Assembly (NCBI RefSeq): GCF_017068395.1
Contig: NZ_CP070619.1
Span: forward strand, 2,666,001-2,730,000
Direction: 5' to 3'
Length of the DNA: 64,000 bases
DNA from: Rhodococcus pseudokoreensis
Lineage (GTDB): Bacteria; Actinomycetota; Actinomycetes; Mycobacteriales; Mycobacteriaceae
The position numbers and the translations under genes were made by a program. This document shows, in pieces, positions 1 to 64,000 of the stretch; the first letter of the stretch is position 1, and the number at the start of each line of letters is the position of its first letter. The notes beneath the pieces were generated by a model, which saw nothing but the letters and a program-made list of their open reading frames with translations, was not told the origin of the DNA and did no database searches.

Positions 1-62
1 AGAGTGCCCGTCCGCTCGGACCGCGGATCAGCGTCCAGTTCCGGACGCGGGGCGTGCGGTGA
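1..62. other. Window edge, non-coding; possible weak terminator
   Basis: No gene can be supported in these first bases. A short inverted repeat (GCGTCC at 31-36, GGACGC at 43-48) lies just past the stop of the leftward DAHP synthase gene. It could act as its terminator, but the stem is short and no T-run follows. Confidence 0.3.
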
Positions 63-1151
63 CTATCCGCGCCGGGCCGCGACGGCCTGCGCCAGCCGGT
101 CGAGTTGCGCGGCCGTGGTGTTCCAGTCGATGCAGGCGTCGGTGATCGACTGACCGTAGGTGAGCTCCTCCGACTTTCCGAGGGTGAGGTCCTGGCGTCC
201 GGCCTCGATGAAGCTCTCCACCATCACACCGACGATCCCCTTCTCGCCTGCCTCGAGGCGGGACGCGATGTCGTCCAGCACGTCGACCTGCTTCTCGTGG
301 TTCTTGCTGCTGTTGCCGTGGCTGGCGTCGATGACGACGCGTTCCGGCAGACCGGACTTGTTCAGCCGGGCGAGGGTGTCCGCCACCGTCTCGGCGTCGT
401 AGTTCGGTCCGTCGCTGCCGCCGCGCAGGATGACGTGGCAGTCGGGGTTGCCCATGGTGCGGATCAGCGCGGCCTGCCCGTCGAGGTCGGTGCCGGGGAA
501 CACGTGGCTCGCCGCGGCGGCGCGGGTGCCGTCCACGGCCACCTGCACGTCGCCCTCCGTCGAGTTCTTGATTCCGACGGGCATCGACAGCGCGCTGCAC
601 AGCTGCCGGTGCACCTGGCTGGCGGCGGTGCGGGCACCGATTGCGCCGTAGGTGACGAGGTCGGCGATGTACTGCGGCATGATCGGGTCGAGGAACTCGC
701 AGCCGACCGGCAGTCCGAGCGAGGACACGTCGAGCAGCAGCTTGCGGCCCATCCGGATCCCGGTGTCGATGTCGAACGTGCCGTCCAGGTGGGGGTCGTT
801 GAGCAGACCCTTCCAGCCCAGCGTGGTGCGCGGCTTCTCGAAGTAGACCCGCATCACGATGTGCAGGTCGTCGCGCAGTTCCTCGGCCTTGGCGGCGAGC
901 CGGCGGGCGTAGTCCATGGCGGCGACGGGATCGTGCACGGAGCACGGGCCGACCACGACGAGCAGGCGGTCGTCGTCGCCGTTCAGCACGTTCACCGTGT
1001 CGGCGCGGCCCGAGCGGACGGTCGCGGATGCGACGTCGTCGGGGGCGTGTTCGCGGCGCACGACGGACGGCGCCACCAGCGGGCTGATGCTCACGGTGCG
1101 CTGGGCGTCCAGGCGATCACTGCTGGTCGTGGTGTCGAGAGTGACAGTCAT
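63..1151 (-). CDS. 3-deoxy-7-phosphoheptulonate (DAHP) synthase, type I
   Basis: This enzyme condenses phosphoenolpyruvate and erythrose 4-phosphate, the first step of the shikimate pathway. The 362-residue length is normal for the class I AroF/AroG/AroH family. Family signatures are visible: GPCSVHDP near residue 68, RVYFEKPRTTLGWKG near 100, GARTAASQVHRQ near 172, and DASHGNSSKNH near 275. The N-terminal extension of about 50 residues is where feedback inhibitors act in this family. The ATG at 1151 gives the full family N-terminus. The gene stands alone and is preceded by a long leader region that holds a short aromatic-rich ORF and hairpins, which points to attenuation by aromatic amino acids. 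I am sure of the function; which paralog (aroF or aroG) cannot be decided here. Confidence 0.95.
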   Translation of the reverse strand: MTVTLDTTTSSDRLDAQRTVSISPLVAPSVVRREHAPDDVASATVRSGRADTVNVLNGDDDRLLVVVGPCSVHDPVAAMDYARRLAAKAEELRDDLHIVMRVYFEKPRTTLGWKGLLNDPHLDGTFDIDTGIRMGRKLLLDVSSLGLPVGCEFLDPIMPQYIADLVTYGAIGARTAASQVHRQLCSALSMPVGIKNSTEGDVQVAVDGTRAAAASHVFPGTDLDGQAALIRTMGNPDCHVILRGGSDGPNYDAETVADTLARLNKSGLPERVVIDASHGNSSKNHEKQVDVLDDIASRLEAGEKGIVGVMVESFIEAGRQDLTLGKSEELTYGQSITDACIDWNTTAAQLDRLAQAVAARRG

Positions 1152-1204
1152 GGGTTCGGGTTCCTGTTCTCAGGCCGGCCCTCGAAGACTGTGGAGATTC
1201 CCGC

Positions 1205-1279
1205 GAGCCGGTCTGTAATCCGGCTCTGGGGTGGAGGAGGTCAGCGCGTGGTTACGCCGACCGGCCCACCCGGGGCCGG
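1205..1279 (-). promoter_or_regulatory. Attenuator hairpins upstream of DAHP synthase
   Basis: On the minus strand the leader ORF runs into hairpin 1, CCGGCCC/GGGCCGG (1261-1279, 5-nt loop), and is followed by hairpin 2, GAGCCGG/CCGGCTC (1205-1226, 8-nt loop). Both use CCGG-type arms, so alternative pairing between them is possible. That fits ribosome stalling deciding between structures. No U-run follows hairpin 2, so control could be on translation rather than termination. Confidence 0.45.
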
Positions 1280-1309
1280 CCTGCTAAACCAGAAATATGC
1301 GCGCTGCAT
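1241..1309 (-). CDS. Aromatic-rich leader peptide of DAHP synthase
   Basis: A 22-codon ORF (MQRAYFWFSRP...TR) lies 89 bp upstream of the DAHP synthase start on the same strand. Residues 5-8 are Tyr-Phe-Trp-Phe, so ribosome progress through it would report supply of all three aromatic amino acids. Two hairpins follow or overlap it (1261-1279 and 1205-1226). Leader peptides with aromatic runs before a DAHP synthase gene are known in corynebacteria. The coding call rests on the four adjacent aromatic codons and the context. I see no strong ribosome-binding site before the ATG, so expression is not proven. Confidence 0.6.
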   Translation of the reverse strand: MQRAYFWFSRPAPGGPVGVTTR

Positions 1310-1433
1310 GACGGCCACAGTAACGGCTGGTCCGGATCGGCGCCACACCTACCCCCCTCCCCTGACATTTGTCACGGTGAGGTCGTGACGGACGTGTGAG
1401 GGTCGCAGGCCGCCCGGATCGCACGCTGAATGC

Positions 1434-2384
1434 ATGACATCGACAGAACCCCGCACCTCCGCGCAGGCGTCCGCATCGCCGGCTCCGGCAGTCAGCCTGC
1501 GCGGCGTCCACAAGCACTTCGGTGACGTTCACGCCGTCCGCGGGCTGGACCTCGAGATCCGGCCCGGTGAGATCGTCGCGTTCCTCGGCCCGAACGGCGC
1601 AGGCAAGACCACCACCGTCGACATGGTCCTCGGACTGTCCCGCCCCACCGCCGGCGAGGTGTCCGTCTTCGGCACGGATCCGCGCACCGCGATCGCGAAG
1701 GGCCTCGTCTCCGCGGTCATGCAGACGGGCGGCCTGCTGAAGGAACTGACGGTCGAGGAGACCGTCCGGCTCACCGCGAGTCTGTTCGCCGACACCCGGC
1801 CCGTCGACGAGGTCCTCACCCGGGCCGGCATCGCCGATCTCGGAAACCGGTTGGTGGGCAAGTGCTCCGGCGGGCAGCAGCAGCGACTGCGGTTCGCGAT
1901 GGCACTGCTGTCCGATCCCGAACTGCTGATCCTCGACGAGCCGACCACCGGCATGGACGTCGAGGGCAGGCGGGACTTCTGGTCGGCGATCCGCGCCGAC
2001 GCAGACAGCGGCCGGACGGTCGTCTTCGCGACGCACTATCTCGAGGAGGCCGACGCGTATGCCGACCGGATCGTGCTGGTGCGCAAGGGAAAAGTCGTCG
2101 CCGACGGCACCGCGGCCGAGGTGAAGGCGCTGGCCGCAGGACGCACCGTCCGCGCCCACTTCCCGGGCGCTGACCGGGAACAGCTGTTCGCGATTCCCGG
2201 CGCCGACAGCATCGAGGTGCGCGGCGACAGCGTCCTGATCCACTCGACGGACACCGACGCCGTGGCCCGCCATCTGCTCACCCGGACACCCGCCAGCGAC
2301 CTCGAAATCGTCTCCCGGGGACTCGAAGACGCGTTCATCGCGCTCACCTCCGACGATTCCGCCACGGAAGGACCGACCTCGTGA
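1434..2384 (+). CDS. ABC transporter ATP-binding protein (DrrA-type exporter)
   Basis: This is the ATPase of a drug- or peptide-export ABC transporter. The 316-residue protein shows Walker A GPNGAGKTTT near residue 53, signature CSGGQQQRLR near 144, and Walker B LLILDEPTTGMD near 164, followed by the H-loop ATHYLEEAD. The C-terminal 90 residues form the accessory domain usual in DrrA-like subunits. Its stop overlaps the start of the permease gene by 4 bp, so the two are translationally coupled. A sensor kinase and response regulator follow in the same operon, which suggests the exporter responds to a cell-envelope or drug signal. The substrate cannot be inferred. Confidence 0.9.
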   Translation: MTSTEPRTSAQASASPAPAVSLRGVHKHFGDVHAVRGLDLEIRPGEIVAFLGPNGAGKTTTVDMVLGLSRPTAGEVSVFGTDPRTAIAKGLVSAVMQTGGLLKELTVEETVRLTASLFADTRPVDEVLTRAGIADLGNRLVGKCSGGQQQRLRFAMALLSDPELLILDEPTTGMDVEGRRDFWSAIRADADSGRTVVFATHYLEEADAYADRIVLVRKGKVVADGTAAEVKALAAGRTVRAHFPGADREQLFAIPGADSIEVRGDSVLIHSTDTDAVARHLLTRTPASDLEIVSRGLEDAFIALTSDDSATEGPTS

Positions 2385-3157
2385 CCACCCTCGCCGCCCA
2401 CCGCCGCGTTCCCCCGCTCGGCGGGCTCAACACCACCCTCCTCGGACTCGAACTGCGACGCCTGCTGCGCAATCGGCGCACGATGATCATCACCCTCGTG
2501 ATGCCGGTCGTGTTCTTCCTCATCTTCGGGCTGAACCCGAGCTATTCGGGGGAGAGCGCGGGCAACGGGAACGTCTCTGCGTACGTGATGATCAGCATGG
2601 CGCTGTACGGCGCGATGATCGCGACGACGAGCGGCGGCGCGATGGTGTCGGTGGAGCGGGCGTCCGGGTGGAGTCGGCAGTTGCGGCTCACCCCGTTGTC
2701 CCCGGGGGTCTACATCCTCGTCAAGGTGCTGGTCGCGATGACGCTCGGGCTCGCGGCCGTCGGCGTCGTCTATCTCGTGGGCGCGTTCACGTCCGTCCAC
2801 ATGGACACGTCCCTGTGGTTCACGACGGCCCTGATCACCTGGCTGGGCTCCGCGGTGTTCGCGGCATTCGGCCTGTTCATGGGATACCTGCTGCCCAGCG
2901 AGAACGTCATGCAGATCCTCGGCCCCGGGCTGGCCGTGCTCGGCTTCGCGGGCGGCCTGTTCATGCCGCTGCAGGACGGCTCGGTGTGGGCGTCGATCGC
3001 ACAGTTCATGCCCACGTACGGGCTCAGCCAACTCGTGCACGCACCGCTCACCGGCGACGCGATGCAGTGGACGTGGGCCGTGAACGTCGCGGTGTGGCTG
3101 GCGATCTTCGTCGGCGGCGCGGTGTGGCGGTTCCAGCGCGACACCGAGCGAGTGTGA
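2381..3157 (+). CDS. ABC-2 type exporter permease
   Basis: This is the membrane subunit partnering the ATPase just upstream, overlapping it by 4 bp. The 258 residues contain about six hydrophobic segments, starting with TMIITLVMPVVFFLIFGLNP near residue 34 and ending with the segment before the WRFQRDTERV tail. The layout is that of ABC-2 family permeases of DrrB or YadH type. The gene ends 10 bp before the histidine kinase. It probably exports a lipid, antibiotic or peptide from the cytoplasmic membrane; the cargo is unknown. Confidence 0.88.
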   Translation: MTTLAAHRRVPPLGGLNTTLLGLELRRLLRNRRTMIITLVMPVVFFLIFGLNPSYSGESAGNGNVSAYVMISMALYGAMIATTSGGAMVSVERASGWSRQLRLTPLSPGVYILVKVLVAMTLGLAAVGVVYLVGAFTSVHMDTSLWFTTALITWLGSAVFAAFGLFMGYLLPSENVMQILGPGLAVLGFAGGLFMPLQDGSVWASIAQFMPTYGLSQLVHAPLTGDAMQWTWAVNVAVWLAIFVGGAVWRFQRDTERV

Positions 3158-3167
3158 CGGCGGTATC

Positions 3168-4292
3168 GTGACTTCCGTGACCACCCCGGACGGCCCCGTC
3201 GTGACCAGACGATGGGGCCGTTTCGGATTCATCTTCGCCGCCGCGTGGACGGTCTTCCTGTTCCAGCCGTTCCTCGACGGCTGGGCCGACCGCGGTCACG
3301 TCCGCGGCTGGGTCGGGATGATCGCCACGCTCGCGTTCGCGGTGACGTACCTCGCGATGTTCCGGTGGTCGCATACCCGCCGCGCGCACAACGAGTTTCG
3401 GCCGCCCCTCAACGAGGCGCTGCCGGTCATGGTGGCGCTGTTCGCGCTCGCGGCGGTCATGACCCTGGCCGTGGGGGCGTCGGGGTTGTCCGCCGCCGTC
3501 TTCCTCGCGGTGTCGGCGATCATCCTGCTGCCCGCCTGGCTCGGCGGCATCACCGCCCTCGCGATCGCCGTGCTGGTGGAGGTGATCTCCACGGCGATGG
3601 ACTGGGGGTCGGGCACCGGGCTGTCGCTGGGTGTGTGCGCGGCGGCGTTCGCGATGTTCGGGGTGACCAAGCTGATCAACCGCAACATCGAACTGGTCCG
3701 GGAACGGGAGGAGAGCGAACGGCTCGCGGTGCAGGAGGAACGCACCCGGATGGCCCGCGACCTCCACGACATCCTCGGGCACTCCCTCACCGTCATCACC
3801 GTCAAGGCCGAACTCGCGGGCCGGCTCCTCGACATCGACCTGGACCGGGCCCGCACGGAAGTGGCGGACCTGGAACGTCTCTCCCGCGATGCCCTCGCGG
3901 ACGTCCGGCAGGCCGTGCAGGGAATCCGGGGACTGTCGCTGCCGATGGAGATCGCCCGGGCCGGGGAGGCGTTGCGGGCGGCCGGGATCGAGGCCGAGCT
4001 ACCGGGCAGCACCGAGTCGGTACCCACCGGGTTGCGCGAGCTGTTCGCATGGACCGTCCGCGAAGGTGTCACGAACGTGGTCCGGCACAGCGGCGCGACG
4101 CACTGCGCGGTCACGGTGGGCGAACGCGACGTCACCGTCGTCGACAACGGTTCCGGCTGCGGCGAATTCGCCCACGGAAACGGGCTCGTCGGCCTCCGGG
4201 AGCGCGCCGCCGCGGCCGGAGCACGGGTCGTCATCACCCACCCGCAACCCGGAGGATTCTCGTTGCACGTGCTGAAAGAAGAGGTCCCGTGA
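3168..4292 (+). CDS. Two-component sensor histidine kinase (HisKA_3 type)
   Basis: The 374-residue protein starts at GTG 3168 and has four to five hydrophobic segments in its first 165 residues, then a short linker helix and a dimerisation helix with the phospho-acceptor motif RDLHDILGHSLTVI near residue 197. The C-terminal HATPase domain shows the N-box REGVTNVVRHSGAT and the GNGLVGLRER G-box. This is the NarX/DesK class of kinase without a large extracellular sensor, so the membrane segments probably sense the envelope. It overlaps the response regulator gene by 4 bp and sits in an operon with an ABC exporter, which it probably controls. Confidence 0.92.
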   Translation: MTSVTTPDGPVVTRRWGRFGFIFAAAWTVFLFQPFLDGWADRGHVRGWVGMIATLAFAVTYLAMFRWSHTRRAHNEFRPPLNEALPVMVALFALAAVMTLAVGASGLSAAVFLAVSAIILLPAWLGGITALAIAVLVEVISTAMDWGSGTGLSLGVCAAAFAMFGVTKLINRNIELVREREESERLAVQEERTRMARDLHDILGHSLTVITVKAELAGRLLDIDLDRARTEVADLERLSRDALADVRQAVQGIRGLSLPMEIARAGEALRAAGIEAELPGSTESVPTGLRELFAWTVREGVTNVVRHSGATHCAVTVGERDVTVVDNGSGCGEFAHGNGLVGLRERAAAAGARVVITHPQPGGFSLHVLKEEVP

Positions 4293-4897
4293 CGATCCGG
4301 CTGCTGCTCGCCGACGACCAGGCACTCGTCCGCGGCGCCCTCGCCGCCCTGCTCGACCTCGAACCGGACCTGACGGTGGTCGCGGAGGTCGGGCGCGGCG
4401 ACGAGGTGGTCGCCGCGGCCCGCGAGCACTCCCCCGACGTCGCGCTGCTCGACGTCGAAATGCCCGGCCTCGACGGGATCGCCGCCGCGGCGGCACTGCG
4501 CGCCGAGGTGCCGCAGACTCGCGTCCTGATCGTGACGACGTTCGGCCGTCCCGGCTACCTGCGCAGGGCCCTGCAGGCGGGGGCGTCGGGATTCGTCGTG
4601 AAGGACACCCCGGCCCGGCAACTCGCCGACGCCGTGCGCCGGGTCCACGCGGGACTGCGCGTCGTCGATCCCACCCTCGCCGCCGACAGCCTCGTCAGCG
4701 GGGAATCGCCGCTCACCGACCGGGAGACCGACGTGCTGCGGGCGGCGCGGGACGGTGCGCCGGTCGCCTCCATCGCGGCCGCACTGTTTCTCTCCGCGGG
4801 CACGGTGCGCAACCATCTGTCGTCGGCGATCGGCAAGACCGGCGCCAGCACCCGCGCCGAGGCCGTCCGTGCGGCGGAGTCCCACGGCTGGCTGTAG
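4289..4897 (+). CDS. NarL/LuxR-family response regulator
   Basis: A GTG at 4289, overlapping the kinase stop by 4 bp, starts a 202-residue regulator. The receiver domain has the acidic pair LLLADDQAL near residue 5, the phospho-acceptor Asp in VALLDVEMPGLDG near 54, and the conserved Lys in GFVVKDTPA near 104. A LuxR-type HTH follows: LTDRETDVLRAARDGAPVAS near residue 139, then AGTVRNHLSSAIGKTGASTR. It is the partner of the kinase directly upstream and most likely activates the exporter operon. A hairpin terminator lies 12 bp after the stop. Confidence 0.93.
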   Translation: MTIRLLLADDQALVRGALAALLDLEPDLTVVAEVGRGDEVVAAAREHSPDVALLDVEMPGLDGIAAAAALRAEVPQTRVLIVTTFGRPGYLRRALQAGASGFVVKDTPARQLADAVRRVHAGLRVVDPTLAADSLVSGESPLTDRETDVLRAARDGAPVASIAAALFLSAGTVRNHLSSAIGKTGASTRAEAVRAAESHGWL

Positions 4898-4909
4898 GCG
4901 GCTCCGCCG

Positions 4910-4955
4910 CCCGTGAGTGGTTAGGGAGTCCCTGGACTCGTCAGCCACTCACGGG
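4910..4955. terminator. Hairpin terminator of the CGTGAGTGG repeat family
   Basis: Perfect 11-bp arms CCCGTGAGTGG (4910-4920) and CCACTCACGGG (4945-4955) follow the response regulator stop. The arm sequence recurs in two other hairpins of this window, at 10820-10865 and 46338-46389. It overlaps the 3' end of the leftward hypothetical gene. Confidence 0.6.
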
Positions 4956-5280
4956 GCCGGAGGCCGTCGCCCCCGACGGCGCATTTGCGTTGCCAGAGAA
5001 CATCTCCCGGATCGAATCCCCACCAGCGCACCGCCGTGTCGGCGAGCACCCGGTGGGGAATCGTGAGATTGAGTTGCACGTGATCCGGGGAGAACTCGAC
5101 GAGGTAGTCGATTCGGCTGCAGTCGGCGACGAACGTGTCGCCGGCCGGTGTGTCCGCGGTGGCGTCGTGGTCGACGTGGTGCCGGGCGTTCCCGCGGATG
5201 GTCGTGAGAACGAGTGCGTTTCCGGCGTCAACCAGAAAGGCGCACGGACGGCATTGCTTATATCGTGAGTGTGTGCTCAT
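4921..5280 (-). CDS. Hypothetical protein
   Basis: I do not recognise this 119-residue protein. Composition looks coding: mixed charged and hydrophobic residues, four Cys (residues 10, 13, 54 and 100), and a segment LVEFSPDHVQLNLTIPHRVL that reads like a beta-strand pair. The ATG at 5280 is chosen because the frame upstream runs into the promoter region of the GntP gene. It ends inside the terminator hairpin of the response regulator, so the two transcription units converge. It would be transcribed divergently from the organic-acid operon. Coding status is moderately likely. Confidence 0.5.
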   Translation of the reverse strand: MSTHSRYKQCRPCAFLVDAGNALVLTTIRGNARHHVDHDATADTPAGDTFVADCSRIDYLVEFSPDHVQLNLTIPHRVLADTAVRWWGFDPGDVLWQRKCAVGGDGLRPREWLTSPGTP

Positions 5281-5335
5281 AATATGGGTGTACCTGTGAC
5301 ACCAGTCACTGCCCGCCTCCTCGAAGGACGCGCAC

Positions 5336-6763
5336 ATGTCAGACGTAGGAATCCTGATCAACACCACGGTCGCCGTAGCGGCGGTCGTGCTGATGATCGT
5401 GCGTTTCAAGTTCAACCCCGTGGTGTCGCTGGTCGTCGGATCCGCGTACCTCGGACTCACGACAGGACTCGGCACGGCCAAGACGGTGGAAGTCATCAGC
5501 ACCGGTTTCGGCGACATCATGGCCGAAGTGGGACTTCTGATCGCCTTCGGCGTCCTGATGGGCGCCATGCTGAAGGAAATGGGCGCCATCCAGCGCCTGG
5601 TCGGGACGCTTCTCCGGGTGTTCGGGCCGAAACGAATGCCCTATGCGATGTCGCTGACGATCGCGACGTTGCTGCAGTCCATCTTCCTCGACGTCCTGCT
5701 CGTCATCTCGGCGCCGCTCGCCCGCAACCTCGCTCCGAAGGTCGGCCGGGTCGGGACGGCCCGCATGGCCACCGCCCTCGCCATCGGCCTGGAGTGCGGC
5801 ATCGTCCTCATGGTTCCCGGCGTCGGCGCCCTCGCCCTGGCCGGACTGCTCGGTGTGCCGCTCGGCAAGATGCTGATCTTCGGGCTGATCCTGGTGATCC
5901 CGACCGTCGCGATCTCGGTCGCGATCATGTCGTTCCTGTTCACCCGTGGTTGGTGGAACCCGGACAAGGACGAGGAGCACTTCCATCAGACGGTCGTCGA
6001 CGACGAGGAAGAGGACTGGACCGACGGCGCCGGTGGCAGCACCCCTCGGCCGGACGCCGGCGGAGGTGTCGCCCAGGCGCAACGCGCCGCGACCGTCACC
6101 ACCGAGGACACCAAGCACGACCGTCCGCTGATCCTGCTCCTCGCTCCGCTGCTCTTCTCCCTCCTGCTCATCGCGACCGGCGCGATCCTGGACATCGCCG
6201 AGATCAGCAATCCGGTCGTCTCGTTCGTGTCGGAGCCGCTCATCGCGTTGCTGATCGGACTGATCGGCACCAGCTTCGTCGGCCGGTTCAGCATCGGCCA
6301 GCACCGCGTCCAGAAGGCGATCGCCAGCGGGTTCAGCGAGAGCGGCCAGATCCTCATCCTCACCGGTGTCGGCGGATCCCTCGCCGCGACCATCGCCGCG
6401 GTCGGCCTCGGCGACATCCTCGGCAAATACTTCACCGCCAATCACGCCGCTCCGCTGCTGATGGTCTGGGTGATCGCCGCCGTCCTGCACATCGCTGTCG
6501 GCTCGGTGACGATCTCCGCCATCACCGCCGCGGGCATCCTCGCGCCCATCGCCCCCACCCTCGGACTCGACCCGGTCCTCATCGCTCTCGCGGCCGGCGC
6601 CGGCTCCCTCTTCGCGGTGCACGTCACGAGCAACACCTTCTGGTTGCTGCAGTCCTTGATGGGTCAGACCACACGAGGCACGCTGAAGACGTGTTCGGTG
6701 GGAGTATCGGTGGCATCGGTCGTCGCAATACTGCTCGTCCTGCCCATGAGCCTCGTTCTCTGA
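5336..6763 (+). CDS. GntP-family organic acid/H+ symporter
   Basis: The 475-residue inner-membrane protein has about 12 hydrophobic segments and the GntP-family C-terminal signature GSVTISAITAAGILAPIAP followed by LAAGAGSLFAVHVTSNTFW. A charged, low-complexity cytoplasmic loop lies near residues 208-265 (DDEEEDWTDGAGG). GntP members import gluconate and related hydroxy acids with protons. A GAAGGA ribosome-binding site precedes ATG 5336. It is the first gene of an operon with a CoA-transferase, an HMG-CoA-lyase-like enzyme and a 2-hydroxyacid dehydrogenase. It is therefore probably the uptake system for the acid that this pathway degrades. Confidence 0.85.
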   Translation: MSDVGILINTTVAVAAVVLMIVRFKFNPVVSLVVGSAYLGLTTGLGTAKTVEVISTGFGDIMAEVGLLIAFGVLMGAMLKEMGAIQRLVGTLLRVFGPKRMPYAMSLTIATLLQSIFLDVLLVISAPLARNLAPKVGRVGTARMATALAIGLECGIVLMVPGVGALALAGLLGVPLGKMLIFGLILVIPTVAISVAIMSFLFTRGWWNPDKDEEHFHQTVVDDEEEDWTDGAGGSTPRPDAGGGVAQAQRAATVTTEDTKHDRPLILLLAPLLFSLLLIATGAILDIAEISNPVVSFVSEPLIALLIGLIGTSFVGRFSIGQHRVQKAIASGFSESGQILILTGVGGSLAATIAAVGLGDILGKYFTANHAAPLLMVWVIAAVLHIAVGSVTISAITAAGILAPIAPTLGLDPVLIALAAGAGSLFAVHVTSNTFWLLQSLMGQTTRGTLKTCSVGVSVASVVAILLVLPMSLVL

Positions 6764-6788
6764 GCGTCACTATCAGTTAAGGATCACC

Positions 6789-8042
6789 ATGTTCTCCGAC
6801 AACACCATTCGACCTCTCGACGGCGTTCGGGTACTCGAGCTGGGCAATTACATCGCCGCACCGACGGCGGGCCGGATGCTCGCCGACTTCGGCGCCGAGG
6901 TCATCAAGGTGGAGCGCCCGAAGACCGGCGACGAACTGCGCAACTGGCGCCTGTACTCCGGCGACACCTCGATGCTGTACCGCACGATCAACCGGAACAA
7001 GAAGTCGATCGTGCTGGACCTGCGCACCGAGGAGGGCAGGCAACTCGTCCTCGACCTCGCCGCCCACTGCGACATCCTGCTGGAGAACTTCCGGCCCGGC
7101 ACCCTGGAGAAGTGGGGGATCGGACCGGACGCGTTGAACGAGGCCAATCCGGACCTGGTGATCACACGGATCTCGGCGTTCGGGCAGACCGGCCCGATGT
7201 CGCAACGGCCGGGGTTCGCCGCGGTCGCGGAGGCCGCGGGCGGATTCCGCGAACTCGTCGGCGACCCGGACCGGCCGCCGGTGCGGGTCGGGGTGTCGAT
7301 CGGCGATTCGATCGCCGGACTCTACGCGGCGTTCGGGGCGGTGATGGCGCTGTTCCAGCGCGAGGCCGCGAAGGTCGCCGGGACGCAGGGCCCGCCCCTG
7401 CCGCATCGGATCATCGACGTCGCGCTGAACGAATCGATCCTGTCGATGATGGAATCGCTGATCCCCGACTACCTGGCGTACGGCATCAAACGCGAACGCG
7501 TCGGCGGCCGCATGGAGGGCATCGCGCCATCGAACGCGTACACCTGCAACGACGGCAACAGCATCATCATCGCCGGCAACGGTGACGCCATCTTCCAGCG
7601 CTACATGGACACCATCGGCCGCCCCGACCTCGGCGCCGACCCGGACCTGTCCACCAACGCCGGACGCTGGGCCCGCCGCGACGAACTCGACGCCGCGATC
7701 GGCGAGTGGACCATCCAGTACTCCCGCGACGACGCGCTGAAGATCCTCGACACCGCCGGGGTGCCGTCGGGTCCGATCAACACCGCCGCCGACATCTGCA
7801 GCGACGACCAGTACGCGGCCCGCAACATGATTCAGCAGTTCACCGTCGACACCGGCGAGGCCGAGCCGAAGCAGGTCGGGTTCCCCGGCATCGTCCCGGT
7901 GATCGGCGGACAGTCGCTGCCGATCCGCAACGTCGGGCCGGACCTCGGCGAGCACACCCGGGAGGTCCTCGAGACGCTGCTCGGCAAGACCCCGGAACAG
8001 ATCGACTCCCTCGTCAACGACACGGTAGGTGACATCTCATGA
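6789..8042 (+). CDS. CaiB/BaiF family (class III) CoA-transferase
   Basis: This class III CoA-transferase moves CoA between carboxylic acids through an enzyme-bound aspartyl-CoA. The 417-residue length is typical. Motifs are the N-terminal GVRVLELGNYIAAPTAGRML, DLRTEEGRQLVLDLAAHCDI, and NFRPGTLEKWGI; the catalytic Asp should be the one in ANPDLVITRISAFGQ (near residue 121). AAGG precedes the ATG and the stop overlaps the next gene by 4 bp. In this operon it probably activates the imported acid to its CoA ester before cleavage by the lyase-like enzyme. The acyl substrate is not determinable by eye. Confidence 0.9.
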   Translation: MFSDNTIRPLDGVRVLELGNYIAAPTAGRMLADFGAEVIKVERPKTGDELRNWRLYSGDTSMLYRTINRNKKSIVLDLRTEEGRQLVLDLAAHCDILLENFRPGTLEKWGIGPDALNEANPDLVITRISAFGQTGPMSQRPGFAAVAEAAGGFRELVGDPDRPPVRVGVSIGDSIAGLYAAFGAVMALFQREAAKVAGTQGPPLPHRIIDVALNESILSMMESLIPDYLAYGIKRERVGGRMEGIAPSNAYTCNDGNSIIIAGNGDAIFQRYMDTIGRPDLGADPDLSTNAGRWARRDELDAAIGEWTIQYSRDDALKILDTAGVPSGPINTAADICSDDQYAARNMIQQFTVDTGEAEPKQVGFPGIVPVIGGQSLPIRNVGPDLGEHTREVLETLLGKTPEQIDSLVNDTVGDIS

Positions 8043-8977
8043 CGCAATCCTTCGAATCACGCGCCTTGCTCCGCGACGTCACCCTGCGCGACGGACTGCA
8101 GCTGACCGGCAAGATGCTGCCCACCGCCCGGAAGCTCGAGATCGCGCGACGACTCCTCGAACTCGGCGTGCCCGCGCTCGAGATCGGGTCGATGGCCCGC
8201 CCCGACCTCGTCCCGCCGATGGCGAACACCGTCGAGGTGATCTCGGAGCTGACCCCGGAGGAACTGGAGCACTGCTGGGTGTGGGTCGCCACGCCCCGGC
8301 ACGTGGAGAAGGCCGCCGCCGCGGGCGCACGCCATTTTCAGTACTGCTTCTCCGCGTCCGATTCCCACAACCAGGCGAACATCGGCCGGTCCACCGAGGA
8401 CAGTCTCGCCGCGATGCCCGCCGCGATCGAACTCGCGCAGGACGTCGGGGGCAGCATCCAACTGTGCATCGCGACGTCGTTCACCTGCCCGTTCGAGGGC
8501 CGGGTGCCGGAGCAGCGGGTGATCGACATCGCCAACGATCCGCGCGCCCACGGCGCCGTCGACGTCGTCGTCTGCGACACCCTCGGCCAGGCCGTCCCGG
8601 CCGAGGTGTACTCCCTCGTCTCCCGGGTCCGGCTCGAGACCCCGCAACGCGGCATCGTCTTCCACGGTCACGACACCTGGGGTCTGGGGGTCGCGAACAG
8701 TCTCGCCGCGGTCGCGGCGGGCGCGATGACCGTCGACGGCGCACTCGGCGGGCTCGGCGGCTGCCCGTTCGCGCCCGGCGCCAGCGGCAACACCGCCAGC
8801 GAGGACCTGCTGTTCGCCACCCGCCCCGACTGGCTGAACCCCACCACGTTCGGCTCGCTGGTGGAACTGTCCGAGAAGACCCTCGCCGAACTCGGCGAGG
8901 CCAATCGGTCCAAGGCCGCGCAGGGCGCGCGCTCCAACGCTTCCGCGTTCGAGTGGGTCATCGGCGGCGGCCGATGA
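8039..8977 (+). CDS. HMG-CoA lyase-like aldolase
   Basis: The 312-residue protein belongs to the HMGL-like TIM-barrel family that cleaves 3-hydroxy-3-methylglutaryl-CoA-type substrates. It starts with the metal-site motif LLRDVTLRDGLQLTG and has the C-terminal FHGHDTWGLGVANSLAA and GALGGLGGCPFAPGASGN motifs; the latter contains the catalytic-loop Cys of the family. It overlaps both neighbours by 4 bp. Together with the CoA-transferase it suggests CoA activation followed by retro-aldol cleavage of a branched hydroxy acid. The substrate could be 3-hydroxy-3-methylglutarate, a citramalate-type acid or something related. Confidence 0.85.
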   Translation: MTQSFESRALLRDVTLRDGLQLTGKMLPTARKLEIARRLLELGVPALEIGSMARPDLVPPMANTVEVISELTPEELEHCWVWVATPRHVEKAAAAGARHFQYCFSASDSHNQANIGRSTEDSLAAMPAAIELAQDVGGSIQLCIATSFTCPFEGRVPEQRVIDIANDPRAHGAVDVVVCDTLGQAVPAEVYSLVSRVRLETPQRGIVFHGHDTWGLGVANSLAAVAAGAMTVDGALGGLGGCPFAPGASGNTASEDLLFATRPDWLNPTTFGSLVELSEKTLAELGEANRSKAAQGARSNASAFEWVIGGGR

Positions 8978-9969
8978 GCGGCGCCCGGTTCTACGTCACC
9001 ACCCCGATCCCCGAACCCGCCCTCACGCTGCTGCGCGCCGCGGGCAGCGTCGAACTGCCCGAGGAACTTCCGGACGCCGCCCGGCTGCGGGAGGTCTGCC
9101 TGTCCGGCGACTACGACGTGGTGGTGTCCCAACTACGCGACAGTTTCGACGCCGACCTCCTCGCCGCCGCGAAGATCCGCGGGATCTCCAACTACGCGGT
9201 CGGGTTCAACAACGTCGACATCGGTGCGGCCACCGCCAACAAGATCCTCGTCGGCAACACCCCGGGTGTGCTCACCGACGCCACCGCCGACGTCGCGATG
9301 CTGCTGATCATGGCCACCGCGCGCCGGGCGGTGGAGGCCGACACGTTCGTCCGTTCCGGCAAGTTCACCGGATGGGAACCGAACCTGCTACTCGGCCAGG
9401 ATGTTTCGGGGAGCACGCTCGGACTCGCCGGGTTCGGGCGGATCGCCCGCGCCACCGCCCGCCGGGCACTGGCCTTCGGCATGCAGGTGCTGTTCTGCCC
9501 GCGGCCTCCCGGTGACCGGCCGGTGCCGGACGCCGAACTCGGCGAGTTCGCCGGACGCGTCACCCACACCGACTGGGACACCCTCGTCACCACCAGCGAC
9601 TTCCTGTCCCTGCACGTTCCGCTGAACGAGCAGACCCGGCACCTGGTGGACGCGGACGTGCTGCACGCGATGAAGCCGACGGCGATCCTCGTCAACACCG
9701 CGCGCGGTCCCGTCGTCGACGAGGCCGCCCTCGTCGACGCCCTGAAATCCGGGGAGATCGCCGGGGCCGGACTGGACGTCTACGAGGACGAGCCCGCGCT
9801 CGCACCCGGGCTCGCGGAACTGCCGAACACCGTGCTGCTCCCCCACGTCGGCAGCGCCACCGTCGCCGTACGGTCCGAGATGGCGCGGCTGTGCGCCGAA
9901 AACGCGGTGGCCATGGCGCAGAACCGGATCCCACCGCACCCGGTCAACCCGGAGGCGTGGACGTCGTGA
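8974..9969 (+). CDS. D-isomer-specific 2-hydroxyacid dehydrogenase
   Basis: ATG 8974 overlaps the lyase stop by 4 bp and gives a 331-residue enzyme that interconverts 2-hydroxy and 2-oxo acids with NAD(P)H. The Rossmann motif GSTLGLAGFGRIARATARRA is near residue 145. The catalytic Arg lies in ILVNTARGPVVDEAALVDAL, the Glu in GLDVYEDEPAL and the His in VLLPHVGSATVAV, as in glyoxylate/hydroxypyruvate reductases. It closes the organic-acid operon and probably handles the 2-oxo or 2-hydroxy product of cleavage. A strong hairpin follows. Confidence 0.9.
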   Translation: MSGARFYVTTPIPEPALTLLRAAGSVELPEELPDAARLREVCLSGDYDVVVSQLRDSFDADLLAAAKIRGISNYAVGFNNVDIGAATANKILVGNTPGVLTDATADVAMLLIMATARRAVEADTFVRSGKFTGWEPNLLLGQDVSGSTLGLAGFGRIARATARRALAFGMQVLFCPRPPGDRPVPDAELGEFAGRVTHTDWDTLVTTSDFLSLHVPLNEQTRHLVDADVLHAMKPTAILVNTARGPVVDEAALVDALKSGEIAGAGLDVYEDEPALAPGLAELPNTVLLPHVGSATVAVRSEMARLCAENAVAMAQNRIPPHPVNPEAWTS

Positions 9970-9975
9970 CGGACG

Positions 9976-10021
9976 CCGCTACCCGTCGTGAAGCACGAGC
10001 ACGCCTCACGACGGGTAGCGG
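9976..10021. terminator. Bidirectional terminator hairpin
   Basis: Perfect 16-bp arms (9976-9991 and 10006-10021) enclose a 14-nt loop between the convergent dehydrogenase and IclR genes. The right arm lies inside the last codons of the IclR gene. It should stop transcription from both sides. Confidence 0.75.
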
Positions 10022-10791
10022 CCGCCGAGCGTCCGGGTGACCTGCTCGGCGCTGCCGACGAGCAGGTCCACCCACTTCTCGCACTGTTCGCGGGGCATGC
10101 GGAGGGTCGGCCCGCTGATCGCCAGCGCGCCGAGCACGTCACCGGACGAATCGAACACGGGCGCAGCCAATCCCGAAGCGCTGTCCTCCCGCTCCCCCGC
10201 CGTGATCGCGTACCCGTCGGCCCGCGCCTGGTGGATCAGGTCGCGCAGCACCGAGGTGTCGGTGACGGTGCCCTCCGTCATCGGCTCGATGGGTCCGGCG
10301 AGGACCTGTTCGGTGAGGTCCGGGTTCCAGGCGAGCAGCACCCGGCCCGCCGACCCGGCGGGCAGGGGGACGATCTTTCCGACGTACATGTTCCGTCGCA
10401 GGGCGTGCTCGGTCTCCGCGATGGCCACGCACACGCGGTAGCCCTGCTCGACCCGGAAGAAGCTGGCGGTCTCACCGGTGGCGTCGCGGATCTCCTTCAG
10501 CACCGGTGTGACGACGGCCAGCACGTCGAGTCCCTTGGTGGCCGTCGCCGCCCAGAACGCCATCTTCACGCCGATCCGGATCTGGTCGCCGGACCGGTCG
10601 AGGAATTCCTGCGCCACCAGGTTGCTGACCAAACGCTGGACCGTCGACGTCGGCAGGCCCGTGGCCTGGTGGATCTCGCCCAGCGTCATCGACGGACGCG
10701 ACAGGCTGAAGGCATCGAGGATCTCCGTGATCTTGCTCAGCACCAGCAACGGCTGGTGTTTGGAGGTCAATTCGCCGTCTTCCGCTCGCAT
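10006..10791 (-). CDS. IclR-family transcriptional regulator
   Basis: The 261-residue protein has an N-terminal winged HTH (LSRPSMTLGEIHQATGLPTS near residue 35, then TVQRLVSNLVAQEFL) and the IclR effector-binding domain (PLPAGSAGRVLLAW, GYAITAGEREDSASGLAAPV). I chose the ATG at 10791 because longer reading frames extend into a terminator hairpin. It converges on the organic-acid operon, and IclR proteins commonly control neighbouring catabolic genes, so it probably regulates the gntP-type operon starting at 5336. The effector is unknown. Confidence 0.88.
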   Translation of the reverse strand: MRAEDGELTSKHQPLLVLSKITEILDAFSLSRPSMTLGEIHQATGLPTSTVQRLVSNLVAQEFLDRSGDQIRIGVKMAFWAATATKGLDVLAVVTPVLKEIRDATGETASFFRVEQGYRVCVAIAETEHALRRNMYVGKIVPLPAGSAGRVLLAWNPDLTEQVLAGPIEPMTEGTVTDTSVLRDLIHQARADGYAITAGEREDSASGLAAPVFDSSGDVLGALAISGPTLRMPREQCEKWVDLLVGSAEQVTRTLGGRYPS

Positions 10792-10819
10792 ACCCACGAC
10801 GATAGTCGGGCTACCCACA

Positions 10820-10865
10820 CACGTGAGTGGCAAAGCGTGCCGGAGCACACTTTGCCACTCACGTG
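10820..10865 (-). terminator. Terminator hairpin of the CGTGAGTGG repeat family
   Basis: A 21-bp stem with one mismatch (10820-10840 and 10845-10865, loop CGGA) lies 5 bp beyond the stop of the clp gene and upstream of the IclR gene. Its arm begins CACGTGAGTGGCAAAG, close to the arm of the hairpin at 46338. Confidence 0.75.
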
Positions 10866-10870
10866 GGGGA

Positions 10871-13294
10871 TCAGCCGACCACGAGGTCCAACTCGTCGTC
10901 GGCCACGCCGACCGCGATGCTGCCACCCTCGACCAGGATGTCGTCGAGCAGCAGATCGGCGATCCGATCGTCGACGGCCCGCTGGATCGACCGGCGCAAC
11001 GGGCGCGCCCCGAACTCGGGCTGATGTCCGTGCTCGGCGATCCAGTCGACCGCGGCGTCGCTGAACGAGATCTCGATGCCCTTGGACTGCAGCCGCTTCC
11101 TGCTGTCGTCCAACAGCAGGTCGGTGATCCGGTGCAGCTGATCGGTGTCGAGCTTGCGGAAGATCACGATCTCGTCGATCCGGTTCAGGAACTCCGGACG
11201 CATCGACTCGCGCAGCCGGCCCATCACCCGATCCCGCAGCGGCTTCTCCGACGCCTCCGCGTCACCGGTGCTGAAGCCCAGCGCACCCGACTTGCTGGAG
11301 ATGATGTCGGACCCCAGGTTGCTGGTCATGATCAGGACGGTGTTCTTGAAGTCCACCGTCCGGCCCTGACCGTCGGTGAGCCGACCGTCGTCGAGCACCT
11401 GCAGCAGCGTGTTGAACACGTCGGGGTGCGCCTTCTCGATCTCGTCGAGCAGGATCACCGAGTACGGATTCCGCCGGACCTGCTCGGTGAGCTGCCCCGC
11501 CTCCCCGTATCCGACGTAGCCGGGAGGAGCGCCGACGAGCCTGCTGACCGTGTGACGTTCACCGAACTCGCTCATGTCGAGCCGCAGCATCTTGTTCTCG
11601 TCACCGAACAGTGTGGCGGCCAGCGCCTTCGCGAGTTCGGTCTTGCCGACACCCGTCGGTCCGAGGAACAGGAAGCTGCCCACGGGACGGTCCGGATCGT
11701 TCATGCCGGTGCGGCTGCGGCGCACCGCCCGGGCGATCGCCTTCACGGCATCGTCCTGGCCGACGACCCGGCGATGCAGTTCGTCCTCGAGCCGGCGGAG
11801 ACGTTCCTTCTCCTCCTCCGTCATCTGGCTGGCCGGGATTCCGGTGGCCCGCGACACGACCTCGGCGATCTGCTCGGCCGTCACCTCGGGCGCGGCGTCG
11901 GACGCGCCGACGGACTTCCCGTCGATCCGGGCCTGGACCGCCGTGGCCTCGTCGCGCAGACTCGACGCCTTCTCGTACTGCTCGTCGGCGACGGCCTGCT
12001 CCTTGGCCTGTTCGAGTTCCGCGAGCTTCGCCCGCAGGGCCTCGACGTCGACGCTCGGCATCCGCAGCCGCAACCGGGCACCGGCCTGATCGATCAGGTC
12101 GATCGCCTTGTCCGGCAGGAAGCGGTCGCCGACGTAGCGGGCCGACAGTTCGACGGCGGCCGTGATCGCCTCGTCGGTGTAGCGGACACCGTGATGCTCC
12201 TCGTACCGGTCACGCAGACCGGACAGGATCGCTACCGCATCCTCGACGCTCGGCTCCGCCACCGTCACCGGCTGGAAGCGCCGTTCGAGCGCCGGGTCCT
12301 TCTCGATGTGCTTGCGGTACTCGTCGAGCGTCGTCGCACCGACGATGTGCAGTTCACCGCGGGCGAGCTTCGGCTTGAGGATGTTGCCCGCGTCCATCGC
12401 ACCGTCGGCGCCGCCACCGGCACCGGCGATGGAGTGCACCTCGTCGATGAAGACGATCAGCTCGTCCGAGTGGGCCGAGATCTCGTCGATCACCTTGCCC
12501 AGGCGTTCCTCGAAGTCACCGCGGTACCGGGTGCCCGACACCATGCTCGACAGGTCGAGTTGCACGATGCGCTTACCCGTCAGGCGGTCGGGGACGTCGC
12601 CGTCGACGATGCGCTGGGCCAGGCCCTCGACGACCGCCGTCTTGCCGACGCCGGCCTCACCGACCAGCACGGGGTTGTTCTTGGTGCGGCGCGACAGGAT
12701 CTCGATGGTCTGCTCGATCTCGTCGGCGCGCCCGATCACCGGGTCGACTCCGCCGCCGCGTGCGCGTTCGGTGAGGTCGAAGCCGTACTTGTCGAGCGTG
12801 GGGGTCTCGGAGTCCGGAGACTCCTCCACCGACCCGCCCTGCACTGCGGTCTGCAAGCGTTCCGGGGTGATGCCCTCGGACGCGAGCAGGCGGCCGGCGG
12901 CGTGGTCCTGATCCGCGGCGAGCGCCAGGAAGAGGTGCTCGGGATCGATGTAGGTGGAACCGAGAGCGCGCGCGAGCTGGTGCGCCTCGAGGAGCGCGGT
13001 CTTCAGCGCACCGCTCAGTGCGGGTGTCGCGAAGCCGGACGTATCGCGGCCCTGAGGCAGTCGCAGTTCGACGGCATCGGCGACGGCCGCCGTGTCGGCG
13101 CCTGCGCGGCGCATCAGGGACGTGACGGGGTCGTGTTCTGTCATGACGCGCAGAACGTGGAGTGCATCGAGTTCCGCGTCGCCACGACCTGCGGCGAAGC
13201 GGGCAGCCGCAGCCATGAGCTCCTGGGTGGAGCGGCTCATGAGCCGACTGATGTCGATGCGACCTGGGCCCTCCGGCCCGAAGAATGCTGGCAT
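10871..13294 (-). CDS. ClpC-type AAA+ unfoldase (Clp ATPase, heat-shock paralog)
   Basis: The 807-residue protein is a Hsp100 unfoldase with two AAA+ modules. Walker A motifs are [10 protein letters not shown] near residue 214 and [10 protein letters not shown] near 536. Between them is a short middle region with a UVR-like coiled coil ([20 protein letters not shown]), so it is ClpC-like rather than ClpB, whose M-domain is much longer. A Clp N-domain occupies residues 10-150. The AGGAGG 11 nt before ATG 13294 supports the start. A HAIR-type inverted repeat lies just upstream, so HspR heat-shock control is likely. A hairpin terminator follows its stop. Confidence 0.9.
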
Positions 13295-13310
13295 TCCTCA
13301 GCCTCCTATA

Positions 13311-13333
13311 AGTTGAGCGTTACTCACTCAACT
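13311..13333. promoter_or_regulatory. HAIR-like operator (HspR box) before the clp gene
   Basis: AGTTGAG (13311-13317) and CTCAACT (13327-13333) form a 7-bp inverted repeat with a 9-bp spacer. This matches the geometry of the HAIR element, CTTGAG-N9-CTCAAG, except for the outer base. It lies 17 bp before the clp start codon, where HspR binding would repress. Confidence 0.65.
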
Positions 13334-13393
13334 AACGTGCCAACCCTGCGATCAATTCCCGGCCGTCCCGGATGTGAGCGCGATCACAGTCGC

Positions 13394-14386
13394 TTACTGC
13401 ATGGGCAACTCGGCCTCGTCGAAGACCCGGCCCATGCGTTTGCGGACGCCGAGAACGAGGCACCGGTCGAGGATGCTGACCGCGGGCAGTTTCTGCTCGA
13501 CGACAGCTTCGAGCCCTTCGACGTCGGAGAGTCCGCGCAACCACACCGACACCAGAAGGTTGGCTGGCCCGGCCACCGACAACACCGTCCGCACCGCGGG
13601 CAGCCCGCTCAGGTTGGCGCCGACCCTCGCCATCTGGGCGGCGGGAACCCGGAGGAAGTACCACGCGCAGACGGGATACCCCGAGGCCCAGCGCGGCATG
13701 TCCGTGCGGAATTCGAAAGCACCCGAAGCGAGTGTCGCGCTCAGCCGTTCGCGTGCCCGCCGCGTGGAGGTCCCGAGCGCCTCGGCGACGGTCCGTGTGG
13801 TCGCACGACCGTCGCGGGACAGGATGGAGATGATGTCGCGTTCGGCGACCGGCGGACGGGCGAACATTGCCGAGAGCCGGGCGGCGTCCCGGCGTCGGGC
13901 GGCGTCGATCGCGCTCGACTCGTCGGCGTCGAGGGCGCGCAGACGCCACTGCGATGCCCCGGAGATCGCGGTGATCACCGGGTGCGTGCGGACGGTGCGG
14001 ACGTCGGGGATACCCGCGACGCGGGACACGACATACCGGTTGAACGCTGTCGGGTCGGGGCAGCCGACGGTGAGGATCAGGTCGCGACCACCCGAGGCGA
14101 CGTCGATCGACATGCACTCGGTGTCCTGGGACAACTCGGTGATCACCGCGTCGATCGACCCGGCGACGCACTCGACCTCGACGATCGCGCCGCGCGCGGC
14201 CTCGGACATCGGCGGCTGGGCCGTCACCCAGGCCATGCCCCGTTCACTCAGCCCGGACCACCGTCGCGCGAGTGTCACCGGGTCGGCCCCGAGGATCGGC
14301 CCGAGTTGCGACCACGGCACCCGCGGCCACACCTGCAACGCGTGGATTAGTCGAAGTTCGTCCTCGGTGGGCGTCTTCTCCTGCAA
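13394..14386 (-). CDS. Lrp/AsnC-family regulator, double-length
   Basis: The 330-residue protein is twice the usual Lrp length. It has two HTH-plus-ligand-domain units: one HTH near residues 8-45 (DELRLIHALQVWPRVPWSQL) and a second near 180-225 (AERDIISILSRDGRATTRTV). Each is followed by an AsnC-type ligand domain with alternating strand-helix sequence. Tandem AsnC proteins are common in Rhodococcus and relatives. It is divergent from an MFS transporter-peptidase pair with a shared 141-bp promoter region containing an inverted repeat, so it probably controls that pair in response to an amino acid or derivative. Confidence 0.85.
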   Translation of the reverse strand: MQEKTPTEDELRLIHALQVWPRVPWSQLGPILGADPVTLARRWSGLSERGMAWVTAQPPMSEAARGAIVEVECVAGSIDAVITELSQDTECMSIDVASGGRDLILTVGCPDPTAFNRYVVSRVAGIPDVRTVRTHPVITAISGASQWRLRALDADESSAIDAARRRDAARLSAMFARPPVAERDIISILSRDGRATTRTVAEALGTSTRRARERLSATLASGAFEFRTDMPRWASGYPVCAWYFLRVPAAQMARVGANLSGLPAVRTVLSVAGPANLLVSVWLRGLSDVEGLEAVVEQKLPAVSILDRCLVLGVRKRMGRVFDEAELPMQ

Positions 14387-14409
14387 ATCAGTACCTCCTC
14401 AGCGTCAAC

Positions 14410-14432
14410 TTCTGCGCATTTACTCCGCAGAA
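14410..14432. promoter_or_regulatory. Inverted repeat in divergent lrp/MFS promoter
   Basis: TTCTGCG (14410-14416) and CGCAGAA (14426-14432) form a perfect 7-9-7 palindrome in the divergent promoter region. Length and location suit an Lrp-type operator; the assignment is inference. Confidence 0.45.
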
Positions 14433-14527
14433 ACTCACTGACCCAACACTCGGACGCATCGATTCGGTCGTTTCGCTCATATTGTCATGTCGCCTTTCGA
14501 GGCGGCCCGCAACCTTGGAGGTCATAC

Positions 14528-16003
14528 ATGGGAGCACTCCGATCCCCCATTCCCACCGGCGCCGGTTCCGACCGGCGTCTCGGCGCCGCGGCCGGCTTCG
14601 TCGGGTTCCTCTTCGCCATGGAACTGTCGAGCGGATTCCTCCAGGCATGGTTCAGTCCGGTCCTCTCGGCGATCGGTGAGAAGTACTCGGTCGGTCCCGC
14701 CGACCTGAACTGGGTGCAGACGAGTTATCTGCTCGCGACCGCGGTCCTCGTGCCGTTGCTCGCCAAGATGGGCGACCAGTACGGACACAAGCGGATGCTC
14801 GTTTTCGCGACGGCGATGGTCACGGTCGGCAGCGTCGTGTCGGCGCTCGCCCCGACGTACGGCATCTTCATCCTGGGCCGGGCGATCACCGGCGCACTCG
14901 CGGCGTTCCTGCCGCTCGAGTTCGCGATCGTGCGTGAGCGCGCCGGGGAGCAGTCCGGTAAAGCGATCGGTTTGCTGGTCGGCGGGCTCACGCTCGGCGC
15001 CAGCGTCGGAGTGGTCCTGTCCGGGGTCCTCGCATCGTTCCTGAGTCTGACTGTGCTGCTTCTCGTTCCGGCGGCGCTCATGGCGCTCGCGCTCGTCGTC
15101 GTGGTGTTCTTCGTCCCCGAAACGACGGCGCGCACGTCGGGCCGCCTCGACTGGGCCGGGGCGATTCTCCTGGGGGCGGGGCTGGCGTTCGCGTTGTTCG
15201 CGATCAGCACGGGCAACAGGTTCGGGTGGGCGTCGGGGCCGGTGCTGGGCGGTCTCCTGCTCGGCGGCACGCTTCTCGCGCTGTGGGTGGTGCTCGAGCG
15301 GCGGGTGTCCTCGCCGCTGGTCGATTTCGCGATGCTCTCCGGCCGTGCCGGTGTCGGGCTGCCGATCCTGCTCGCGGCCCTGTTCGGGGCCCAGTTGTTC
15401 GGCAGCCAGACCCCGATCGCACTCTTCGTCGGCACCGACCCGGCGGCGGCCGGATTCGGGCTCGGCCTGTCGTCGTCGCTGATCGGGCTGGTCCTCGTGT
15501 TCGCGTCGATCGCGGCGTTCGCCGGCACGTTCGCCGGACCGCGGCTCGGTGCGCGGGTCGGCGACGTCACCGCCGTCATCGTCGGCGCTGTCACCGCCGC
15601 ACTGGGGTACGCCCTGCTCACGGTGCTGCACTCGGACACCGTCAGCGTCCTCGTGTGGCTCGTCGTGTCCGGTCTCGGCAACGGCATCATCATCTCCGCG
15701 CTCCCCAACGTGGTGGTGGCACGGGCGCCACGGGACTCGGTCGGCATCGCATCGGGCCTCTACAACAGTGCCCGCACCGTCGCCGGTGCCATCGCCGGCG
15801 CCAGCTTCACGGCGGTGATGTCCGGGTTCACGGCGACGCTCGACGGCGGTTCCGTGATCACGAGCGAGGCGGGGTACCAAGCGGTGTGGGTGATCTGCGG
15901 GCTGCTCTCCCTCGCCGTCGCCGGCCTCGCGGTGGTGACACGCGGACCCGCCGCCGACCACCCTGCGCCCACCGTCACTGCCGCCGCGCCCGCCGAGGCG
16001 TGA
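14528..16003 (+). CDS. MFS transporter (14-TM drug/metabolite type)
   Basis: The 491-residue membrane protein has about 14 hydrophobic segments, like the DHA2 or uptake MFS families. The first segment has AAGFVGFLFAMELSSGFLQA, and the loop 2-3 motif is MGDQYGHKRMLVFATAMVTV. GGAGG precedes ATG 14528 by 8 bp. A metallopeptidase of the M20 family follows 31 bp downstream. The pair suggests uptake of an N-acylated or amide-linked compound that is then hydrolysed inside the cell. It is divergent from the Lrp-type regulator. Confidence 0.85.
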   Translation: MGALRSPIPTGAGSDRRLGAAAGFVGFLFAMELSSGFLQAWFSPVLSAIGEKYSVGPADLNWVQTSYLLATAVLVPLLAKMGDQYGHKRMLVFATAMVTVGSVVSALAPTYGIFILGRAITGALAAFLPLEFAIVRERAGEQSGKAIGLLVGGLTLGASVGVVLSGVLASFLSLTVLLLVPAALMALALVVVVFFVPETTARTSGRLDWAGAILLGAGLAFALFAISTGNRFGWASGPVLGGLLLGGTLLALWVVLERRVSSPLVDFAMLSGRAGVGLPILLAALFGAQLFGSQTPIALFVGTDPAAAGFGLGLSSSLIGLVLVFASIAAFAGTFAGPRLGARVGDVTAVIVGAVTAALGYALLTVLHSDTVSVLVWLVVSGLGNGIIISALPNVVVARAPRDSVGIASGLYNSARTVAGAIAGASFTAVMSGFTATLDGGSVITSEAGYQAVWVICGLLSLAVAGLAVVTRGPAADHPAPTVTAAAPAEA

Positions 16004-16034
16004 TCACCGTTCCCTCCAGAAGAAAGGAAAGTTC

Positions 16035-17300
16035 ATGACCGACACCGCAATTGCCGGCGACATCGACGTCTCCGGCAGCCCGAACGCAGTCGCCGAGAAG
16101 TTGACGCGACGCGTGGAGGACACCGTCCTCGAATGGCGCGACCGCCTCGTCGCCACGAGCCACGACCTGCACGCCCACCCGGAACTCGCGTTCGAGGAAC
16201 ATCGTTCGGCGGCGCTCGTCGCAGACCTGCTCCGCGATGCCGGTTTCGCGGTGGACGTGGGCGTATGGGGGCAGGACACCGCCCTCGAGGCCACGTACGG
16301 CAGCGGTGAGCTGACGGTCGTGGTGTGCGCCGAGTACGACGCCCTCCCCGGCATCGGGCACGCGTGCGGCCACAACATCATCGCGACTGCCGGAGCGGGG
16401 GCGGCGATCGCGCTGTCCCGGGTGGCGGACGAGCTCGGCATCCGGGTCAAGCTTCTCGGGACGCCTGCCGAGGAGAAGGGTGCGGGCAAGGCCCACATGC
16501 TGGAGGCCGGCGCCTGGGAGGACGCGACGGTGTCGCTGATGGTCCACCCCGGTCCCGGCATCGTCGTGCCCACCGCGGGGAGCACGTCGCAGTCCCGCGA
16601 CCGCTTCCGGGTCGAGTTCACCGGGCGGGCGTCGCACGCGGCGGCCGCGCCGAGCGCAGGGATCAACGCGGGCGACGCGGCGACGGTCATGCAGGTGGCC
16701 GTGGGACTGCTGCGGCAGCACCTGCCCGACACCGTGCGTGTCAGCGCCGTCACGCTGTCCGGTGGCGACGTCTCCAACATCATTCCGGCGACCGCGGTCG
16801 TCGAGGCCGAGGTGCGCTCCTTCGACCTCGCGGAGACCGGCGACCTGAAGAAGAGGGTGCTCGCCTGCGTGGACGGCGCCGCGACGGCCACCGGATGCAG
16901 CTACGCCGTCACCCCTGTCGACCCGATCTACGAGCCCCTCGTCCAGCACCCGTTCCTCGCCGACCGTTTCGACGCGGCCCTCGGGCATCGGGGCCGGGTG
17001 ATGACACCGCTGAACGGCGGCGCACTCGGCGGCGGATCGACCGACATGGGCAATGTCTCCCAGGCCCTCCCGTCGATCCACCCGTTGATCGGGGTGATGG
17101 GTTCGACGGCCGCGCCGCACACAGCGGATTTCGCGGCCGACGCGATCTCGCCGGGCGCCGACGACGCCATCGTCGACGGGGCCTACGCCCTGGCCGCGGC
17201 GATCGTCGACCTCGCCACCGACGACGAGGCGCGGGCCGAGGTTCTCGAGCGGCAGCGCACCCGGGCACCCGGCGCCACACGCCGGCCGGCGTACGTGTAG
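16035..17300 (+). CDS. M20 family amidohydrolase/peptidase
   Basis: The 421-residue enzyme resembles M20D amidohydrolases such as the aminobenzoyl-glutamate and N-acyl-amino-acid hydrolases. Metal ligands are visible in CAEYDALPGIGHACGHN near residue 97 and in PAEEKGAGKAHMLEAG near 150, and the dimer-domain His in FTGRASHAAAAPSAG near 199. GAAAGGAAAG precedes ATG 16035. It shares an operon with the MFS transporter upstream, so it probably hydrolyses the transported compound in the cytoplasm. A 15-bp-stem terminator follows. The exact amide substrate is not known. Confidence 0.88.
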   Translation: MTDTAIAGDIDVSGSPNAVAEKLTRRVEDTVLEWRDRLVATSHDLHAHPELAFEEHRSAALVADLLRDAGFAVDVGVWGQDTALEATYGSGELTVVVCAEYDALPGIGHACGHNIIATAGAGAAIALSRVADELGIRVKLLGTPAEEKGAGKAHMLEAGAWEDATVSLMVHPGPGIVVPTAGSTSQSRDRFRVEFTGRASHAAAAPSAGINAGDAATVMQVAVGLLRQHLPDTVRVSAVTLSGGDVSNIIPATAVVEAEVRSFDLAETGDLKKRVLACVDGAATATGCSYAVTPVDPIYEPLVQHPFLADRFDAALGHRGRVMTPLNGGALGGGSTDMGNVSQALPSIHPLIGVMGSTAAPHTADFAADAISPGADDAIVDGAYALAAAIVDLATDDEARAEVLERQRTRAPGATRRPAYV

Positions 17301-17306
17301 CCCTCC

Positions 17307-17355
17307 GGCGGGGTGCGGCGCGGCCTGAGAGCGAAAACCCGCGCCGCACCCCGCC
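17307..17355. terminator. Terminator hairpin
   Basis: Perfect 15-bp GC-rich arms (17307-17321 and 17341-17355) lie immediately after the M20 hydrolase stop and 20 bp before the next gene's start. Confidence 0.7.
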
Positions 17356-17374
17356 GCGGTTCTACGCTGAACTG

Positions 17375-19399
17375 GTGGTGGCTCTCGTTCGAGCGGTCCG
17401 GCGGCTGGCTCTGGGACGCCCGCTGCGCAGTGACGATCTCGGGGAGCAGTTGCTGACCAAACGTCTGGCGTTGCCGATCTTCGCTTCCGACCCCCTGTCG
17501 TCCGTCGCGTATGCGACGCAGGAGATCCTGCTGATCCTGTCGCTGGGCGGTCTCGCGTACTTCTATCTCACACCGTATCTGGCGGTCGGCGTCGTGGTGC
17601 TTCTCGCGGTCGTCGCCCTGTCGTATCGCCAGGTGGTGTACGCGTATCCCAGCGGGGGCGGCTCGTACGAGGTGGCCACCAAGAATCTCGGCCCGTCCGC
17701 GGGCCTGACGGTGGCGTCCGCTCTGCTCATCGATTACGTGATGACGGTGGCGGTGTCGGTCTCGGCCGGCGTCGACAATCTGATCTCGGCGGTGCCCGCC
17801 CTGAACACGCACCGGGTGGCGCTGGCCGTGGCGTTCGTGGTGCTGCTGACGGTGATGAACCTGCGCGGGATCCGCGAATCGGGAACCACGTTCGCCTTCC
17901 CGACGTACGGGTTCATCGCCGGTGTGATGATCCTGATCGTGACGGGGTTCATCCGCGTCGCGGCGGGTTCGACGCCCGTCGCCGAAAGTGCCGGCTACAC
18001 CATCGAACCGGAACTGTCCGGGCTGACCGGTCTGGCCCTCGTGTTCTTCGCGCTGCGCGCGTTCTCGTCCGGATGTACCGCGCTGACGGGGGTCGAGGCG
18101 ATCTCCAACGGGGTGCCCGCGTTCCGTAAACCGAAGAGCGCCAACGCCGCGAAGACCCTCATGGCGATGGCGGCGACGGCCATCGTGATGTTCGCGGGAA
18201 TCACCGCGCTGGCCATCGTCGCCAAGGTGCACGTCGCGGTGAACCCGTGCGATCTGATCGGGTTCGCCGGAAACTGCGAGACCGACCCGCAGCGCACCGT
18301 CATCGCCCAGATCGCGGCCGCGGTGTTCGGCGGCACCACCAACTTCGGCTTCTTCTACGTGCAGGCCGCGACCGTGCTGATCCTCGTGCTCGCCGCGAAC
18401 ACCGCCTACAACGGCTTCCCGCTGCTCGCGTCGGTGCTCGGCCGCGACCGTTACCTTCCCGTCCAGCTCAACACTCGCGGCGACCGGTTGGCGTTCAGCA
18501 ACGGTATCGTGCTCCTCGCGGTGACGGCGGGCGGACTGATCGTCCTGTTCGAGGCGTCCGTCACCCACCTCATCCAGCTGTACATCCTCGGTGTGTTCAC
18601 GTCCTTCACCCTCAGCCAGGCCGGCATGGTCCGGCACTGGAACGGTGTGCTGGCAACCGAATCCGACTCCCGCGAACGGCGTCGTATCCGCGGCAGGCGG
18701 GCACTCAACGGCACCGGCGCCGTCCTCACCGGCACCGTCCTGGTCATCGTCACGATCACGAAGTTCACCGAGGGCGCCTACCTGGTGGTCATCGCGATGC
18801 CGATCCTGTTCTTCCTGATGCGCGGGGTGCGGCGGCACTACGACCGGATCGCGGCGCTCCTCGTCGTCGACGAGGACAGCTTCACCCTCCCCTCCCAGGT
18901 GCACACCATCGTGCTGGTGTCCGTGCTCAACAAACCCACCGCCCGGGCCCTCGCGTACGCCCGCGCCACCCATCCGACGACGCTCGAGGCCGTCACCGTG
19001 CAGGGCGCCGACACCGCAAAGCTGCAGCGGGAGTGGGAGAAATACGAGATTCCGGTGCCACTGAAGGTCCTCGAATCGCCCTACCGCGAAGTCACCGCAC
19101 CCATCGTGGGATACGTGAAATCCGTCCGGAAACGAGTCCCCGGCGGAGTCGTCACCATCTTCATCCCCGAATACGTGGTCGGTCGCTGGTGGGAACACCT
19201 GCTGCACAACCAGAATGCACTGCGCCTCAAGGGCCGGTTGCTGTTCACGTCCGGGGTGATGGTCACGAGCGTGCCGTGGCTGCTGGATTCGGCCACCCGG
19301 GCCGGGGCACCGCTCGGCAAGCCTGCGCCGGGTGACATCCGGCGCGGCCTGCCCATGACCGCCGAGATCAGCGGAAAGTCGGCTTCAGGTACTCCGTGA
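17375..19399 (+). CDS. APC-superfamily amino acid/polyamine-type permease
   Basis: GTG 17375 (or the next codon) starts a 674-residue protein. About 12 transmembrane segments fill residues 30-480, opening with LPIFASDPLSSVAYATQEIL, a signature of the large APC permeases. The last ~170 residues are soluble, beginning near VVDEDSFTLPSQVHTIVLVS, with an alpha/beta USP-like pattern. This architecture fits amino acid or K+ (KimA-like) transport. The reading frame is open far upstream, but the terminator at 17307-17355 shows that the upstream part is not this gene. Its 3' end overlaps the convergent monooxygenase gene by 32 bp. Confidence 0.85.
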   Translation: MVALVRAVRRLALGRPLRSDDLGEQLLTKRLALPIFASDPLSSVAYATQEILLILSLGGLAYFYLTPYLAVGVVVLLAVVALSYRQVVYAYPSGGGSYEVATKNLGPSAGLTVASALLIDYVMTVAVSVSAGVDNLISAVPALNTHRVALAVAFVVLLTVMNLRGIRESGTTFAFPTYGFIAGVMILIVTGFIRVAAGSTPVAESAGYTIEPELSGLTGLALVFFALRAFSSGCTALTGVEAISNGVPAFRKPKSANAAKTLMAMAATAIVMFAGITALAIVAKVHVAVNPCDLIGFAGNCETDPQRTVIAQIAAAVFGGTTNFGFFYVQAATVLILVLAANTAYNGFPLLASVLGRDRYLPVQLNTRGDRLAFSNGIVLLAVTAGGLIVLFEASVTHLIQLYILGVFTSFTLSQAGMVRHWNGVLATESDSRERRRIRGRRALNGTGAVLTGTVLVIVTITKFTEGAYLVVIAMPILFFLMRGVRRHYDRIAALLVVDEDSFTLPSQVHTIVLVSVLNKPTARALAYARATHPTTLEAVTVQGADTAKLQREWEKYEIPVPLKVLESPYREVTAPIVGYVKSVRKRVPGGVVTIFIPEYVVGRWWEHLLHNQNALRLKGRLLFTSGVMVTSVPWLLDSATRAGAPLGKPAPGDIRRGLPMTAEISGKSASGTP

Positions 19400-20984
19400 G
19401 GCCGTCGACGGCGACCGGACTCTGCCGGAATCCCAGATAGCCGTCCGGGCGGACGACGAACGCGGCGGAACCCTCTGCGCCGTAGGCGCGGGCGAACTCG
19501 CCGTCGCGGTCCCGGATCAGCGGCAGCACCGTTTCCCCGACCTCGGCGGCAGGCGACGCGACGAGGTACGTGTCGACGCGTCCGCCGGTCGCCGCGGCCA
19601 CCGACGTCGCGGCGGCCTCGAGCAGTTCCAGCCCGCGCGCGTCGACCGAGTCGTCGGCGTACAGCAGCAGCGTGTGGTTCGGTCCCGCGAGGAACGTGAA
19701 CAGCCGGAGGGGAAACGCGACGGTGGTGCGCGTCAGCCCTCGGGCGTCCGGTGCCCGGCTGCCGGGCACGAGTGCCGCGTTCGACTCCGGCCGGCCGACG
19801 ATCGGACTGTCCGCGTAGCTGATGAGAAGTTGCGCCTCGCGGCGGATCACGTAGTCGGGGTCCGAGGATCCCGCCCCGATCCCCTCCCGGGCGCTGCGCA
19901 CCGTGCGTCCCACCACCTCCTCCCCGACGGGCCGCCGCTCGGCGTCGTAGCTGTCGAGCAGATCGGGGGCCGCGGCACCCGACACCGCCAGCGCGACCTT
20001 CCACGCCAGGTTGTGGGCGTCCTGGATGCCGGTGTTCATGCCCTGCGCACCGGTCGGCGGATGGATGTGCGCGGCGTCGCCCGCGACGAACACCCGTCCG
20101 CGCCCGTACGAGTCGACGATGCGGTGGCTGATCCGGAAGACGGACGACCAGCGAAGGTTCGACGCCCGCGTCGGCTGGGGCGACAGCCGGTCGAGCACGG
20201 CCTGGATGTGGCTCAGCTCGGGTGCCGGTCCGGCCTCGAAGCCGTGCGCGATCTTGTCGGCCGCCGGAGTTCCGGTGCCTGCGAGATCGCTGGGCACCAG
20301 CATCGACATCCGGTAGCGACGGCGCCCGGGCAGCGGAATGCACACGAGCAGGTCGTCGGTCTCGCCGTCCGTCTGATGCATCGACCGGATTCCGTAGCCG
20401 CGCGGCATCGCCCAGTCGACCTCGACGTCGCCGAGCATGTACTGCTCGACGAACGCACCGCCCTCGAAGGTGAGACCGAGACCCTTGCGGACCACGCTGT
20501 GCGCGCCGTCGCAGCCGAAAAGGTACTGCGTTCGGACAGTTTCGTCGCCATCCGACCCGGTCACCGTGGCGACGACGCCGTCGTCGTCCTGTTCGAACGC
20601 CGTCAGCCGGGTTCCGCGTTCGACCGTGGTGCCGAACGTGGCCAGGTGTTCGGTGAGGATGCGTTCGGTCTCGTACTGGGGCAACCCGATGAATGCGAAC
20701 GGGATGTCCGCCGGGAGCGACAAGTCCAGCCGGGCGACCTCGTCGCCGTTGACGTACACGATCTGCCCGAGCATCTCGATCGACGCGTCCAGGATGTTCC
20801 GCAGCACGCCCATGCTCTCGAACACTTCGAGGGTGCGTGGCTGGATTCCCACCGCCTTCGCGTACTGCGGCGGCTCGAGCAGCGGATCGATGATGCGGCA
20901 GGCGACACCTCGCCTGCGCAGTTCGATCGCCGCCGTCAGTCCGACGGGACCCGCTCCGACCACTAATACCTCGGGATGCACCAC
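19368..20984 (-). CDS. FAD-dependent aromatic-ring hydroxylase (PheA/TfdB type)
   Basis: The 538-residue flavoprotein has the Rossmann GAGPVGLTAAIELRRRG near residue 9, the substrate-side motif LFGCDGAHSVVRKGLGL near 160, and the FAD ribityl motif GDAAHIHPPTGAQGMNTGIQ near 296. A C-terminal thioredoxin-like domain (residues ~400-538, TFLAGPNHTLLLYADDS) marks it as a class A hydroxylase of the MhpA, phenol hydroxylase or polyketide-tailoring group. It stands alone and converges on the APC permease gene, overlapping it tail to tail. The substrate is probably a phenolic acid or related aromatic; no ring-cleavage gene is adjacent. Confidence 0.88.
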   Translation of the reverse strand: MVHPEVLVVGAGPVGLTAAIELRRRGVACRIIDPLLEPPQYAKAVGIQPRTLEVFESMGVLRNILDASIEMLGQIVYVNGDEVARLDLSLPADIPFAFIGLPQYETERILTEHLATFGTTVERGTRLTAFEQDDDGVVATVTGSDGDETVRTQYLFGCDGAHSVVRKGLGLTFEGGAFVEQYMLGDVEVDWAMPRGYGIRSMHQTDGETDDLLVCIPLPGRRRYRMSMLVPSDLAGTGTPAADKIAHGFEAGPAPELSHIQAVLDRLSPQPTRASNLRWSSVFRISHRIVDSYGRGRVFVAGDAAHIHPPTGAQGMNTGIQDAHNLAWKVALAVSGAAAPDLLDSYDAERRPVGEEVVGRTVRSAREGIGAGSSDPDYVIRREAQLLISYADSPIVGRPESNAALVPGSRAPDARGLTRTTVAFPLRLFTFLAGPNHTLLLYADDSVDARGLELLEAAATSVAAATGGRVDTYLVASPAAEVGETVLPLIRDRDGEFARAYGAEGSAAFVVRPDGYLGFRQSPVAVDGLTEYLKPTFR

Positions 20985-21086
20985 ACGACACCGCCTCGTC
21001 AGCAGGGACCGACCACCGCCCAGTATGCGGGACCGGCCACAGGATCGACCGGGGTTCGGGCCAGACAGAGGCCGTGGCCGCAGCTT

Positions 21087-21851
21087 TCAGGTGGGCACGG
21101 CGTGCTCTCGTGGTCGGCGGACGGCCTCCCTGGCCACCAGTTCGATCGTCACGGCCACCGCGCAGGTTTGTGCGAGCAGCAGCCCTACCAGTACGAGAAT
21201 CTGGACGGCGCCGGCCTGGACGGCGGAACCGCTGGCGAGCAGCACCCCGACGAACGCCCCGGGCAGGGTGACCAGCCCGACGGTCCGGGTCTGGTCGAGC
21301 CCCGGAAGCAACGCGTCGGAGGCGGCGGACCGGACCACCTCCAGGCGGGCGTCGCGGACGCTGAGTCCGAGACTGAGCCCCGCCTCCACCTCGCCCCACC
21401 GCTGTTCGACCGCATCGAGCCCGCGCCGCGCCGCGAGGGAGGTGGCTGTCATCGCGCCGCCGAGCACGATCCCGCCGACGGGAACGAGAGCGACACCTTC
21501 GAGCGGGACCACCCCGCTCACCAGCATCAACGGCAGCACGATGCCCACTCCCGCCGCGAGCGACAACGCCAGCCACAACGCGGACCGTCCGGCTCTCGCG
21601 CGCCGAGCCGACGTTCCCACCGCCGCCGCGAACATTACGACCAGCACGAGGATCGAGGACCACAACTGGGCGAGAGCGGCGGCCAGGATCAGCGACACCG
21701 CGGCGAGCTGCGCGGCGCCCCGGATCGCCGCGGCGGGCACGACCAGTGGACTACCGAGCCGGGTGAAGCGGTAGACCCCGGCCGCGCAGACGACCATCAC
21801 GGTGCACAGCACGGCCAGTCCGACACCGGGATTCGCCAGGGACGTACTCAC
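21087..21851 (-). CDS. FetB/YbbM-like (UPF0014) ABC permease
   Basis: The 254-residue membrane protein has about seven hydrophobic segments and the UPF0014 signatures PLEGVALVPVGGIVLGGAM and LVTLPGAFVGVLLASGSAVQ. In E. coli FetB works with the ATPase FetA in iron efflux and peroxide tolerance. No partner ATPase lies next to this gene; the FHA-ABC protein opposite has its own membrane domain. The ATPase may therefore be encoded elsewhere or the permease may have another role. The start ATG 21851 gives the usual short N-terminus. Confidence 0.8.
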   Translation of the reverse strand: MSTSLANPGVGLAVLCTVMVVCAAGVYRFTRLGSPLVVPAAAIRGAAQLAAVSLILAAALAQLWSSILVLVVMFAAAVGTSARRARAGRSALWLALSLAAGVGIVLPLMLVSGVVPLEGVALVPVGGIVLGGAMTATSLAARRGLDAVEQRWGEVEAGLSLGLSVRDARLEVVRSAASDALLPGLDQTRTVGLVTLPGAFVGVLLASGSAVQAGAVQILVLVGLLLAQTCAVAVTIELVAREAVRRPREHAVPT

Positions 21852-21977
21852 CGGGCCCAGTGTTCCTCACTTGCGGCCCCGGGTTCGGGAGTATCCGTTC
21901 TGCCCACGCGGCCCGGGGAGTGCGTGCGACCATGGAGGAGTCGACGCTCTAACGCCCGATGACGCTGACCGGAGGCC

Positions 21978-24308
21978 GTGGCGATGGACGACCGGGCGAA
22001 CACAGAGCACCCGCGGGTCGTGGTCGAGACCGATCACGGCCGCACGACCCACAGCGCGGGCAAAGCCGTCCGCATCGGCCGGGATCCGCAGTTGGAGGTC
22101 ACGATCGTCGACCCCGTGGTGTCCCGCGAACATGCGCAGCTCACCTGGGACGACGGCTGGCAGCTCGTCGACTCCGGCAGTAAGAACGGGATCTACGTCG
22201 ACGGTGAGCGACGCGAGAAGGTTCCCGTCACGAGCCCCGTCCGCGTCCGACTGGGTGACGCGACCGAGGGTCCGGTCGTGCGGCTCTCGATCGAGGATCC
22301 GGACGCGACGCGACAGGACGTGGGCGCCCGATGGGACGAGTCCACGATCAGCGTCGGGACACCCAGCGCCCCGACCGCGGCACCGCACGAGGAGACTCCG
22401 GCGGGATCGCTCACGGTGGGGCGCTCGCCCGACAACGACATCGTCGTCAAGGACGTGCTGGCCTCACGCCATCACGCGATCGTCCACCACGTGCCGTCCG
22501 GCCTCGAGATCGACGACCTGGGGAGCGTGAACGGAACGTTCGTCGGCGGCGCGCGGGTGTCGCGCGCGCAGTTGACCGACGGCGACGTCGTCACGATCGG
22601 CAACACCGATTTCGGCGTGCGGGACGGGCAACTCGTTCCCCGGCGGGTGGTGGCTCCGACCGCGGGCGGTCTGCGCGTGGACGGCGTCGGACTCACCATC
22701 GAAGGCGGGCGGCGCCTGCTCGAGGACGTCACGTTCACCGCCCAGCCGGGCAGCCTCACCGCGGTGATCGGCCCGTCCGGCGCAGGCAAGACCACGGTGG
22801 CCACCATCATCTCCGGCTCGGAACGACCCACGGAGGGCGTGGTCGAGTTCGAGGGACGCAGCGTGCACGCCGAATACCAGGTGCTGCGCTCCCGCATCGG
22901 GATGGTCCCCCAGGACGACGTCGTGCACCGCCAGTTGACCATCCGGCAGGCGCTCGGCTACGCGGCGGAGCTGAGACTGCCGCCGGACACCAGCCGGGAG
23001 GACCGTGAGGAGGTGATCGCGACGGTTCTCGACGAACTGCAACTGTCCGAACACGCCGACACGAGGGTCGACCGGCTGTCCGGCGGACAACGCAAACGTG
23101 CGTCCGTCGCGATGGAGTTGCTCACCGGCCCGTCCCTGCTGATCCTCGACGAACCGACGTCGGGCCTCGACCCCGCGCTCGACCGGCAGATCATGGCGAC
23201 GTTGCGCCGGCTCGCCGATTCGGGCCGTGTCGTCGTGATCGTCACCCATCCGCTGTCATACCTCGAGATGTGCGATCAGGTGCTGCTCCTGGCACCGGGC
23301 GGCAAGACCGCGTACGTGGGCCCGCCGGACCGGGTCGGGGCCGCACTCGGCAGCACCGACTGGGCCGACATCTTCGCCCGGGTCGCGGCCGACCCCGACG
23401 GGGTGTTCGCCGAATACCGTGCCACCCGCCCGTCGGTGGAGGTGCCTGCCCCGAGCCCGCCGGGACCTCTCGGCAGTCCGGCGCACACCTCGCGGCGCAA
23501 GCAGTTGAGCACCGTCGCCCGCCGCCAGGTTCGGCTGATCCGCGCCGACCGCGGGTACCTGATCTTCCTGTCCCTGCTGCCGTTCGTGCTCGGCGGGCTC
23601 GCGGTGCTCGTGCCCGGCGACACCGGGTTCGGCCCGTCCGGCCTCGACGAGTCCGGCGAACTCACCCAGATCCTGGTCGTGCTGATCCTCGGCGCCGCGT
23701 TCATGGGCTGCTCGCTGACCATCCGTGACCTGGTCGGCGAGCGCATGATCTATCACCGCGAACGTGCCGCCGGGCTGCTCCCGTCCGCCTATCTGACGGC
23801 GAAGATCGTCGTGTTCTGCGCCGCCGCGATCGTGCAGTCGGTGATCATGGTGGTGATCGTGTTCGTGGGCAAGGGTTTTCCCGGCCAGGGCAGCCTGATT
23901 CCCTCCGGCTCCGTCGAACTGATCGTGGACATCGCCGTCACCACCTGTTCCTGCGTCCTCGTCGGTTTGGCGTTGTCCTCGGTGGCGCGCTCCAACGAGC
24001 AGGTGATGCCGATGCTGGTGGTCACGATCATGGTGCAGCTGGTGATGTGCGGAGGATTGATCACCATCACCGGACGCAAGGTCCTCGAACAGCTGTCGTG
24101 GCTCTTCCCGTCCCGCTGGGGGTTCGCGGCCGCCGCCTCGACGGTCGACCTGCGCACCAACGCCACCGGCACCGAGCCCGACACACTGTGGCAGCACGCC
24201 GCGTCGTGGTGGCTGCTCAGCATCGCCATGCTGGTGCTCATCAGCTGTGTGCTGGCAGTCGTCACGTACGCCCGGCTCCGGCTGCGCCGTTCCCGCCGTG
24301 CCGGCTAG
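21978..24308 (+). CDS. Tandem-FHA ABC transporter (Rv1747-like)
   Basis: This 776-residue protein joins two FHA domains, an ATPase and a membrane domain. FHA1 spans about residues 12-95 (VRIGRDPQLEVTI, VSREHAQLTW, SGSKNGIYVDG). FHA2 spans about 138-215 (LTVGRSPDNDIVV, SRHHAIVHH, GSVNGTFVGG). The ATPase has GPSGAGKTTV near 264, LSGGQRKRASVAMELL near 370 and ILDEPTSGLDP. Six hydrophobic segments fill the C-terminus from about 530. In mycobacteria the homologue Rv1747 is phosphorylated by PknF, and FHA domains recognise the phosphothreonines; it affects cell-wall glycolipids. No kinase gene is nearby. The product probably exports an envelope component. Confidence 0.92.
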   Translation: MAMDDRANTEHPRVVVETDHGRTTHSAGKAVRIGRDPQLEVTIVDPVVSREHAQLTWDDGWQLVDSGSKNGIYVDGERREKVPVTSPVRVRLGDATEGPVVRLSIEDPDATRQDVGARWDESTISVGTPSAPTAAPHEETPAGSLTVGRSPDNDIVVKDVLASRHHAIVHHVPSGLEIDDLGSVNGTFVGGARVSRAQLTDGDVVTIGNTDFGVRDGQLVPRRVVAPTAGGLRVDGVGLTIEGGRRLLEDVTFTAQPGSLTAVIGPSGAGKTTVATIISGSERPTEGVVEFEGRSVHAEYQVLRSRIGMVPQDDVVHRQLTIRQALGYAAELRLPPDTSREDREEVIATVLDELQLSEHADTRVDRLSGGQRKRASVAMELLTGPSLLILDEPTSGLDPALDRQIMATLRRLADSGRVVVIVTHPLSYLEMCDQVLLLAPGGKTAYVGPPDRVGAALGSTDWADIFARVAADPDGVFAEYRATRPSVEVPAPSPPGPLGSPAHTSRRKQLSTVARRQVRLIRADRGYLIFLSLLPFVLGGLAVLVPGDTGFGPSGLDESGELTQILVVLILGAAFMGCSLTIRDLVGERMIYHRERAAGLLPSAYLTAKIVVFCAAAIVQSVIMVVIVFVGKGFPGQGSLIPSGSVELIVDIAVTTCSCVLVGLALSSVARSNEQVMPMLVVTIMVQLVMCGGLITITGRKVLEQLSWLFPSRWGFAAAASTVDLRTNATGTEPDTLWQHAASWWLLSIAMLVLISCVLAVVTYARLRLRRSRRAG

Positions 24309-24526
24309 CTCAGTTCGACGACTGTCCCCAGGTCGTGCACGTGCTCCCGATCCGAATTTTCGGGGGCCGGCGTGATGTCGCCTCGCGCCGTGTGGGCCAT
24401 CGTTCTCGCCTCGCCCGCGACGAAGGCGACCGGTACGGCCACGGCAACGGACAGGACGGCGGCCGCTGCATCGAACGCCAGGCGCGCGACGCCGAAGGCA
24501 CAGTTCGCGGTTTGTCGGATCGTCAT
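24305..24526 (-). CDS. Small hypothetical membrane protein
   Basis: A 73-residue protein of unknown function. One hydrophobic segment (residues ~18-37, DAAAAVLSVAVAVPVAFVAG) is followed by a polar, acidic tail. ATG 24526 is preceded by GGAGGAAGG at a slightly long spacing. Its last codons overlap the stop of the FHA-ABC gene by 4 bp on the opposite strand. It is probably real but unassigned. Confidence 0.5.
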   Translation of the reverse strand: MTIRQTANCAFGVARLAFDAAAAVLSVAVAVPVAFVAGEARTMAHTARGDITPAPENSDREHVHDLGTVVELS

Positions 24527-24808
24527 CGTCCGCCTTCCTCCATCCCAGCCCACAGGACATAGCGGACTTTTTCCTCTTGACACGCGCCCGCTCGACGTTA
24601 AAGGGTGCGTTGCACTACTCGCGAGTATCAAACCGACCGTATCGAATGATTCTGCCGCCGACCCACGAACCCGGCGGCAGAGCGCGGGAAGACAGGCACA
24701 TATCCAGGTAATTCGGCCGGTGCGCCCCGCCCGTGTCGGGGTCACCCTGTAATCAGAGCGCGCCCCGCAGACGCGACACCACACCGAGCGCACTGGAGTA
24801 CCGACGGC
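24527..24808. other. Intergenic region with possible promoter for the NlpC/P60 gene
   Basis: No gene is supported here. TTGACA at 24577-24582 with TTAAAG about 16 bp downstream could be a promoter for the NlpC/P60 gene. I looked for a c-di-AMP (ydaO) riboswitch, which often precedes cell-wall hydrolases in actinobacteria, and did not find its conserved blocks. Confidence 0.35.
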
Positions 24809-25213
24809 ATGAACCCTCACACCGGAAACCACGGGCTTCATCTGGTTCAGACGTTTCGCGCCGATCCGGTACGGCCGGGACGCCACGCCCTGCGCGCCGC
24901 CACCACCAGAATCGGCGTCGCCTGCACCCGCGGCGCCGGCGACCACAGCGCGTTCGACAGCTCCGGTCTCGTCCAGTGGGCGTACAAACAGGCGGGCGTA
25001 TCGGTTCCGCGCACCACCTACGAGCAACTCCTGCACGGAACCGCCGTCGATCGGGACGACCTGCAGCCCGGTGACGTCGTCCTCTTCTACGGGGGCGGCC
25101 ACGCCGGGATCTATGCGGGCGACGACACCATCGTCCACGCCCCGGCTCCGGGTCGGCCGGTCACGCGAGTGGCCTTGAACTCCATGTCATTTCACGCAGC
25201 GCGGCGATACTGA
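24809..25213 (+). CDS. NlpC/P60-fold protein with catalytic Cys replaced by Ser
   Basis: The 134-residue protein aligns by eye with the NlpC/P60 peptidase domain that cleaves peptidoglycan stem peptides. The usual FDCSGLVQWAYKQAG reads FDSSGLVQWAYKQAG here (Ser near residue 51, codon AGC). The downstream catalytic His region is intact (GDVVLFYGGGHAGIYAG), as is HAPAPGRPV. There is no signal peptide and no other domain, unlike secreted RipA-type enzymes. It is followed by a bidirectional terminator. It may be an inactive binding protein or a Ser-nucleophile variant; a sequence error at one base should also be excluded. Confidence 0.75.
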   Translation: MNPHTGNHGLHLVQTFRADPVRPGRHALRAATTRIGVACTRGAGDHSAFDSSGLVQWAYKQAGVSVPRTTYEQLLHGTAVDRDDLQPGDVVLFYGGGHAGIYAGDDTIVHAPAPGRPVTRVALNSMSFHAARRY

Positions 25214-25229
25214 CGGCCGCGTCCGAGGC

Positions 25230-25266
25230 CGCCCCCAGCCAACCCGGTCGGGGGTGGCTGGGGGCG
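25230..25266. terminator. Bidirectional terminator
   Basis: Perfect 12-bp arms CGCCCCCAGCCA (25230-25241) and TGGCTGGGGGCG (25255-25266) separate the convergent NlpC/P60 and lsr2 genes. Confidence 0.75.
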
Positions 25267-25294
25267 TTGTTCGACCACCCGCGACGACGCGATC

Positions 25295-25636
25295 TCAGTG
25301 CGCCGCGTTGTACGCTTCCTCGATCTGGGCGGGAATACGGCCGCGCGCGGACAACTCATAGCCCTGCGCCGTCGCCCATTCCCGGATCTCCTTCGCCTGC
25401 CCACGGCCCTGCGACGGATCCACCGCAGTGGTCGACCGGCGCTTCCTGCCCCCGACCCGAGTTGCATGCTCGATGTAGAACTCGAGAGTCTTGTGGAATT
25501 CCCTGGCGTTCTTGATCTTCAGATCGATCTCGTAGTCGACGCCGTCGACTGAGAACGGAATGGTCTCCCCCTTACCGTCCTTGATCGGAGTTCCGTCGAT
25601 GTCGTCGATGCGTTCGACAACAACTTTGCGCGCCAC
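25295..25636 (-). CDS. lsr2: Lsr2 nucleoid-associated protein (xenogeneic silencer)
   Basis: The 113-residue protein is a clear Lsr2: N-terminal MARKVVVERIDDIDGTP, the dimerisation segment with VDGVDYEIDLKIKNAREF, a basic linker VGGRKRRSTT, and the C-terminal DNA-binding motif with GYELSARGRIPAQIEEAYNA. Lsr2 is the actinobacterial H-NS counterpart; it bridges DNA and silences AT-rich, often horizontally acquired genes. It starts at ATG 25636 with GGAGTG ahead. It could silence AT-richer stretches such as the promoter region near 47,640-47,790 or the integrated island; that is inference. Confidence 0.96.
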   Translation of the reverse strand: MARKVVVERIDDIDGTPIKDGKGETIPFSVDGVDYEIDLKIKNAREFHKTLEFYIEHATRVGGRKRRSTTAVDPSQGRGQAKEIREWATAQGYELSARGRIPAQIEEAYNAAH

Positions 25637-25777
25637 AGTTCCACTCCTTCATCGTCGATAACCCGGGGAACACTACGTCGAAGTATTGTTCACCTGCCAA
25701 TCCCCGACGGGGCTTTTCGCACTGTGGACCTGCGAGCGTCTGATTGGCACACCCCGACGTCGGGGTATTCGTCGGAC

Positions 25778-25963
25778 ATGACACCGAAGGACGATTCCGG
25801 ACCGAAGACCACGACCACCGACAGCGGCGCCCCCGGCGCGGACAAGGACGTGATGTCCGATCCGGCCGAGGACGACAAGGGTTCCGGCGCCGACTGGAGC
25901 GGCGAAGGCGGCGCAACCCCCGCGGGGCCCGCCACCGACACCGAGTCCGACTCCGCCGATTAG
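25778..25963 (+). CDS. Small acidic low-complexity protein
   Basis: A 61-residue protein rich in Asp, Ser, Thr, Gly and Pro (MTPKDDSGPK... ...TDTESDSAD). No domain is recognisable and it is predicted disordered. ATG 25778 is used; the frame is open further upstream without a better start. It ends 21 bp before the convergent CitMHS gene. The strongly acidic composition without stops suggests it is real, but no function can be given. Confidence 0.45.
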   Translation: MTPKDDSGPKTTTTDSGAPGADKDVMSDPAEDDKGSGADWSGEGGATPAGPATDTESDSAD

Positions 25964-25983
25964 GTCACCGGCGGACGTCTAGG

Positions 25984-27399
25984 TCACCAGGGGATCTGCC
26001 CGAGGACCACGCCGACCACCAGCATCGACAGCGACACCAGCGCCGCGCGCCACAGCACCTTCTTGTGGTGGTCCGCCAACGGGACCCCCGCCAGGGTGAC
26101 GAGCAGCAGGATGGCCGGGACGAGGGGGCTCTGCATGTGGAAGGTCTGGCCGGTGATGGAGGCGCGGGCCATCTCGACCGGTTCGATGCCGTACGTGGCC
26201 GCCGTCTCGGCGAGCACCGGCATGACGCCGAAGTAGAAGGCGTCGTTGCTCATGAAGAACGTGAACGGCAGGCTCAGGATGCCGGTGATGACGGCCAGGT
26301 GCGGTCCGAGCGCGGCGGGGATGATCTCGAGCAGCCACTGCGCCATCGCCTCGACCATGCCGGTGCCCTGGAATACGCCGGTGAGCACGGCCGCGGCGAA
26401 CACCATCGCGACGACGGAGACGATGCTCGACGAGTGCCGGGTGATCGCTTCCTGCTGTTCCTTGACCCGCGGGAAGTTCACCGTCAGCGCGATCGCCGCG
26501 GCCACCATGAACAGCACCGGAATCGGCAGCACGTCCATCACGAGCACGACGAGCAGCGTCACGGTCACGAGCATGTTGAACCACAACAGCTTCGGTCGCA
26601 GCGTGGGCCGCTGGGGGTCGAGGCCGTCGGCGAAGCCCTGGCCGTCGTCCGAACCGGCGTCGCCGGAACCGCCACCCGTCCGGGGTGCGTCACCATTGCC
26701 CCCGGTGCCCGAGCCCGAGCCGGAGCGGCGGAGGCTGGAGCCCGCGGAGACGAGGAGACGCTCGTCGGTGAGTTCGAGTGTGCCGATGCGGCGGCGCTCG
26801 CTGTAGCCGAGCTGCACGGCGAACAGCAGCACGACGACGAGTCCGACCACGAGCGACGGGATCATCGGGACGAACACGTCCGACGGCGAGATGCCCAGCG
26901 CCGAGGCGGCCCGGACCGTCGGTCCACCCCACGGGACGATGTTCATCGCGCCGTTCGCCAGGCCGGCGACCACCGTGAGCACGACGGGGCTGACCTTCAG
27001 CTTCATGTACAGCGGCAACAGTGCGGACGTCACGATGATGAACGTCGTGGATCCGTCACCGTCCAGCGACACCACCATCGCGAGCACCGCGGTACCGACG
27101 ACGAGCCGCATGGGGTCGTTGCGGACGAGCCGGAGGATGAGTTTCACCAGCGGGTCGAACAGGCCGACGTCGATCATGATCCCGAAGAAGATGATCGCGA
27201 AGAACAGCAACGCGGCCGTCGGGGCCAGCGATTTGATCCCATCGGTGATCATGTCGCCGATGCCGAGACCCGCCCCGGCCGCGATGCCGAATGCGACCGG
27301 GACGGCGATCAGCCCGACCACGGGAGTGGCCCGTTTGGACATGATCAAGAACATGAACACGGCCACCATCAGAAAGCCGAGCGCTACCAGCATTGCCAC
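25984..27399 (-). CDS. CitMHS-family citrate/metal:H+ symporter
   Basis: The 471-residue membrane protein has about 12 hydrophobic segments and the CitMHS signatures VVSLDGDGSTTFIIVTSALL and NIVPWGGPTVRAASALGI. Members such as CitM and CitH import citrate complexed with Mg2+ or Ca2+. A long hydrophilic loop rich in Gly, Ser and Asp lies near residues 220-270 (GSGSGTGGNGDAPRTGGGSG). It is transcribed alone, 115 bp downstream of the monooxygenase gene on the same strand. Confidence 0.88.
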   Translation of the reverse strand: MAMLVALGFLMVAVFMFLIMSKRATPVVGLIAVPVAFGIAAGAGLGIGDMITDGIKSLAPTAALLFFAIIFFGIMIDVGLFDPLVKLILRLVRNDPMRLVVGTAVLAMVVSLDGDGSTTFIIVTSALLPLYMKLKVSPVVLTVVAGLANGAMNIVPWGGPTVRAASALGISPSDVFVPMIPSLVVGLVVVLLFAVQLGYSERRRIGTLELTDERLLVSAGSSLRRSGSGSGTGGNGDAPRTGGGSGDAGSDDGQGFADGLDPQRPTLRPKLLWFNMLVTVTLLVVLVMDVLPIPVLFMVAAAIALTVNFPRVKEQQEAITRHSSSIVSVVAMVFAAAVLTGVFQGTGMVEAMAQWLLEIIPAALGPHLAVITGILSLPFTFFMSNDAFYFGVMPVLAETAATYGIEPVEMARASITGQTFHMQSPLVPAILLLVTLAGVPLADHHKKVLWRAALVSLSMLVVGVVLGQIPW

Positions 27400-27513
27400 T
27401 CCTCGTCCGAGCTTGCACCGCGATGTGATCGCGATAACAGCCAGTGTCGGGGGGAGGGACGCTCACAGTCACTGTTGCGTACTTAGAGAAGGTTGTGTTC
27501 TTTGTGGTGGCAA

Positions 27514-28809
27514 CTACCGGCGACCCCGGAGATGATCGCGCAGAGTCTCCGTCTCGTACTCCGCGCGGAACAGCCCGCGCTTCTGCAGGACGGGAATCAC
27601 CTCGTCGACGAAGTCGGCGAGACCGTTCGGATAGAGCGGGGGCATCAGGTTGAAGCCGTCGGCGCCGCCGCTGCGGAACCACACCTCGATCTCGTCGGCG
27701 ATCGATTCCGGGGTGCCGATCATGGTGCAGTGCCCGCCACCGGCCGCCAGCGTGCCCAGCAGCGACCGCACGGTGGGACGGTCCTTCTCGATGATCCGGA
27801 GGATCGTGTCGTACCGGCCCTGCGGTCCGGTGAACTCCGACAGCGGCGGCAGCGCGGGAACGGGTGCGTCCAGTTCCCATGCGCTGCAGTCCTGCTGGAC
27901 GAACATCGACAACTGCGCCAGCGATTGTTCGACGGGCAGGAGCGCGTCGAGTTCCGCCTTCTTCCGGCGCGCCTCCTCTGTGGTCGAGCCCACGTAGGTG
28001 ACGAGACCGGGCATCACGGTCACGGCGTCGGCGTCGCGGCCCGCGGCGCGGATGCGCCGCTTCACGTCGCCGTAGTAACTCTGCGCGGCCGTGAGGTCGT
28101 AGGCGACGGCGTAGATGCCCTCGGCGCACCGGGCGGCCAGGTCACGGCCCTGATCCGACGCGCCCGCCTGGAACAGCACCGGACGCCCCTGCGGCGAGTG
28201 CGGCACGGTCAGCGGACCGTCCACGAGGAAATGCTTGCCCCGATGCCCGACCGGGTTCACCTTGGCCGGATCCGCGAAGAGACCCTCCCGGTCGAGCACG
28301 AGCGCGTCGGGCTCCCACGAATCCCACAGCGCGAGTGCCACCTCGACGAACTCCGCGGCGCGCGTATAGCGGTCGTCGTGCGGCGGCATCTCCTCGAGAC
28401 CGTGATTGCGGGCCTCGGCGTCGAACATCGACGTCACCACGTTCCAGCCGGCGCGGCCGCCGCTGATGTGGTCGAGCGACGCCAGCATCCGCGCGGCGTG
28501 GAACGGGGTGTAGAACGTGGTGGACACGGTCGTCACGAGACCGACCCGCTCGGTCGCCCGCGCCATCGCGGACAGTGCGGTGAGCGGTTCGAGGAACCAC
28601 ATGCCCCCGGACGCGGGGTCGCGCACCGAATGTCCGTCGGCGAAGAACACGGCGTCGAGGCAACCCCGCTCCGCCGTCTGCGCCAGTTCCTCGTAGTAGG
28701 CGATGTCGCTGAGCCGCTCCACCTGCGAGGCGGGGTGCCGCCACGCGGCGCCGTGGTGCCCGCAGCCGAACAGGAACGCGTTGAAGTGCAGTTGCCGGGC
28801 GTCGCTCAT
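27514..28809 (-). CDS. Bacterial-luciferase-like FMN monooxygenase (NtaA/SnaA/DszA family)
   Basis: The 431-residue protein is a flavin-dependent two-component monooxygenase of the NtaA/SnaA/DszA type: N-terminal LHFNAFLFGCGHHGAAWRHP, GGRAGWNVVTSMFDAEARNH near residue 118, PVLFQAGASDQGRDLAARCA near 210, and a C-terminal helix with GADGFNLMPPLYPNGL. It would use FMNH2 from a separate reductase. The start lies 1 bp from the stop of the upstream SDR gene, so they form an operon. That operon lies behind a TPP riboswitch, which suggests a role in thiamine or thiazole/pyrimidine salvage or degradation instead of general desulphurisation. Confidence 0.88.
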   Translation of the reverse strand: MSDARQLHFNAFLFGCGHHGAAWRHPASQVERLSDIAYYEELAQTAERGCLDAVFFADGHSVRDPASGGMWFLEPLTALSAMARATERVGLVTTVSTTFYTPFHAARMLASLDHISGGRAGWNVVTSMFDAEARNHGLEEMPPHDDRYTRAAEFVEVALALWDSWEPDALVLDREGLFADPAKVNPVGHRGKHFLVDGPLTVPHSPQGRPVLFQAGASDQGRDLAARCAEGIYAVAYDLTAAQSYYGDVKRRIRAAGRDADAVTVMPGLVTYVGSTTEEARRKKAELDALLPVEQSLAQLSMFVQQDCSAWELDAPVPALPPLSEFTGPQGRYDTILRIIEKDRPTVRSLLGTLAAGGGHCTMIGTPESIADEIEVWFRSGGADGFNLMPPLYPNGLADFVDEVIPVLQKRGLFRAEYETETLRDHLRGRR

Positions 28810-28810
28810 G

Positions 28811-29575
28811 TCAGTCCTTGACCAGTCCGCCGTCGACGACGAGGTTCTGGCCGGTCACCGAGCGCGACCACGGGGACGCGAAGAACAGGACCGCGTCGGC
28901 GAACTCGTCGGGGGTGGTGACCCGCTGCAGCGGAGTGCTCGCCGCGATGAGGTCGAACACCTCGCCGGGGGTGGCGGCGCTCGCGTCGGTGGTGCGCAGC
29001 AGCCCGCCCGAGACCATGTTGACGGTGATGCCGTCGGGCCCGAGGTCGGCGGCGAGGGTGCGGGTCAGCGACAGCGCGGCGGCCTTGGCGGCGGTGTAGT
29101 CGTGGTACGGGACGACGGGGTTCTGGAACAGATTGGTTCCGATGTTCACGATGCGGCCGAACCCGAGCGCGCGCATGCCCGGCAGCGCGGCCTGCGTGGT
29201 GTTCAGGGTCGCCTGCACGCTGCCGCGCAACTGTGAGTCGAAGGCCTCCCACGTGATGACGTCCGCCTTGTCGCGTGCGTCGCCGTTGAAGGAGAAGTCG
29301 GCGAGGGCGTTGTTGATCACGGTGGTCACCGGCGATCCGAAGTGCGCTTCCGCGGCGGCGAACAGTGCTGCCACCTGCGCGGCATCGGTGACGTCTGCCT
29401 GAAGCGCGACCGCGCGGTCCGCACCCAGGGATGCTGCGAGTTCCTCCGCCGCATCCCGGCTGTTGCGGTAGTTCACGACCACCCGCGCGTGCTGCGCCGC
29501 GAACGAGCGCACGATGGCGGAACCGAGGCCCCGGCCACCGCCGGTCACCAGGACGATCTGCTTGTCGAGCTGCAT
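28811..29575 (-). CDS. Short-chain dehydrogenase (SDR), TPP-riboswitch operon
   Basis: ATG 29575, preceded by GGAAGG, begins a 254-residue classical SDR. The NAD(P) motif is VTGGGRGLGSAIVRSF near residue 10. The active-site Tyr-Lys are in YHDYTAAKAAALSLTRTL near 155, and the C-terminus ends GQNLVVDGGL. It is the first gene after the TPP riboswitch and is followed 1 bp later by the FMN monooxygenase. The pair therefore probably acts on a thiamine-related alcohol or aldehyde when TPP is scarce. The substrate is not known. Confidence 0.85.
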   Translation of the reverse strand: MQLDKQIVLVTGGGRGLGSAIVRSFAAQHARVVVNYRNSRDAAEELAASLGADRAVALQADVTDAAQVAALFAAAEAHFGSPVTTVINNALADFSFNGDARDKADVITWEAFDSQLRGSVQATLNTTQAALPGMRALGFGRIVNIGTNLFQNPVVPYHDYTAAKAAALSLTRTLAADLGPDGITVNMVSGGLLRTTDASAATPGEVFDLIAASTPLQRVTTPDEFADAVLFFASPWSRSVTGQNLVVDGGLVKD

Positions 29576-29637
29576 TGCTGTCACCTTCCGATCGGTCGGC
29601 GACGAGACATCGGATGAGCGCATACGGCCGTCTCCGC

Positions 29638-29722
29638 GACATCCCTTCGCCGGCATTACCCAGTTCAGGTTCGACGGGTGTCTTCTCAGCCGCCCGGATC
29701 CTCGCTGGGCAGCACCCCGTGT
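29638..29722 (-). ncRNA. TPP riboswitch (THI box)
   Basis: On the minus strand the conserved blocks occur in order: GGGGTGC at the 5' end (near 29718), GGCTGAGA (near 29690), ACCC, GAACCTGA, GTAATGCC and finally AGGGA near 29642. These match the THI-box consensus, including the CUGAGA and GAACCUGA signatures. It lies 63 nt upstream of the SDR start and controls the SDR-monooxygenase operon. No clear terminator lies between it and the gene, so control of translation initiation is likely. Confidence 0.93.
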
Positions 29723-29765
29723 CACTGGCCAACAGTGTAAGGGCATTCACCGTTTTCGATTTCTT

Positions 29766-29794
29766 GGTTGTGCACAACCTAGTTGTGTGCAACT
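29766..29794. promoter_or_regulatory. OhrR operator pair
   Basis: A perfect 14-bp palindrome, GGTTGTGCACAACC (29766-29779), is followed one base later by AGTTGTGTGCAACT (29781-29794). Both sit just before the ohrR GTG start at 29803. The TTGTG-CACAA half-sites suit an OhrR/MarR dimer, so autoregulation of ohrR-ohr is likely. Confidence 0.7.
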
Positions 29795-29802
29795 ATTCAG
29801 GG

Positions 29803-30255
29803 GTGACCGACAACCTCGCCCTCGACCGCCAGGTGTGCTTCGCGCTGTACTCGGCCTCCCGGGCGATGACCGCGAGATACCGGTCGATGCTCGACGCACT
29901 GGGCGTGACCTACCCGCAGTACCTCGTGCTATTGGTGCTCTGGGAACAGGACGGTCGCGGGGTGCGAGAGATCTGCGACGCCCTCGACCTCGACACCGGC
30001 ACGCTGTCGCCACTACTCAAGCGCCTCGACATGCTGGGCCTGGTCGAACGCAGGCGCTCGTCGGCCGACGAACGCCGGGTCGGGATCCACCTCACCGAGA
30101 AGGGCGCGGGCCTCCGCACCGCCGCGGAGGGCATCCCCACCGAACTCGCCCGGTCGACGGGAATGGGCGTCGACGAACTCGTCGCCCTGCGGGACACCCT
30201 GTCGCGCCTCACCGAATCGCTCCACAGTTTCGAAACCCCAACAGGAGAGAAGTAA
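29803..30255 (+). CDS. ohrR: Organic hydroperoxide sensor OhrR (MarR family)
   Basis: GTG 29803 begins a 150-residue MarR-family repressor. The reactive Cys typical of OhrR is at residue 12 (DRQVCFALYSASRAM). The winged helix follows: GRGVREICDALDLDTGTLSP and KRLDMLGLVERRRSSADERR. Oxidation of this Cys by organic peroxides releases the repressor from DNA. Two operator-like palindromes overlap its promoter, and ohr follows 2 bp after its stop, the classical arrangement. Confidence 0.93.
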   Translation: MTDNLALDRQVCFALYSASRAMTARYRSMLDALGVTYPQYLVLLVLWEQDGRGVREICDALDLDTGTLSPLLKRLDMLGLVERRRSSADERRVGIHLTEKGAGLRTAAEGIPTELARSTGMGVDELVALRDTLSRLTESLHSFETPTGEK

Positions 30256-30257
30256 CC

Positions 30258-30680
30258 ATGAAGATCGTCTACACCGCCGAAGCCCTCGCAACCGGGGAAG
30301 GCCGCAACGGCCACGCCCGCACGTCCGACGGCCGGCTCGACCTGAACCTCGCCATCCCCACCGAGATGGGCGGGTCCGGCGACGGCACCAACCCCGAGCA
30401 GCTGTTCGCCGCCGGATACGCGGCGTGCTTCCACTCCGCACTCCAGCTCGTCGGGCGTCAGGCCGGGGCGAACGTCGCCGACTCGGCCGTCGGCGCCCGC
30501 GTCGGGATCGGCTCCACGGACGGCGGCGGATTCGGCCTCGCCGTCACCCTCGAGGTGTCCCTCCCCCACCTGCCGCGCGCGGAGGCGCTCGAACTGACGG
30601 AGAAGGCACATCAGGTGTGCCCCTACTCCAACGCCACCCGCGGCAACGTCGACGTCACCCTCGAGGTCACCGAAGACTGA
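30258..30680 (+). CDS. ohr: Organic hydroperoxide resistance protein Ohr
   Basis: The 140-residue thiol peroxidase has both redox cysteines in family context, YAACFHSAL near residue 56 and HQVCPYSNATRGN near 118, with the catalytic Arg region LNLAIPTEMGGSG. It reduces fatty-acid and alkyl hydroperoxides using lipoylated proteins. ACAGGAGAGAAG precedes ATG 30258. It is expressed with ohrR under peroxide control. Confidence 0.95.
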   Translation: MKIVYTAEALATGEGRNGHARTSDGRLDLNLAIPTEMGGSGDGTNPEQLFAAGYAACFHSALQLVGRQAGANVADSAVGARVGIGSTDGGGFGLAVTLEVSLPHLPRAEALELTEKAHQVCPYSNATRGNVDVTLEVTED

Positions 30681-30701
30681 GACACCTGCGCGGGCGTCGG
30701 G

Positions 30702-31580
30702 TCACCCGAACTTGTACTCGACGCCCGTCAGGTCCTCCGACAGCGACCACAGACCCTTCGCGGTCTGCTCGTCCCGCGACTTCTTGTTGGAGCCCACCAC
30801 CTTCGGGTGGCCACGCTGCTCGAACAGGCCGTCCGGCCCGATGTAACTGCCGCCGATCACGTCGGGGGCGGTGGCCGCGAACAACATCGGCAGCGTCCCC
30901 ATCTCCGCCGACTGCGCGAAGATCCGGTTGCCCACGGCCATCAGCTTGTCCTGCACCGATTCGGTGTGCGCCTGCAGATTGGTCGACGCGTAGCCGGGAT
31001 GCGCGGCCACTGCCTTGACGGGCGACCCCGCCGCGGCCAGTCTGCGCTGCAATTCGTACGTGAACAGCAGATTCGCGAGTTTCGACTGCCCGTACGCGCT
31101 CCACCGGTTGTACTTGCGGCGTTCCCAGTTGAGATCGTCGAGGTGGATCGTCCCGGCCTGATGTGCCGCACTCGACATCGTGGCGACCCGATCGGTGATC
31201 TTGCCGAGCAGCAGTCCGGTCAACGCGAAGTGCCCGAGATGATTTGTGCCGATCTGCATTTCGAATCCGTCGGCGGTCTTGCGCTGCGGAACCGCCATCA
31301 CCCCGGCGTTGTTCACGAGCACGTCGACGGAATCGACGCCGGCGGCGAACTCGCGCACCGACGCGAGGTCGGACAGGTCGAGACGGCGCACCTCGGCGTT
31401 GTCACCGATCGACCGCGCGACCACCTCACCCTTGTGGGTGTTGCGGCAGGCCAGCACGACGTGCGCTCCCGCCTTGCCCAGGGCCCGCGCGGCCACCTCC
31501 CCCAGACCACTGTTGGCGCCCGTGACGACGAACGTGCGGCCGCTCTGATCGACGATGTCCGAAGCTGTCCACTTGGTCAT
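30702..31580 (-). CDS. SDR oxidoreductase (retinol-dehydrogenase/POR-like)
   Basis: The 292-residue SDR has FVVTGANSGLGEVAARALG near residue 17, the NNAGVMAVPQRKTADGFEMQ segment near 91, and the catalytic Tyr-Lys in WSAYGQSKLANLLFTYEL near 161. The VMAVPQ and NHLGHF patterns place it with the light-dependent-reductase-like and retinol dehydrogenase-like SDRs common in actinobacteria. It converges on ohr with a 21-bp gap. Substrate unknown. Confidence 0.82.
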   Translation of the reverse strand: MTKWTASDIVDQSGRTFVVTGANSGLGEVAARALGKAGAHVVLACRNTHKGEVVARSIGDNAEVRRLDLSDLASVREFAAGVDSVDVLVNNAGVMAVPQRKTADGFEMQIGTNHLGHFALTGLLLGKITDRVATMSSAAHQAGTIHLDDLNWERRKYNRWSAYGQSKLANLLFTYELQRRLAAAGSPVKAVAAHPGYASTNLQAHTESVQDKLMAVGNRIFAQSAEMGTLPMLFAATAPDVIGGSYIGPDGLFEQRGHPKVVGSNKKSRDEQTAKGLWSLSEDLTGVEYKFG

Positions 31581-31620
31581 GCCGTCAACCCTACGGATCC
31601 CGGGACGCGGCGTGAACCCG

Positions 31621-33663
31621 TCACCACGCCTGCGCCCCGACCAGCGGCAGATTGAGGAAACTCGGCCGGTCCGGCGACAACGCCACGTGCTGCGGCTTCA
31701 GCTGGCTGTCCGCCAGAATCGGCCCGAGCGGCAGGTACCGGGGAACGCTGCCCGCGTACACGTCGACGCGCAACCGGTGCCCCGGCGCGAGGACCGCGTC
31801 GGTGGGCACGAAGTTGATGTCGACCGGTGTCACCTCACCCGGAATCAGCGGCTGACGGGCGGCCACCGTCAGATAGTGGTGCGGTTCGGTGTAGTCGCCG
31901 TTCGCCGACCTGGTGCTCTTCGAATCGTCCACGGCCCGCATCGAAGCGGTGAGCGCACCGTTGGTGAGCGGGGTCGACGTGCCGTCCGGGGCGACGTCGT
32001 TCAAAGTCACCGCCCAGAATCCGTCGGGCGCGTCCAGCACGGTCTCGAGGTGCAGGTTGACCGGACCCGACAGTTCCGTGGGCTGCGTGACGGGGGCGCT
32101 GGTGAACGTCAGGCCCTCGGCCTCGTTGAAGCGGGAGTCCTTGCTGCACACCGACCCGAAGACGACGGCCGCGCCCGCGGTGCCCTGCGTTCCGTCGCGG
32201 GAGCAGAGCCCGCGGAGACCGGGAGCGACGGTGAGCTGAGCCGTGTCGCCGGGTTTCGCCGGCACCAGGCTGCCGTCGTGGGCGGCGTGCCCGGCGGTGC
32301 CGCTGGCGGCACCCGACAGGTACATCCGCTGGTAGTCGACACCGGCCCGCGGGAACTGATCGGTGGTGGTCCAGCCGTTGCCCTGCTGGTACAGCGTGAC
32401 CGGACCGTATTCGTCGATGCCGTTGTCGATGCCCTTCAGCCACTTGTCGAACCACGCGCGTTCGAGGACGTCGAGTCGCGGCGGCGCACCCGGCTCGCCG
32501 AAGCCGCCACCGAACGAGACGTGGTAGGCGTCGCTCATGATCAGCTGCTTCTCACCGGCGGGCAGCGGAATGTCGTTGTAGACCCGTGGTTCGCTGTTCG
32601 CGAAGATGTCGTGCCAGGCGCCGTAGAGCATGGTCGGCACGTCGATGTTCCCCGCCTGCGCCTTCCGCTCCTCGTAGAACTGGCCGTCCTGCGCCACCCG
32701 CAGCGTGCCGGCGTCGAGATCGCCGATCTGTGACGCGGTCATCGCCTGGATCAGTGCGGGGAACAGCGTCAGCGGATCCCGCAACCGGTCCTGCAGCCAC
32801 CGCTCGTCGAAGTTCCCCTGCGCGAGTGCCTGGACGTCGGGAACGAACTTGAGACCGTTGACCAGTGACAGCCACAGCGGCATGAATCCGACGCCGAGAC
32901 CACCGCCCGTCCCGACGATGTCGCGGAGCAGGTCGTTGCCCGGTTCGGTGGGGAAGATCGCCTTCAACGCCGGCGGCCGATGCCCCGCGGCCTGCAGCGA
33001 GTTGATTCCCGAATAGGACACCCCCGCCATCCCGACCTTGCCGTCGGACCACCCCTGCCTGCTCATCCAGTCGATGATCTCGACGGAGTCCTGCTGCTCG
33101 AGCGGGCCGAGCGCCTGCCATTCGCCCTGCGAGAAGCCGGTGCCGCGCGCATCGACCACCACCTGGGTGTATCCGTTCCGGACGAGGTCGCGGTTGACGC
33201 CGAAGACGCGCATGCCGCCGCCGGTGATCACCTTCGACAACTCCCCGACGCCGTCGAGCGGTGTCCCGGCGAGATCGAAGGAGTTCACCAGGTCGACGAC
33301 CGTGTCCTCGAGCCCCGGCACCGCGAGCACGGAATCGACGAGGTTGCCGACCAGCTTCGTGTACGGCGTGACGTTCAGGACCGACGGCATCGCGGTGTCG
33401 ATCGGCGTGCCCGAGGCGTCCGCGGGGCGATAGACGTTGGCCTTCAACACCGTTCCGTCGCTCATCGTGATGGGAACGTCCCAGTCGATCGCGATCACCG
33501 GGTACTTCGGCGGGGCAGCGACCGCGGTGTTCCACTCGGCCCCCGCGGCGCCGCCCGTCGGATCCGCCGACGCCGTCACCGTGGGCACCACGGCGAGTCC
33601 CACCCCCACTGCGAGCGCGACTGCCACCGCACCCGGCCGAAACGCCCATCGACGCACGATCAC
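31621..33663 (-). CDS. Secreted CocE/NonD-type alpha/beta hydrolase (S15 family)
   Basis: The 680-residue protein begins with a Sec signal peptide (basic MIVRRWAFRPG, hydrophobic core, cleavage near TASADP around residue 33). The S15/CocE hydrolase domain has the nucleophile motif GMAGVSYSGINSLQ near residue 215; an Asp and His follow in the usual order (SDAYHVSFGG near 380). A C-terminal jelly-roll lid is suggested by TQPTELSGPVNLHLETVL near 545. Such enzymes act as X-Pro dipeptidyl peptidases or esterases. It is a single gene and the exported location suggests nutrient scavenging. Confidence 0.85.
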   Translation of the reverse strand: MIVRRWAFRPGAVAVALAVGVGLAVVPTVTASADPTGGAAGAEWNTAVAAPPKYPVIAIDWDVPITMSDGTVLKANVYRPADASGTPIDTAMPSVLNVTPYTKLVGNLVDSVLAVPGLEDTVVDLVNSFDLAGTPLDGVGELSKVITGGGMRVFGVNRDLVRNGYTQVVVDARGTGFSQGEWQALGPLEQQDSVEIIDWMSRQGWSDGKVGMAGVSYSGINSLQAAGHRPPALKAIFPTEPGNDLLRDIVGTGGGLGVGFMPLWLSLVNGLKFVPDVQALAQGNFDERWLQDRLRDPLTLFPALIQAMTASQIGDLDAGTLRVAQDGQFYEERKAQAGNIDVPTMLYGAWHDIFANSEPRVYNDIPLPAGEKQLIMSDAYHVSFGGGFGEPGAPPRLDVLERAWFDKWLKGIDNGIDEYGPVTLYQQGNGWTTTDQFPRAGVDYQRMYLSGAASGTAGHAAHDGSLVPAKPGDTAQLTVAPGLRGLCSRDGTQGTAGAAVVFGSVCSKDSRFNEAEGLTFTSAPVTQPTELSGPVNLHLETVLDAPDGFWAVTLNDVAPDGTSTPLTNGALTASMRAVDDSKSTRSANGDYTEPHHYLTVAARQPLIPGEVTPVDINFVPTDAVLAPGHRLRVDVYAGSVPRYLPLGPILADSQLKPQHVALSPDRPSFLNLPLVGAQAW

Positions 33664-33747
33664 TTCGAACCCCCGTGAAATCCTCCGATGACGCGCCTCG
33701 GCGGCCAGTCAGGGTGGCCCGCGTCACAAACTTACCGGATAGTAACC

Positions 33748-34704
33748 ATGAGTCCCCTCGCGGTCAACGACGGATTTCCGTCCGCTCTCGACTACCGTGA
33801 CGGGGTGCCCGACGCCCCACTTCCCGTCCGCGACGGCCTCAACCCGACGCGGCTGAGGATGCCGGACACCGGCACGTGGCCCACCGTGCTCGAGTACCTC
33901 GTCGCACGCTTTCCGCACGACGAGACCCGGCTGCGCGAGAAGGTCGCCGCGTCCGAAGTCGTCGACGAGCGGGGGCAGCCGATCACCGGGTCCACGCCGT
34001 TCGCGCCCCGCCGATTCGTGTACCTGTACCGGGATCCGCCGGTCGAGAAGCGGGTGCCGTTCGAAATCGAGATCCTCCACCGCGACGAGAACCTCCTCGT
34101 CGTGGACAAACCCCACTTCCTCGCCAGCACCCCGCGCGGCGCGTACATCGCCGAGTCGGCGCTGGTCCGGTTGCGCCGAGACCTCGACCTCCCGGAACTG
34201 ACACCCGCGCACCGCCTCGACCGGTTGACCGCCGGGGTGCTCATCTTCACGGTGCGGCGCGAGGTGCGGCGCGACTACCAGTCGCTGTTCGATCAGCGCC
34301 GGGTGACCAAGGAGTACGAGGCCGTCGCCCGCCACGACCCCGATCTCGTGCTGCCTGCCACGGTCCGCAGTCGAATCGTCAAGGAACGCGGGGTCCTGAA
34401 GGCCTACGAGGTGGACGGTCCCGCCAACAGCGAGAGCCGGATCGAACTGCTCGAGGTCCACGGCGACGCGGCCCGGTACCGGCTGCTCCCGCACACCGGC
34501 AAGACGCACCAGTTGCGGCTGCACATGAGTTCGCTCGGCATCCCGATCCACGGCGACAACTTCTATCCCGATTTCTACGACGTTGCCGCCGACGACTATT
34601 CGACGCCGCTGCGGCTGCTGGCCCGTTCCGTCGAGTTCGCCGACCCCTGCTCCGGCGTCACACGGCGCTTCGCGAGCGTCCGGAGCCTCGACTGGCCGCT
34701 GTGA
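33748..34704 (+). CDS. RluA-family RNA pseudouridine synthase
   Basis: The 318-residue protein carries the RluA catalytic motif HRLDRLTAGVLIF (Asp near residue 157) and the downstream HTGKTHQLRLHMSSLGIPI. A short N-terminal segment replaces the S4 domain (TWPTVLEYLVARFP). Start choice is open: ATG 33748 or GTG 33804, and the latter gives the more usual N-terminus (VPDAPLPVRDG). It modifies uridines in rRNA or tRNA; the exact target is not predictable. Confidence 0.87.
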   Translation: MSPLAVNDGFPSALDYRDGVPDAPLPVRDGLNPTRLRMPDTGTWPTVLEYLVARFPHDETRLREKVAASEVVDERGQPITGSTPFAPRRFVYLYRDPPVEKRVPFEIEILHRDENLLVVDKPHFLASTPRGAYIAESALVRLRRDLDLPELTPAHRLDRLTAGVLIFTVRREVRRDYQSLFDQRRVTKEYEAVARHDPDLVLPATVRSRIVKERGVLKAYEVDGPANSESRIELLEVHGDAARYRLLPHTGKTHQLRLHMSSLGIPIHGDNFYPDFYDVAADDYSTPLRLLARSVEFADPCSGVTRRFASVRSLDWPL

Positions 34705-34749
34705 CCTCGGCTTCTTTCGCCCGGCCCGCGCAGCCGGAAAGATGGGGAC

Positions 34750-36279
34750 ATGAGTACCGCGACGTCCGAAGTGGAACGCAAGTACGAAGCGACATCCGAG
34801 CAGCAACTCCCGGCGCTGTCGGGGCTTCCGGGCGTCGACGGTGAACCGCGACGCGACACCGTCCAGTTGTCCGCCCTGTACTACGACACGGGCGAACTGC
34901 TGTTGCTCCGCGCCGGAATCACGCTCCGCCGACGGGAAGGCGGCGACGACGCCGGCTGGCATCTGAAGATCCCGGCAGGCACGGACGAGCGGACCGAGCT
35001 GCAACTGGCGCCCGACCCCGAGCACCCCGAGACGGAGGTTCCGCGCGAGTTCGCGGAACTGCTCACGGCCTTCACCCGCGGCGCCGCCCTGAACCCGGTC
35101 GCGCTCATCAGCACCGACCGCGAGCGGCAGCGGCTCGTGGACGCGGCCGGAACGACGCTCGCCGAGGTCGTCTCGGATGTCGTGATCGCCGCCGTCCCCG
35201 AGACGGGCACCGGAACCGACGAGCGGGTGTGGCGGGAGATCGAAGTCGAACTCGCGGCAGGAGACCGAAAACTGTTCGACGCCATCGACTCCCGGCTGAC
35301 CGATGCCGGAATCGCCCGCTCGGACGCGCCGTCGAAGTTGCGGCGGGCACTCGGCGACGCGGTGGGCGGCACCCCGCCCCCCGTGCGTGGGAACAAGCGG
35401 TCCGCGCCGCGGACGCTGCTTCTGGAGTATCTGGCCGAGCAGAAGGACAATCTCGTGACGGCCGACCTCGGCGTGCGGCGCGACCTCGAGGAGTCCGTCC
35501 ACGACCTCCGGGTCTCGGCCCGGCGGATCCGGAGCGTCCTCCAGGTGTACGGGTCCAGCCTGCGCGACCAGGAGACGGTCGACGAGTTGATCGCCGAACT
35601 CCGCTGGGTCGGCCAGGCCCTCGGCCCGGCGCGGGACACCGAGGTGCAGTGGAGCCGCCTCGTGGATCGGCTGGGTGACGCCGAGGAGATACCCGACCGC
35701 GAGGTCGTGCGGGCGCGCCTCGACGAATACTTCTCGGGACTTGCCGCCGCGGCCCGGCCCGCGGCGCTGGCCGCCCTGAACTCCCGGCGCTACCTCGACC
35801 TGCTCGCCGGGCTCGACACGTTCCTCGCCGCAGTCGAGTCGTCCGAGGACTCGGGCCCGTCGAAGAAGACCGTCGCGAAAACCCTGCGCACATTGTCGAA
35901 GTCCGTCCACAAGCGCGTGCGGAAGGCGGCGGCCGCGACCACCCGGGCCGAGCGCGACGAACTGACGCACCGAGCGCGCAAGCGCGCCAAACGATTGCGC
36001 TACGCGATCGAGTCCACGCGGTCACTGACGCCGAAGGCGTCCGCCCGCGCGCAGAAGAAGTTCAAGGACTTTCAGGACGTGCTCGGCGACTACCAGGACG
36101 CCGTCGTCGCACGGGAGCACATCGTCGCGGCCGTCGCGGAGGATCAGCACTCCGCCGAATCGAGCCTGGGCCTCGGAATGCTGCTGCAGCGTGAACTCGA
36201 TCGCGGCGACGCACTGGCGGCCGATCTGAAACCGGAGTGGAAGAGCGCGAAGAAGGTGGCCCGAAAAGTCTGGAAGTAG
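34750..36279 (+). CDS. CYTH-CHAD domain protein (polyphosphate-related)
   Basis: The 509-residue protein joins an N-terminal CYTH domain (VERKYEATSEQQL near residue 8, ITLRRREGGDDAGWHLKIP near 58) to a C-terminal CHAD domain from about 215 (VHDLRVSARRIRSVLQVYG, then HRARKRAKRLRYAIESTRS). CYTH domains bind triphosphates and CHAD domains bind polyphosphate through their His and Arg/Lys helices. Such proteins localise to polyphosphate granules. It is followed by a universal stress protein 46 bp downstream. Confidence 0.9.
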   Translation: MSTATSEVERKYEATSEQQLPALSGLPGVDGEPRRDTVQLSALYYDTGELLLLRAGITLRRREGGDDAGWHLKIPAGTDERTELQLAPDPEHPETEVPREFAELLTAFTRGAALNPVALISTDRERQRLVDAAGTTLAEVVSDVVIAAVPETGTGTDERVWREIEVELAAGDRKLFDAIDSRLTDAGIARSDAPSKLRRALGDAVGGTPPPVRGNKRSAPRTLLLEYLAEQKDNLVTADLGVRRDLEESVHDLRVSARRIRSVLQVYGSSLRDQETVDELIAELRWVGQALGPARDTEVQWSRLVDRLGDAEEIPDREVVRARLDEYFSGLAAAARPAALAALNSRRYLDLLAGLDTFLAAVESSEDSGPSKKTVAKTLRTLSKSVHKRVRKAAAATTRAERDELTHRARKRAKRLRYAIESTRSLTPKASARAQKKFKDFQDVLGDYQDAVVAREHIVAAVAEDQHSAESSLGLGMLLQRELDRGDALAADLKPEWKSAKKVARKVWK

Positions 36280-36325
36280 GGCACAGTCGGGGAGTACCCA
36301 CCAGCGTGAGCGAAGGGAACCGGAC

Positions 36326-37210
36326 GTGAGCACACCCGCCAGCCATTCCGTCGTCGTCGGCCTGGACGGATCCGAGGCCTCCACCGCCGCCGCCCTGTGG
36401 GGCGCCTCCGTCGCGTCGAAGTGGGGCGCCACGCTGTCGCTCGTGCACGCGCTGCCGCAGGACGGTCCGCTGTACAGCCCGGCGGCGATCATGCTGGAAT
36501 CGCAGTTCCTCAGTCAGCTGCGCGAGGACGGCGAGGCCATCATCGGGACGGCCAAGAGGCTGCTGGGGCCGAAGTTCCCCGGTCTCGAGATCGAGACGAC
36601 CATCAGTCCCGGTCCGGCGGGCACCGCGCTGCTCGAGGCCGCCGACTGGGCACGGTTGATCGTGCTCGGATCCACGGGAGCGGGCGCGTTCCGTTCGGTG
36701 CTGGTCGGTTCGACGGCGCTGCACGTGGCCAACCGCGCACCCTGCCCGGTGACCGTCCTCCGCGGCGAGGTCACCATGCCGGACCAGCGTCCGGTGGTGG
36801 TCGGGGTCGACGGCAGCGACGTCAGCAGCGAAGCGGTCGGTCACGCATTCGAGTTCGCGTCGTTCTTCGAGGCGCCGCTGAGCGCCGTCCACACCTGGCA
36901 GGGCTCCCCGACACTCGGCGCCGGCGGCACCGGCATGCTCGTCGACTGGGACGCCGTCAAGCAGGAAGAGGAGGCGCTGCTCTCCGAGGGCCTCGCGGGT
37001 GAGGCGGAACGGTACCCGGACGTGGCCGTGACCCGGGTGGCGGAGCAGGGCGCCGCCGCGGACGTCATCCTGCGGCATTCGGCCGACGCCCAGTTGATCG
37101 TCGTCGGCAGCCACGGCCGGGGGCCGCTGCTCGGCGCGCTGATGGGCTCGACGAGTCAGAATCTGCTCCATCACGCCACCTGCCCGGTCATGATCTGCCG
37201 GCGCGAGTGA
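36326..37210 (+). CDS. Tandem universal stress protein
   Basis: The 294-residue protein consists of two UspA domains. The first begins SVVVGLDGSEASTAAALWGA and ends with the ATP-binding loop GSTGAGAFRSVLVGSTALHV; the second begins PVVVGVDGSDVSSEAV and ends with GSHGRGPLLGALMGSTSQNL. Both G-2x-G-9x-G-S/T motifs are intact, so both halves should bind ATP, as in mycobacterial tandem Usps under dormancy control. No DosR-type box was evident upstream. A GAAGGGAA ribosome-binding site precedes the start. Confidence 0.92.
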   Translation: MSTPASHSVVVGLDGSEASTAAALWGASVASKWGATLSLVHALPQDGPLYSPAAIMLESQFLSQLREDGEAIIGTAKRLLGPKFPGLEIETTISPGPAGTALLEAADWARLIVLGSTGAGAFRSVLVGSTALHVANRAPCPVTVLRGEVTMPDQRPVVVGVDGSDVSSEAVGHAFEFASFFEAPLSAVHTWQGSPTLGAGGTGMLVDWDAVKQEEEALLSEGLAGEAERYPDVAVTRVAEQGAAADVILRHSADAQLIVVGSHGRGPLLGALMGSTSQNLLHHATCPVMICRRE

Positions 37211-37222
37211 CGGTCGCCGAGG

Positions 37223-37960
37223 TCAGGAGATACTCGTCCCCACCAGTTGGCCGATCCCGTAGGTGACGATCATCGCGAGCGCCCCACCCAGCACGACGCG
37301 GAGCACCGCCCGGGTACGACGGGCGCCGCCGAGGGCCGCGCTGACGGTGCCGGTGAGGGCGAGCGCGACCAGCACGGCGAAAAACGCCACCGGAATCCGC
37401 AGGTGCACAGGCGGTAAGAGGATCGCCAGCAGCGGGATCAGGGCGCCGAGAGTGAACGAGAGCGCCGAGGATCCCGCGGCCTGCCAGGGGTTGGTCAGAT
37501 CGTCCGGGTCGATGCCCAGTTCGACGTCCACGTGGGCGGCGAACGCATCGTGATCGGTGAGTTCGCGGGCGACCGCCCGGGCGGTCTCGTCCCGCAGCCC
37601 CTTGGCCTCGTACATCTCGACGAGTTCCTCGAACTCGGCGTCGGGGGTCTCGGCGAGTTCGCGACGCTCCTTCGACAGCAGCGCGCGTTCGGTGTCACGC
37701 TGGGTGCTCACCGAGACGTACTCGCCGAGTGCCATCGACACCGCCCCGGCCGCGAGACCGGCGAATCCGGCGGTGAAGATCGCCGATCGCTCGGTGGTGG
37801 CCGCCGCCACCCCGACCACCAGACCGGCCGTCGATACGATGCCGTCGTTGGCGCCGAGGACACCGGCCCGCAACCAGTTGAGGCGGCTCGCCAGACTGGG
37901 TGCGTGCGGCTCGTCGGGGTGCCGCGAGGGCTCGGCCCGCTCGGCGTTCTCTGCTGACAT
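37223..37960 (-). CDS. VIT1/CCC1 family Fe2+/Mn2+ transporter
   Basis: The 245-residue protein has the VIT1 signature RLNWLRAGVLGANDGIVSTA near residue 26, then GAVSMALGEYVSVSTQRDTE near 92, an acidic cytoplasmic helix pair (ETPDAEFEELVEMYEAKGL) and three more membrane segments. Members move Fe2+ or Mn2+ out of the cytosol by H+ exchange. It converges on the Usp gene with a 12-bp gap and is divergent from an SDR. Confidence 0.88.
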   Translation of the reverse strand: MSAENAERAEPSRHPDEPHAPSLASRLNWLRAGVLGANDGIVSTAGLVVGVAAATTERSAIFTAGFAGLAAGAVSMALGEYVSVSTQRDTERALLSKERRELAETPDAEFEELVEMYEAKGLRDETARAVARELTDHDAFAAHVDVELGIDPDDLTNPWQAAGSSALSFTLGALIPLLAILLPPVHLRIPVAFFAVLVALALTGTVSAALGGARRTRAVLRVVLGGALAMIVTYGIGQLVGTSIS

Positions 37961-38099
37961 GCGTTCAGGCTAAGACGAAAAGGCCTGGTCGGATAGCCAG
38001 GCAAGGCTGCGCTCGGCTGCGGTGCACGGTTCCCCGCACACCGGAACCAAGCAGTTGCTAGGTTAGGGGCGCGCTTCCCTCACACGCTTGGAGTTCCTC

Positions 38100-38882
38100 A
38101 TGGCGACACCCGCCACCAGCACCCCCCGACGTCGCCGCGCCGCACTGGTCACCGGCGGCACCGGCGGCATCGGCTCCGCCATCGCACGGCAACTCGCGAC
38201 CCTCGGCCACGACGTGGCCATCACCTACCGGTCCAATGCCGACGTCGCCGAGGACCTCGTCGCCGAACTCGAAGGCCGGGGCGTCGCCGCGCGGGCGTTC
38301 TCCGCCGACCTCACCGACCAGCCGCGCGTCGCGAGCGTCGTGAAGCAGACCGTCGAACACTTCGGCGGCCTCGGCATCCTGGTCCACGCCGCCGGACCGC
38401 ACGTCCCGATGATCCACCTGTCCGAGGTCGCGCCCCGGGACTACGCCGAGCACCTCGAGCAGGAGGCGGTCGCGTTCTTCACCGTCGTCAAGGCCGCCCT
38501 GCCCGCGCTGCGGGACGCGTCCGGTTCCGTCGTCGCCGTAACGACCGCGGCCACCAGCCGCTTCCCGGTGCGCGACGGCCTCTCCCCGGGAACCAAGGGC
38601 GCGATCGAACAACTGGTCAAGGGGTTCGCCGCCGAGGAGGGCCGCTACGGCGTCCGCTTCAACTCGGTCGGCCCGGGGATGCTCACCGACGGCATGGCCG
38701 AGCGGCTCATCGCCTCCGAAGAACTCGACCGGCGCGCACTCGACGCGGCGATGAGCCGGATACCGTTACGCCGCTTCGGCACCGCCGCCGACGTCGCCGA
38801 GGCCGTCTGCTTCCTCGCCGGCGACCGGGCCGGATTCGTCACCGGGCAGAAGCTCGACGTCGACGGCGGATACACGGTCTGA
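38100..38882 (+). CDS. SDR-family oxidoreductase lacking the canonical Tyr
   Basis: ATG 38100 starts a 260-residue FabG-like SDR with the cofactor motif LVTGGTGGIGSAIARQL near residue 15 and the C-terminal GQKLDVDGGYTV. Where the family has YxxxK, this protein reads LSPGTKGAIEQL, so the expected catalytic Tyr is Ser while Lys is kept. NNAG is also changed to HAAG. It may be an inactive or altered SDR. A UPF0104 membrane protein follows on the same strand. Confidence 0.8.
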   Translation: MATPATSTPRRRRAALVTGGTGGIGSAIARQLATLGHDVAITYRSNADVAEDLVAELEGRGVAARAFSADLTDQPRVASVVKQTVEHFGGLGILVHAAGPHVPMIHLSEVAPRDYAEHLEQEAVAFFTVVKAALPALRDASGSVVAVTTAATSRFPVRDGLSPGTKGAIEQLVKGFAAEEGRYGVRFNSVGPGMLTDGMAERLIASEELDRRALDAAMSRIPLRRFGTAADVAEAVCFLAGDRAGFVTGQKLDVDGGYTV

Positions 38883-38902
38883 AGACCCGCCATGTGTAAT
38901 AG

Positions 38903-39967
38903 ATGCGTATGACTGACGCCGACAACACCCGCCCGACGCCCCGCAGGCGTCGCGTCGCATGGGTGATCGGCAGCCTTCTCGTCGTGGTGCTCGCGGTGGA
39001 GCTCGTCCTCATCTGGCCGGACCTCTCCGAGAGCGTCCAGAACCTCGGCGACCTGAAATGGGGATGGGTGGCGGCGGCCGTCGTCGCGTCGCTGGCATCG
39101 ATGTCGAGCTTCGCCCGCGTGCAGCGCTGCCTGCTGGGGGTCGCGGGCGTGCACATCAGGCAGCGGCAGTCGCTGGCGGTGACGTTCGCGTCCAACTCGA
39201 TGAGCGTGACGCTGCCGGGCGGCCCGGTTCTCGCGACGACGTTCACGTACCGGCAGACACGGATCTGGGGTGCGTCGCCGGTGATCGCGACGTGGCAACT
39301 GGTGATGGCCGGCGTCCTCCAGGCGATCGGCCTGGCGCTCGTCGGACTGGCGGGCGCACTGCTCGTCGGAGCCAAGACCAACCCGTTCTCGCTGATCTTC
39401 ACGTTCGGTGGCCTGTGTGCCTTCCTCGTCGTGGCCCAGTACGCCGCGTCGCGACCCGACGCGCTCGAGGGCGTGGGCATCACCGCGCTGCGCGGCGTCA
39501 ACGCACTGCGAAAGAAGCCTCCGCTCAGCGGGGTTCGTCAGTGGAAGCACATCGTCGACCAGATGAGCGCCGTCCGGATGGATCGCGGCGACACGGCCCG
39601 CGCGTTCGGGTGGTCGCTGTTCAACTGGATCGCCGACGCATCGTGCCTCGCGTTCGCGTGCTACGCCGTCGGCGCCCATCCCGGGTTCGCCGGGCTCGCC
39701 GTCGCGTACGCGGCGGGCAACGCCGCGGGTTCGGCCATCCCACTCCTGCCCGCCGGGCTCGGTGTCATGGACGCCGTGCTCGTGCCCGCCCTGACCGCCA
39801 GCGGAATGGCCGGCTCCGAAGCGGTGTCCGCGATCGTCGTGTATCGGCTGGTCAGCTTCCTGCTGATGGCCGCGATCGGCTGGATCGTCTTCGCGGCGCG
39901 CTTCCGGGGTGCGCAGCAGGGCGAGGAGGGCCCGGACCTCGAACCGCTGTGGGGCCGCGGCACCTGA
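38903..39967 (+). CDS. UPF0104/flippase-like (LPG synthase TM-domain family) membrane protein
   Basis: The 354-residue membrane protein has about eight hydrophobic segments and patterns of the lysylphosphatidylglycerol synthetase/AglD TM family: FARVQRCLLGVAGV near residue 70, FASNSMSVTLPGGPVLATTF near 95, and GNAAGSAIPLLPAGLGVMDA near 273. Related actinobacterial proteins are thought to flip lipid-linked intermediates; the substrate here is unknown. ATG 38903 or 38909 are both possible starts. Confidence 0.82.
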   Translation: MRMTDADNTRPTPRRRRVAWVIGSLLVVVLAVELVLIWPDLSESVQNLGDLKWGWVAAAVVASLASMSSFARVQRCLLGVAGVHIRQRQSLAVTFASNSMSVTLPGGPVLATTFTYRQTRIWGASPVIATWQLVMAGVLQAIGLALVGLAGALLVGAKTNPFSLIFTFGGLCAFLVVAQYAASRPDALEGVGITALRGVNALRKKPPLSGVRQWKHIVDQMSAVRMDRGDTARAFGWSLFNWIADASCLAFACYAVGAHPGFAGLAVAYAAGNAAGSAIPLLPAGLGVMDAVLVPALTASGMAGSEAVSAIVVYRLVSFLLMAAIGWIVFAARFRGAQQGEEGPDLEPLWGRGT

Positions 39968-40028
39968 ATTTTCCCGCTGAGCGAGAGGACCGGGCCGAGG
40001 CCGCCGTCGACGGTCCTACCGTCGAGCC

Positions 40029-40853
40029 GTGACGAAACCGGAATCAGGTGCACAGCAGGTTGTCGTCGTCACCGGCGCGGCCTCGGGAATCGGAGCGGGG
40101 ATAGCGCGGCATGCGCACGCCCGCGGCATGGCGGTGGTGCTCGCCGACATCGACGCGGCCGCGCTCGACGGTGCGGCCGCGGACCTGGGCGGCGCCCTCA
40201 CCTGCGTCACCGACGTGTCGGACTCCCGATCCGTCCACGCCCTGGCCGAACTCGCGTTCGACTCGTTCGGCCGGGTGGACCTGCTCTTCAACAACGCCGG
40301 CATCATGCGGGCCGGATTCCTCTGGCAACTCGGCGAATCCGACTGGGACGCCGCACTCGGCGTCAACATCAAGGGCGTCGTCAACGGAATCCGCGCGTTC
40401 GTTCCGCGGATGCTCGACCAGGGCGGCACCGGCCGCGTCGTCAACACGGCATCGGTCGGAGGCTTCGCACCCGGTCCGATGATGTCGCCGTACAGCGCAT
40501 CGAAATTCGCGGTGGTCGCGATCACCGAGTGCCTGCAGATGGAGTTGAGCATGATCGACGCCCCCGTGTCCGCAAGCGTGCTCGCACCCGGGCCCGTCGT
40601 CACATCCGTGTTCGACAACCCGTTCGGGGCCGTCTCCCATCCGGCCGTCGATCGGATGGTGACGCAGATGCGCGAATTGCTCGACACCGACGGACTCGAC
40701 GCAGACACGTTCGCGGAGTTGGTCTTCGCGGGCATCGACCGCGGCGACTTCTGGCTCGCACCGCAGGGCGCGCATCTCGACACCATGGTCCGGCAGCACA
40801 CCGCCACCATCCTCGAACGGCGAGAACCGGTGATCCGGCAGTCGTTTCGCTGA
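40029..40853 (+). CDS. SDR-family oxidoreductase
   Basis: The 274-residue classical SDR starts at GTG 40029. It has VVVTGAASGIGAGIARHAHA near residue 11, LLFNNAGIMRAGFLWQLGES near 87, and the catalytic Tyr-Lys in SPYSASKFAVVAITECL near 155. Its C-terminal extension of about 50 residues resembles mycobacterial SDRs of lipid or steroid metabolism. A KstR2-like box lies 84 bp after its stop, in front of the ABC operon. Substrate unknown. Confidence 0.85.
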   Translation: MTKPESGAQQVVVVTGAASGIGAGIARHAHARGMAVVLADIDAAALDGAAADLGGALTCVTDVSDSRSVHALAELAFDSFGRVDLLFNNAGIMRAGFLWQLGESDWDAALGVNIKGVVNGIRAFVPRMLDQGGTGRVVNTASVGGFAPGPMMSPYSASKFAVVAITECLQMELSMIDAPVSASVLAPGPVVTSVFDNPFGAVSHPAVDRMVTQMRELLDTDGLDADTFAELVFAGIDRGDFWLAPQGAHLDTMVRQHTATILERREPVIRQSFR

Positions 40854-40936
40854 GCTCGGCCCGTTCGCGTCGAGATCCTCCCGCCGAGTGAGACATTCCG
40901 CGGACATCGACCGTTAGTTCTGCTACCTTTTGCCAA

Positions 40937-40950
40937 ACCAAGCACTTGCT
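40937..40950. promoter_or_regulatory. KstR2-like operator before the ABC operon
   Basis: The 14-mer ACCAAGCACTTGCT fits the KstR2 consensus AnCAAGnnCTTGnT perfectly. It sits 22 bp before the ATG of the substrate-binding protein, where a TetR repressor would block transcription. Other TetR regulators bind similar CAAG-CTTG palindromes, so the binder is not certain. Confidence 0.55.
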
Positions 40951-40971
40951 TGCTTACGTGAAGGGGCGCCC

Positions 40972-42189
40972 ATGCGAATTCGATCCTCAGCTCTCACAGC
41001 GGCGCTCGCCGTGACCGCACTCGCACTCACCGGGTGTTCCGGCGCGGGCGCAGACGACGCCGACGCCGCCGGCGGCCCCTACCGGGTGCTCGTGACCGGC
41101 GGAATCAGCGGGCAGGGCGCGCTCGCAGCCAACGCGCAGACATCCGTGCTCGCAGCGAAAGCGAGCGCCGAGGCCGTGAACAGGGCAGGCGGCGTCGGCG
41201 GACGCCAGGTGGAGATCACCGTCGTCGACGACGCGGGCGACGCCACCACCGCCGTGTCCAAGCTGCGGGAGGCCATCGCGTCGGGGAAGAAACCCGACCT
41301 CTTCCTCAACTCCGGCCCGTCGACCATCACCACCGCGACACTGCCGATCCTCGCGCAGAACAAGATCCTCTCGTTCAACATCGGGCCCACCGAGGATTCG
41401 GCGAACCCGGAAAAGTACCCGCTCAACTTCGACCTCGCCTCGGGACCGGCCGAGAACGCCGAGACCATCGCCCGATACATCAAGGAAAAGGGCTACCAGT
41501 CGGTCGGCGTCGTCCACGGAAGCAGCGCCTACGGTGAAGTGTTCGGACAGGCGATGGAAGACGCGCTGGGCGGTGAAGGTGTGAGCAGCACCGGATCCGA
41601 GGAATACGACACCGCGGCACTCGACATGACGGCACAACTGCAGTCGCTGAAGAACCGGGGCACCCAGGCGCTCGTCGTGGACGCCTACGGGGCACCACTC
41701 GGATACCTCCTCGCGAGCCTTCAGCGGCTCGACTGGAACATACCGCTCGTCGGCAACACGTCGGTCGCGGGAACGTCGCTGGTCTCGAAGGCGGCACCGG
41801 AAGGTGTGCTGGGCACTCCGGCCACGGCGAACCTGGTCATGCACGTGCTCTCGAGCACGGTCCACGACGCCAACGACGCCGCCGTCAACACCATGGTCGA
41901 GAACATGAAGGCGATGGGCGACATCCCGTCGACGCTGATCCTCGCCGACAACTACGACGCACTGCCCCTCGTCGTGGCCGCCGCGAACAAGGCCGGATCC
42001 TCGTCCGATCCCGAAGCCCTCGCCGAGGCCCTCGAGAACCAGGAGGTCCTCGACAGCGCCCAGACCGCGTTCTCCCCGTCCTACCACTTCTCGGCCGACT
42101 CGCATGCGTCGAAGCCGGGTGACGAGGCGTACAAGTTCGTGCCGCCGAGCCCACTCCTCAACGGCCAGTACGGAAACCCGAGCGCGTGA
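40972..42189 (+). CDS. Branched-chain-type ABC transporter substrate-binding lipoprotein
   Basis: ATG 40972 starts a 405-residue lipoprotein: a signal peptide with lipobox LALTGCSGA (Cys near residue 22), followed by the type I periplasmic-binding fold of LivJ/LivK proteins (QTSVLAAKASAEAVNRAGGV, VVHGSSAYGEVFGQAMEDAL). It captures the solute outside the membrane for the permeases encoded downstream. HAAT-family transporters also carry aromatic or steroid-derived acids and amides. The KstR-like regulator and KstR2-like box make a non-amino-acid substrate plausible. Confidence 0.88.
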   Translation: MRIRSSALTAALAVTALALTGCSGAGADDADAAGGPYRVLVTGGISGQGALAANAQTSVLAAKASAEAVNRAGGVGGRQVEITVVDDAGDATTAVSKLREAIASGKKPDLFLNSGPSTITTATLPILAQNKILSFNIGPTEDSANPEKYPLNFDLASGPAENAETIARYIKEKGYQSVGVVHGSSAYGEVFGQAMEDALGGEGVSSTGSEEYDTAALDMTAQLQSLKNRGTQALVVDAYGAPLGYLLASLQRLDWNIPLVGNTSVAGTSLVSKAAPEGVLGTPATANLVMHVLSSTVHDANDAAVNTMVENMKAMGDIPSTLILADNYDALPLVVAAANKAGSSSDPEALAEALENQEVLDSAQTAFSPSYHFSADSHASKPGDEAYKFVPPSPLLNGQYGNPSA

Positions 42190-42211
42190 CACCCGACCAC
42201 AGGAGAAACCG

Positions 42212-43069
42212 GTGACCATAGTCTGGTCGGGCCTCGCGCTGGGGGCGGTATACACGCTCGTCGCGATCGGCTACAACATCGTCTTCATCTCGTCCCACAC
42301 GTTCAACTTCGCTCAGGCCCAGCTGATGATGGTCGGCACGTTCGTCGCCTATGCCGGACTGGTCACCCTGAAGTTGCCGATCCTCGTCGTCGCGGTGACG
42401 GCGACGGTCGCCGTGATGATCCTGGCCGGCCTCGAGGAGATCGTCGCGGTCCGGCCGGTCCGTGATCACCAGAATCAGCTCGTCACCACGCTCGGCGCCG
42501 CGACCCTGATCAACGGTGCGACACAGCTGATCTGGGGAAGCGAACCGCTCACCGTCCCGTTCTTCGGTTCGAACGACCCGATCACGGTCCTCGGCGGCCG
42601 CACGTATCCGGTCGAGATCGTGCTGCTGATTCTGGCGGTCGTGCTGGTGGTCGTCCTCGGCCGGGTCGGCACGAAGACCATGACCGGTCTCGCCCTCCTG
42701 GGCATCTCCGAGGACCGCGAAGCCGCCCTGTTGCGCGGTGTCAACGTCCGGGCGCTGGCCCTCGGTGCGTTCGCGTTCTCCGGCGCGCTCGCCGGATTCC
42801 TCGGGCTCTTCGTGGGTCCCAAGACGTTCGCGGTGGCCACCCTGGGTTCCGCGCTGGCGATCAAGGGTTTCGTTGCCCTGGCCATCGGCGGATTCGGCTC
42901 GCTCCCCGGCGCACTCGTCGGCGGCCTGACCGTCGGTCTCGTGGAATCGTTCGCCGCACTCGAACTGGGTAGCCAGTACAGCAACATCGCGGTCTTCGTC
43001 GTCCTCATCGCGATCCTCATGGTGCGTCCGGCCGGATTGTTCGGCCGGACGCGGGAACGGGTGGTGTAA
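42212..43069 (+). CDS. LivH-type ABC permease
   Basis: GTG 42212, preceded by AGGAGA, begins a 285-residue permease with about eight hydrophobic segments and the LivH hallmarks GAVYTLVAIGYNIVFISSHT near residue 9 and GTKTMTGLALLGISEDREAA near 152 (the cytoplasmic coupling region). It forms the membrane pore with the LivM half of the fused protein encoded 3 bp downstream. Confidence 0.88.
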   Translation: MTIVWSGLALGAVYTLVAIGYNIVFISSHTFNFAQAQLMMVGTFVAYAGLVTLKLPILVVAVTATVAVMILAGLEEIVAVRPVRDHQNQLVTTLGAATLINGATQLIWGSEPLTVPFFGSNDPITVLGGRTYPVEIVLLILAVVLVVVLGRVGTKTMTGLALLGISEDREAALLRGVNVRALALGAFAFSGALAGFLGLFVGPKTFAVATLGSALAIKGFVALAIGGFGSLPGALVGGLTVGLVESFAALELGSQYSNIAVFVVLIAILMVRPAGLFGRTRERVV

Positions 43070-43072
43070 GCA

Positions 43073-44896
43073 ATGGCTCTGTGGCGCCTGATTCGATCGG
43101 CTCCGGGTTGGCTCTTCCCGCTCGCCGCCGGCCTCCTCATGCTGTTCCTGCCGGAATTCGGTCTGAGCTTCGCGCTGTCGCGGCAGGTGCAACTCGCCTG
43201 CATCCTCGCGCTGGTCGTCAGCGGCCTCAATCTCAGCCTCGGCTACGCGGGGGAACTCGCGCTCGGCCAGGCCGCGATGTACGCGGCCGGGGCGTATACC
43301 GCCGGGCTCATGTCGATCGCCGGATACACGGACATCGTGCTGCAGTTGACCGTCTCGGGCCTGGTCGCGCTCGCGGTCGGGATCGTCACCGGAATTCCGG
43401 GATTGCGGCTCGGCAGTTGGTCATTGGCGATGACCTCGTTCTTCCTCGTTCTGCTCGTCCCGGACATCATCGCCGTCTTCGGAGAGACCACCGGCGGCCG
43501 CAACGGGCTCAGCGGCATCGAACCGGCCACCCTGTTCGGTGAGGCGATCGACTCCGACCGGTTCTACCTGGTGGTCGTCATCGTCGCGATCCTCTGGTTC
43601 GCGGTCCTGCGCAACCTGGTGGTCTCCCGGCACGGCATCGCGTTCCGCACCCTCAAACAGAGCCCCGTCCTCGCGTCTTCGGTGGGCATCTCGGTGTTCC
43701 GGATGAAGCTTCTCGGTTATGCGATCGGCGCCTTCCCCGCGGGCCTCGCGGGCGCCCTGTTCGCGAACATCGACATGTACGTCTCCCCCGAGGCGTTCGG
43801 ATTCACGTTCGCGACAGCAGTTCTCGCGGCGTGCATCCTCGGGGGTGCGACCAGCGTCTACGGCGCGGCGGTCGGGGCCGCGATCATGCAACTCGGCCCG
43901 AACCAGTCGTCCGAGTTCCAGCAGTACGCCCTCGTCTTCTACGGCGGATTCCTGATCCTCGGCGGCGTCCTCCTCAGTGGTGGCCTCGCGAAGGTCGCCA
44001 AGCAGGCGACGGCGCGGTTGGACCGCGCAGCGGGCCTGACCGGCCGCGGAACACGCGCCCGCCCCGGAGACACGGATCGACCGGCGATGGAACCGATGCC
44101 GGGTCGGGCGCTCGTGGTCGACGGCATCTCGAAGGCGTTCGGCGGCAACCAGGCCCTCGACAGCGCGTCGCTGCGAGCGGAACCGGGCAGCATCACCGCA
44201 CTGATCGGACCGAACGGCTCGGGCAAGACCACGATGCTGAACATGATCTGCGGGTTCTACCGCCCCGACAGCGGGCGAATCCTGATCGGTGACACCGAGG
44301 TCCAGGGCAAGGCGCCGGAACGGGTCGCCGGCTGCGGCGTGGCCCGCACGTTCCAGACACCCGACATCCCCGACGGCGTCACCGTCCTCGAGGCCGTGGC
44401 CTCCGGTCGATACAGCACCGACCGGGTATCGATGCTCTCGACCGTGCTGCGGCTTCCCCGCCATCACAGGGTCCGCGCCGCCGACATCGCCGAGGCCGAA
44501 CGCGCACTCGACGTCGTGGGACTGTCGCATCTACGCGACGAGACCGCGACCGCACTCCCCCTGGGAATGCGGAGGCTGCTCGAGGTCGCCCGCTCGGTGG
44601 TCGCCGAACCGCGGGTCCTGCTGCTCGACGAGGTCGCGTCCGGCCTCGACGAGGACGAAGTGGAACGCCTCGCCGGCCTGATCCGGCAACTTCGCGACGC
44701 CGGCTGCACGATCGTGCTGGTCGAGCACAACTTCCGCCTGGTACTGGCGCTCGCCGACACCATCGTCGTGCTCGCCCAGGGACGCGTGATCGCCGAAGGT
44801 CCGCCGTCCGAGATCGAACACAACCCTCGCGTACTCAGCGAATACCTCGGCGTCGTCGCCGAGGACACGGAACTGGCCGGAGAGGCGACCTCATGA
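43073..44896 (+). CDS. Fused LivM permease-LivG ATPase
   Basis: This 607-residue protein joins a LivM permease (residues 1-310, about nine hydrophobic segments, NLSLGYAGELALGQAAMYAA near 52) to a LivG ATPase (about 345-600; Walker A GPNGSGKTTMLN near 382, Walker B VLLLDEVASGLD near 520). The ABC signature reads LPLGMRR where LSGG is usual. The short linker (GLTGRGTRARPGD) shows fusion without gap. The fusion keeps pore and motor in fixed stoichiometry. It overlaps the LivF gene by 4 bp. Confidence 0.9.
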   Translation: MALWRLIRSAPGWLFPLAAGLLMLFLPEFGLSFALSRQVQLACILALVVSGLNLSLGYAGELALGQAAMYAAGAYTAGLMSIAGYTDIVLQLTVSGLVALAVGIVTGIPGLRLGSWSLAMTSFFLVLLVPDIIAVFGETTGGRNGLSGIEPATLFGEAIDSDRFYLVVVIVAILWFAVLRNLVVSRHGIAFRTLKQSPVLASSVGISVFRMKLLGYAIGAFPAGLAGALFANIDMYVSPEAFGFTFATAVLAACILGGATSVYGAAVGAAIMQLGPNQSSEFQQYALVFYGGFLILGGVLLSGGLAKVAKQATARLDRAAGLTGRGTRARPGDTDRPAMEPMPGRALVVDGISKAFGGNQALDSASLRAEPGSITALIGPNGSGKTTMLNMICGFYRPDSGRILIGDTEVQGKAPERVAGCGVARTFQTPDIPDGVTVLEAVASGRYSTDRVSMLSTVLRLPRHHRVRAADIAEAERALDVVGLSHLRDETATALPLGMRRLLEVARSVVAEPRVLLLDEVASGLDEDEVERLAGLIRQLRDAGCTIVLVEHNFRLVLALADTIVVLAQGRVIAEGPPSEIEHNPRVLSEYLGVVAEDTELAGEATS

Positions 44897-45630
44897 GCGA
44901 GCAGACGACGACACCGCTGCTGAGTCTGCGGAACGTGCAGTCCGGGTACGGCGACCTGCGGGTGGTGTGGGACGTCTCGCTGGACGTGTGGCCCGGCAAG
45001 GTCACCGCACTGCTCGGCCGGAATGGCGCGGGGAAGACCAGCACCCTGCGTGCCATCTCGGGACTGAACCGGGTGTCCGCCGGGACGATCGAGTTCGACG
45101 GCCGCGACATCGCGAAGGTGGCGCCGCACCGGCGGGTCCGCCAGGGAATGGCCTATGTGCAGGAGGGGAAGCGGGTCTTCCACCGGCAGACCGTGGAACA
45201 GAACCTGATTCTCGGCGGGTACGTCCGCAGGATGAGACGGTCGGCCGTCCGAGAAGAGGTGGAGCGGATCTACGACCTGTTCCCCGTCCTCGGCGCGAAA
45301 CGCGGCCTGCTCGCCGGTGCGATGTCCGGCGGGCAGCAGCAGATGCTGGCGATCGGGCAGGCGCTGATGGCGAAACCCACCCTGCTACTGCTCGACGAGC
45401 CGTCCGGCGGGCTGGCGCCCGTGATCGTCGGCGAAGTCATGGAACGCGTGAGCACCCTCAAGGAGGCCGGGCTGGCGGTCCTGCTCGTCGAGCAGGCGGT
45501 CGACGCCGCGATGAGCGTGGCCGATCACGTCACCGTCCTCGACGTCGGACGCGTCGTCATGGATGCGGATGCGGGTGCGATCGACGACAGGGCGGTGATC
45601 CGGGACGCCTACTTCGGGCGCGTCGGCTGA
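44893..45630 (+). CDS. LivF-type ABC ATPase
   Basis: The 245-residue ATPase has Walker A GRNGAGKTST near residue 37, a LivF-type QEGKRVFHRQTVEQNL segment, signature MSGGQQQMLAIGQALM near 144, and Walker B LLLLDEPSGGLAP near 164. It pairs with the ATPase half of the LivMG fusion. It ends the operon and converges on the TetR-family gene with a 5-bp gap. Confidence 0.9.
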   Translation: MSEQTTTPLLSLRNVQSGYGDLRVVWDVSLDVWPGKVTALLGRNGAGKTSTLRAISGLNRVSAGTIEFDGRDIAKVAPHRRVRQGMAYVQEGKRVFHRQTVEQNLILGGYVRRMRRSAVREEVERIYDLFPVLGAKRGLLAGAMSGGQQQMLAIGQALMAKPTLLLLDEPSGGLAPVIVGEVMERVSTLKEAGLAVLLVEQAVDAAMSVADHVTVLDVGRVVMDADAGAIDDRAVIRDAYFGRVG

Positions 45631-45635
45631 GGAGG

Positions 45636-46289
45636 CTAGCCGCCGAGGCGGCGGAACACGAGACGGACCGCGAGCCCCAGGTGGGCCATCACCTCGTCCA
45701 CCGAGATGCGGCCCGCCACCCAGGACACCAGGCTCGACATCCAGACGTCGCCGATCACGCGGATCGCGTTCAACTGGTCGTCGGAGATCTGCTCGACACC
45801 GATGGTCTTGGCGAACATCTCCGTCATCAGGGCGCCGAACGCATCCAGTTCGGCCGACGCCGACGCGTCCGCGAACATGAACGCCCGCACGAGGGCCTCG
45901 TACCGCGGCCGGTCCTTCTCCAGGACTTCGGTGTTCTTCCGGAGGACGAACAGGATCCGCTCGGACGGTGTGTCGCCGGGGATCGCGACGTTCTCGAACC
46001 GGGACCGCATGCCCTCGAACACCATCAGCAGGCCCATCACCAGCATGTGGTTCTTCGACGGGAAGTAGCGGTACACGGTGCCCAGCGCGACGCCCGCCCG
46101 ATCCGCGATGGCCCGCATCTGCACGGCGTCGTACCCGCCCTCGGACGCCAGTTCCATCGCCGCGGCGACGATCCGCTGGTACCGCTCCCGCTGCGGGGCC
46201 TTGGCCCCACGCGAGGGCAGCTGCCCGTTGCGGAGCAACGACAACAGCCCGTCGCGGCCCGCCGTCAGCGGCTCTTCAGCAGTGCTCAT
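45636..46289 (-). CDS. KstR-like TetR-family regulator
   Basis: ATG 46289 gives a 217-residue TetR protein. The HTH (YDAVQMRAIADRAGVALGTV then YRYFPSKNHML near residue 64) and the C-terminal pattern RAFMFADASASAELDAF, then NAIRVIGDVWMSSLVSWVAG, closely follow KstR, the repressor of cholesterol catabolism in mycobacteria and rhodococci. The N-terminus has a 30-residue extension. It converges on the ABC operon, which suggests control of that transporter. It is more likely a KstR paralog than KstR itself, because no steroid genes are adjacent. Confidence 0.75.
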   Translation of the reverse strand: MSTAEEPLTAGRDGLLSLLRNGQLPSRGAKAPQRERYQRIVAAAMELASEGGYDAVQMRAIADRAGVALGTVYRYFPSKNHMLVMGLLMVFEGMRSRFENVAIPGDTPSERILFVLRKNTEVLEKDRPRYEALVRAFMFADASASAELDAFGALMTEMFAKTIGVEQISDDQLNAIRVIGDVWMSSLVSWVAGRISVDEVMAHLGLAVRLVFRRLGG

Positions 46290-46337
46290 GGACGTCAGCC
46301 TAGCGACAGCCACTTCGCCGGCGTCGCGCGACGCTAA

Positions 46338-46389
46338 CCCCACGTGAGTGCGAAAGTGTGCAGGAACACACTTTCGCACTCACGTGGGG
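46338..46389. terminator. Perfect 23-bp palindrome of the CACGTGAGTG repeat family
   Basis: Perfect 23-bp arms (46338-46360 and 46367-46389) enclose the loop CAGGAA. The arm reads CCCCACGTGAGTGCGAAAGT, related to the hairpin at 10820. It lies downstream of the tRNA operon and its intrinsic terminator, and upstream of the TetR gene. A cruciform or second terminator is possible. Confidence 0.75.
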
Positions 46390-46401
46390 TGGGAACGAAA
46401 A

Positions 46402-46436
46402 AAACTCCGCTGTCGACGTTCTCGACAACGGAGTTT
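46402..46436 (-). terminator. Intrinsic terminator of the tRNA operon
   Basis: On the minus strand a 15-bp stem with one mismatch (46402-46416, 46422-46436; loop 46417-46421) is followed by a run of seven T. It begins 11 bp after the 3' end of tRNA-Phe. This is a canonical Rho-independent terminator. Confidence 0.88.
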
Positions 46437-46446
46437 CTGTGAATCG

Positions 46447-46523
46447 TGGTGGCCAGGGCCGGGATCGAACCGGCGACCTTCCGCTTTTCAGGCGGACGCT
46501 CGTACCAACTGAGCTACCTGGCC
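46447..46523 (-). tRNA. tRNA-Phe (GAA)
   Basis: The minus strand gives a full cloverleaf: acceptor GGCCAGG/CCTGGCC, D-arm GCTCAGTTGGTACGAGC, anticodon loop CTGAAAA (GAA), T-arm with GGTTCGATCC, and an encoded CCA. It is the last tRNA of the Glu-Asp-Phe cluster. Confidence 0.96.
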
Positions 46524-46554
46524 GGACGGCACCCGAACCGAATGCCTATCGCAT

Positions 46555-46585
46555 TGTGTTGCCGATACCGAGTATCGGCAACACA
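46555..46585 (-). other. Hairpin between tRNA-Asp and tRNA-Phe
   Basis: Perfect 14-bp arms (46555-46568 and 46572-46585) with a 3-nt loop lie just 3' of tRNA-Asp. There is no T-run, so it may be a processing or attenuation structure in the tRNA precursor and not a full terminator. Confidence 0.6.
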
Positions 46586-46589
46586 CTTG

Positions 46590-46663
46590 CGACCCTGACG
46601 GGACTCGAACCCGCGACCTCCGCCGTGACAGGGCGGCGCGCTAACCAACTGCGCCACAGGGCC
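46590..46663 (-). tRNA. tRNA-Asp (GTC)
   Basis: Full cloverleaf on the minus strand: acceptor GGCCCTG/CAGGGTC, anticodon loop CTGTCAC (GTC), T-loop GGTTCGAGTCC. CCA is not encoded. Confidence 0.96.
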
Positions 46664-46758
46664 TTGCTTTTCCTGCTGTGCCTTACAAGTGTAAAGCGTT
46701 ACTGCGTGTCACTTTTACTGCCGTCGAACCATACCGCATGCTCGACACCGGTCAAACG

Positions 46759-46831
46759 TACCCCCTACGGGATTCGAACCCGCGCTACCGCCTTGAAAGG
46801 GCGGCGTCCTAGGCCGCTAGACGAAGGGGGC
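46759..46831 (-). tRNA. tRNA-Glu (TTC)
   Basis: Full cloverleaf on the minus strand: acceptor GCCCCCT/AGGGGGT, anticodon loop CTTTCAA (TTC), T-loop GGTTCGAATCC. It is the first tRNA of the cluster. Confidence 0.95.
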
Positions 46832-46929
46832 CCGTCGGATCTCTCCGAACCAGTACCTCAACGGCGTTCCGTTGGGAGCTTGGATAGCTTAGGACACGGA
46901 TCGAGAATTTCCCAAATCGCCAGGTCAGA

Positions 46930-47586
46930 CTACGAATCGGGCAGTTCTGACGTGAAATCCGGCCATCCGTCCCTCGCAAACTTCTCCAGCCACTCGAGTG
47001 AAGCCATCGCCTCGAGGATCACCTCGAGCGATTCGACGAACCGTGCGCCGAGGTCGCCCTCCAGCGCGGTCATGTCGGACATGTACCGCTGGCCGGCGAG
47101 AGACGCCGCCAGGACCCGGGTGAACTTCTCCGGGTCGGCATCGGCGCGCAACGACCCGTCCCGCTGGGCGCGGATCGCGAACTCGTGCGCGGTTCGCCCC
47201 CACACCTGCGAGCCGACGGACCGCACGTCCGGGTAGAACTCGGGTTCGACGATCAGCCGGAACTCGGCCCGCACGATGACGCTCGAATGGAACAGCTTCG
47301 CCAGGTCGATCACGAAACCGTGCAGAGCCTCGAAGGGCCCGATGTCCGTGCGACTCGTCCACCTGTCGGTCAGGGCGGTGAATTGCTCCACCCCGGACTG
47401 GAGGACGGCGCGGGCGAGTTCCTCCTTCGATTGGAAGTGGAAGTACATCGCTCCCTTGGTGGCGTTCGAGCCTTCGAGGATCGTGTTGACCGACGCCGCC
47501 GCATAGCCGCGCTTCGCGAACTCGATCGCGGCCGACTCCACCAGTGCAGCGCGAGTGCGTCGCGCACGCTCCTGCTGACGTGCCAT
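46930..47586 (-). CDS. Gamma-butyrolactone-receptor-like TetR regulator
   Basis: ATG 47586 gives a 218-residue protein. Its N-terminus follows the ArpA/ScbR autoregulator receptors: MARQQERARRTRAALVESAA, GYAAASVNTI, then SNATKGAMYFHFQSKEELA with the recognition helix and the characteristic YFHF. The ligand domain keeps the Trp in DRWTSRTD. No afsA/scbA-like synthase is in the window. The 328-bp upstream region is AT-rich with palindromes, suggesting autoregulation. It lies between the tRNA cluster and tRNA-Lys. An orphan receptor sensing foreign or distant signals is possible. Confidence 0.75.
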   Translation of the reverse strand: MARQQERARRTRAALVESAAIEFAKRGYAAASVNTILEGSNATKGAMYFHFQSKEELARAVLQSGVEQFTALTDRWTSRTDIGPFEALHGFVIDLAKLFHSSVIVRAEFRLIVEPEFYPDVRSVGSQVWGRTAHEFAIRAQRDGSLRADADPEKFTRVLAASLAGQRYMSDMTALEGDLGARFVESLEVILEAMASLEWLEKFARDGWPDFTSELPDS

Positions 47587-47914
47587 GACGGTGAATCCCT
47601 CTCCCAAATGTAGTAACCCCCGCTTTCGCCCTACAGTGGCGAGCTTGGAGCCATACATAACAGTATCCCTGTTTTGAAAATAGCGACACAGCATTCTTAA
47701 GATCATCAAAACTTCTGAAAAACAAACTTGAAGTCTGTTATGGGGCCGGAATCGGACCGCTGCCGAAAACACACCAAGTGGTATAATTTGGATCGGCTCG
47801 GGTGCGCTGCAGGGGGTGCGCACCCGAGCCGACCCTTTCGATCCCCCGGGCGGCGCGCCGTGGCGGGGGTGCTGTTCTCCCGGTCACCGTCTGCGCACTA
47901 GACTCTGGCCCCGC
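47587..47914. promoter_or_regulatory. AT-rich intergenic region with promoter and strong hairpin
   Basis: This 328-bp gap has no supported gene. Bases 47640-47790 are notably AT-rich for this genome. TATAAT at 47782-47787 is a perfect -10 hexamer reading rightward. Six bases later a perfect 15-bp stem begins (47793-47807 and 47818-47832), so a transcript from it would fold at its 5' end. It could be the tRNA-Lys promoter with a structured leader, or a very short RNA. Confidence 0.45.
47659..47673. promoter_or_regulatory. Possible autoregulator operator (ARE-like)
   Basis: AACAG (47659-47663) and CTGTT (47669-47673) form a short palindrome within ACATAACAG-N5-CTGTTTTGA, upstream of the receptor gene. 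Size and AT-rich flanks resemble ARE sites but the match is partial. Confidence 0.35.
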
Positions 47915-47987
47915 GCCCCTATAGCTCAGTTGGTAGAGCTACGGACTTTTAATCCGCAGGTCGTAGGTTCGAGCCCTACTGGGGGCA
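47915..47987 (+). tRNA. tRNA-Lys (TTT), integration site of the island
   Basis: Full cloverleaf: acceptor GCCCCTA/TGGGGGC, D-arm GCTCAGTTGGTAGAGC, anticodon loop CTTTTAA (TTT), T-arm GTAGGTTCGAGCCCTAC. The 3' half from the anticodon loop onward belongs to the attL repeat, so integration keeps the tRNA intact. CCA is not encoded. The original downstream hairpin (CCTGACCAGGA/TCCTGGTCAGG, 47992-48015) could be its terminator. Confidence 0.96.
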
Positions 47988-49363
47988 CCGTCCTGACCAG
48001 GAACATCCTGGTCAGGCAGTGCAATGAAGACGTCCGGATTGGCGGGAGTGGTCACAAAGTGGTCACGCCCGCCTTTCTGGTCCCTGCTGAAACGGGGTAC
48101 GAGGCCGGCCGCAGCCTCTGCCGCCTTCGAGTCCACACCGGCGAGCAGATGGCTGTATGTGTCCGCGGTGATGGCGATCGATGAGTGCCCGAGACGCTTG
48201 GACACGATCGTCAGGTCGACGCCGGCGGCGAGGAGCAGTGACGCCTGGCCGTGGCGAAGGTCGTGCAGACGGATCGAACGGACACCGGCCGCCTTCGTCA
48301 GCTTGTTGAACTGGTCCGTGACCATCTGCGGCGGGTACGGATCCCCGTTCTCCCGGGCGAACACCAGGCCGTGGTGCACGTAGGCGCTCCCCCACTGCCC
48401 CCGTTCGAGCTCCTGAGCGAAGCGGTGGGCGAGCAGAACACCAGCCGTGTGCTGATCGATACCAACCACACGATCCTCACCGCTGGCGGTCTTGGGCTTC
48501 CCGAACTGAAACTGCCGGTGTTCCCCCTTGCAGAACCAGCAGGCGACACCTGTGCCGTCAATCTCCACGATCTGCTGACGCACGATGATGGTCTTGGCTT
48601 CGAGGTCGACATCCTCCCAGCGCAGGCCGCACGCTTCGCCGCGGCGAAGCCCCGTCATTGCCATCGTCTCGAACAGCGTCCCCAGCCGGTCCGTGGTCGC
48701 GTGGTCCAGGAACTTCCCGAGCTCGTCGGCTTCCCACGGCTTCACCTTCGGACGCTGAGCCCGGGGCAATTCCAGATTCTCCGCAGCGTTGAACGCCACA
48801 AGATGCTTCCGCTTCGCTGACGTGAGAGCAGAGCGCAGGGTGGCGTGGATGCGGCGGATGGTGGCCGGCGAGAGGCTCTTGGGGTTGCGTCGGGCGCCCT
48901 TGGCGATCTTCTCGCCAGGCTTCGGCGCCGTTTTCGGCTGCGCGATGTCGCGGAGGAACTTCTCCACGTGGGTGGCGCGGAGGTCGCCGAGACGTAGGCG
49001 CCCGAGGTGTGGGACCAGGTAGGCGGTCACGTGCTGCTCGTAGGACCGCAGCGTGGTCGGGCGGATGCCGGAATGCTCTTTGGCCTCCAGCCAGGAGCGG
49101 AGGTAGTCCGCCACCGTCAGCCTGTCGTCGTGGGCGATCTGGCCCGTGCCGACCTCATGGAGGAACTTCGCGAGCGCGGCCTCAGCCTCGTCACTCGACC
49201 GAAACCCCGACTTGCGAACCTGCCGGCGCTTCCCGGTGGCCGGATCCTGTCCCATGTCGGCGATGAACACCCAGCTGCCGTGGGGCTTGCGGCATGCCTT
49301 CCGCCGCCCTTTGGCGTCGTACTCGACCGAGCACTTGCACCTCTTCGACACCGAACCCTTCAT
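47939..49363 (-). CDS. int: Tyrosine site-specific integrase
   Basis: The 474-residue recombinase has an N-terminal AP2-like arm-binding domain (GSWVFIADMGQDPATGKRRQ), a SAM-like core-binding domain (near 65-165) and a C-terminal catalytic domain. The catalytic residues are visible: Arg in MTGLRRGEACGLRWEDVDLE near 240, the HDLRHGQASLLLAAG box near 377, His in RLGHSSIAI and the nucleophile Tyr in TADTYSHLLAGV near 411. The last residues (SRARTYDLRIKSP) are encoded by the tRNA-Lys repeat, with the TAG stop in chromosomal tRNA sequence at 47939-47941. The gene overlaps the repressor by 4 bp. Confidence 0.96.
   Translation of the reverse strand: MKGSVSKRCKCSVEYDAKGRRKACRKPHGSWVFIADMGQDPATGKRRQVRKSGFRSSDEAEAALAKFLHEVGTGQIAHDDRLTVADYLRSWLEAKEHSGIRPTTLRSYEQHVTAYLVPHLGRLRLGDLRATHVEKFLRDIAQPKTAPKPGEKIAKGARRNPKSLSPATIRRIHATLRSALTSAKRKHLVAFNAAENLELPRAQRPKVKPWEADELGKFLDHATTDRLGTLFETMAMTGLRRGEACGLRWEDVDLEAKTIIVRQQIVEIDGTGVACWFCKGEHRQFQFGKPKTASGEDRVVGIDQHTAGVLLAHRFAQELERGQWGSAYVHHGLVFARENGDPYPPQMVTDQFNKLTKAAGVRSIRLHDLRHGQASLLLAAGVDLTIVSKRLGHSSIAITADTYSHLLAGVDSKAAEAAAGLVPRFSRDQKGGRDHFVTTPANPDVFIALPDQDVPGQDGAPSRARTYDLRIKSP
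47944..48000 (+). repeat. attL: 57-bp direct repeat, left copy
   Basis: Identical over 57 bp to 62157-62213. It starts at the G just before the anticodon loop of tRNA-Lys and runs through the T-arm and 3' end to 13 bp past it. The CGGA-N7-TCCG anticodon stem (47942-47956) is the expected core site for a tRNA-targeting tyrosine integrase. Confidence 0.95.
48048..48066 (-). promoter_or_regulatory. Candidate integrase arm sites at attL
   Basis: Two direct copies of GTGGTCAC (48048-48055, 48059-48066) are separated by 3 bp. On the minus strand they read GTGACCAC-N3-GTGACCAC, the same unit as in the three internal 71-bp repeats. They lie inside the integrase 3' coding end. Confidence 0.6.
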
Positions 49364-49830
49364 TGGTCGCCTCTTTCTTGTTCGACGGGCGGGCCGGCCT
49401 CGTAGTCCGTTTCAGCCTTCCCGACTAGGTGGTCGAGAACCCGGCTTGTGGTGTCCCAGCTTCGCTCCAGGGCGGGGATTGATTGGTCTGCAAGGGTTTT
49501 GATCGACCGGGCCTGCTGGAGTGCGTCATTGATCAGATCGAGTTGATCGAGTACCTCATGCTGGAGAAGCGCAGGCATCTGCCCGCTTGGCCTAGCGTCC
49601 TCGATGCCGGCCAACTCGTCGATTCTTACCCGAAGGACGAGCGCCACGACCGGTGCTTCGGTCAATCTCACCGACCGCTGCCCGGTCTCGACCTTCGACA
49701 AAGTTCCCTGCGACCAGCCCAGTCCTCTGGATCGAAGCTGTTCAGCAAGCTGCCCCTGGGTCATGCCCAGCGACTCACGGAGTTCAACGATCTTGTTGCC
49801 GACCTCTTGGTCGGAATGATGTTCAGCCAC
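49360..49830 (-). CDS. XRE-family repressor
   Basis: The protein has an N-terminal Cro/CI-type HTH (GNKIVELRESLGMTQGQLAE, then SQGTLSKVETGQRSVRLTEA) and a helical C-terminal half rich in Leu and Gln that may dimerise. I prefer GTG 49830 (156 residues); ATG 49860 would place the operator TCGCAATTTGCGA inside the gene. It ends overlapping the integrase start by 4 bp, so repressor and integrase form one leftward lysogeny operon. It probably represses the rightward promoter at 49877-49905. Confidence 0.85.
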   Translation of the reverse strand: MAEHHSDQEVGNKIVELRESLGMTQGQLAEQLRSRGLGWSQGTLSKVETGQRSVRLTEAPVVALVLRVRIDELAGIEDARPSGQMPALLQHEVLDQLDLINDALQQARSIKTLADQSIPALERSWDTTSRVLDHLVGKAETDYEAGPPVEQERGDQ

Positions 49831-49842
49831 CGCTACACCGTA

Positions 49843-49918
49843 TCGCAATTTGCGAAACATGCAATACCGCGAAAAGTTGACAGGTGTTGCGAGGCGTGCT
49901 TATCTGGGTTTGCGAAAC
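49843..49918. promoter_or_regulatory. Divergent promoter-operator region of the island
   Basis: TTTGCGAAAC occurs twice, at 49849-49858 and 49909-49918, exactly 60 bp apart. The first copy is part of the perfect palindrome TCGCAA-T-TTGCGA (49843-49855). Between them lies a rightward promoter: TTGACA (49877-49882), 17 bp, TTATCT (49900-49905). The second operator copy overlaps its start point. This is the layout of a phage-type genetic switch. Confidence 0.7.
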
Positions 49919-49952
49919 ACGTGCAACTGCAAAACGCGAAATGGAGGTTGCA

Positions 49953-50201
49953 ATGCTCAGCAACTCGATCGACATGAACATCACCTGGACGCAAGAGGCG
50001 ATCGAAGGTCTCGGAGTCCGAACCGACCTGAAGACCGCACTCGGAATCTTCGGCATGGGCACGACCGCCGGATACAAGGCTGCCAAGCGTGGCGACCTGC
50101 CCTTTCCTGTCCTAACCATCGGGCGCAAGTACGTGGTCCCCGTCGCCGGCCTTCTCAAGGCGCTCGGTATCGACGCCGACGACAAGATCCCGGCCGCGTG
50201 A
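49953..50201 (+). CDS. Excisionase-like/HTH regulator
   Basis: ATG 49953 has GGAGG 5 bp ahead and gives an 82-residue protein. A winged-HTH of the MerR/Xis type is suggested by LKTALGIFGMGTTAGYKAAK followed by RGDLPFPVLTIGRKYVVPVA, the pattern by which DNA-binding domain proteins choose their target (helix, then the strand pair GRKYVVP). It is the first rightward gene opposite the repressor, where actinobacterial integrative elements and phages keep Xis or a Cro-like regulator. Longer frames upstream would overlap the promoter. Confidence 0.7.
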   Translation: MLSNSIDMNITWTQEAIEGLGVRTDLKTALGIFGMGTTAGYKAAKRGDLPFPVLTIGRKYVVPVAGLLKALGIDADDKIPAA

Positions 50202-50311
50202 CCCGGGCGAACTGCCCGCGAAATGAAGAACCCCCGGCGTTGATCTTCGCGGTTGCACCCGAGAAGCCGCCGAGGGCCTGAATTCCAACCCCCGCCAAGG
50301 AGTAAAGAATT

Positions 50312-50377
50312 ATGTACGGACAGTGTGCCACACACCCCCGACGAGTGCCGCATCTCGCCCTCGGCGGTGTGCGATGA
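50312..50377 (+). CDS. 21-codon leader-like ORF
   Basis: A short ORF (MYGQCATHPRRVPHLALGGVR) has a good ribosome-binding site (AAGGAG at 50298-50303) and its stop overlaps the next gene's ATG by 4 bp. The next gene has no better site of its own. Translational coupling is the likely role; the peptide itself is not recognisable. Confidence 0.45.
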   Translation: MYGQCATHPRRVPHLALGGVR

Positions 50378-50700
50378 ACACCGAACTCACCGACGTCCTC
50401 GGCATCCAGCAAGAACCCCCGTATGGCGTCGTCTCCACCCAGATGGCGGACGGCACCACGGTGGCGGACATTGGGCAGCTCGCGGTCTTCGACGGCGTCG
50501 TCCACATCATTCCCCGGCATGACCTCACCGACCAGCAGGACATGTACCTCAGCGCCGCTGCGGAGGATGCGTTCTTTACCGACCCGACCTCCGAGGCCGG
50601 GTGGGTGCCAGTCGTTCACGACAACCAGGTCGGCTGGGCCACGAAAATCATCCTGTCCACCAATCTCAACAGAGCTGGCTCGTTGGGAGAGGCCGCGTAA
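50374..50700 (+). CDS. Hypothetical island protein
   Basis: A 108-residue protein with no recognised domain. It is acidic and mostly beta-like in the middle (VADIGQLAVFDGVVHIIPRH). The ATG overlaps the stop of the 21-codon ORF and its own TAA overlaps the next ATG, so it belongs to the early operon running from the excisionase-like gene to the replication gene. Confidence 0.6.
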   Translation: MNTELTDVLGIQQEPPYGVVSTQMADGTTVADIGQLAVFDGVVHIIPRHDLTDQQDMYLSAAAEDAFFTDPTSEAGWVPVVHDNQVGWATKIILSTNLNRAGSLGEAA

Positions 50701-50900
50701 TGGCGTACCTCATCACCGATCTCGTCATCGACGACCTGCCCAGCGTCAAGTACAACGCTGAAACCAAGACTGTCCGGGTCACGTTCGGGCTTCAGGGGCA
50801 CTTGTCCCTGTCGATCGCCGAAGCGGTCCACGTCGTCACGGAGTTGGCGGCTGCGCTTGGTGAAGCCGAATCTGCCGAGGAGGTTGTCCGCGATGAATGA
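50700..50900 (+). CDS. Hypothetical island protein
   Basis: A 66-residue protein of unknown function. It combines a short beta-rich start (VKYNAETKTVRVTFGLQGHL) with a C-terminal helix (ALGEAESAEEVVRD). It starts in a TAATG overlap with the gene before and overlaps the following gene by 8 bp. Confidence 0.6.
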   Translation: MAYLITDLVIDDLPSVKYNAETKTVRVTFGLQGHLSLSIAEAVHVVTELAAALGEAESAEEVVRDE

Positions 50901-51084
50901 CCACATCGAAACCGGCGGCCACCAGGAACGCAAGGAGCAGGAACTGCTCGCTGAGCTACGCGAACTCGGCTACCGGCCCGCTGTCCGGTGCCTGTCATGC
51001 GGTCAGTGGCTCGTCGCCCACAAATCCATTCAGCGGCACCTTGGTCCGGTCTGCGCACGAAGAGCAAAGGACACTGCCGCGTGA
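50893..51084 (+). CDS. Small zinc-binding protein (DUF6011-like)
   Basis: The 63-residue protein has an N-terminal charged helix and a zinc-ribbon-like motif RCLSCGQWLVAHKSIQRHLG then PVCARRA, i.e. C-x2-C with a distal H and C. Small proteins with this pattern (DUF6011) are frequent in actinophages near replication genes. ATG 50893 overlaps the previous stop, and its own stop overlaps the GTG of the replication gene, so the genes are translationally coupled. Confidence 0.6.
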   Translation: MNDHIETGGHQERKEQELLAELRELGYRPAVRCLSCGQWLVAHKSIQRHLGPVCARRAKDTAA

Positions 51085-53048
51085 TCGCTTTCAACCGCGT
51101 CATCAACGCATTCGAGAACGCCGGCCTGACCGTTACCCATCGTGGGAGCGGTCGGGCCTCGGCCCAGGCGCCGGGTCATTCGCCGGCAGACCGGTCGGTG
51201 ACGATAACGGAAACCGTAGGTCGGGTGCTTGTCCACCCGCACGCGGGGGAGACTCTCGACCAGGTGCTCGGTGCGGTCGGGTTGGCCATCACCGACTTGT
51301 TCGATGACCCGAAGGGCATCACCTACGAATACCCGGATGGGCGCAAGGTCTCCCGAACCCCTGCGAAGAAGTTTTCCCAGGCCGGGAACACCAAGGGCAA
51401 CCAGATCTATCGAGCAGACAGGTTGGCCAACTCGACCACGGTCTACATGGTCGAAGGTGAGCAGGATGTGCACGCCCTCGAATCCGAAGGGGTCACCGCC
51501 ACCTGCACCGCAATGGGCGCGGGGAAAGCGCACCTCGCCGATCTGACGCCGTTGTACGGCAAGACGGTGATCGTCGTGCAGGACAAGGACGAGCCGGGCC
51601 GCAAGCATGCCGCGCAGGTGGCGGAACTTCTCGATGGCAAAGCGACGGTTGTCATCGTGGAGGCGAAGGTCGGGAAGGACGCCGCCGACCACATCGCCGC
51701 CGGATTAGGTGTGGACGACTTTCAAATGGTCGAAACCCCCGCCGCAGAATCCGCAGAACTTCCCGGCCCGTACAACGCCGAGGCAGAAGCCGAGTTCGCT
51801 CGACCAAAGCTATGGCGCGCAACAGAGTTGGTGGCTGCACGACAGCCGCAATGGCTCGCCAAGGGGCGCATTCCCCGGTCTGCAATCACGTTGCTGGTCG
51901 GCGGTGAAGGTATCGGCAAATCGGCGGCCTGGGTTTGGGTTGCCTCCCCGGTCACCACCGGTCGGGCGGTCCCCGAGTTCGGCATCCCCGCACGCGATCC
52001 CGAGGACGTCATCGTCATCGTCACCGAGGACGACTGGGCATCAACTGTGCGACCTCGCCTCGAAGTGGCCGGCGCAGACCTCGACCGCATCCACGTGATC
52101 TGTGCAGAACAGGACGGGTCAGGGGCTCCGACCTTCCCTGCCGACATCCACCTCATCACCAACAGTCACGTCCGGCCCGGTCTCGTGGTGGTCGACGCCT
52201 GGCTCGATACCGTTCCAGGTGGGCTGTCCGTGAAGGATCCACAGCAGGCGCGGCGGGCACTGCATCCGTGGCGGGAAGCTGCCACCCAGACCGGGGCCGC
52301 GGTAATGCTCCTGACGCACACGAACCGCATCTCCACGGGCAATGCACGAGACATGTACGGGGCCAGCGGAGAACTCCGCAAGAAGGCGCGTATGTCGCTC
52401 TTCGCCCAGGCAGACCCCGAACATGAGGGCTGTGTGCTCATCGGCCCAGAGAAGTCAAACCTGGTGGGTAAGGTCCCCGCCTCACGGTTCCGCATGGACA
52501 GCGTGCAGCACTTCGCACCCACCGAGGACGACGACGGCACCGTTCCCAAGTTGGTTCTCATCGGGGAATCCGAGCAGACCATGCGGGAACACATCGCGGA
52601 CCAGTACGACGACGAACGCGGGGATGGCAAGGAGGACCGGAACGGCATCGAAGAATGGTTGATGTCGTTCCTGAACATGGGTTCCCAGAAGGCGAATGAC
52701 GTCTACTCCGCAGCCGACGCGAACGGTTACTCGAAGGATCAGGCGAAGCGTGCCAAGAAGAAGCTGGGCATCAAAGCCAGTCGGCCCGGGGGTGAGGGGC
52801 CGTGGTTCTGGTCGTTGCCGAACCTAGAGAGCATCGACCCCCAACTAGGGAGCACACCCACCCCTGTATCTGAATCTGCGCTCCCTAGCTCCCTAGCTGC
52901 TCCCTTGCAGGTCAACGGAATGAAAGAGAGTGATCTAGGGAGCACAGGGGGGCTAGAGAGCGGTGTAGAAACACACACCCCTCCCCGCCCCCTAGGTCAG
53001 TGGCGCGTGTCGGGTGAACCACTCCGCCCGCCCGGAGACGTGGCATGA
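51081..53048 (+). CDS. TOPRIM-RepA-like replication protein (primase/helicase)
   Basis: GTG 51081 starts a 655-residue protein. A primase-like N-terminus (DUF-type zinc-less CHC region, residues 1-115) is followed by a TOPRIM domain (VYMVEGEQDVHALESEGVTA near 119, VIVVQDKDEPGRKHA near 156). A RecA/RepA-type ATPase domain follows, with Walker A LLVGGEGIGKSAAWVW near 272, Walker B RPGLVVVDAWLDTV near 368, and LLTHTNRISTGNARDMYGAS near 411. It resembles phage and plasmid primase-helicases that start replication. A low-complexity C-terminus (residues ~580-655) contains a DNA iteron cluster. It gives the island autonomous replication potential. Confidence 0.85.
   Translation: MIAFNRVINAFENAGLTVTHRGSGRASAQAPGHSPADRSVTITETVGRVLVHPHAGETLDQVLGAVGLAITDLFDDPKGITYEYPDGRKVSRTPAKKFSQAGNTKGNQIYRADRLANSTTVYMVEGEQDVHALESEGVTATCTAMGAGKAHLADLTPLYGKTVIVVQDKDEPGRKHAAQVAELLDGKATVVIVEAKVGKDAADHIAAGLGVDDFQMVETPAAESAELPGPYNAEAEAEFARPKLWRATELVAARQPQWLAKGRIPRSAITLLVGGEGIGKSAAWVWVASPVTTGRAVPEFGIPARDPEDVIVIVTEDDWASTVRPRLEVAGADLDRIHVICAEQDGSGAPTFPADIHLITNSHVRPGLVVVDAWLDTVPGGLSVKDPQQARRALHPWREAATQTGAAVMLLTHTNRISTGNARDMYGASGELRKKARMSLFAQADPEHEGCVLIGPEKSNLVGKVPASRFRMDSVQHFAPTEDDDGTVPKLVLIGESEQTMREHIADQYDDERGDGKEDRNGIEEWLMSFLNMGSQKANDVYSAADANGYSKDQAKRAKKKLGIKASRPGGEGPWFWSLPNLESIDPQLGSTPTPVSESALPSSLAAPLQVNGMKESDLGSTGGLESGVETHTPPRPLGQWRVSGEPLRPPGDVA
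52824..52961. repeat. Iteron cluster, candidate replication origin
   Basis: Seven copies of a 9-mer CTAG(G/A)GAGC lie within 138 bp: rightward at 52824, 52845, 52935 and 52953, and as GCTCCCT(A/T)G at 52880, 52888 and 52899. The first two are spaced 21 bp, two helical turns. They sit in the 3' coding end of the replication gene, in low-complexity codons. That is a typical location for an origin bound by the neighbouring Rep. Confidence 0.65.
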
Positions 53049-53144
53049 GAACGGCATCCGGGAGACCTTGCGCCCACCCAACCACACCAGGGGCACCCCG
53101 AAAGTCCCCCAGATTCCTACTACGTCAGCAGAAATGAGGCACGC
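53049..53144. other. Short intergenic gap, nothing seen
   Basis: The 96 bp between the replication gene and the zinc-binding gene hold no clear hairpin or promoter. GCAGAAATGAGG just before 53145 may contain the ribosome-binding site. Confidence 0.3.
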
Positions 53145-53384
53145 ATGACCACCTGCACCAAGTGTGAAGCCACATGGGGCGGAATGCATACCTGCCACTG
53201 CAGCGGATGCCACCACACCTTCTCCAGCCTGAGCGCCTTCGACCTCCACCGCCGAGGCGATCAATGCCGAACACCCTCCGACGCCGGCCTCGTCCTCGCC
53301 GACCGCGCCTACCCCTGCTTCACACGCCCCACCGACCACGAACACCCCCACTGGACCACTGACGGGCAAGGAGTCCTCGCATGA
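53145..53384 (+). CDS. FDXHR-type zinc-binding protein
   Basis: The 79-residue protein has a Cys-rich start (CTKCEATWGGMHTCHCSGCH) followed by FSSLSAFDLHRRGDQC, the FDXHR motif of a family of small phage zinc-binding proteins. The many Cys and His suggest one or two zinc sites. It overlaps the next gene by 4 bp. Function in phages is unknown; it may be a regulator. Confidence 0.8.
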   Translation: MTTCTKCEATWGGMHTCHCSGCHHTFSSLSAFDLHRRGDQCRTPSDAGLVLADRAYPCFTRPTDHEHPHWTTDGQGVLA

Positions 53385-53557
53385 CCCTCAACAGGTTCGG
53401 CGAAGACGTCGAAGCCGCCACCCCCAGCAACAGGCCCCATCACCTCGACTGCAAACGCGGATGGCTTGGCCAAGACCTCGACGGTCGCCCCATCCCCTGC
53501 ATCCAATGCAAACCCCACCTCGCCCATCGCAACTACCTGACCGGAGGCGCAGCATGA
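53381..53557 (+). CDS. Small Cys-containing phage protein
   Basis: A 58-residue protein with C-x16-C-x2-C spacing (DCKRGWLGQDLDGRPIPC then IQCKPHL), a pattern found in small actinophage proteins that may bind zinc. Both ends overlap neighbours by 4 bp, which supports its being a translated gene. Function unknown. Confidence 0.6.
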   Translation: MTLNRFGEDVEAATPSNRPHHLDCKRGWLGQDLDGRPIPCIQCKPHLAHRNYLTGGAA

Positions 53558-53811
53558 GAGACACCTTCTCAGAGGCGTTCCGACTCGCATCCCTCGCCGC
53601 AGACATCAACGAGGACTCAGGCCAGTCGGCGCTCGTCGAAGCCGTCAACGAACTCGACGTTGAACAGCTTCGACCCATCATCTTCGCCCAAGCACACCTC
53701 GCCGCCATGCTCACCAGCGAAATCGCCAACAACCACGACCTCCCCGGCGAACACCCCGAAATCCTCGCCAACGTCGCACACGGACTCCAAACCACGGCAC
53801 GGCAACCATGA
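53554..53811 (+). CDS. Hypothetical island protein
   Basis: An 85-residue helical protein (SEAFRLASLAADINEDSGQS, LRPIIFAQAHLAAMLTSEIA) without recognised domain. It overlaps both neighbours by 4 bp in the same coupled gene string. Confidence 0.6.
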   Translation: MRDTFSEAFRLASLAADINEDSGQSALVEAVNELDVEQLRPIIFAQAHLAAMLTSEIANNHDLPGEHPEILANVAHGLQTTARQP

Positions 53812-54248
53812 CCGCCGCGACCGGTCGACCACCAACAACGCGGGAGACGATTGCACCCGACGTCGCCAAGCTCCACGCGGAAGGCCACGGACGAAACGAG
53901 ATCGCTCGGCAACTCGACTGCTCCCCAAGCACCGTCACCAAAGCAGCAGAGATCGCCGGCGTCACATTCGACCGAACCGCCACAGTCCAGGCAACAGAAG
54001 CCGCCAAGCTCGACGCAAAGGCGCGACGATCACGTCTCGCGGTCCGCTGGCTCGACATCGCCGAACAAGCACTCGACGCCATCAGCCCACACAACCCCCG
54101 AGACGCCCGCGACCTGGCAGTCGTCGCCGGTGTCGCCACAGACAAGTCGCTACGCCTCGACGAGTTCGACAACACCGATTCCGACTACGCCACGGTGGAT
54201 GTCTGGCTCGCCGCGATGCTCACAACCAACCCAGGGACCGAACGATGA
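53808..54248 (+). CDS. HTH protein, possible small-terminase homologue
   Basis: The 146-residue protein has an N-terminal HTH (APDVAKLHAEGHGRNEIARQ, then LDCSPSTVTKAAEIAGV) and a C-terminal helical part containing RDARDLAVVAGVATDKSLRL. The AG-x-ATDK pattern recurs in small terminase subunits of actinophages. In satellites such as SaPIs a dedicated TerS redirects packaging to the satellite genome, and this protein could play that role. A simple transcription factor is the alternative. Confidence 0.6.
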   Translation: MTAATGRPPTTRETIAPDVAKLHAEGHGRNEIARQLDCSPSTVTKAAEIAGVTFDRTATVQATEAAKLDAKARRSRLAVRWLDIAEQALDAISPHNPRDARDLAVVAGVATDKSLRLDEFDNTDSDYATVDVWLAAMLTTNPGTER

Positions 54249-54303
54249 GCCGCAGCGCAATGTTCCATGCGTGCGCGCACGCGAGACCGGATGGGAGGCA
54301 CCC

Positions 54304-54873
54304 ATGGCTATACCGAAGCTGAGCGAGGAGGACGAGGCGAAGATCCGGGAGGGTCACCACCAGGGACGTTCGTTGAACTCGATTGCCCGGGACCTCGGCG
54401 TCAATCCATCGACCGTGAGTCGGTGGGCGAAGCGTGAGGGCTTGCTATGGACGGGTGTGCCGGCAGCCTCGACAGCCGTTCGGGATCGGCTGGCCTACAA
54501 CCGTCTCAGGCTGGCGGAGGCCGCGCTCGCCGATGCTCTTGCGATACGTGAGCGGCTGTGGGAGTCCCATGAGGTCATCGTCAACACCCCGGCAGGACCG
54601 GAGCGTATGACGATGGACCTCCCCGACGCGAAGGCGACCGCGGAGTTCTCGAAGGCTGTCGAACGCCTGGCCAACACTCATAGTGCGTTGTCCGAGTACA
54701 CCAAGGGCGCCAGTACGGAAGCCGCCAAGTCGATGCTCATGCAGATGCAGGAGGCGTTGGAGAGGTTCGCGGGCGAGTACGACGAGGAGAACGGCGGTCA
54801 GGAGCCACCGACTCCGACTGATGCCGAGATCGACGCCGAGATAGCGGCACTCGCCGACGAAACGGCTGGGTGA
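54304..54873 (+). CDS. HTH protein, second TerS-like or regulatory protein
   Basis: The 189-residue protein begins with a Hin/resolvase-like HTH (LSEEDEAKIREGHHQGRSLN then SIARDLGVNPSTVSRWAKRE). A long helical segment (RLRLAEAALADALAIRERLW) and an acidic C-terminal tail (PTPTDAEIDAEIAAL) follow. ATG 54304 follows GGGAGGCACCC. A 25-codon ORF starting at 54245, overlapping the previous stop, may couple translation. The architecture, HTH plus helical oligomerisation domain plus acidic tail, fits small terminases. The gene's stop coincides with the start of the first 71-bp repeat. Confidence 0.6.
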   Translation: MAIPKLSEEDEAKIREGHHQGRSLNSIARDLGVNPSTVSRWAKREGLLWTGVPAASTAVRDRLAYNRLRLAEAALADALAIRERLWESHEVIVNTPAGPERMTMDLPDAKATAEFSKAVERLANTHSALSEYTKGASTEAAKSMLMQMQEALERFAGEYDEENGGQEPPTPTDAEIDAEIAALADETAG

Positions 54874-54941
54874 CCACGGCGTGACCACACACCCTGCAAC
54901 CTGTGCGAATGCACCTCCCATCGGAGAACAAATCCGCAAGT
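54870..54941 (+). repeat. 71-bp att-like repeat A
   Basis: The repeat holds GTGACCAC (54870) and GTGACCAC (54881) separated by 3 bp, then 33 bp further the core ATCGGA-N6-ATCCGCAAGT ending at 54941. The same elements at identical spacing occur at 55907-55978 and 59859-59930. The core mimics the anticodon stem-loop of tRNA-Lys. It fills the 5' leader of the coiled-coil gene. Confidence 0.8.
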
Positions 54942-54979
54942 ACATGCACCACAACACAAACCGTCCACAGGAGGACACC

Positions 54980-55636
54980 TTGAAGATCACCGACACTGTT
55001 CGACGTTTCACCCAGGCCGCAGCCAAGGCCACCGAGGCAGCCGATGCGGCAACCGCCGCCGCCACCGAAGCCGACAACGCCGCGGCCGCCGCCGTGGAAA
55101 GCGAGACCGCACTGGAGCAGCGGATCATGGCCGGCGAGGACGTCGACCCCAACGCGCTCGACAAGGCCACCACGTCGACCCGCTTCGCCAAGCTGAAGGC
55201 AGTGGCCGCCCGCCGAGCCGCGGAGAAGGCCACCGAGGCGGCGGAGGAAGCACGGCAAGCCCGAGAGGTGGAGGAAGCCAAGGCCACGCTCGACCGGTTG
55301 CTGTCCGACACCGCACTCCAGCCTGTCCAGGACGCCTACATCGCGGCCGTGGACTCGATCCGCAACCTCATCGCCACCGTGGAACAGCGGATGACCGACG
55401 AAGACGCGATCGCCAGCGCGCAGGCAACCAGCCCGGACGAGCGGGCATTCAACACCGCCGCATGGAAGGTGCGCCATCCCTACTTCGCAGACCAGGGAGT
55501 TGACTGGCTGCGCGTGGCAATCGAGGAAGCACTCAACTTCCGGGCGCGGCCGAAGATCATGGGCGGCGCCGGCGGTAGCACTGCACAGACCCGGGAATGG
55601 CCCATGAGCTTCCACCGCATCCAGGAAATTCTCTGA
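54980..55636 (+). CDS. Ala-rich coiled-coil protein
   Basis: TTG 54980 has AGGAGGA 4 bp ahead and is preferred over a GTG at 54881, which lies inside repeat A. The 218-residue protein is a long Ala/Glu-rich helix in its first 120 residues (AAAKATEAADAATAAATEAD, AAEKATEAAEEARQAREVEE), then a compact part with NFRARPKIMGGAGG. Coiled-coil proteins at this place in phages can be scaffolding or head-tail proteins, but nothing identifies it as such. It lies alone with a 65-residue gene between repeats A and B. Confidence 0.65.
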   Translation: MKITDTVRRFTQAAAKATEAADAATAAATEADNAAAAAVESETALEQRIMAGEDVDPNALDKATTSTRFAKLKAVAARRAAEKATEAAEEARQAREVEEAKATLDRLLSDTALQPVQDAYIAAVDSIRNLIATVEQRMTDEDAIASAQATSPDERAFNTAAWKVRHPYFADQGVDWLRVAIEEALNFRARPKIMGGAGGSTAQTREWPMSFHRIQEIL

Positions 55637-55650
55637 GAGGACTGATCCCA

Positions 55651-55848
55651 ATGGACGATTTCACCAGCATCACCGATCCGGGCGAACGGCTCCGCGCTAT
55701 CCGCCAGTCGATGGAGGACAAGGCGGCGAGCCGCCCCCGTGTCGACAACCAGGGCCGACGTCTCGACAGGGAGAAGCCCGACCCGACCCGGCGCTGGGAC
55801 GGGCACGGTCGATTGATCGCAGAGTCGCCTGGTGACGACAACCCGTAA
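55651..55848 (+). CDS. Small charged hypothetical protein
   Basis: A 65-residue, highly charged protein (GERLRAIRQSMEDKAASRPR, LDREKPDPTRRWDGHGR) with no recognised domain. GAGAGGA precedes ATG 55651. It ends just before a strong terminator, closing the A-B block. Confidence 0.55.
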   Translation: MDDFTSITDPGERLRAIRQSMEDKAASRPRVDNQGRRLDREKPDPTRRWDGHGRLIAESPGDDNP

Positions 55849-55857
55849 CACCCCAAG

Positions 55858-55883
55858 ATGGCCCCGGCTTCGGCTGGGGCCAT
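55858..55883 (+). terminator. Terminator hairpin of the A-B block
   Basis: GATGGCCCC and GGGGCCATC arms with an inner GC/TTCG/GC tetraloop stem (55858-55883) follow the 65-residue gene. Repeat B starts 24 bp later. Confidence 0.7.
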
Positions 55884-55906
55884 CGCGGTTGGTGCAGGAA
55901 TCGCTG

Positions 55907-55978
55907 GTGACCACCACGTGACCACCCATACCGCGACCAGCGCAAACACACCCCCAATCGGATTCTCAATCCGCAGGT
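55907..55978 (+). repeat. 71-bp att-like repeat B
   Basis: GTGACCAC at 55907, GTGACCAC at 55918 and the core ATCGGA-N6-ATCCGCAGGT ending at 55978 have the same spacing as repeats A and C. The core ends in AATCCGCAGGT exactly as tRNA-Lys does. The repeat precedes the two-gene tape-measure block. Confidence 0.8.
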
Positions 55979-56003
55979 TCACAACTGAAGACAGGAGCCA
56001 CAC

Positions 56004-56258
56004 ATGGTAAACCGAGACGACAAGGCCCCGCCCAGCTACGACGATCTGACATCGATGCTCTCCGGCCTCGACGACGGTGCGACCGAAAGTGTCCAACTCG
56101 CGCTGTCGATGATGAGCACAGAAGAGCTCCGCGACCTGAGTGTCGCCATGCAGGAAGTCATGCAGCACCATCGCCTGCTTTTCGCTCTGATGCATGACGT
56201 TCTCGCCCGGGAGACGGCGGTCCGACTTGCGCAGGCCCACGCAGAGGGGGTGCTCTGA
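56004..56258 (+). CDS. Small protein upstream of the tape measure
   Basis: An 84-residue acidic, helical protein (SYDDLTSMLSGLDDGATESV, MMSTEELRDLSVAMQEVMQH). ACAGGAG precedes ATG 56004, and its stop overlaps the tape-measure ATG by 1 bp. In siphophages the position directly upstream of the tape measure is held by tail assembly chaperones; this protein has that position and size, but I see no sequence match and no frameshift site. A chaperone for the tape measure is a fair guess only. Confidence 0.6.
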   Translation: MVNRDDKAPPSYDDLTSMLSGLDDGATESVQLALSMMSTEELRDLSVAMQEVMQHHRLLFALMHDVLARETAVRLAQAHAEGVL

Positions 56259-59200
56259 TGGCGCTCGACGTCGGTGAGCTTGTAGCTCGCCTCACAGTTG
56301 ATGACACCCGCTTCACCCGCGGGTTGCAGCAGTCCGAACAGCGGTTGCAGGATCTTGGTCGTACCGCCCGCACTGAAGCCGGTCGTGTCGACACCGCCCT
56401 CCGTGATGCTGGGCAGGGCGCGGACCGGTTGGGCACCAACGCGCAGAACGCTCGCCGCGACCTCGGCCGGGTAGGGGACACCAGCCGCGACATCGACCGG
56501 GTGGGGACGTCATCGCGGGACGCAGCCCGCCAGGTGGATCAGATCGGGGAGAGCGCACGCAGGGCATCCCAGGAAACAGGCCGCATCGGTGAGGGTGTCC
56601 GCGAACGCCTTACCGGTGCATTCCAGGGTGTCGGGGACCTCGCAGGCCGCACCGGCGAATCCGGGGGCGGCAGCTTCCTCGCGGCATTCGCGTCCAAAAT
56701 CGGGTCGCTGAGCGGCAAGGGCGGGCCCATCGCCGGATCACTCCTCGGTGTCACAGCGCTCGGTGTCGCCGCCGGCGCTGTGTTGGCGAATGCCATCGCG
56801 GACGGCATGGAACAGGAAGCCGCCCGCAACGACGTCCAGGCGAAGCTGAACCTCGACGACAAAACTGCTGCGAAGATCGGTCGGGCTTCGGGCGCGGCCT
56901 ACGCGAAGAACTTCGGCGAGTCCGTCCAAGCAAACATGGCCTCCACGGTGGCGTTGTTCGACTTCAAGCTCCTGGACGCGAGCTCCACCGAGAATGAGAT
57001 CCAGGCCGCTATCGAGAAGACGGAAACGCTCAACTCGTTGCTCGGCACAGAGACCGCCGAGACGCTGCGCGGCGTCGGCGGCCTGGTGAACTCGGGGCTG
57101 GTCGACGGATTCGACGAGGCCGGTGACTTCATCACCAGGGCTCGGACAATCGGCATGAATGCCCAGGGCGACCTTGTCGATTCCCTGTCTGAGTACTCGG
57201 CGGGCTGGAAGAACACGGGGCTGACAGCGGAAACCACCCTCGCTCTGATCAACCAGTCGATGGGCAAGGGATTCGGTGCCGACAACACCGACCGGGCAGC
57301 GGACGCGCTTCGTGAATTCGGCCGCCGCATCACCGAGGAGGGTGACACCATCGTCGCCACCCTCAATGACATCGGCCTCGACGGTCAGTCCATGTATGAG
57401 ATCTTCAAGAAGGGCGGCCCGGAGGCAGACGCTGCCTTCGACAAGACCTTCGACACCATCCGCAACCTCGAAGACCAGACCAAGAAGAACAACGCGGCCG
57501 CGGCACTCCTCGGTGACACCTCGGGCGACTTCTACTCCGCCCTCGCGAACTGGGACGTCACCACGGCTGTACAGAAGTTCGACAAGCTCGAAGGGTCCAT
57601 GCAGACCGCGTCCGACACCTTCGGTAAGGGCACGGCAGCATCGTTCGAGACGGCGAAGCGCAGCATTGTGACGTCAGCAGATGAGATCGAGTTGGCATTG
57701 GCGCAGGCGTTCGGTCCGGCGATGACAGATGCAGCGACCTGGGTCACCGAGCACAAGCCGGAGATCATTGCATTCTTCACCGGACTCGCCGATGCGGGGT
57801 TCGCCGCCTTGGATGCCACGATGGCGTTCTCCTCGGGGGCGTTGCGGGCGTGGGCGTTCTTCGCTGAGGGTGTCGGCGGCACCATCGGCACAGTCGTTCA
57901 GCAGTTGGCTGGTCTCGTCGATGCACAGGCCAGCGTCCTCGACCTGATCCCCGGTATGGGTGGTCAGGCTGACGACTTCCGGGACATCGCCGATGGTATG
58001 CGCGGGTTCGCGGACTCGGTCGGTACCGCCGGCGATAAGGCTCGCGGCATGGCCGACGTCATCGACGCCGGCCGACCTGTCATTCAGGGGATGCGGGACA
58101 GCGTCGCGGAGGCAGGCGCGCAGGCCGAAGAGTCAGCACGACTGATGCAGGCCCTGGGAACGACGGTTGTCGAAGGCATCCCCGATGACAAGTCGATCAC
58201 CATCTCGGACAACAGCCCGGAGACGGTGAAGAACCTCGAAGCGCTGGGATTGAAGGTGGAGAACACCCCGAACGGCATCAAGGTCACCGCCACGACAGAC
58301 GAGGCCGACCGCATCCTCGACGCGTACATCAATCAGCAGCGAAGCGTGAACGTTGATGTGAAGGTGCGGGCGTTGGCTGCGGCGGAGAACGAGGCGTCCC
58401 GGCTGGCCGCGGCCACCACCAACGAGGCGCTCGAAAGGTCCGGCGGGTACGTGCACTACGCGGACGGCGGTGTGGAGAACCATCAGGCTCAGATTGGTGA
58501 CGGTCGAACCCGGATCTGGAACGAACCCGAAACCGGCGGTGAGGCATACATCCCCCTCGCGGGGTCGAAGCGTCAACGCTCCGAGGCGATCCTCGGTGAT
58601 GTCGCGAAACGCTTCGGGTTCGGCCTGCTGAAGTTCGCGAACGGCGGTGTCGTCGAAAGTGCTGGTATCGGGAAGGGCGGTCTCGACGCGTCGATGTCAT
58701 GGGCTCGCAGCATGGACCCCGCCACCTATCTGATGGGCGGGTTCTCCACGGACAGCATCGACTGTTCCGGTGCCGTCTCGGGGGCGATCAACAAGGCGCT
58801 CGGTTTGGATGCGTTCGACTCCCGGATGTCGACGGTAAATGAGGGTTCGTGGTTGCAGGCCAGGGGCGCGATCCTCGGCAAGGGTCCGGAGGGAACGATC
58901 CGGGTCGGCTGGTACGACAACGGTGGCGGCGCCAACGGGCACACCGCGATGACGTATCCGGATGGGACGAACTTCGAATCGAATGGTTCGGAGGGTGTTG
59001 TTGTCGGCGGGGATACAGGTTGGGACGCTGGCATGTTCGATCAGCACGCGTGGTTTCCGATGAGTGGTGATCTCGGTCAGTCGTCGTCAGGTTCAGGCGC
59101 CGGCTCCACAGGGTCGGCCGACAGCGGCACTGTCACTGGCACGACGGATTCGGGTGTGTCGGTGTCGACGGATGGGCAGCGGGTGTTCGTCACCAACTGG

Positions 59201-59854
59201 CCCGGTAGTTCCTCGTCCTCCACGGGTACGAGCACGGGCGCACCCGCGGACCCCAAGTCGGACACCATCTTCTCCGCGGCAATCAAGTACCGGGCGAACG
59301 GTGGCATCGACAACCTCCCCGACCAGGCCGGCATCCAGCACGGAACCGTGTACAGGTACGGGGAACCGGAGACCGGTGGGGAGGCGTTCATCCCGCTCGG
59401 GTCGTCGAAGCGTCCCCGGTCTCTGTCGCTCACGAGGCAGGTTGCGAACCGGTTCGGGTACGAGTTGGTGCCGATGGCGGACGGTGGTCTCGGTGGGTTC
59501 GGCGGGTACCGCGGCAACTCGGACCGCCCCTCGTTGGACATCCCGTTGACCGCGGGCGGGTTGGCGGGCATGACCGCGAACCAACGCCGTGCCGCCCTGT
59601 ACAACCTCGGTGCCATCGGTGTCGGCGGCGCCTTCGCGGTGGCGTCCGGGTTCGATGCGGACGGGCGTTTCACCGGCCAGTTCGACACCGGCGCCAACTC
59701 CCACCCCGCACTGGAGAAGGCAGCGGGCCAGTTCCTCGAAGTCCTGAGCCAGATCCGCGACGCAGCGCAGGAAGGCAAGACCGTCAACGTGCAGGTCGAC
59801 GTCGATCAGGGGGCAGGCATGGCGAACATCGCGATCATGAAGAACGGCCTGTGA
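56258..59854 (+). CDS. Phage tail tape-measure protein with hydrolase-like domain
   Basis: The 1198-residue protein begins like actinophage tape measures (ALDVGELVARLTVDDTRFTR), has coiled-coil Arg/Gln/Asp repeats to ~145, a hydrophobic segment near 160-185 (SLLGVTALGVAAGAVLANAI), and a PhiC31-gp36-like helical middle. Near 835-836 DCSG and near 895 GHTAMT suggest an NlpC/P60- or CHAP-like cell-wall hydrolase. Two ~60-residue repeats flank it, each with EPETGGEA(Y/F)IPL and RFG(F/Y). Tape measures set tail length and help DNA entry through the wall. At this length it would specify a long tail. It is the only clear virion gene of the island and is bracketed by repeats B and C. Confidence 0.92.
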   Translation: MALDVGELVARLTVDDTRFTRGLQQSEQRLQDLGRTARTEAGRVDTALRDAGQGADRLGTNAQNARRDLGRVGDTSRDIDRVGTSSRDAARQVDQIGESARRASQETGRIGEGVRERLTGAFQGVGDLAGRTGESGGGSFLAAFASKIGSLSGKGGPIAGSLLGVTALGVAAGAVLANAIADGMEQEAARNDVQAKLNLDDKTAAKIGRASGAAYAKNFGESVQANMASTVALFDFKLLDASSTENEIQAAIEKTETLNSLLGTETAETLRGVGGLVNSGLVDGFDEAGDFITRARTIGMNAQGDLVDSLSEYSAGWKNTGLTAETTLALINQSMGKGFGADNTDRAADALREFGRRITEEGDTIVATLNDIGLDGQSMYEIFKKGGPEADAAFDKTFDTIRNLEDQTKKNNAAAALLGDTSGDFYSALANWDVTTAVQKFDKLEGSMQTASDTFGKGTAASFETAKRSIVTSADEIELALAQAFGPAMTDAATWVTEHKPEIIAFFTGLADAGFAALDATMAFSSGALRAWAFFAEGVGGTIGTVVQQLAGLVDAQASVLDLIPGMGGQADDFRDIADGMRGFADSVGTAGDKARGMADVIDAGRPVIQGMRDSVAEAGAQAEESARLMQALGTTVVEGIPDDKSITISDNSPETVKNLEALGLKVENTPNGIKVTATTDEADRILDAYINQQRSVNVDVKVRALAAAENEASRLAAATTNEALERSGGYVHYADGGVENHQAQIGDGRTRIWNEPETGGEAYIPLAGSKRQRSEAILGDVAKRFGFGLLKFANGGVVESAGIGKGGLDASMSWARSMDPATYLMGGFSTDSIDCSGAVSGAINKALGLDAFDSRMSTVNEGSWLQARGAILGKGPEGTIRVGWYDNGGGANGHTAMTYPDGTNFESNGSEGVVVGGDTGWDAGMFDQHAWFPMSGDLGQSSSGSGAGSTGSADSGTVTGTTDSGVSVSTDGQRVFVTNWPGSSSSSTGTSTGAPADPKSDTIFSAAIKYRANGGIDNLPDQAGIQHGTVYRYGEPETGGEAFIPLGSSKRPRSLSLTRQVANRFGYELVPMADGGLGGFGGYRGNSDRPSLDIPLTAGGLAGMTANQRRAALYNLGAIGVGGAFAVASGFDADGRFTGQFDTGANSHPALEKAAGQFLEVLSQIRDAAQEGKTVNVQVDVDQGAGMANIAIMKNGL

Positions 59855-59858
59855 TCAC

Positions 59859-59930
59859 GTGACCACCGTGTGACCACACACGCCTTGACCAGCAGAAAGG
59901 TTAACGTCATCGGACACTAGATCCGCAAGT
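59859..59930 (+). repeat. 71-bp att-like repeat C
   Basis: GTGACCAC at 59859, GTGACCAC at 59870, and the core ATCGGA-N6-ATCCGCAAGT ending at 59930, all at the spacing of repeats A and B. It starts 5 bp after the tape-measure stop and is followed by a terminator, not by a rightward gene, so it is unlikely to be only a promoter. Confidence 0.8.
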
Positions 59931-59935
59931 CCGAG

Positions 59936-59969
59936 CCTGTGGCCCCTCCCATTTGGGTGGGGCCACAGG
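59936..59969. terminator. Bidirectional terminator
   Basis: Perfect 11-bp arms CCTGTGGCCCC (59936-59946) and GGGGCCACAGG (59959-59969), followed by TTTATTT, lie between the tape-measure gene and the convergent accessory gene. Confidence 0.85.
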
Positions 59970-59980
59970 TTTATTTCGGG

Positions 59981-60790
59981 TTAGGACTCGAATGGCCAGT
60001 CCAAGAGCAGGAGTCGCCGCTCCAACTCGCGCACTCGCATGGACGCCTGAGTCCTCTTCGACATGTCAGTACTCTCCCTTAGGCTCGCGATGGCATCCCT
60101 TGCCAGCTCGGTAATGCGCCCCAGTTCGCCTCTCAGCCGCAGAACCTCGTCGTACAGTCCCGGCCGCGGTTGCCCAGCCCATTGCATCAGCAGATCCAAC
60201 CCCGGCCCGTAGCGCTCCCGCATTGCGTCCGATAGTGGTTGCATGTCCGCAACGTGCAACAAGATGGCATCTGGGTTGCGCGCAACGGCGCGCCGGAGGA
60301 TCCGCTCGGTCACCCGCCAGCACACGACCAGGTCCCCATCCTCATAAAAGTTGGTCGGATCCTCGAAGAACGCCCCGGTCACCCCGAGGTGGGCAGCCAG
60401 CGCATTGCGATCCGTGATCCGCGCAACGCCGGCGTCGTCGTTCACCTCAAACGCAATGGCTTCCGAGTCGAGCAGCACTTCCGCCGCAACATCGAGCGCA
60501 ACTTCCTCGGGGAGGCCACGCATTGGCGCAACGCGTACCCCGGCCCAGTTCGCCTCCCGCTCACGGAAGGCGGCCACATCGCGCCACAGGCACTTCAGGC
60601 GGCCGCACGGCACCCAATCCACCCTGCCCTCGAACTCGTCGTCAATCCATCGGATCTGAAGCCGCCGGTGGCGCTTTTGTTGGTGTCCTCGAAGCTTCCC
60701 GAACTTGAGTACTTCGATCTCGACCAGCGGTTCTGCGCGCTTCGACCGGTATGCGCAGCGATCGCCGACTATGAACGGATTCGAATCCAT
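59981..60790 (-). CDS. Accessory protein of unknown function
   Basis: ATG 60790, with GGAAGG ahead, gives a 269-residue protein that I do not recognise. A basic N-terminal part (RCAYRSKRAEPLVEIEVLKF, RGHQQKRHRRLQIRWIDDEF) reads like a small beta-barrel. The middle is acidic and mixed (VALDVAAEVLLDSEAIAFEV), and the C-terminus is a coiled coil (VLRLRGELGRITELARDAIA). It is the only leftward gene outside the lysogeny module and sits at the island's right end with its own promoter region. This is where satellites and prophages keep cargo such as anti-phage genes, so exclusion of other phages is a possible role. Confidence 0.65.
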   Translation of the reverse strand: MDSNPFIVGDRCAYRSKRAEPLVEIEVLKFGKLRGHQQKRHRRLQIRWIDDEFEGRVDWVPCGRLKCLWRDVAAFREREANWAGVRVAPMRGLPEEVALDVAAEVLLDSEAIAFEVNDDAGVARITDRNALAAHLGVTGAFFEDPTNFYEDGDLVVCWRVTERILRRAVARNPDAILLHVADMQPLSDAMRERYGPGLDLLMQWAGQPRPGLYDEVLRLRGELGRITELARDAIASLRESTDMSKRTQASMRVRELERRLLLLDWPFES

Positions 60791-60938
60791 CCTTCCGATG
60801 GTGCAACCACCACGCGAAACATGTCCACTACCAGCACGGATTGCGTGCGCGCCTGCAATTGTGCTGACGCAACGCAAGGTGTCGGTCGCTCGAATGACAT
60901 TGTCCGCCAATGTCTTACTGGCCTGGTATGCATCTCTC

Positions 60939-61472
60939 ATGACGTCGACAACGCCCGCGGGCTGGTATCCCGATCCCCAACGCAAAGCCGTTGCACGCTG
61001 GCATGACGGCACCGGGTGGACGAAGCACACCACGAACGCGTCGACACCGCCGCCACCGCCGAAGCCCCCGTGGGGATGGAAGCAATGGTTGGTGGTTGCC
61101 GGCGCCGTGGTGGTGGCGTTTGGCGTCTATGTGGGGTATCACGCCATCACGGGCCCCACCGCTGAGGAGCAGGAAGCAACGGAGCAATCGCAGGCCGCGG
61201 CAGCCGCTGCATCTGAGGCCGCGTTCGATGCGAGATCTGCCGAGCTAGCCGCCCAGTCGAGCGCCGAAATCACGTGCGAAAAGCTGGTCACCAACAACCT
61301 GAAGACGCCGGCCACCGCGGACTTCGTGGAGGTGACAACCTACGAGGACACGGCCGGGGATTGGATCACTAAGGGTGCAGTCGACGCGGAGAACACCTTC
61401 GGCGCGAACGTGCGCACCACCTTCCTGTGCATCACCCACCAGGGCACCACTCGCATCGACAGAATCAACTAG
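60939..61472 (+). CDS. DUF2510-type membrane protein
   Basis: The 177-residue protein starts at ATG 60939 with a DUF2510 domain (PAGWYPDPQRKAVARWHDGT, GWTKHT) and a Pro-rich linker. One transmembrane helix (WLVVAGAVVVAFGVYVGYHA near residue 50), an Ala/Glu-rich helix and an outer C-terminal domain with two Cys (ITCEKL, TTFLCITHQG) follow. DUF2510 proteins are common in actinobacteria and their phages, and are membrane-bound. It is divergent from the unknown accessory gene. Superinfection exclusion is possible but unproven. Confidence 0.75.
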   Translation: MTSTTPAGWYPDPQRKAVARWHDGTGWTKHTTNASTPPPPPKPPWGWKQWLVVAGAVVVAFGVYVGYHAITGPTAEEQEATEQSQAAAAAASEAAFDARSAELAAQSSAEITCEKLVTNNLKTPATADFVEVTTYEDTAGDWITKGAVDAENTFGANVRTTFLCITHQGTTRIDRIN

Positions 61473-61649
61473 ACCTTGACGACCCATCAGTGATTAGCAC
61501 ACACGTTCGATCCGACGAAAAGCTCGACACGCCGCAACCTCGGTCGTCCGATTCGGCGGACCGCTGATTCACTCAATGTGCTGGTGCTGGTTCTCAGCTA
61601 ACCCACGGTTCATCCGTTCCGTGGCGTCACTTCTCATGAAAGTTGTTTC
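61473..61649. other. Intergenic gap, nothing clear
   Basis: This 177-bp gap contains no supported gene, repeat or terminator. Confidence 0.3.
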
Positions 61650-61964
61650 ATGTTCCCCATCACGGTTCCCTACCCGACCACGATCCTGTCGTACACCGCA
61701 CTCGCAAGGGACCTCGCTGATCCCGACAAGAAGGACACGCCGCTCATCGTTGATGTCGACACGATCGACAGGGATGGACGGAAGGTCACCCGCAGTGCCC
61801 TGGTCAACACGATCTCGGTCAGGTACGACCACGCGGCTAACCCGCAGCACTGGATCGAATTGGCGTTCGAGCACCCCGACCTCGAGGACGTGAAGGTCGA
61901 CCCTGACGCGGAGATCCGGGCGTACGAATTGACGTTCGAACACATCGAGCGTGCCCAGGTGTAG
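61650..61964 (+). CDS. Hypothetical protein at the right end
   Basis: A 104-residue protein of unknown function with beta-rich character (FPITVPYPTTILSYTALARD, KVTRSALVNTISVRYDHAAN) and an acidic middle. ATG 61650 is chosen. A strong terminator follows. It is the last gene before attR. Confidence 0.55.
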   Translation: MFPITVPYPTTILSYTALARDLADPDKKDTPLIVDVDTIDRDGRKVTRSALVNTISVRYDHAANPQHWIELAFEHPDLEDVKVDPDAEIRAYELTFEHIERAQV

Positions 61965-61974
61965 GGCGCGCACC

Positions 61975-62007
61975 CGGCCCCCAACCTCGGCAGGAGGTTG
62001 GGGGCCG
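61975..62007 (+). terminator. Strong terminator at the right end of the island
   Basis: Perfect 14-bp arms CGGCCCCCAACCTC (61975-61988) and GAGGTTGGGGGCCG (61994-62007) with loop GGCAG follow the last gene and would insulate attR. Confidence 0.85.
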
Positions 62008-62031
62008 TTCCCGTTGTGACGTGGCTTCAGA

Positions 62032-62105
62032 GTGGTCACAGACGAGGTGTGTGACCACATCACTAGACGTCACCAGGTGGCAGACGAAACGCCCGCCACC
62101 TGGTG
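62032..62105. promoter_or_regulatory. Candidate integrase/Xis arm sites at attR
   Basis: GTGGTCAC (62032-62039) and GTGACCAC (62051-62058) are the same 8-mer in inverted orientation, about 100 bp from the core. A perfect inverted repeat CACCAGGTGG/CCACCTGGTG (62071-62080, 62096-62105) follows. Together they look like the right arm of attP. Confidence 0.55.
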
Positions 62106-62156
62106 AAACAGTTCCTAGGAATCACTCGACATCATCAGGCATCACGTCGGGGTTCT

Positions 62157-62213
62157 GACTTTTAATCCGCAGGTCGTAGGTTCGAGCCCTACTGGGGGCA
62201 CCGTCCTGACCAG
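62157..62213 (+). repeat. attR: 57-bp direct repeat, right copy (tRNA-Lys 3' fragment)
   Basis: Identical to 47944-48000. It contains the tRNA-Lys 3' half from the anticodon loop but no 5' half, so it is not a tRNA gene. A hairpin CTGACCAG/CTGGTCAG follows it. Confidence 0.95.
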
Positions 62214-62275
62214 TTCATCCTGGTCAGGTAGTGCGATAGACGTGTTCGGAGCGGCGGAGTGGTCACCATGTGGCC
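62214..62275 (-). pseudogene. Remnant of an older island's left end (integrase 3' end and arm site)
   Basis: This stretch aligns with 48001-48070 inside the island, with shared blocks CATCCTGGTCAGG, AGTGC, AGACGT and GGAGTGGTCAC, a degenerate second arm site, and small indels. In the island this DNA encodes the integrase C-terminus. The right flank therefore appears to keep the decayed end of a related element. Confidence 0.6.
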
Positions 62276-62315
62276 GCCCGTCGACCGGGCGGCGTACTCA
62301 CCCTTGGTCGCGGGA

Positions 62316-62342
62316 TGTCGAGAATCCGCGACCGGCTCCGTC
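62316..62342 (+). promoter_or_regulatory. Possible ECF42-type promoter
   Basis: TGTCGA (62316-62321) and CGTC (62339-62342), 17 bp apart, precede the DGPF gene by about 50 bp. TGTCGA-type -35 elements have been linked to ECF42 sigma factors, so autoregulation is possible. The match is short. Confidence 0.35.
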
Positions 62343-62392
62343 CCCGCAGTGACCACGGCCACAATGGGCCGTACCTCACCAAGGAGTTCGCG

Positions 62393-62812
62393 ATGGCCAA
62401 GTACCTACTGCTCAAGCACTACCGCGGCGCGCCGGCGGCGGTCAACGACGTGCCGATGGCCCAGTGGACGCCGGAGGAGATCTCCGCGCACGTGCAGTAC
62501 ATGCAGGATTTCGCGGCCAAGCTGGAGCGGACCGGCGAGTTCGTCGACGGTCAGGCACTCGCCCCGGAGGGCACGTTCGTCCGCTACGACGGCGAGGGAC
62601 GCCCACCGGTCACGGACGGCCCCTTCGCGGAGACGAAGGACCTGATCGCCGGCTGGATGATGATCGACGTCGACACCTACGAGCGGGCGCTCGAACTCGC
62701 CGGCGAGCTGTCCGCGGCGCCGGGTGCGGGCGGGAAGCCGATCCACGAATGGCTCGAGCTGCGCCCGTTCCTGACCGCACCCTCGACCACCATGGAGTGC
62801 CACGGTGGATGA
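62393..62812 (+). CDS. DGPF/YCII-domain protein
   Basis: ATG 62393, preceded by AAGGAG, gives a 139-residue YCII-related protein with the DGPF motif in VTDGPFAETKDLIAGWMMID near residue 75 and the N-terminal AKYLLLKHYRG strand. These small proteins pair with ECF42 sigma factors in many actinobacteria. The sigma gene overlaps its 3' end by 8 bp. The molecular role of the DGPF protein is unclear. Confidence 0.9.
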   Translation: MAKYLLLKHYRGAPAAVNDVPMAQWTPEEISAHVQYMQDFAAKLERTGEFVDGQALAPEGTFVRYDGEGRPPVTDGPFAETKDLIAGWMMIDVDTYERALELAGELSAAPGAGGKPIHEWLELRPFLTAPSTTMECHGG

Positions 62813-63950
62813 GGCGGTACTGCGCGCCCTCACCCCCACGGTGATCGGGATCCTCGTCCGCCGCGGAGCCGACTTCGCGGCGGCCGAGGATGCCGTGCAG
62901 GACGCCCTGGTCGAGGCCGTGCGCGTGTGGCCGGACGACCCGCCGCGCGACCCCAAGGGCTGGCTGGTCACCGTGGCCTGGCGGAAGTTCCTCGACACCG
63001 CCCGCGCCCATTCCTCCCGCAGGCAGCGCGAGGAACGCATCGAGGCCGAGCCGGTGCCCGGACCGATCGAGGCGGTCGACGACACGCTCCAGCTGTATTT
63101 CCTGTGCGCGCACCCGTCCCTGACACCGGCATCGTCCGTCGCACTCACGCTGCGCGCGGTCGGCGGCCTGACGACGCGTCAGATCGCGCAGGCCTACCTG
63201 GTGCCGGAGGCGACGATGGCCCAGCGCATCAGCCGGGCCAAGCGGACCGTTTCGGGCGTCCGGTTCAACCAGCCCGGCGACGTCGCGACGGTGCTGCGGG
63301 TCCTCTACCTGGTGTTCAACGAGGGGTATTCCGGCGAGCTCGACCTCGCCGCCGAGGCGATCCGGCTGACTCGCCAGCTCGCGGCGGCGATCGACCACCC
63401 GGAGGTCGCGGGACTGCTCGCGCTCATGCTGCTCCACCACGCGCGGCGCCCCGCCCGGACCGCCCCCGACGGCAGCCTCGTACCGCTCGCCGAACAGGAC
63501 CGCCGCCTGTGGGACACCCGCATGATCGCCGAGGGCGTCGACATACTCCAGGCGGCACTGGCCCGCGACCGCCTGGGCGAGTTCCAGGCCCAGGCCGCCA
63601 TCGCCGCGCTCCACGCCGACGCCCGGGCGGCCGAGGAGACCGACTGGGTGCAGATCGTCGAGTGGTACGACGAACTGGTGCACCTCACCGACAGCCCGGT
63701 GGCCCGCCTCAACCGGGCCGTCGCGGTCGGCGAGGCCGACGGCCCGCGCGCCGGGCTGGCCGCACTCGCGGCGCTAGACGACGCGCTGCCCCGTCACACC
63801 GCGGTGGCGGCGTATCTCCACGAGCGGGACGGCGACCTGGCAACGGCGGCACGGCTCTACGCGGAGGCGGCCGACAAGGCGCCCAACCTCCCCGAACGCG
63901 ACCACCTCACACGACAGGCCGCTCGGCTCAACGTGCTACTGCGCAGCTGA
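62805..63950 (+). CDS. ECF42-type RNA polymerase sigma factor with C-terminal extension
   Basis: GTG 62805 starts a 381-residue protein. Sigma region 2 is seen in DFAAAEDAVQDALVEAVRVW near residue 24 and region 4 in GGLTTRQIAQAYLVPEATMA near 120. The remaining ~200 residues form the helical, TPR-like extension typical of ECF42 (VLYLVFNEGYSGELDLAAEA, AQAAIAALHADARAAEETDW). In this group activity depends on the extension instead of an anti-sigma factor. It is co-transcribed with the DGPF protein. It sits directly beside the att remnant and was probably the native neighbour of tRNA-Lys. Confidence 0.93.
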   Translation: MDEAVLRALTPTVIGILVRRGADFAAAEDAVQDALVEAVRVWPDDPPRDPKGWLVTVAWRKFLDTARAHSSRRQREERIEAEPVPGPIEAVDDTLQLYFLCAHPSLTPASSVALTLRAVGGLTTRQIAQAYLVPEATMAQRISRAKRTVSGVRFNQPGDVATVLRVLYLVFNEGYSGELDLAAEAIRLTRQLAAAIDHPEVAGLLALMLLHHARRPARTAPDGSLVPLAEQDRRLWDTRMIAEGVDILQAALARDRLGEFQAQAAIAALHADARAAEETDWVQIVEWYDELVHLTDSPVARLNRAVAVGEADGPRAGLAALAALDDALPRHTAVAAYLHERDGDLATAARLYAEAADKAPNLPERDHLTRQAARLNVLLRS

Positions 63951-64000
63951 GCGGCCCTCACTCGCGGCCCGGCGCGTCCTCCACCGAGGGCACCCGGATC

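What the first reader, a model, noticed from the sequence alone, without database searches (positions are those of the whole stretch)
47944..62213. A tRNA-Lys island whose only recognisable virion gene is a tape-measure protein: candidate tape-measure-carrying phage satellite
The island has int, repressor, xis-like, replication and TerS-like HTH genes, plus one large structural gene, the tape measure (56258-59854). I find no capsid, portal, TerL, tail tube, tail tip or lysis gene. A satellite that supplies its own tape measure could change helper tail length or its wall-penetrating enzyme, and so alter tropism or poison helper virions. I cannot name a described class with this exact content.
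Basis: partly seen in the sequence, partly recalled or inferred. Interest (0 to 1): 0.92.

Follow-up and report, generated by a model that had tools for sequence, protein, structure and literature searches.

The report
Tape-measure satellite family in Rhodococcus
A 14-kb genomic island in a Rhodococcus-type bacterium belongs to a family of small mobile elements that carry the phage gene which sets tail length but not the main shell genes, which suggests that they hijack other phages and build their own tail ruler into the stolen particles.

Summary
A 14.2-kb island sits in tRNA-Lys between 57-bp repeats; two related genomes show the empty site. It encodes a tyrosine integrase, repressor, excisionase-like protein, primase/helicase, TerS-type proteins and an intact 1198-aa tape measure protein (TMP). 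No portal, capsid, tail-tube, tail-tip or lysis gene was found. It is not a lone deletion remnant: I found 13 complete elements, 12 bounded by repeats at tRNA genes and one a closed 15.9-kb circle ("plasmid" pDJL3). Twelve (13.0-16.9 kb) carry a TMP and none of those shows portal, major capsid or major tail protein; the thirteenth (6.1 kb) lacks a TMP. In an integrase survey 9 of 13 loci had a TMP (one IS-split). TMPs are under purifying selection in the two pairs tested and intermixed with phage TMPs on a tree. Relatives of the window's TerS lie beside TerL in all 8 phage loci examined. Best reading: a phage satellite family that redirects packaging and builds its own TMP into a helper's tails. 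PLE satellites of Vibrio were shown to do this in 2026, so the principle is known; this family and its hallmark proteins appear new. Helper use and chimeric tails are inferred, not shown.

The parts
47915..47989 (+). tRNA-Lys(ttt), integration site
   Evidence: ARAGORN
47944..48000 (+). attL repeat (57 bp)
   Evidence: direct repeat D1; near-identical cores flank sister islands
47939..49363 (-). tyrosine integrase, 474 aa; its 3' end runs through the att core
   Evidence: PF00589, phrog_1; 69-74% identical to three sister islands' integrases
49360..49860 (-). HTH repressor
   Evidence: HTH_3, phrog_3
49884..50201 (+). AlpA/xis-like gene (label by position and by eye)
   Evidence: 50% identical over 68 aa to the L031 counterpart; phrog_32619, unknown function, E 6e-11
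50374..50700 (+). small ORF, unknown
   Evidence: 0 PHROGs families
50697..50900 (+). small ORF, unknown
   Evidence: 0 PHROGs families
50893..51084 (+). small Cys-rich (zinc-finger-like) ORF
   Evidence: weak hits to PHROGs of unknown function, best E 8e-4; motif judged by eye
50988..53048 (+). primase/helicase (Toprim + AAA_25); true start perhaps 51081
   Evidence: PF13362, PF13481, phrog_239
53145..53384 (+). FDXHR zinc-binding protein
   Evidence: PF24071 E 3e-18, phrog_2147
53461..53811 (+). small ORF, unknown
   Evidence: 0 PHROGs families
53808..54248 (+). HTH DNA-binding protein, second phrog_5536 member (TerS-type)
   Evidence: phrog_5536 E 1e-22; relatives in 22 prophage loci, e.g. 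two genes before TerL in L065
54304..54873 (+). TerS-type small terminase, 189 aa
   Evidence: phrog_5536 (unknown function) E 2e-38, terminase-small-subunit families only at E 0.01; relatives directly upstream of TerL and portal in 8 of 8 phage loci examined (REQ3 gp34); AF2 model pLDDT 83, best Foldseek hit an SPP1-like small terminase at E 0.057
54881..55636 (+). F18: coiled-coil protein, diverged homologue of a gene downstream of TMP in L157, L158 and L159
   Evidence: blastp E 7e-10 to L158; 0 of 200 shuffles reach the score against L157, 2 of 200 against L159
55597..55848 (+). small ORF, unknown
   Evidence: 0 families
56004..56258 (+). F08: 84-aa protein whose stop overlaps the TMP start; a similar small gene precedes TMP (or TAC-TMP) in many sister islands
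   Evidence: alignment A2, weak identity 17-26%; maps
56258..59854 (+). tape measure protein, 1198 aa, with Cys/His peptidase-like segment (DCSG at 835, GH at 894)
   Evidence: phrog_9228 E 1e-117; motif
59981..60790 (-). unknown, 269 aa
   Evidence: no PHROGs or PADLOC hit; longer 350-aa ORF without Pfam or PHROGs hit
60939..61472 (+). DUF2510-like membrane protein (label by eye)
   Evidence: phrog_13160, unknown function, E 4e-15; 29% identical to a gene near the right end of island L037, E 4e-15; start
61650..61964 (+). small ORF, unknown
   Evidence: no PADLOC hit
62157..62213 (+). attR repeat

Best explanation
The island is an integrated phage satellite of a previously unnamed family in Mycobacteriales, mainly Rhodococcus and kin. 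Shown by sequence: site-specific integration into tRNA genes by a conserved tyrosine integrase, 13-17 kb size of the TMP-bearing members, own replication genes, TerS-type (sometimes TerL) packaging genes, an intact TMP gene that is under selection in the sister pairs tested, and no capsid, portal or tail-tube genes found. Inferred: on helper-phage infection or induction the element excises (one relative is a closed circle), replicates with its own primase/helicase, uses its TerS to bring its DNA to the helper's terminase and heads, and supplies its own TMP so that the helper's tail-tube proteins assemble around it. The result would be chimeric tails whose length, DNA-injection properties and wall-peptidase segment are set by the satellite. 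The likeliest helper class is phages with REQ3-type heads: the TerS is 53% identical to REQ3's, and the TMP is 47% identical (794 columns) to that of prophage L034, whose portal is 96% identical to REQ3's. REQ3 itself has a different TMP.
For: Recurrence: 13 complete elements (12 repeat-bounded, one circle); 12 carry a TMP or TMP-like gene, with portal/major capsid/major tail in 0 of those 12. How the 12 were fetched: window given; L031, L037, G023 by TMP; L199, L201, L203, L204, L208 by integrase (L208's genome had also rung in the TMP search); L160, L161, pDJL3 by the F05 protein, so TMP presence is not circular for at least seven. Integrase survey of 401 genomes: 13 loci, 9 with TMP. Repeat spacings of the 11 TMP-bearing integrated elements 13,001-16,876 bp. 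pDJL3: closed circle, 18 annotated CDS, integrase, terminase and TMP, none annotated as capsid. dN/dS of TMP 0.18 (L157/L158) and 0.14 (L133/L134). TMP dS 0.72 against 0.11 for TerL in the L133/L134 pair: the TMP module is swapped. Tree: island and phage TMPs intermixed, at least 4 label changes forced by supported branches; island L032 TMP 89% identical over 786 aa to that of prophage L034, island L031 TMP 65% over its length to that of prophage L035. TerS relatives next to TerL in 8 of 8 phage loci examined. L133 and phage contig L038 share an IMG genome number (taken as one genome) and have related TAC (62%) and TMP (54%). Empty site. Precedent: PLE TMP is built into chimeric tails (PMC12987554, section 8 read).
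Against: No induction, packaging or particle data. The helper is only guessed: the complete prophage resident in the same genome has another TerS family, and its TMP, though in the same broad PHROGs families (phrog_10780, phrog_9228), aligns with the window's only over about 158 aa of the peptidase segment (32%). REQ3's own TMP N-terminus matches over only 62 aa. 4 of 13 integrase loci lack a TMP, one of them a complete 6-kb island (L200), so TMP is not obligatory for the integrase lineage. The window lacks the F05 protein (found in 7 of 12 elements) and a recognisable TAC. Some relatives carry TerL, MuF or a gp10-like connector, so the family grades towards partial phages. PHROGs lists for the 71- and 60-protein batches show only the first 25 of 53 and of 41 families.
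Confidence: 0.72

Rival explanations
1. Decaying prophage remnant: an ancestral siphoprophage lost its head, tail-tube and lysis genes and the TMP happens to remain.
For: Small size and a single large structural gene; remnants are common in actinobacterial genomes (PMC10023795, abstract and passages seen). One sister locus (L200) is a 6-kb island with broken-looking primase pieces and no TMP, another (L207) is a scrap, and in L202 the TMP is split by an IS.
Against: A small architecture with a long open TMP recurs in 12 complete elements at different tRNA sites and as a closed circle; TMP under purifying selection in both pairs tested; TMPs repeatedly exchanged with phages while the backbone stays.
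Confidence: 0.08
2. Decoy or poison: the satellite is real, but its TMP is not built into its own particles; it acts as a dominant-negative that spoils helper tails (interference or defence).
For: Tail assembly is a known target: Tab of phage JBD26 blocks assembly through the TMP (PMC10884400, passages seen) and Rta of PLE11 depends on the helper TMP.
Against: Island TMPs are mostly of normal phage size (1111-1536 aa in most; 784 and 838 aa in L160 and L161), and some come with a TAC related to that of phages (L133, pDJL3, L157), which suggests a working ruler rather than an inhibitor.
Confidence: 0.1
3. Autonomous integrative plasmid (phage-plasmid relic) that does not use phage particles; phage-type genes are passengers or serve another role.
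For: pDJL3 is deposited as a circular plasmid, typed non-mobilizable; the elements have their own replication genes.
Against: TerS/TerL, MuF, TAC and TMP genes are kept; no conjugation or partition genes were noticed (not specifically searched); an element typed as non-mobilizable and found in several genera needs a transfer route.
Confidence: 0.06
4. Satellite whose TMP (with MuF in some relatives) is kept as an ejected cargo protein, delivering a wall-opening or protein-cleaving domain into recipients, and not for tail length.
For: Window TMP has a Cys/His peptidase-like segment; MuF occurs in three complete elements (L031, L037, L199) and the L159 contig, and those of L031, L037 and L159 have a C-terminal domain with a HELGH motif (L199 not checked).
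Against: The DCSG motif was seen in 5 of 13 island TMPs (with the GH partner in 4), and MuF in 3 of 12 complete elements; neither is universal among them, whereas the TMP is.
Confidence: 0.04

Closest known systems
PLE satellites of Vibrio cholerae (PLE1, PLE4, PLE11)
   Same: Small satellite with its own TMP (and TAC), working with a helper's capsid and tail parts; shown by TEM, western blot, mass spectrometry and tmp deletion (PMC12987554).
   Different: Host phylum, helper and integrase type (tyrosine here; PLE serine recombinase, recalled). Siphovirus-type tails expected here (inference), TerS or TerL carried, and F05/F18 and MuF proteins occur. No sequence comparison with PLE proteins was made.
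cf-PICIs (capsid-forming PICIs)
   Same: Integrated satellites that depend on helper tails; some carry putative tmp genes (PMC12987554 Extended Data Fig. 10 legend).
   Different: cf-PICIs encode capsid, protease, portal, connectors and terminase (PMC10690885 introduction passage); no capsid, protease or portal was found here.
Classical PICIs/SaPIs
   Same: Integrase, excisionase-like, repressor, primase-type replication, TerS-type packaging gene, about 15 kb (family picture recalled).
MulchRoom and MiniFlayer satellites of Streptomyces phages
   Same: Actinomycetota satellites.
   Different: They carry terminase, portal, capsid, scaffold and adapter genes, and the paper has 0 occurrences of 'tape measure'.
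Phages with REQ3-type heads (Rhodococcus phage REQ3, prophage L034)
   Same: REQ3 has a relative of this island's TerS; L034 has a relative of its TMP.
   Different: 39-40 kb phages with heads, tube and minor tail genes; probable helper class, not the same kind of element. REQ3's own TMP is barely similar.

Membership tests
Phage satellite (general) | Mobile element well below phage size with integration and replication genes and without a full particle gene set | tested here: met
   closed circle pDJL3 complete at 15,865 bp
Phage satellite (general) | Transfer in a helper phage's particles | not testable with these tools
   No particle or induction data
PLE (Vibrio) | Own TMP used in chimeric tails | tested here: inconclusive
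   TMP gene present and selected in two sister pairs; use in tails not testable here
PLE (Vibrio) | Serine-recombinase integrase (recalled, from no call) | tested here: not met
   Tyrosine recombinase PF00589
PLE (Vibrio) | TAC beside TMP | tested here: inconclusive
   No TAC recognised in the window; TAC in L133 (phrog_3860) and by similarity in pDJL3, L157, L158, L032
cf-PICI | Major capsid, protease, portal and connectors encoded | tested here: not met
   Portal or major capsid in 0 of 12 elements; positive control in phage loci
Classical PICI/SaPI | Integrase, repressor, xis/AlpA-like, primase-type gene, TerS-type gene (feature list recalled) | tested here: met
   Window genes; xis label weak
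Classical PICI/SaPI | No structural tail gene | tested here: not met
   1198-aa TMP
Defective prophage | Content explained by deletions from a prophage at the same site, no conserved small architecture | tested here: not met
   Recurrent architecture at several tRNA genes; no full-length prophage with this integrase met among 13 loci

The most novel reading that the evidence does not exclude
A whole actinobacterial family of satellites has the tape measure as its most constant virion gene and swaps TMPs with phages to stay matched to helpers. It may also replace the other virion-internal protein (the MuF minor head protein with a zincin-like C-terminus) in some members: satellites that re-dress the inside of a stolen particle rather than its shell, with F05/F18 as a new class of assembly factors.
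Probability: 0.45. Interest if true: 0.85.

Novelty: new variant of a known kind. Interest (0 to 1): 0.74.

Why it matters
Satellite manipulation of tails was demonstrated once, in PLE (2026), with hints in cf-PICIs. A family in Gram-positive soil bacteria with TMP as its most constant virion gene would show that tail-ruler replacement is a wider satellite strategy and probably arose more than once. Because island TMPs differ and swap with known phages, the family offers natural matched and mismatched satellite-helper pairs to test what in a TMP must fit the helper's tube, tip and chaperones, and why a satellite gains from a tail ruler of its own. It may also explain some small 'plasmids' and 'remnant prophages' in actinobacterial genomes.
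Full report
WHAT IS THERE. The window lies in contig C6 of a 9.87-Mb genome. An island of 14.2 kb lies between a 57-bp repeat at 47944-48000, which starts inside tRNA-Lys and holds its 3' part, and its copy at 62157-62213. In G001 and G006 the left flank plus tRNA is followed directly by the right flank, so the empty site exists; these were 2 of 29 other loci examined, and in the other 27 the right flank had no DNA match within the 1.5 kb held.

GENES. The order is integrase(-), HTH repressor(-), then rightward: xis-like gene, three small ORFs, primase/helicase, FDXHR zinc protein, a small ORF, two phrog_5536 (TerS-type) proteins, a 251-aa coiled-coil protein (F18), a small ORF, an 84-aa protein (F08) and the TMP; then an unknown gene(-), a membrane protein and a small ORF. 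The F08 stop overlaps the TMP start. The TMP hits phrog_9228 at E 1e-117. Searches scanned 20 ORFs against Pfam and PHROGs; five genes missed there were scanned against PHROGs. No capsid, portal, TerL, major tail, tail-tip or lysis family came out with a convincing score beyond the TMP itself.

NOT ALONE. Searching by TMP found islands of the same kind in G023, in IMG contig L031 and in Rhodococcus sp. 1168 (L037=L044), with 69-74% identical integrases. Searching by the F05 coiled-coil protein found L133, L134 and again L032, two islands in one genome of another family of the order, G189, at tRNA-Thr and tRNA-Met (L160, L161), and pDJL3 of R. qingshengii, a closed 15,865-bp circle deposited as a plasmid with 18 annotated CDS including integrase, terminase and 'phage tail tape measure protein' but none annotated as capsid. 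F05 has no match in 50,697 phage records and 26 relatives among the 8,000 candidates scored from 5.8 billion proteins, the named ones from Rhodococcus, Prescottella, a Nocardiaceae bacterium and Antrihabitans.

INTEGRASE SURVEY. A search of 401 genomes of the family with the integrase profile (E <= 1e-100) gave 13 loci in 12 genomes; three (window, G023, and L198 = L037) were in the profile. All were read. TMP is present in 9 of 13 (window, G023, L198, L199, L201, L202, L203, L204, L208); in L202 it is split by an IS. It is absent in L200 (a complete 6.06-kb island), L205, L206 and L207 (a scrap with an F05 piece). No portal, major capsid or major tail reference was hit in any of the 11 loci annotated (E <= 1e-3).

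COMPLETE ELEMENTS. Thirteen have both ends. Twelve carry a TMP: the window (repeat spacing 14,213), L037 14,119, L031 16,661, L199 14,921, L201 13,824, L203 16,876, L204 16,288, L208 13,820, G023 13,001, L160 15,039, L161 15,130, and pDJL3 as a circle of 15,865. The thirteenth, L200 (6,057), has none. Sites are tRNA-Lys (window, L037, L199, L203, L204, L200; by its core also L031), tRNA-Met (L201, L208, L161), tRNA-Thr (L160) and a tRNA called Leu(taa) (G023). All ORFs of 55 aa or more from the 12 were compared with the ORFs of 45 phage loci and with a labelled reference set. A TMP-type match appears in 12 of 12; MuF (PF06152) in 3 (L031, L037, L199); the window-type TerS in 3 (window, L031, G023); TAC in 1 (pDJL3); TerL of another type in 5 (L160 in two ORFs, L161, L203, L204, pDJL3); F05 in 7; F18 in 2 (window, L199). 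Portal, major capsid and major tail appear in 0. L161's TMP-like 838-aa protein matches several PHROGs tape-measure families, best E 2e-16. As a control, the labelled set picks out the head and tail genes held in prophage loci L034 and L035 and the tail genes in the shorter contigs L033 and L038; L033 and L034 are close relatives of reference phages, L035 is the harder test. PHROGs scans of 71 and 60 further proteins show no capsid, portal or major tail family among the 25 families listed of 53 and of 41; one protein each hits 'minor head' (phrog_556), 'tail completion or Neck1', 'tail protein' and 'head-tail connector' families, most likely the gp10-like 109-aa gene of L157.

THE TMP IS KEPT AND SWAPPED. 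dN/dS is 0.18 for L157/L158 and 0.14 for L133/L134. In the L133/L134 pair TMP dS is 0.72 and TAC dS 1.0, while TerL is 0.11, F05 0.22 and AAA 0.28, which points to replacement of the TAC-TMP module by recombination. On a 25-row tree island and phage TMPs are intermixed; supported branches force at least four changes, and labels cluster no more than when shuffled. Island L032's TMP is 89% identical over 786 aa to that of prophage L034, whose portal is 96% identical to REQ3's; L031's is 65% identical over its length to that of prophage L035. L133 and the phage contig L038 share an IMG genome number and have TAC 62% and TMP 54% identical: a candidate co-resident satellite-helper pair (same genome inferred from the number).

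PACKAGING GENE. The window's 189-aa HTH protein has relatives directly before TerL and portal in 8 of 8 phage loci examined, including REQ3 gp34/gp35 (some of the 8 are the same or nearly the same phage). Its AF2 model (pLDDT 83) has an HTH, a long helix, a beta hairpin and a long helix; the best Foldseek hit is an SPP1-like small terminase, but weakly (E 0.057), and PHROGs terminase-small-subunit families reach only E 0.01. Filing it as TerS therefore rests mainly on synteny. The gene before it (53808-54248) matches the same PHROGs family, so two TerS-type genes lie in tandem.

HOW IT PROBABLY WORKS. See Best explanation. Shown: integration, gene content, selection in sister pairs, module exchange, a circular form in a relative. 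Inferred: helper induction, TerS redirection of helper packaging, incorporation of TMP in chimeric tails. The published precedent is strong: PLE11 particles contain PLE TMP and exclude ICP1 TMP, tails are about 10 nm shorter for a TMP differing by 95 aa, and tmp deletion cuts transfer by 96-99.9% in PLE1, PLE4 and PLE11 (PMC12987554 section 8). The complete prophage resident in the window genome has a TMP of 1579 aa that shares with the window's only the peptidase segment (32% over 158 aa) and a TerS of another family (phrog_1496), so it is not an obvious helper, though not excluded.

PLACE AMONG KNOWN THINGS. It works like PLE (inferred) but differs in integrase type (PLE's recalled) and host; it fails the cf-PICI definition (no capsid or portal) and the usual PICI picture (it has a TMP). 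Hence: a new variant of a known kind. A 2023 survey of actinobacterial prophages already suggested that elements under 15 kb could be satellites, with experimental validation lagging (PMC10023795 passage). The searches listed under Tried and rejected found no description of this family; preprints are not held.

Noticed in passing
L037:15121-17334, L031:11752-13950, L159:15039-17237; also L061 and L063: MuF minor head protein (PF06152 in L037 and L031) with a C-terminal extension of about 350 aa holding a HELGH zincin-like motif, present both in satellites and in larger phage contigs.
   Followed up: partly
L192 (NZ_CP025962.1, pDJL3): A deposited 15.9-kb 'plasmid' of Rhodococcus qingshengii is a circular form of this satellite family.
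   Followed up: yes
L160 and L161 (G189): One genome holds two islands of the family at two different tRNA genes.
   Followed up: partly
L200 (G589): Complete 6.06-kb island at the same tRNA-Lys with int, xis and broken-looking primase pieces but no TMP; possible deletion derivative.
   Followed up: partly
L202 (G621): Sister island whose TMP region is interrupted by an IS and whose TMP resembles that of the window genome's resident prophage (68.5% over 321 aa).
   Followed up: no
G000:C6 about 7.43-7.45 Mb (L197, L196): Complete siphoprophage structural module in the window's genome (TerS, TerL, portal, capsid, tail tube, 1579-aa TMP, minor tails) that single-family TerL and portal searches had missed.
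   Followed up: yes
L157:11054-11575 and the L158 counterpart: F18 coiled-coil protein evolves fast (dN/dS 0.51) beside a conserved backbone; possibly in conflict with helper proteins.
   Followed up: no
window:53808-54873: Two tandem genes match the same phage family phrog_5536; two different TerS-type proteins in one satellite.
   Followed up: partly
window:47939-48000: The integrase reading frame runs through the att core, so its last residues are encoded by tRNA-Lys sequence.
   Followed up: no
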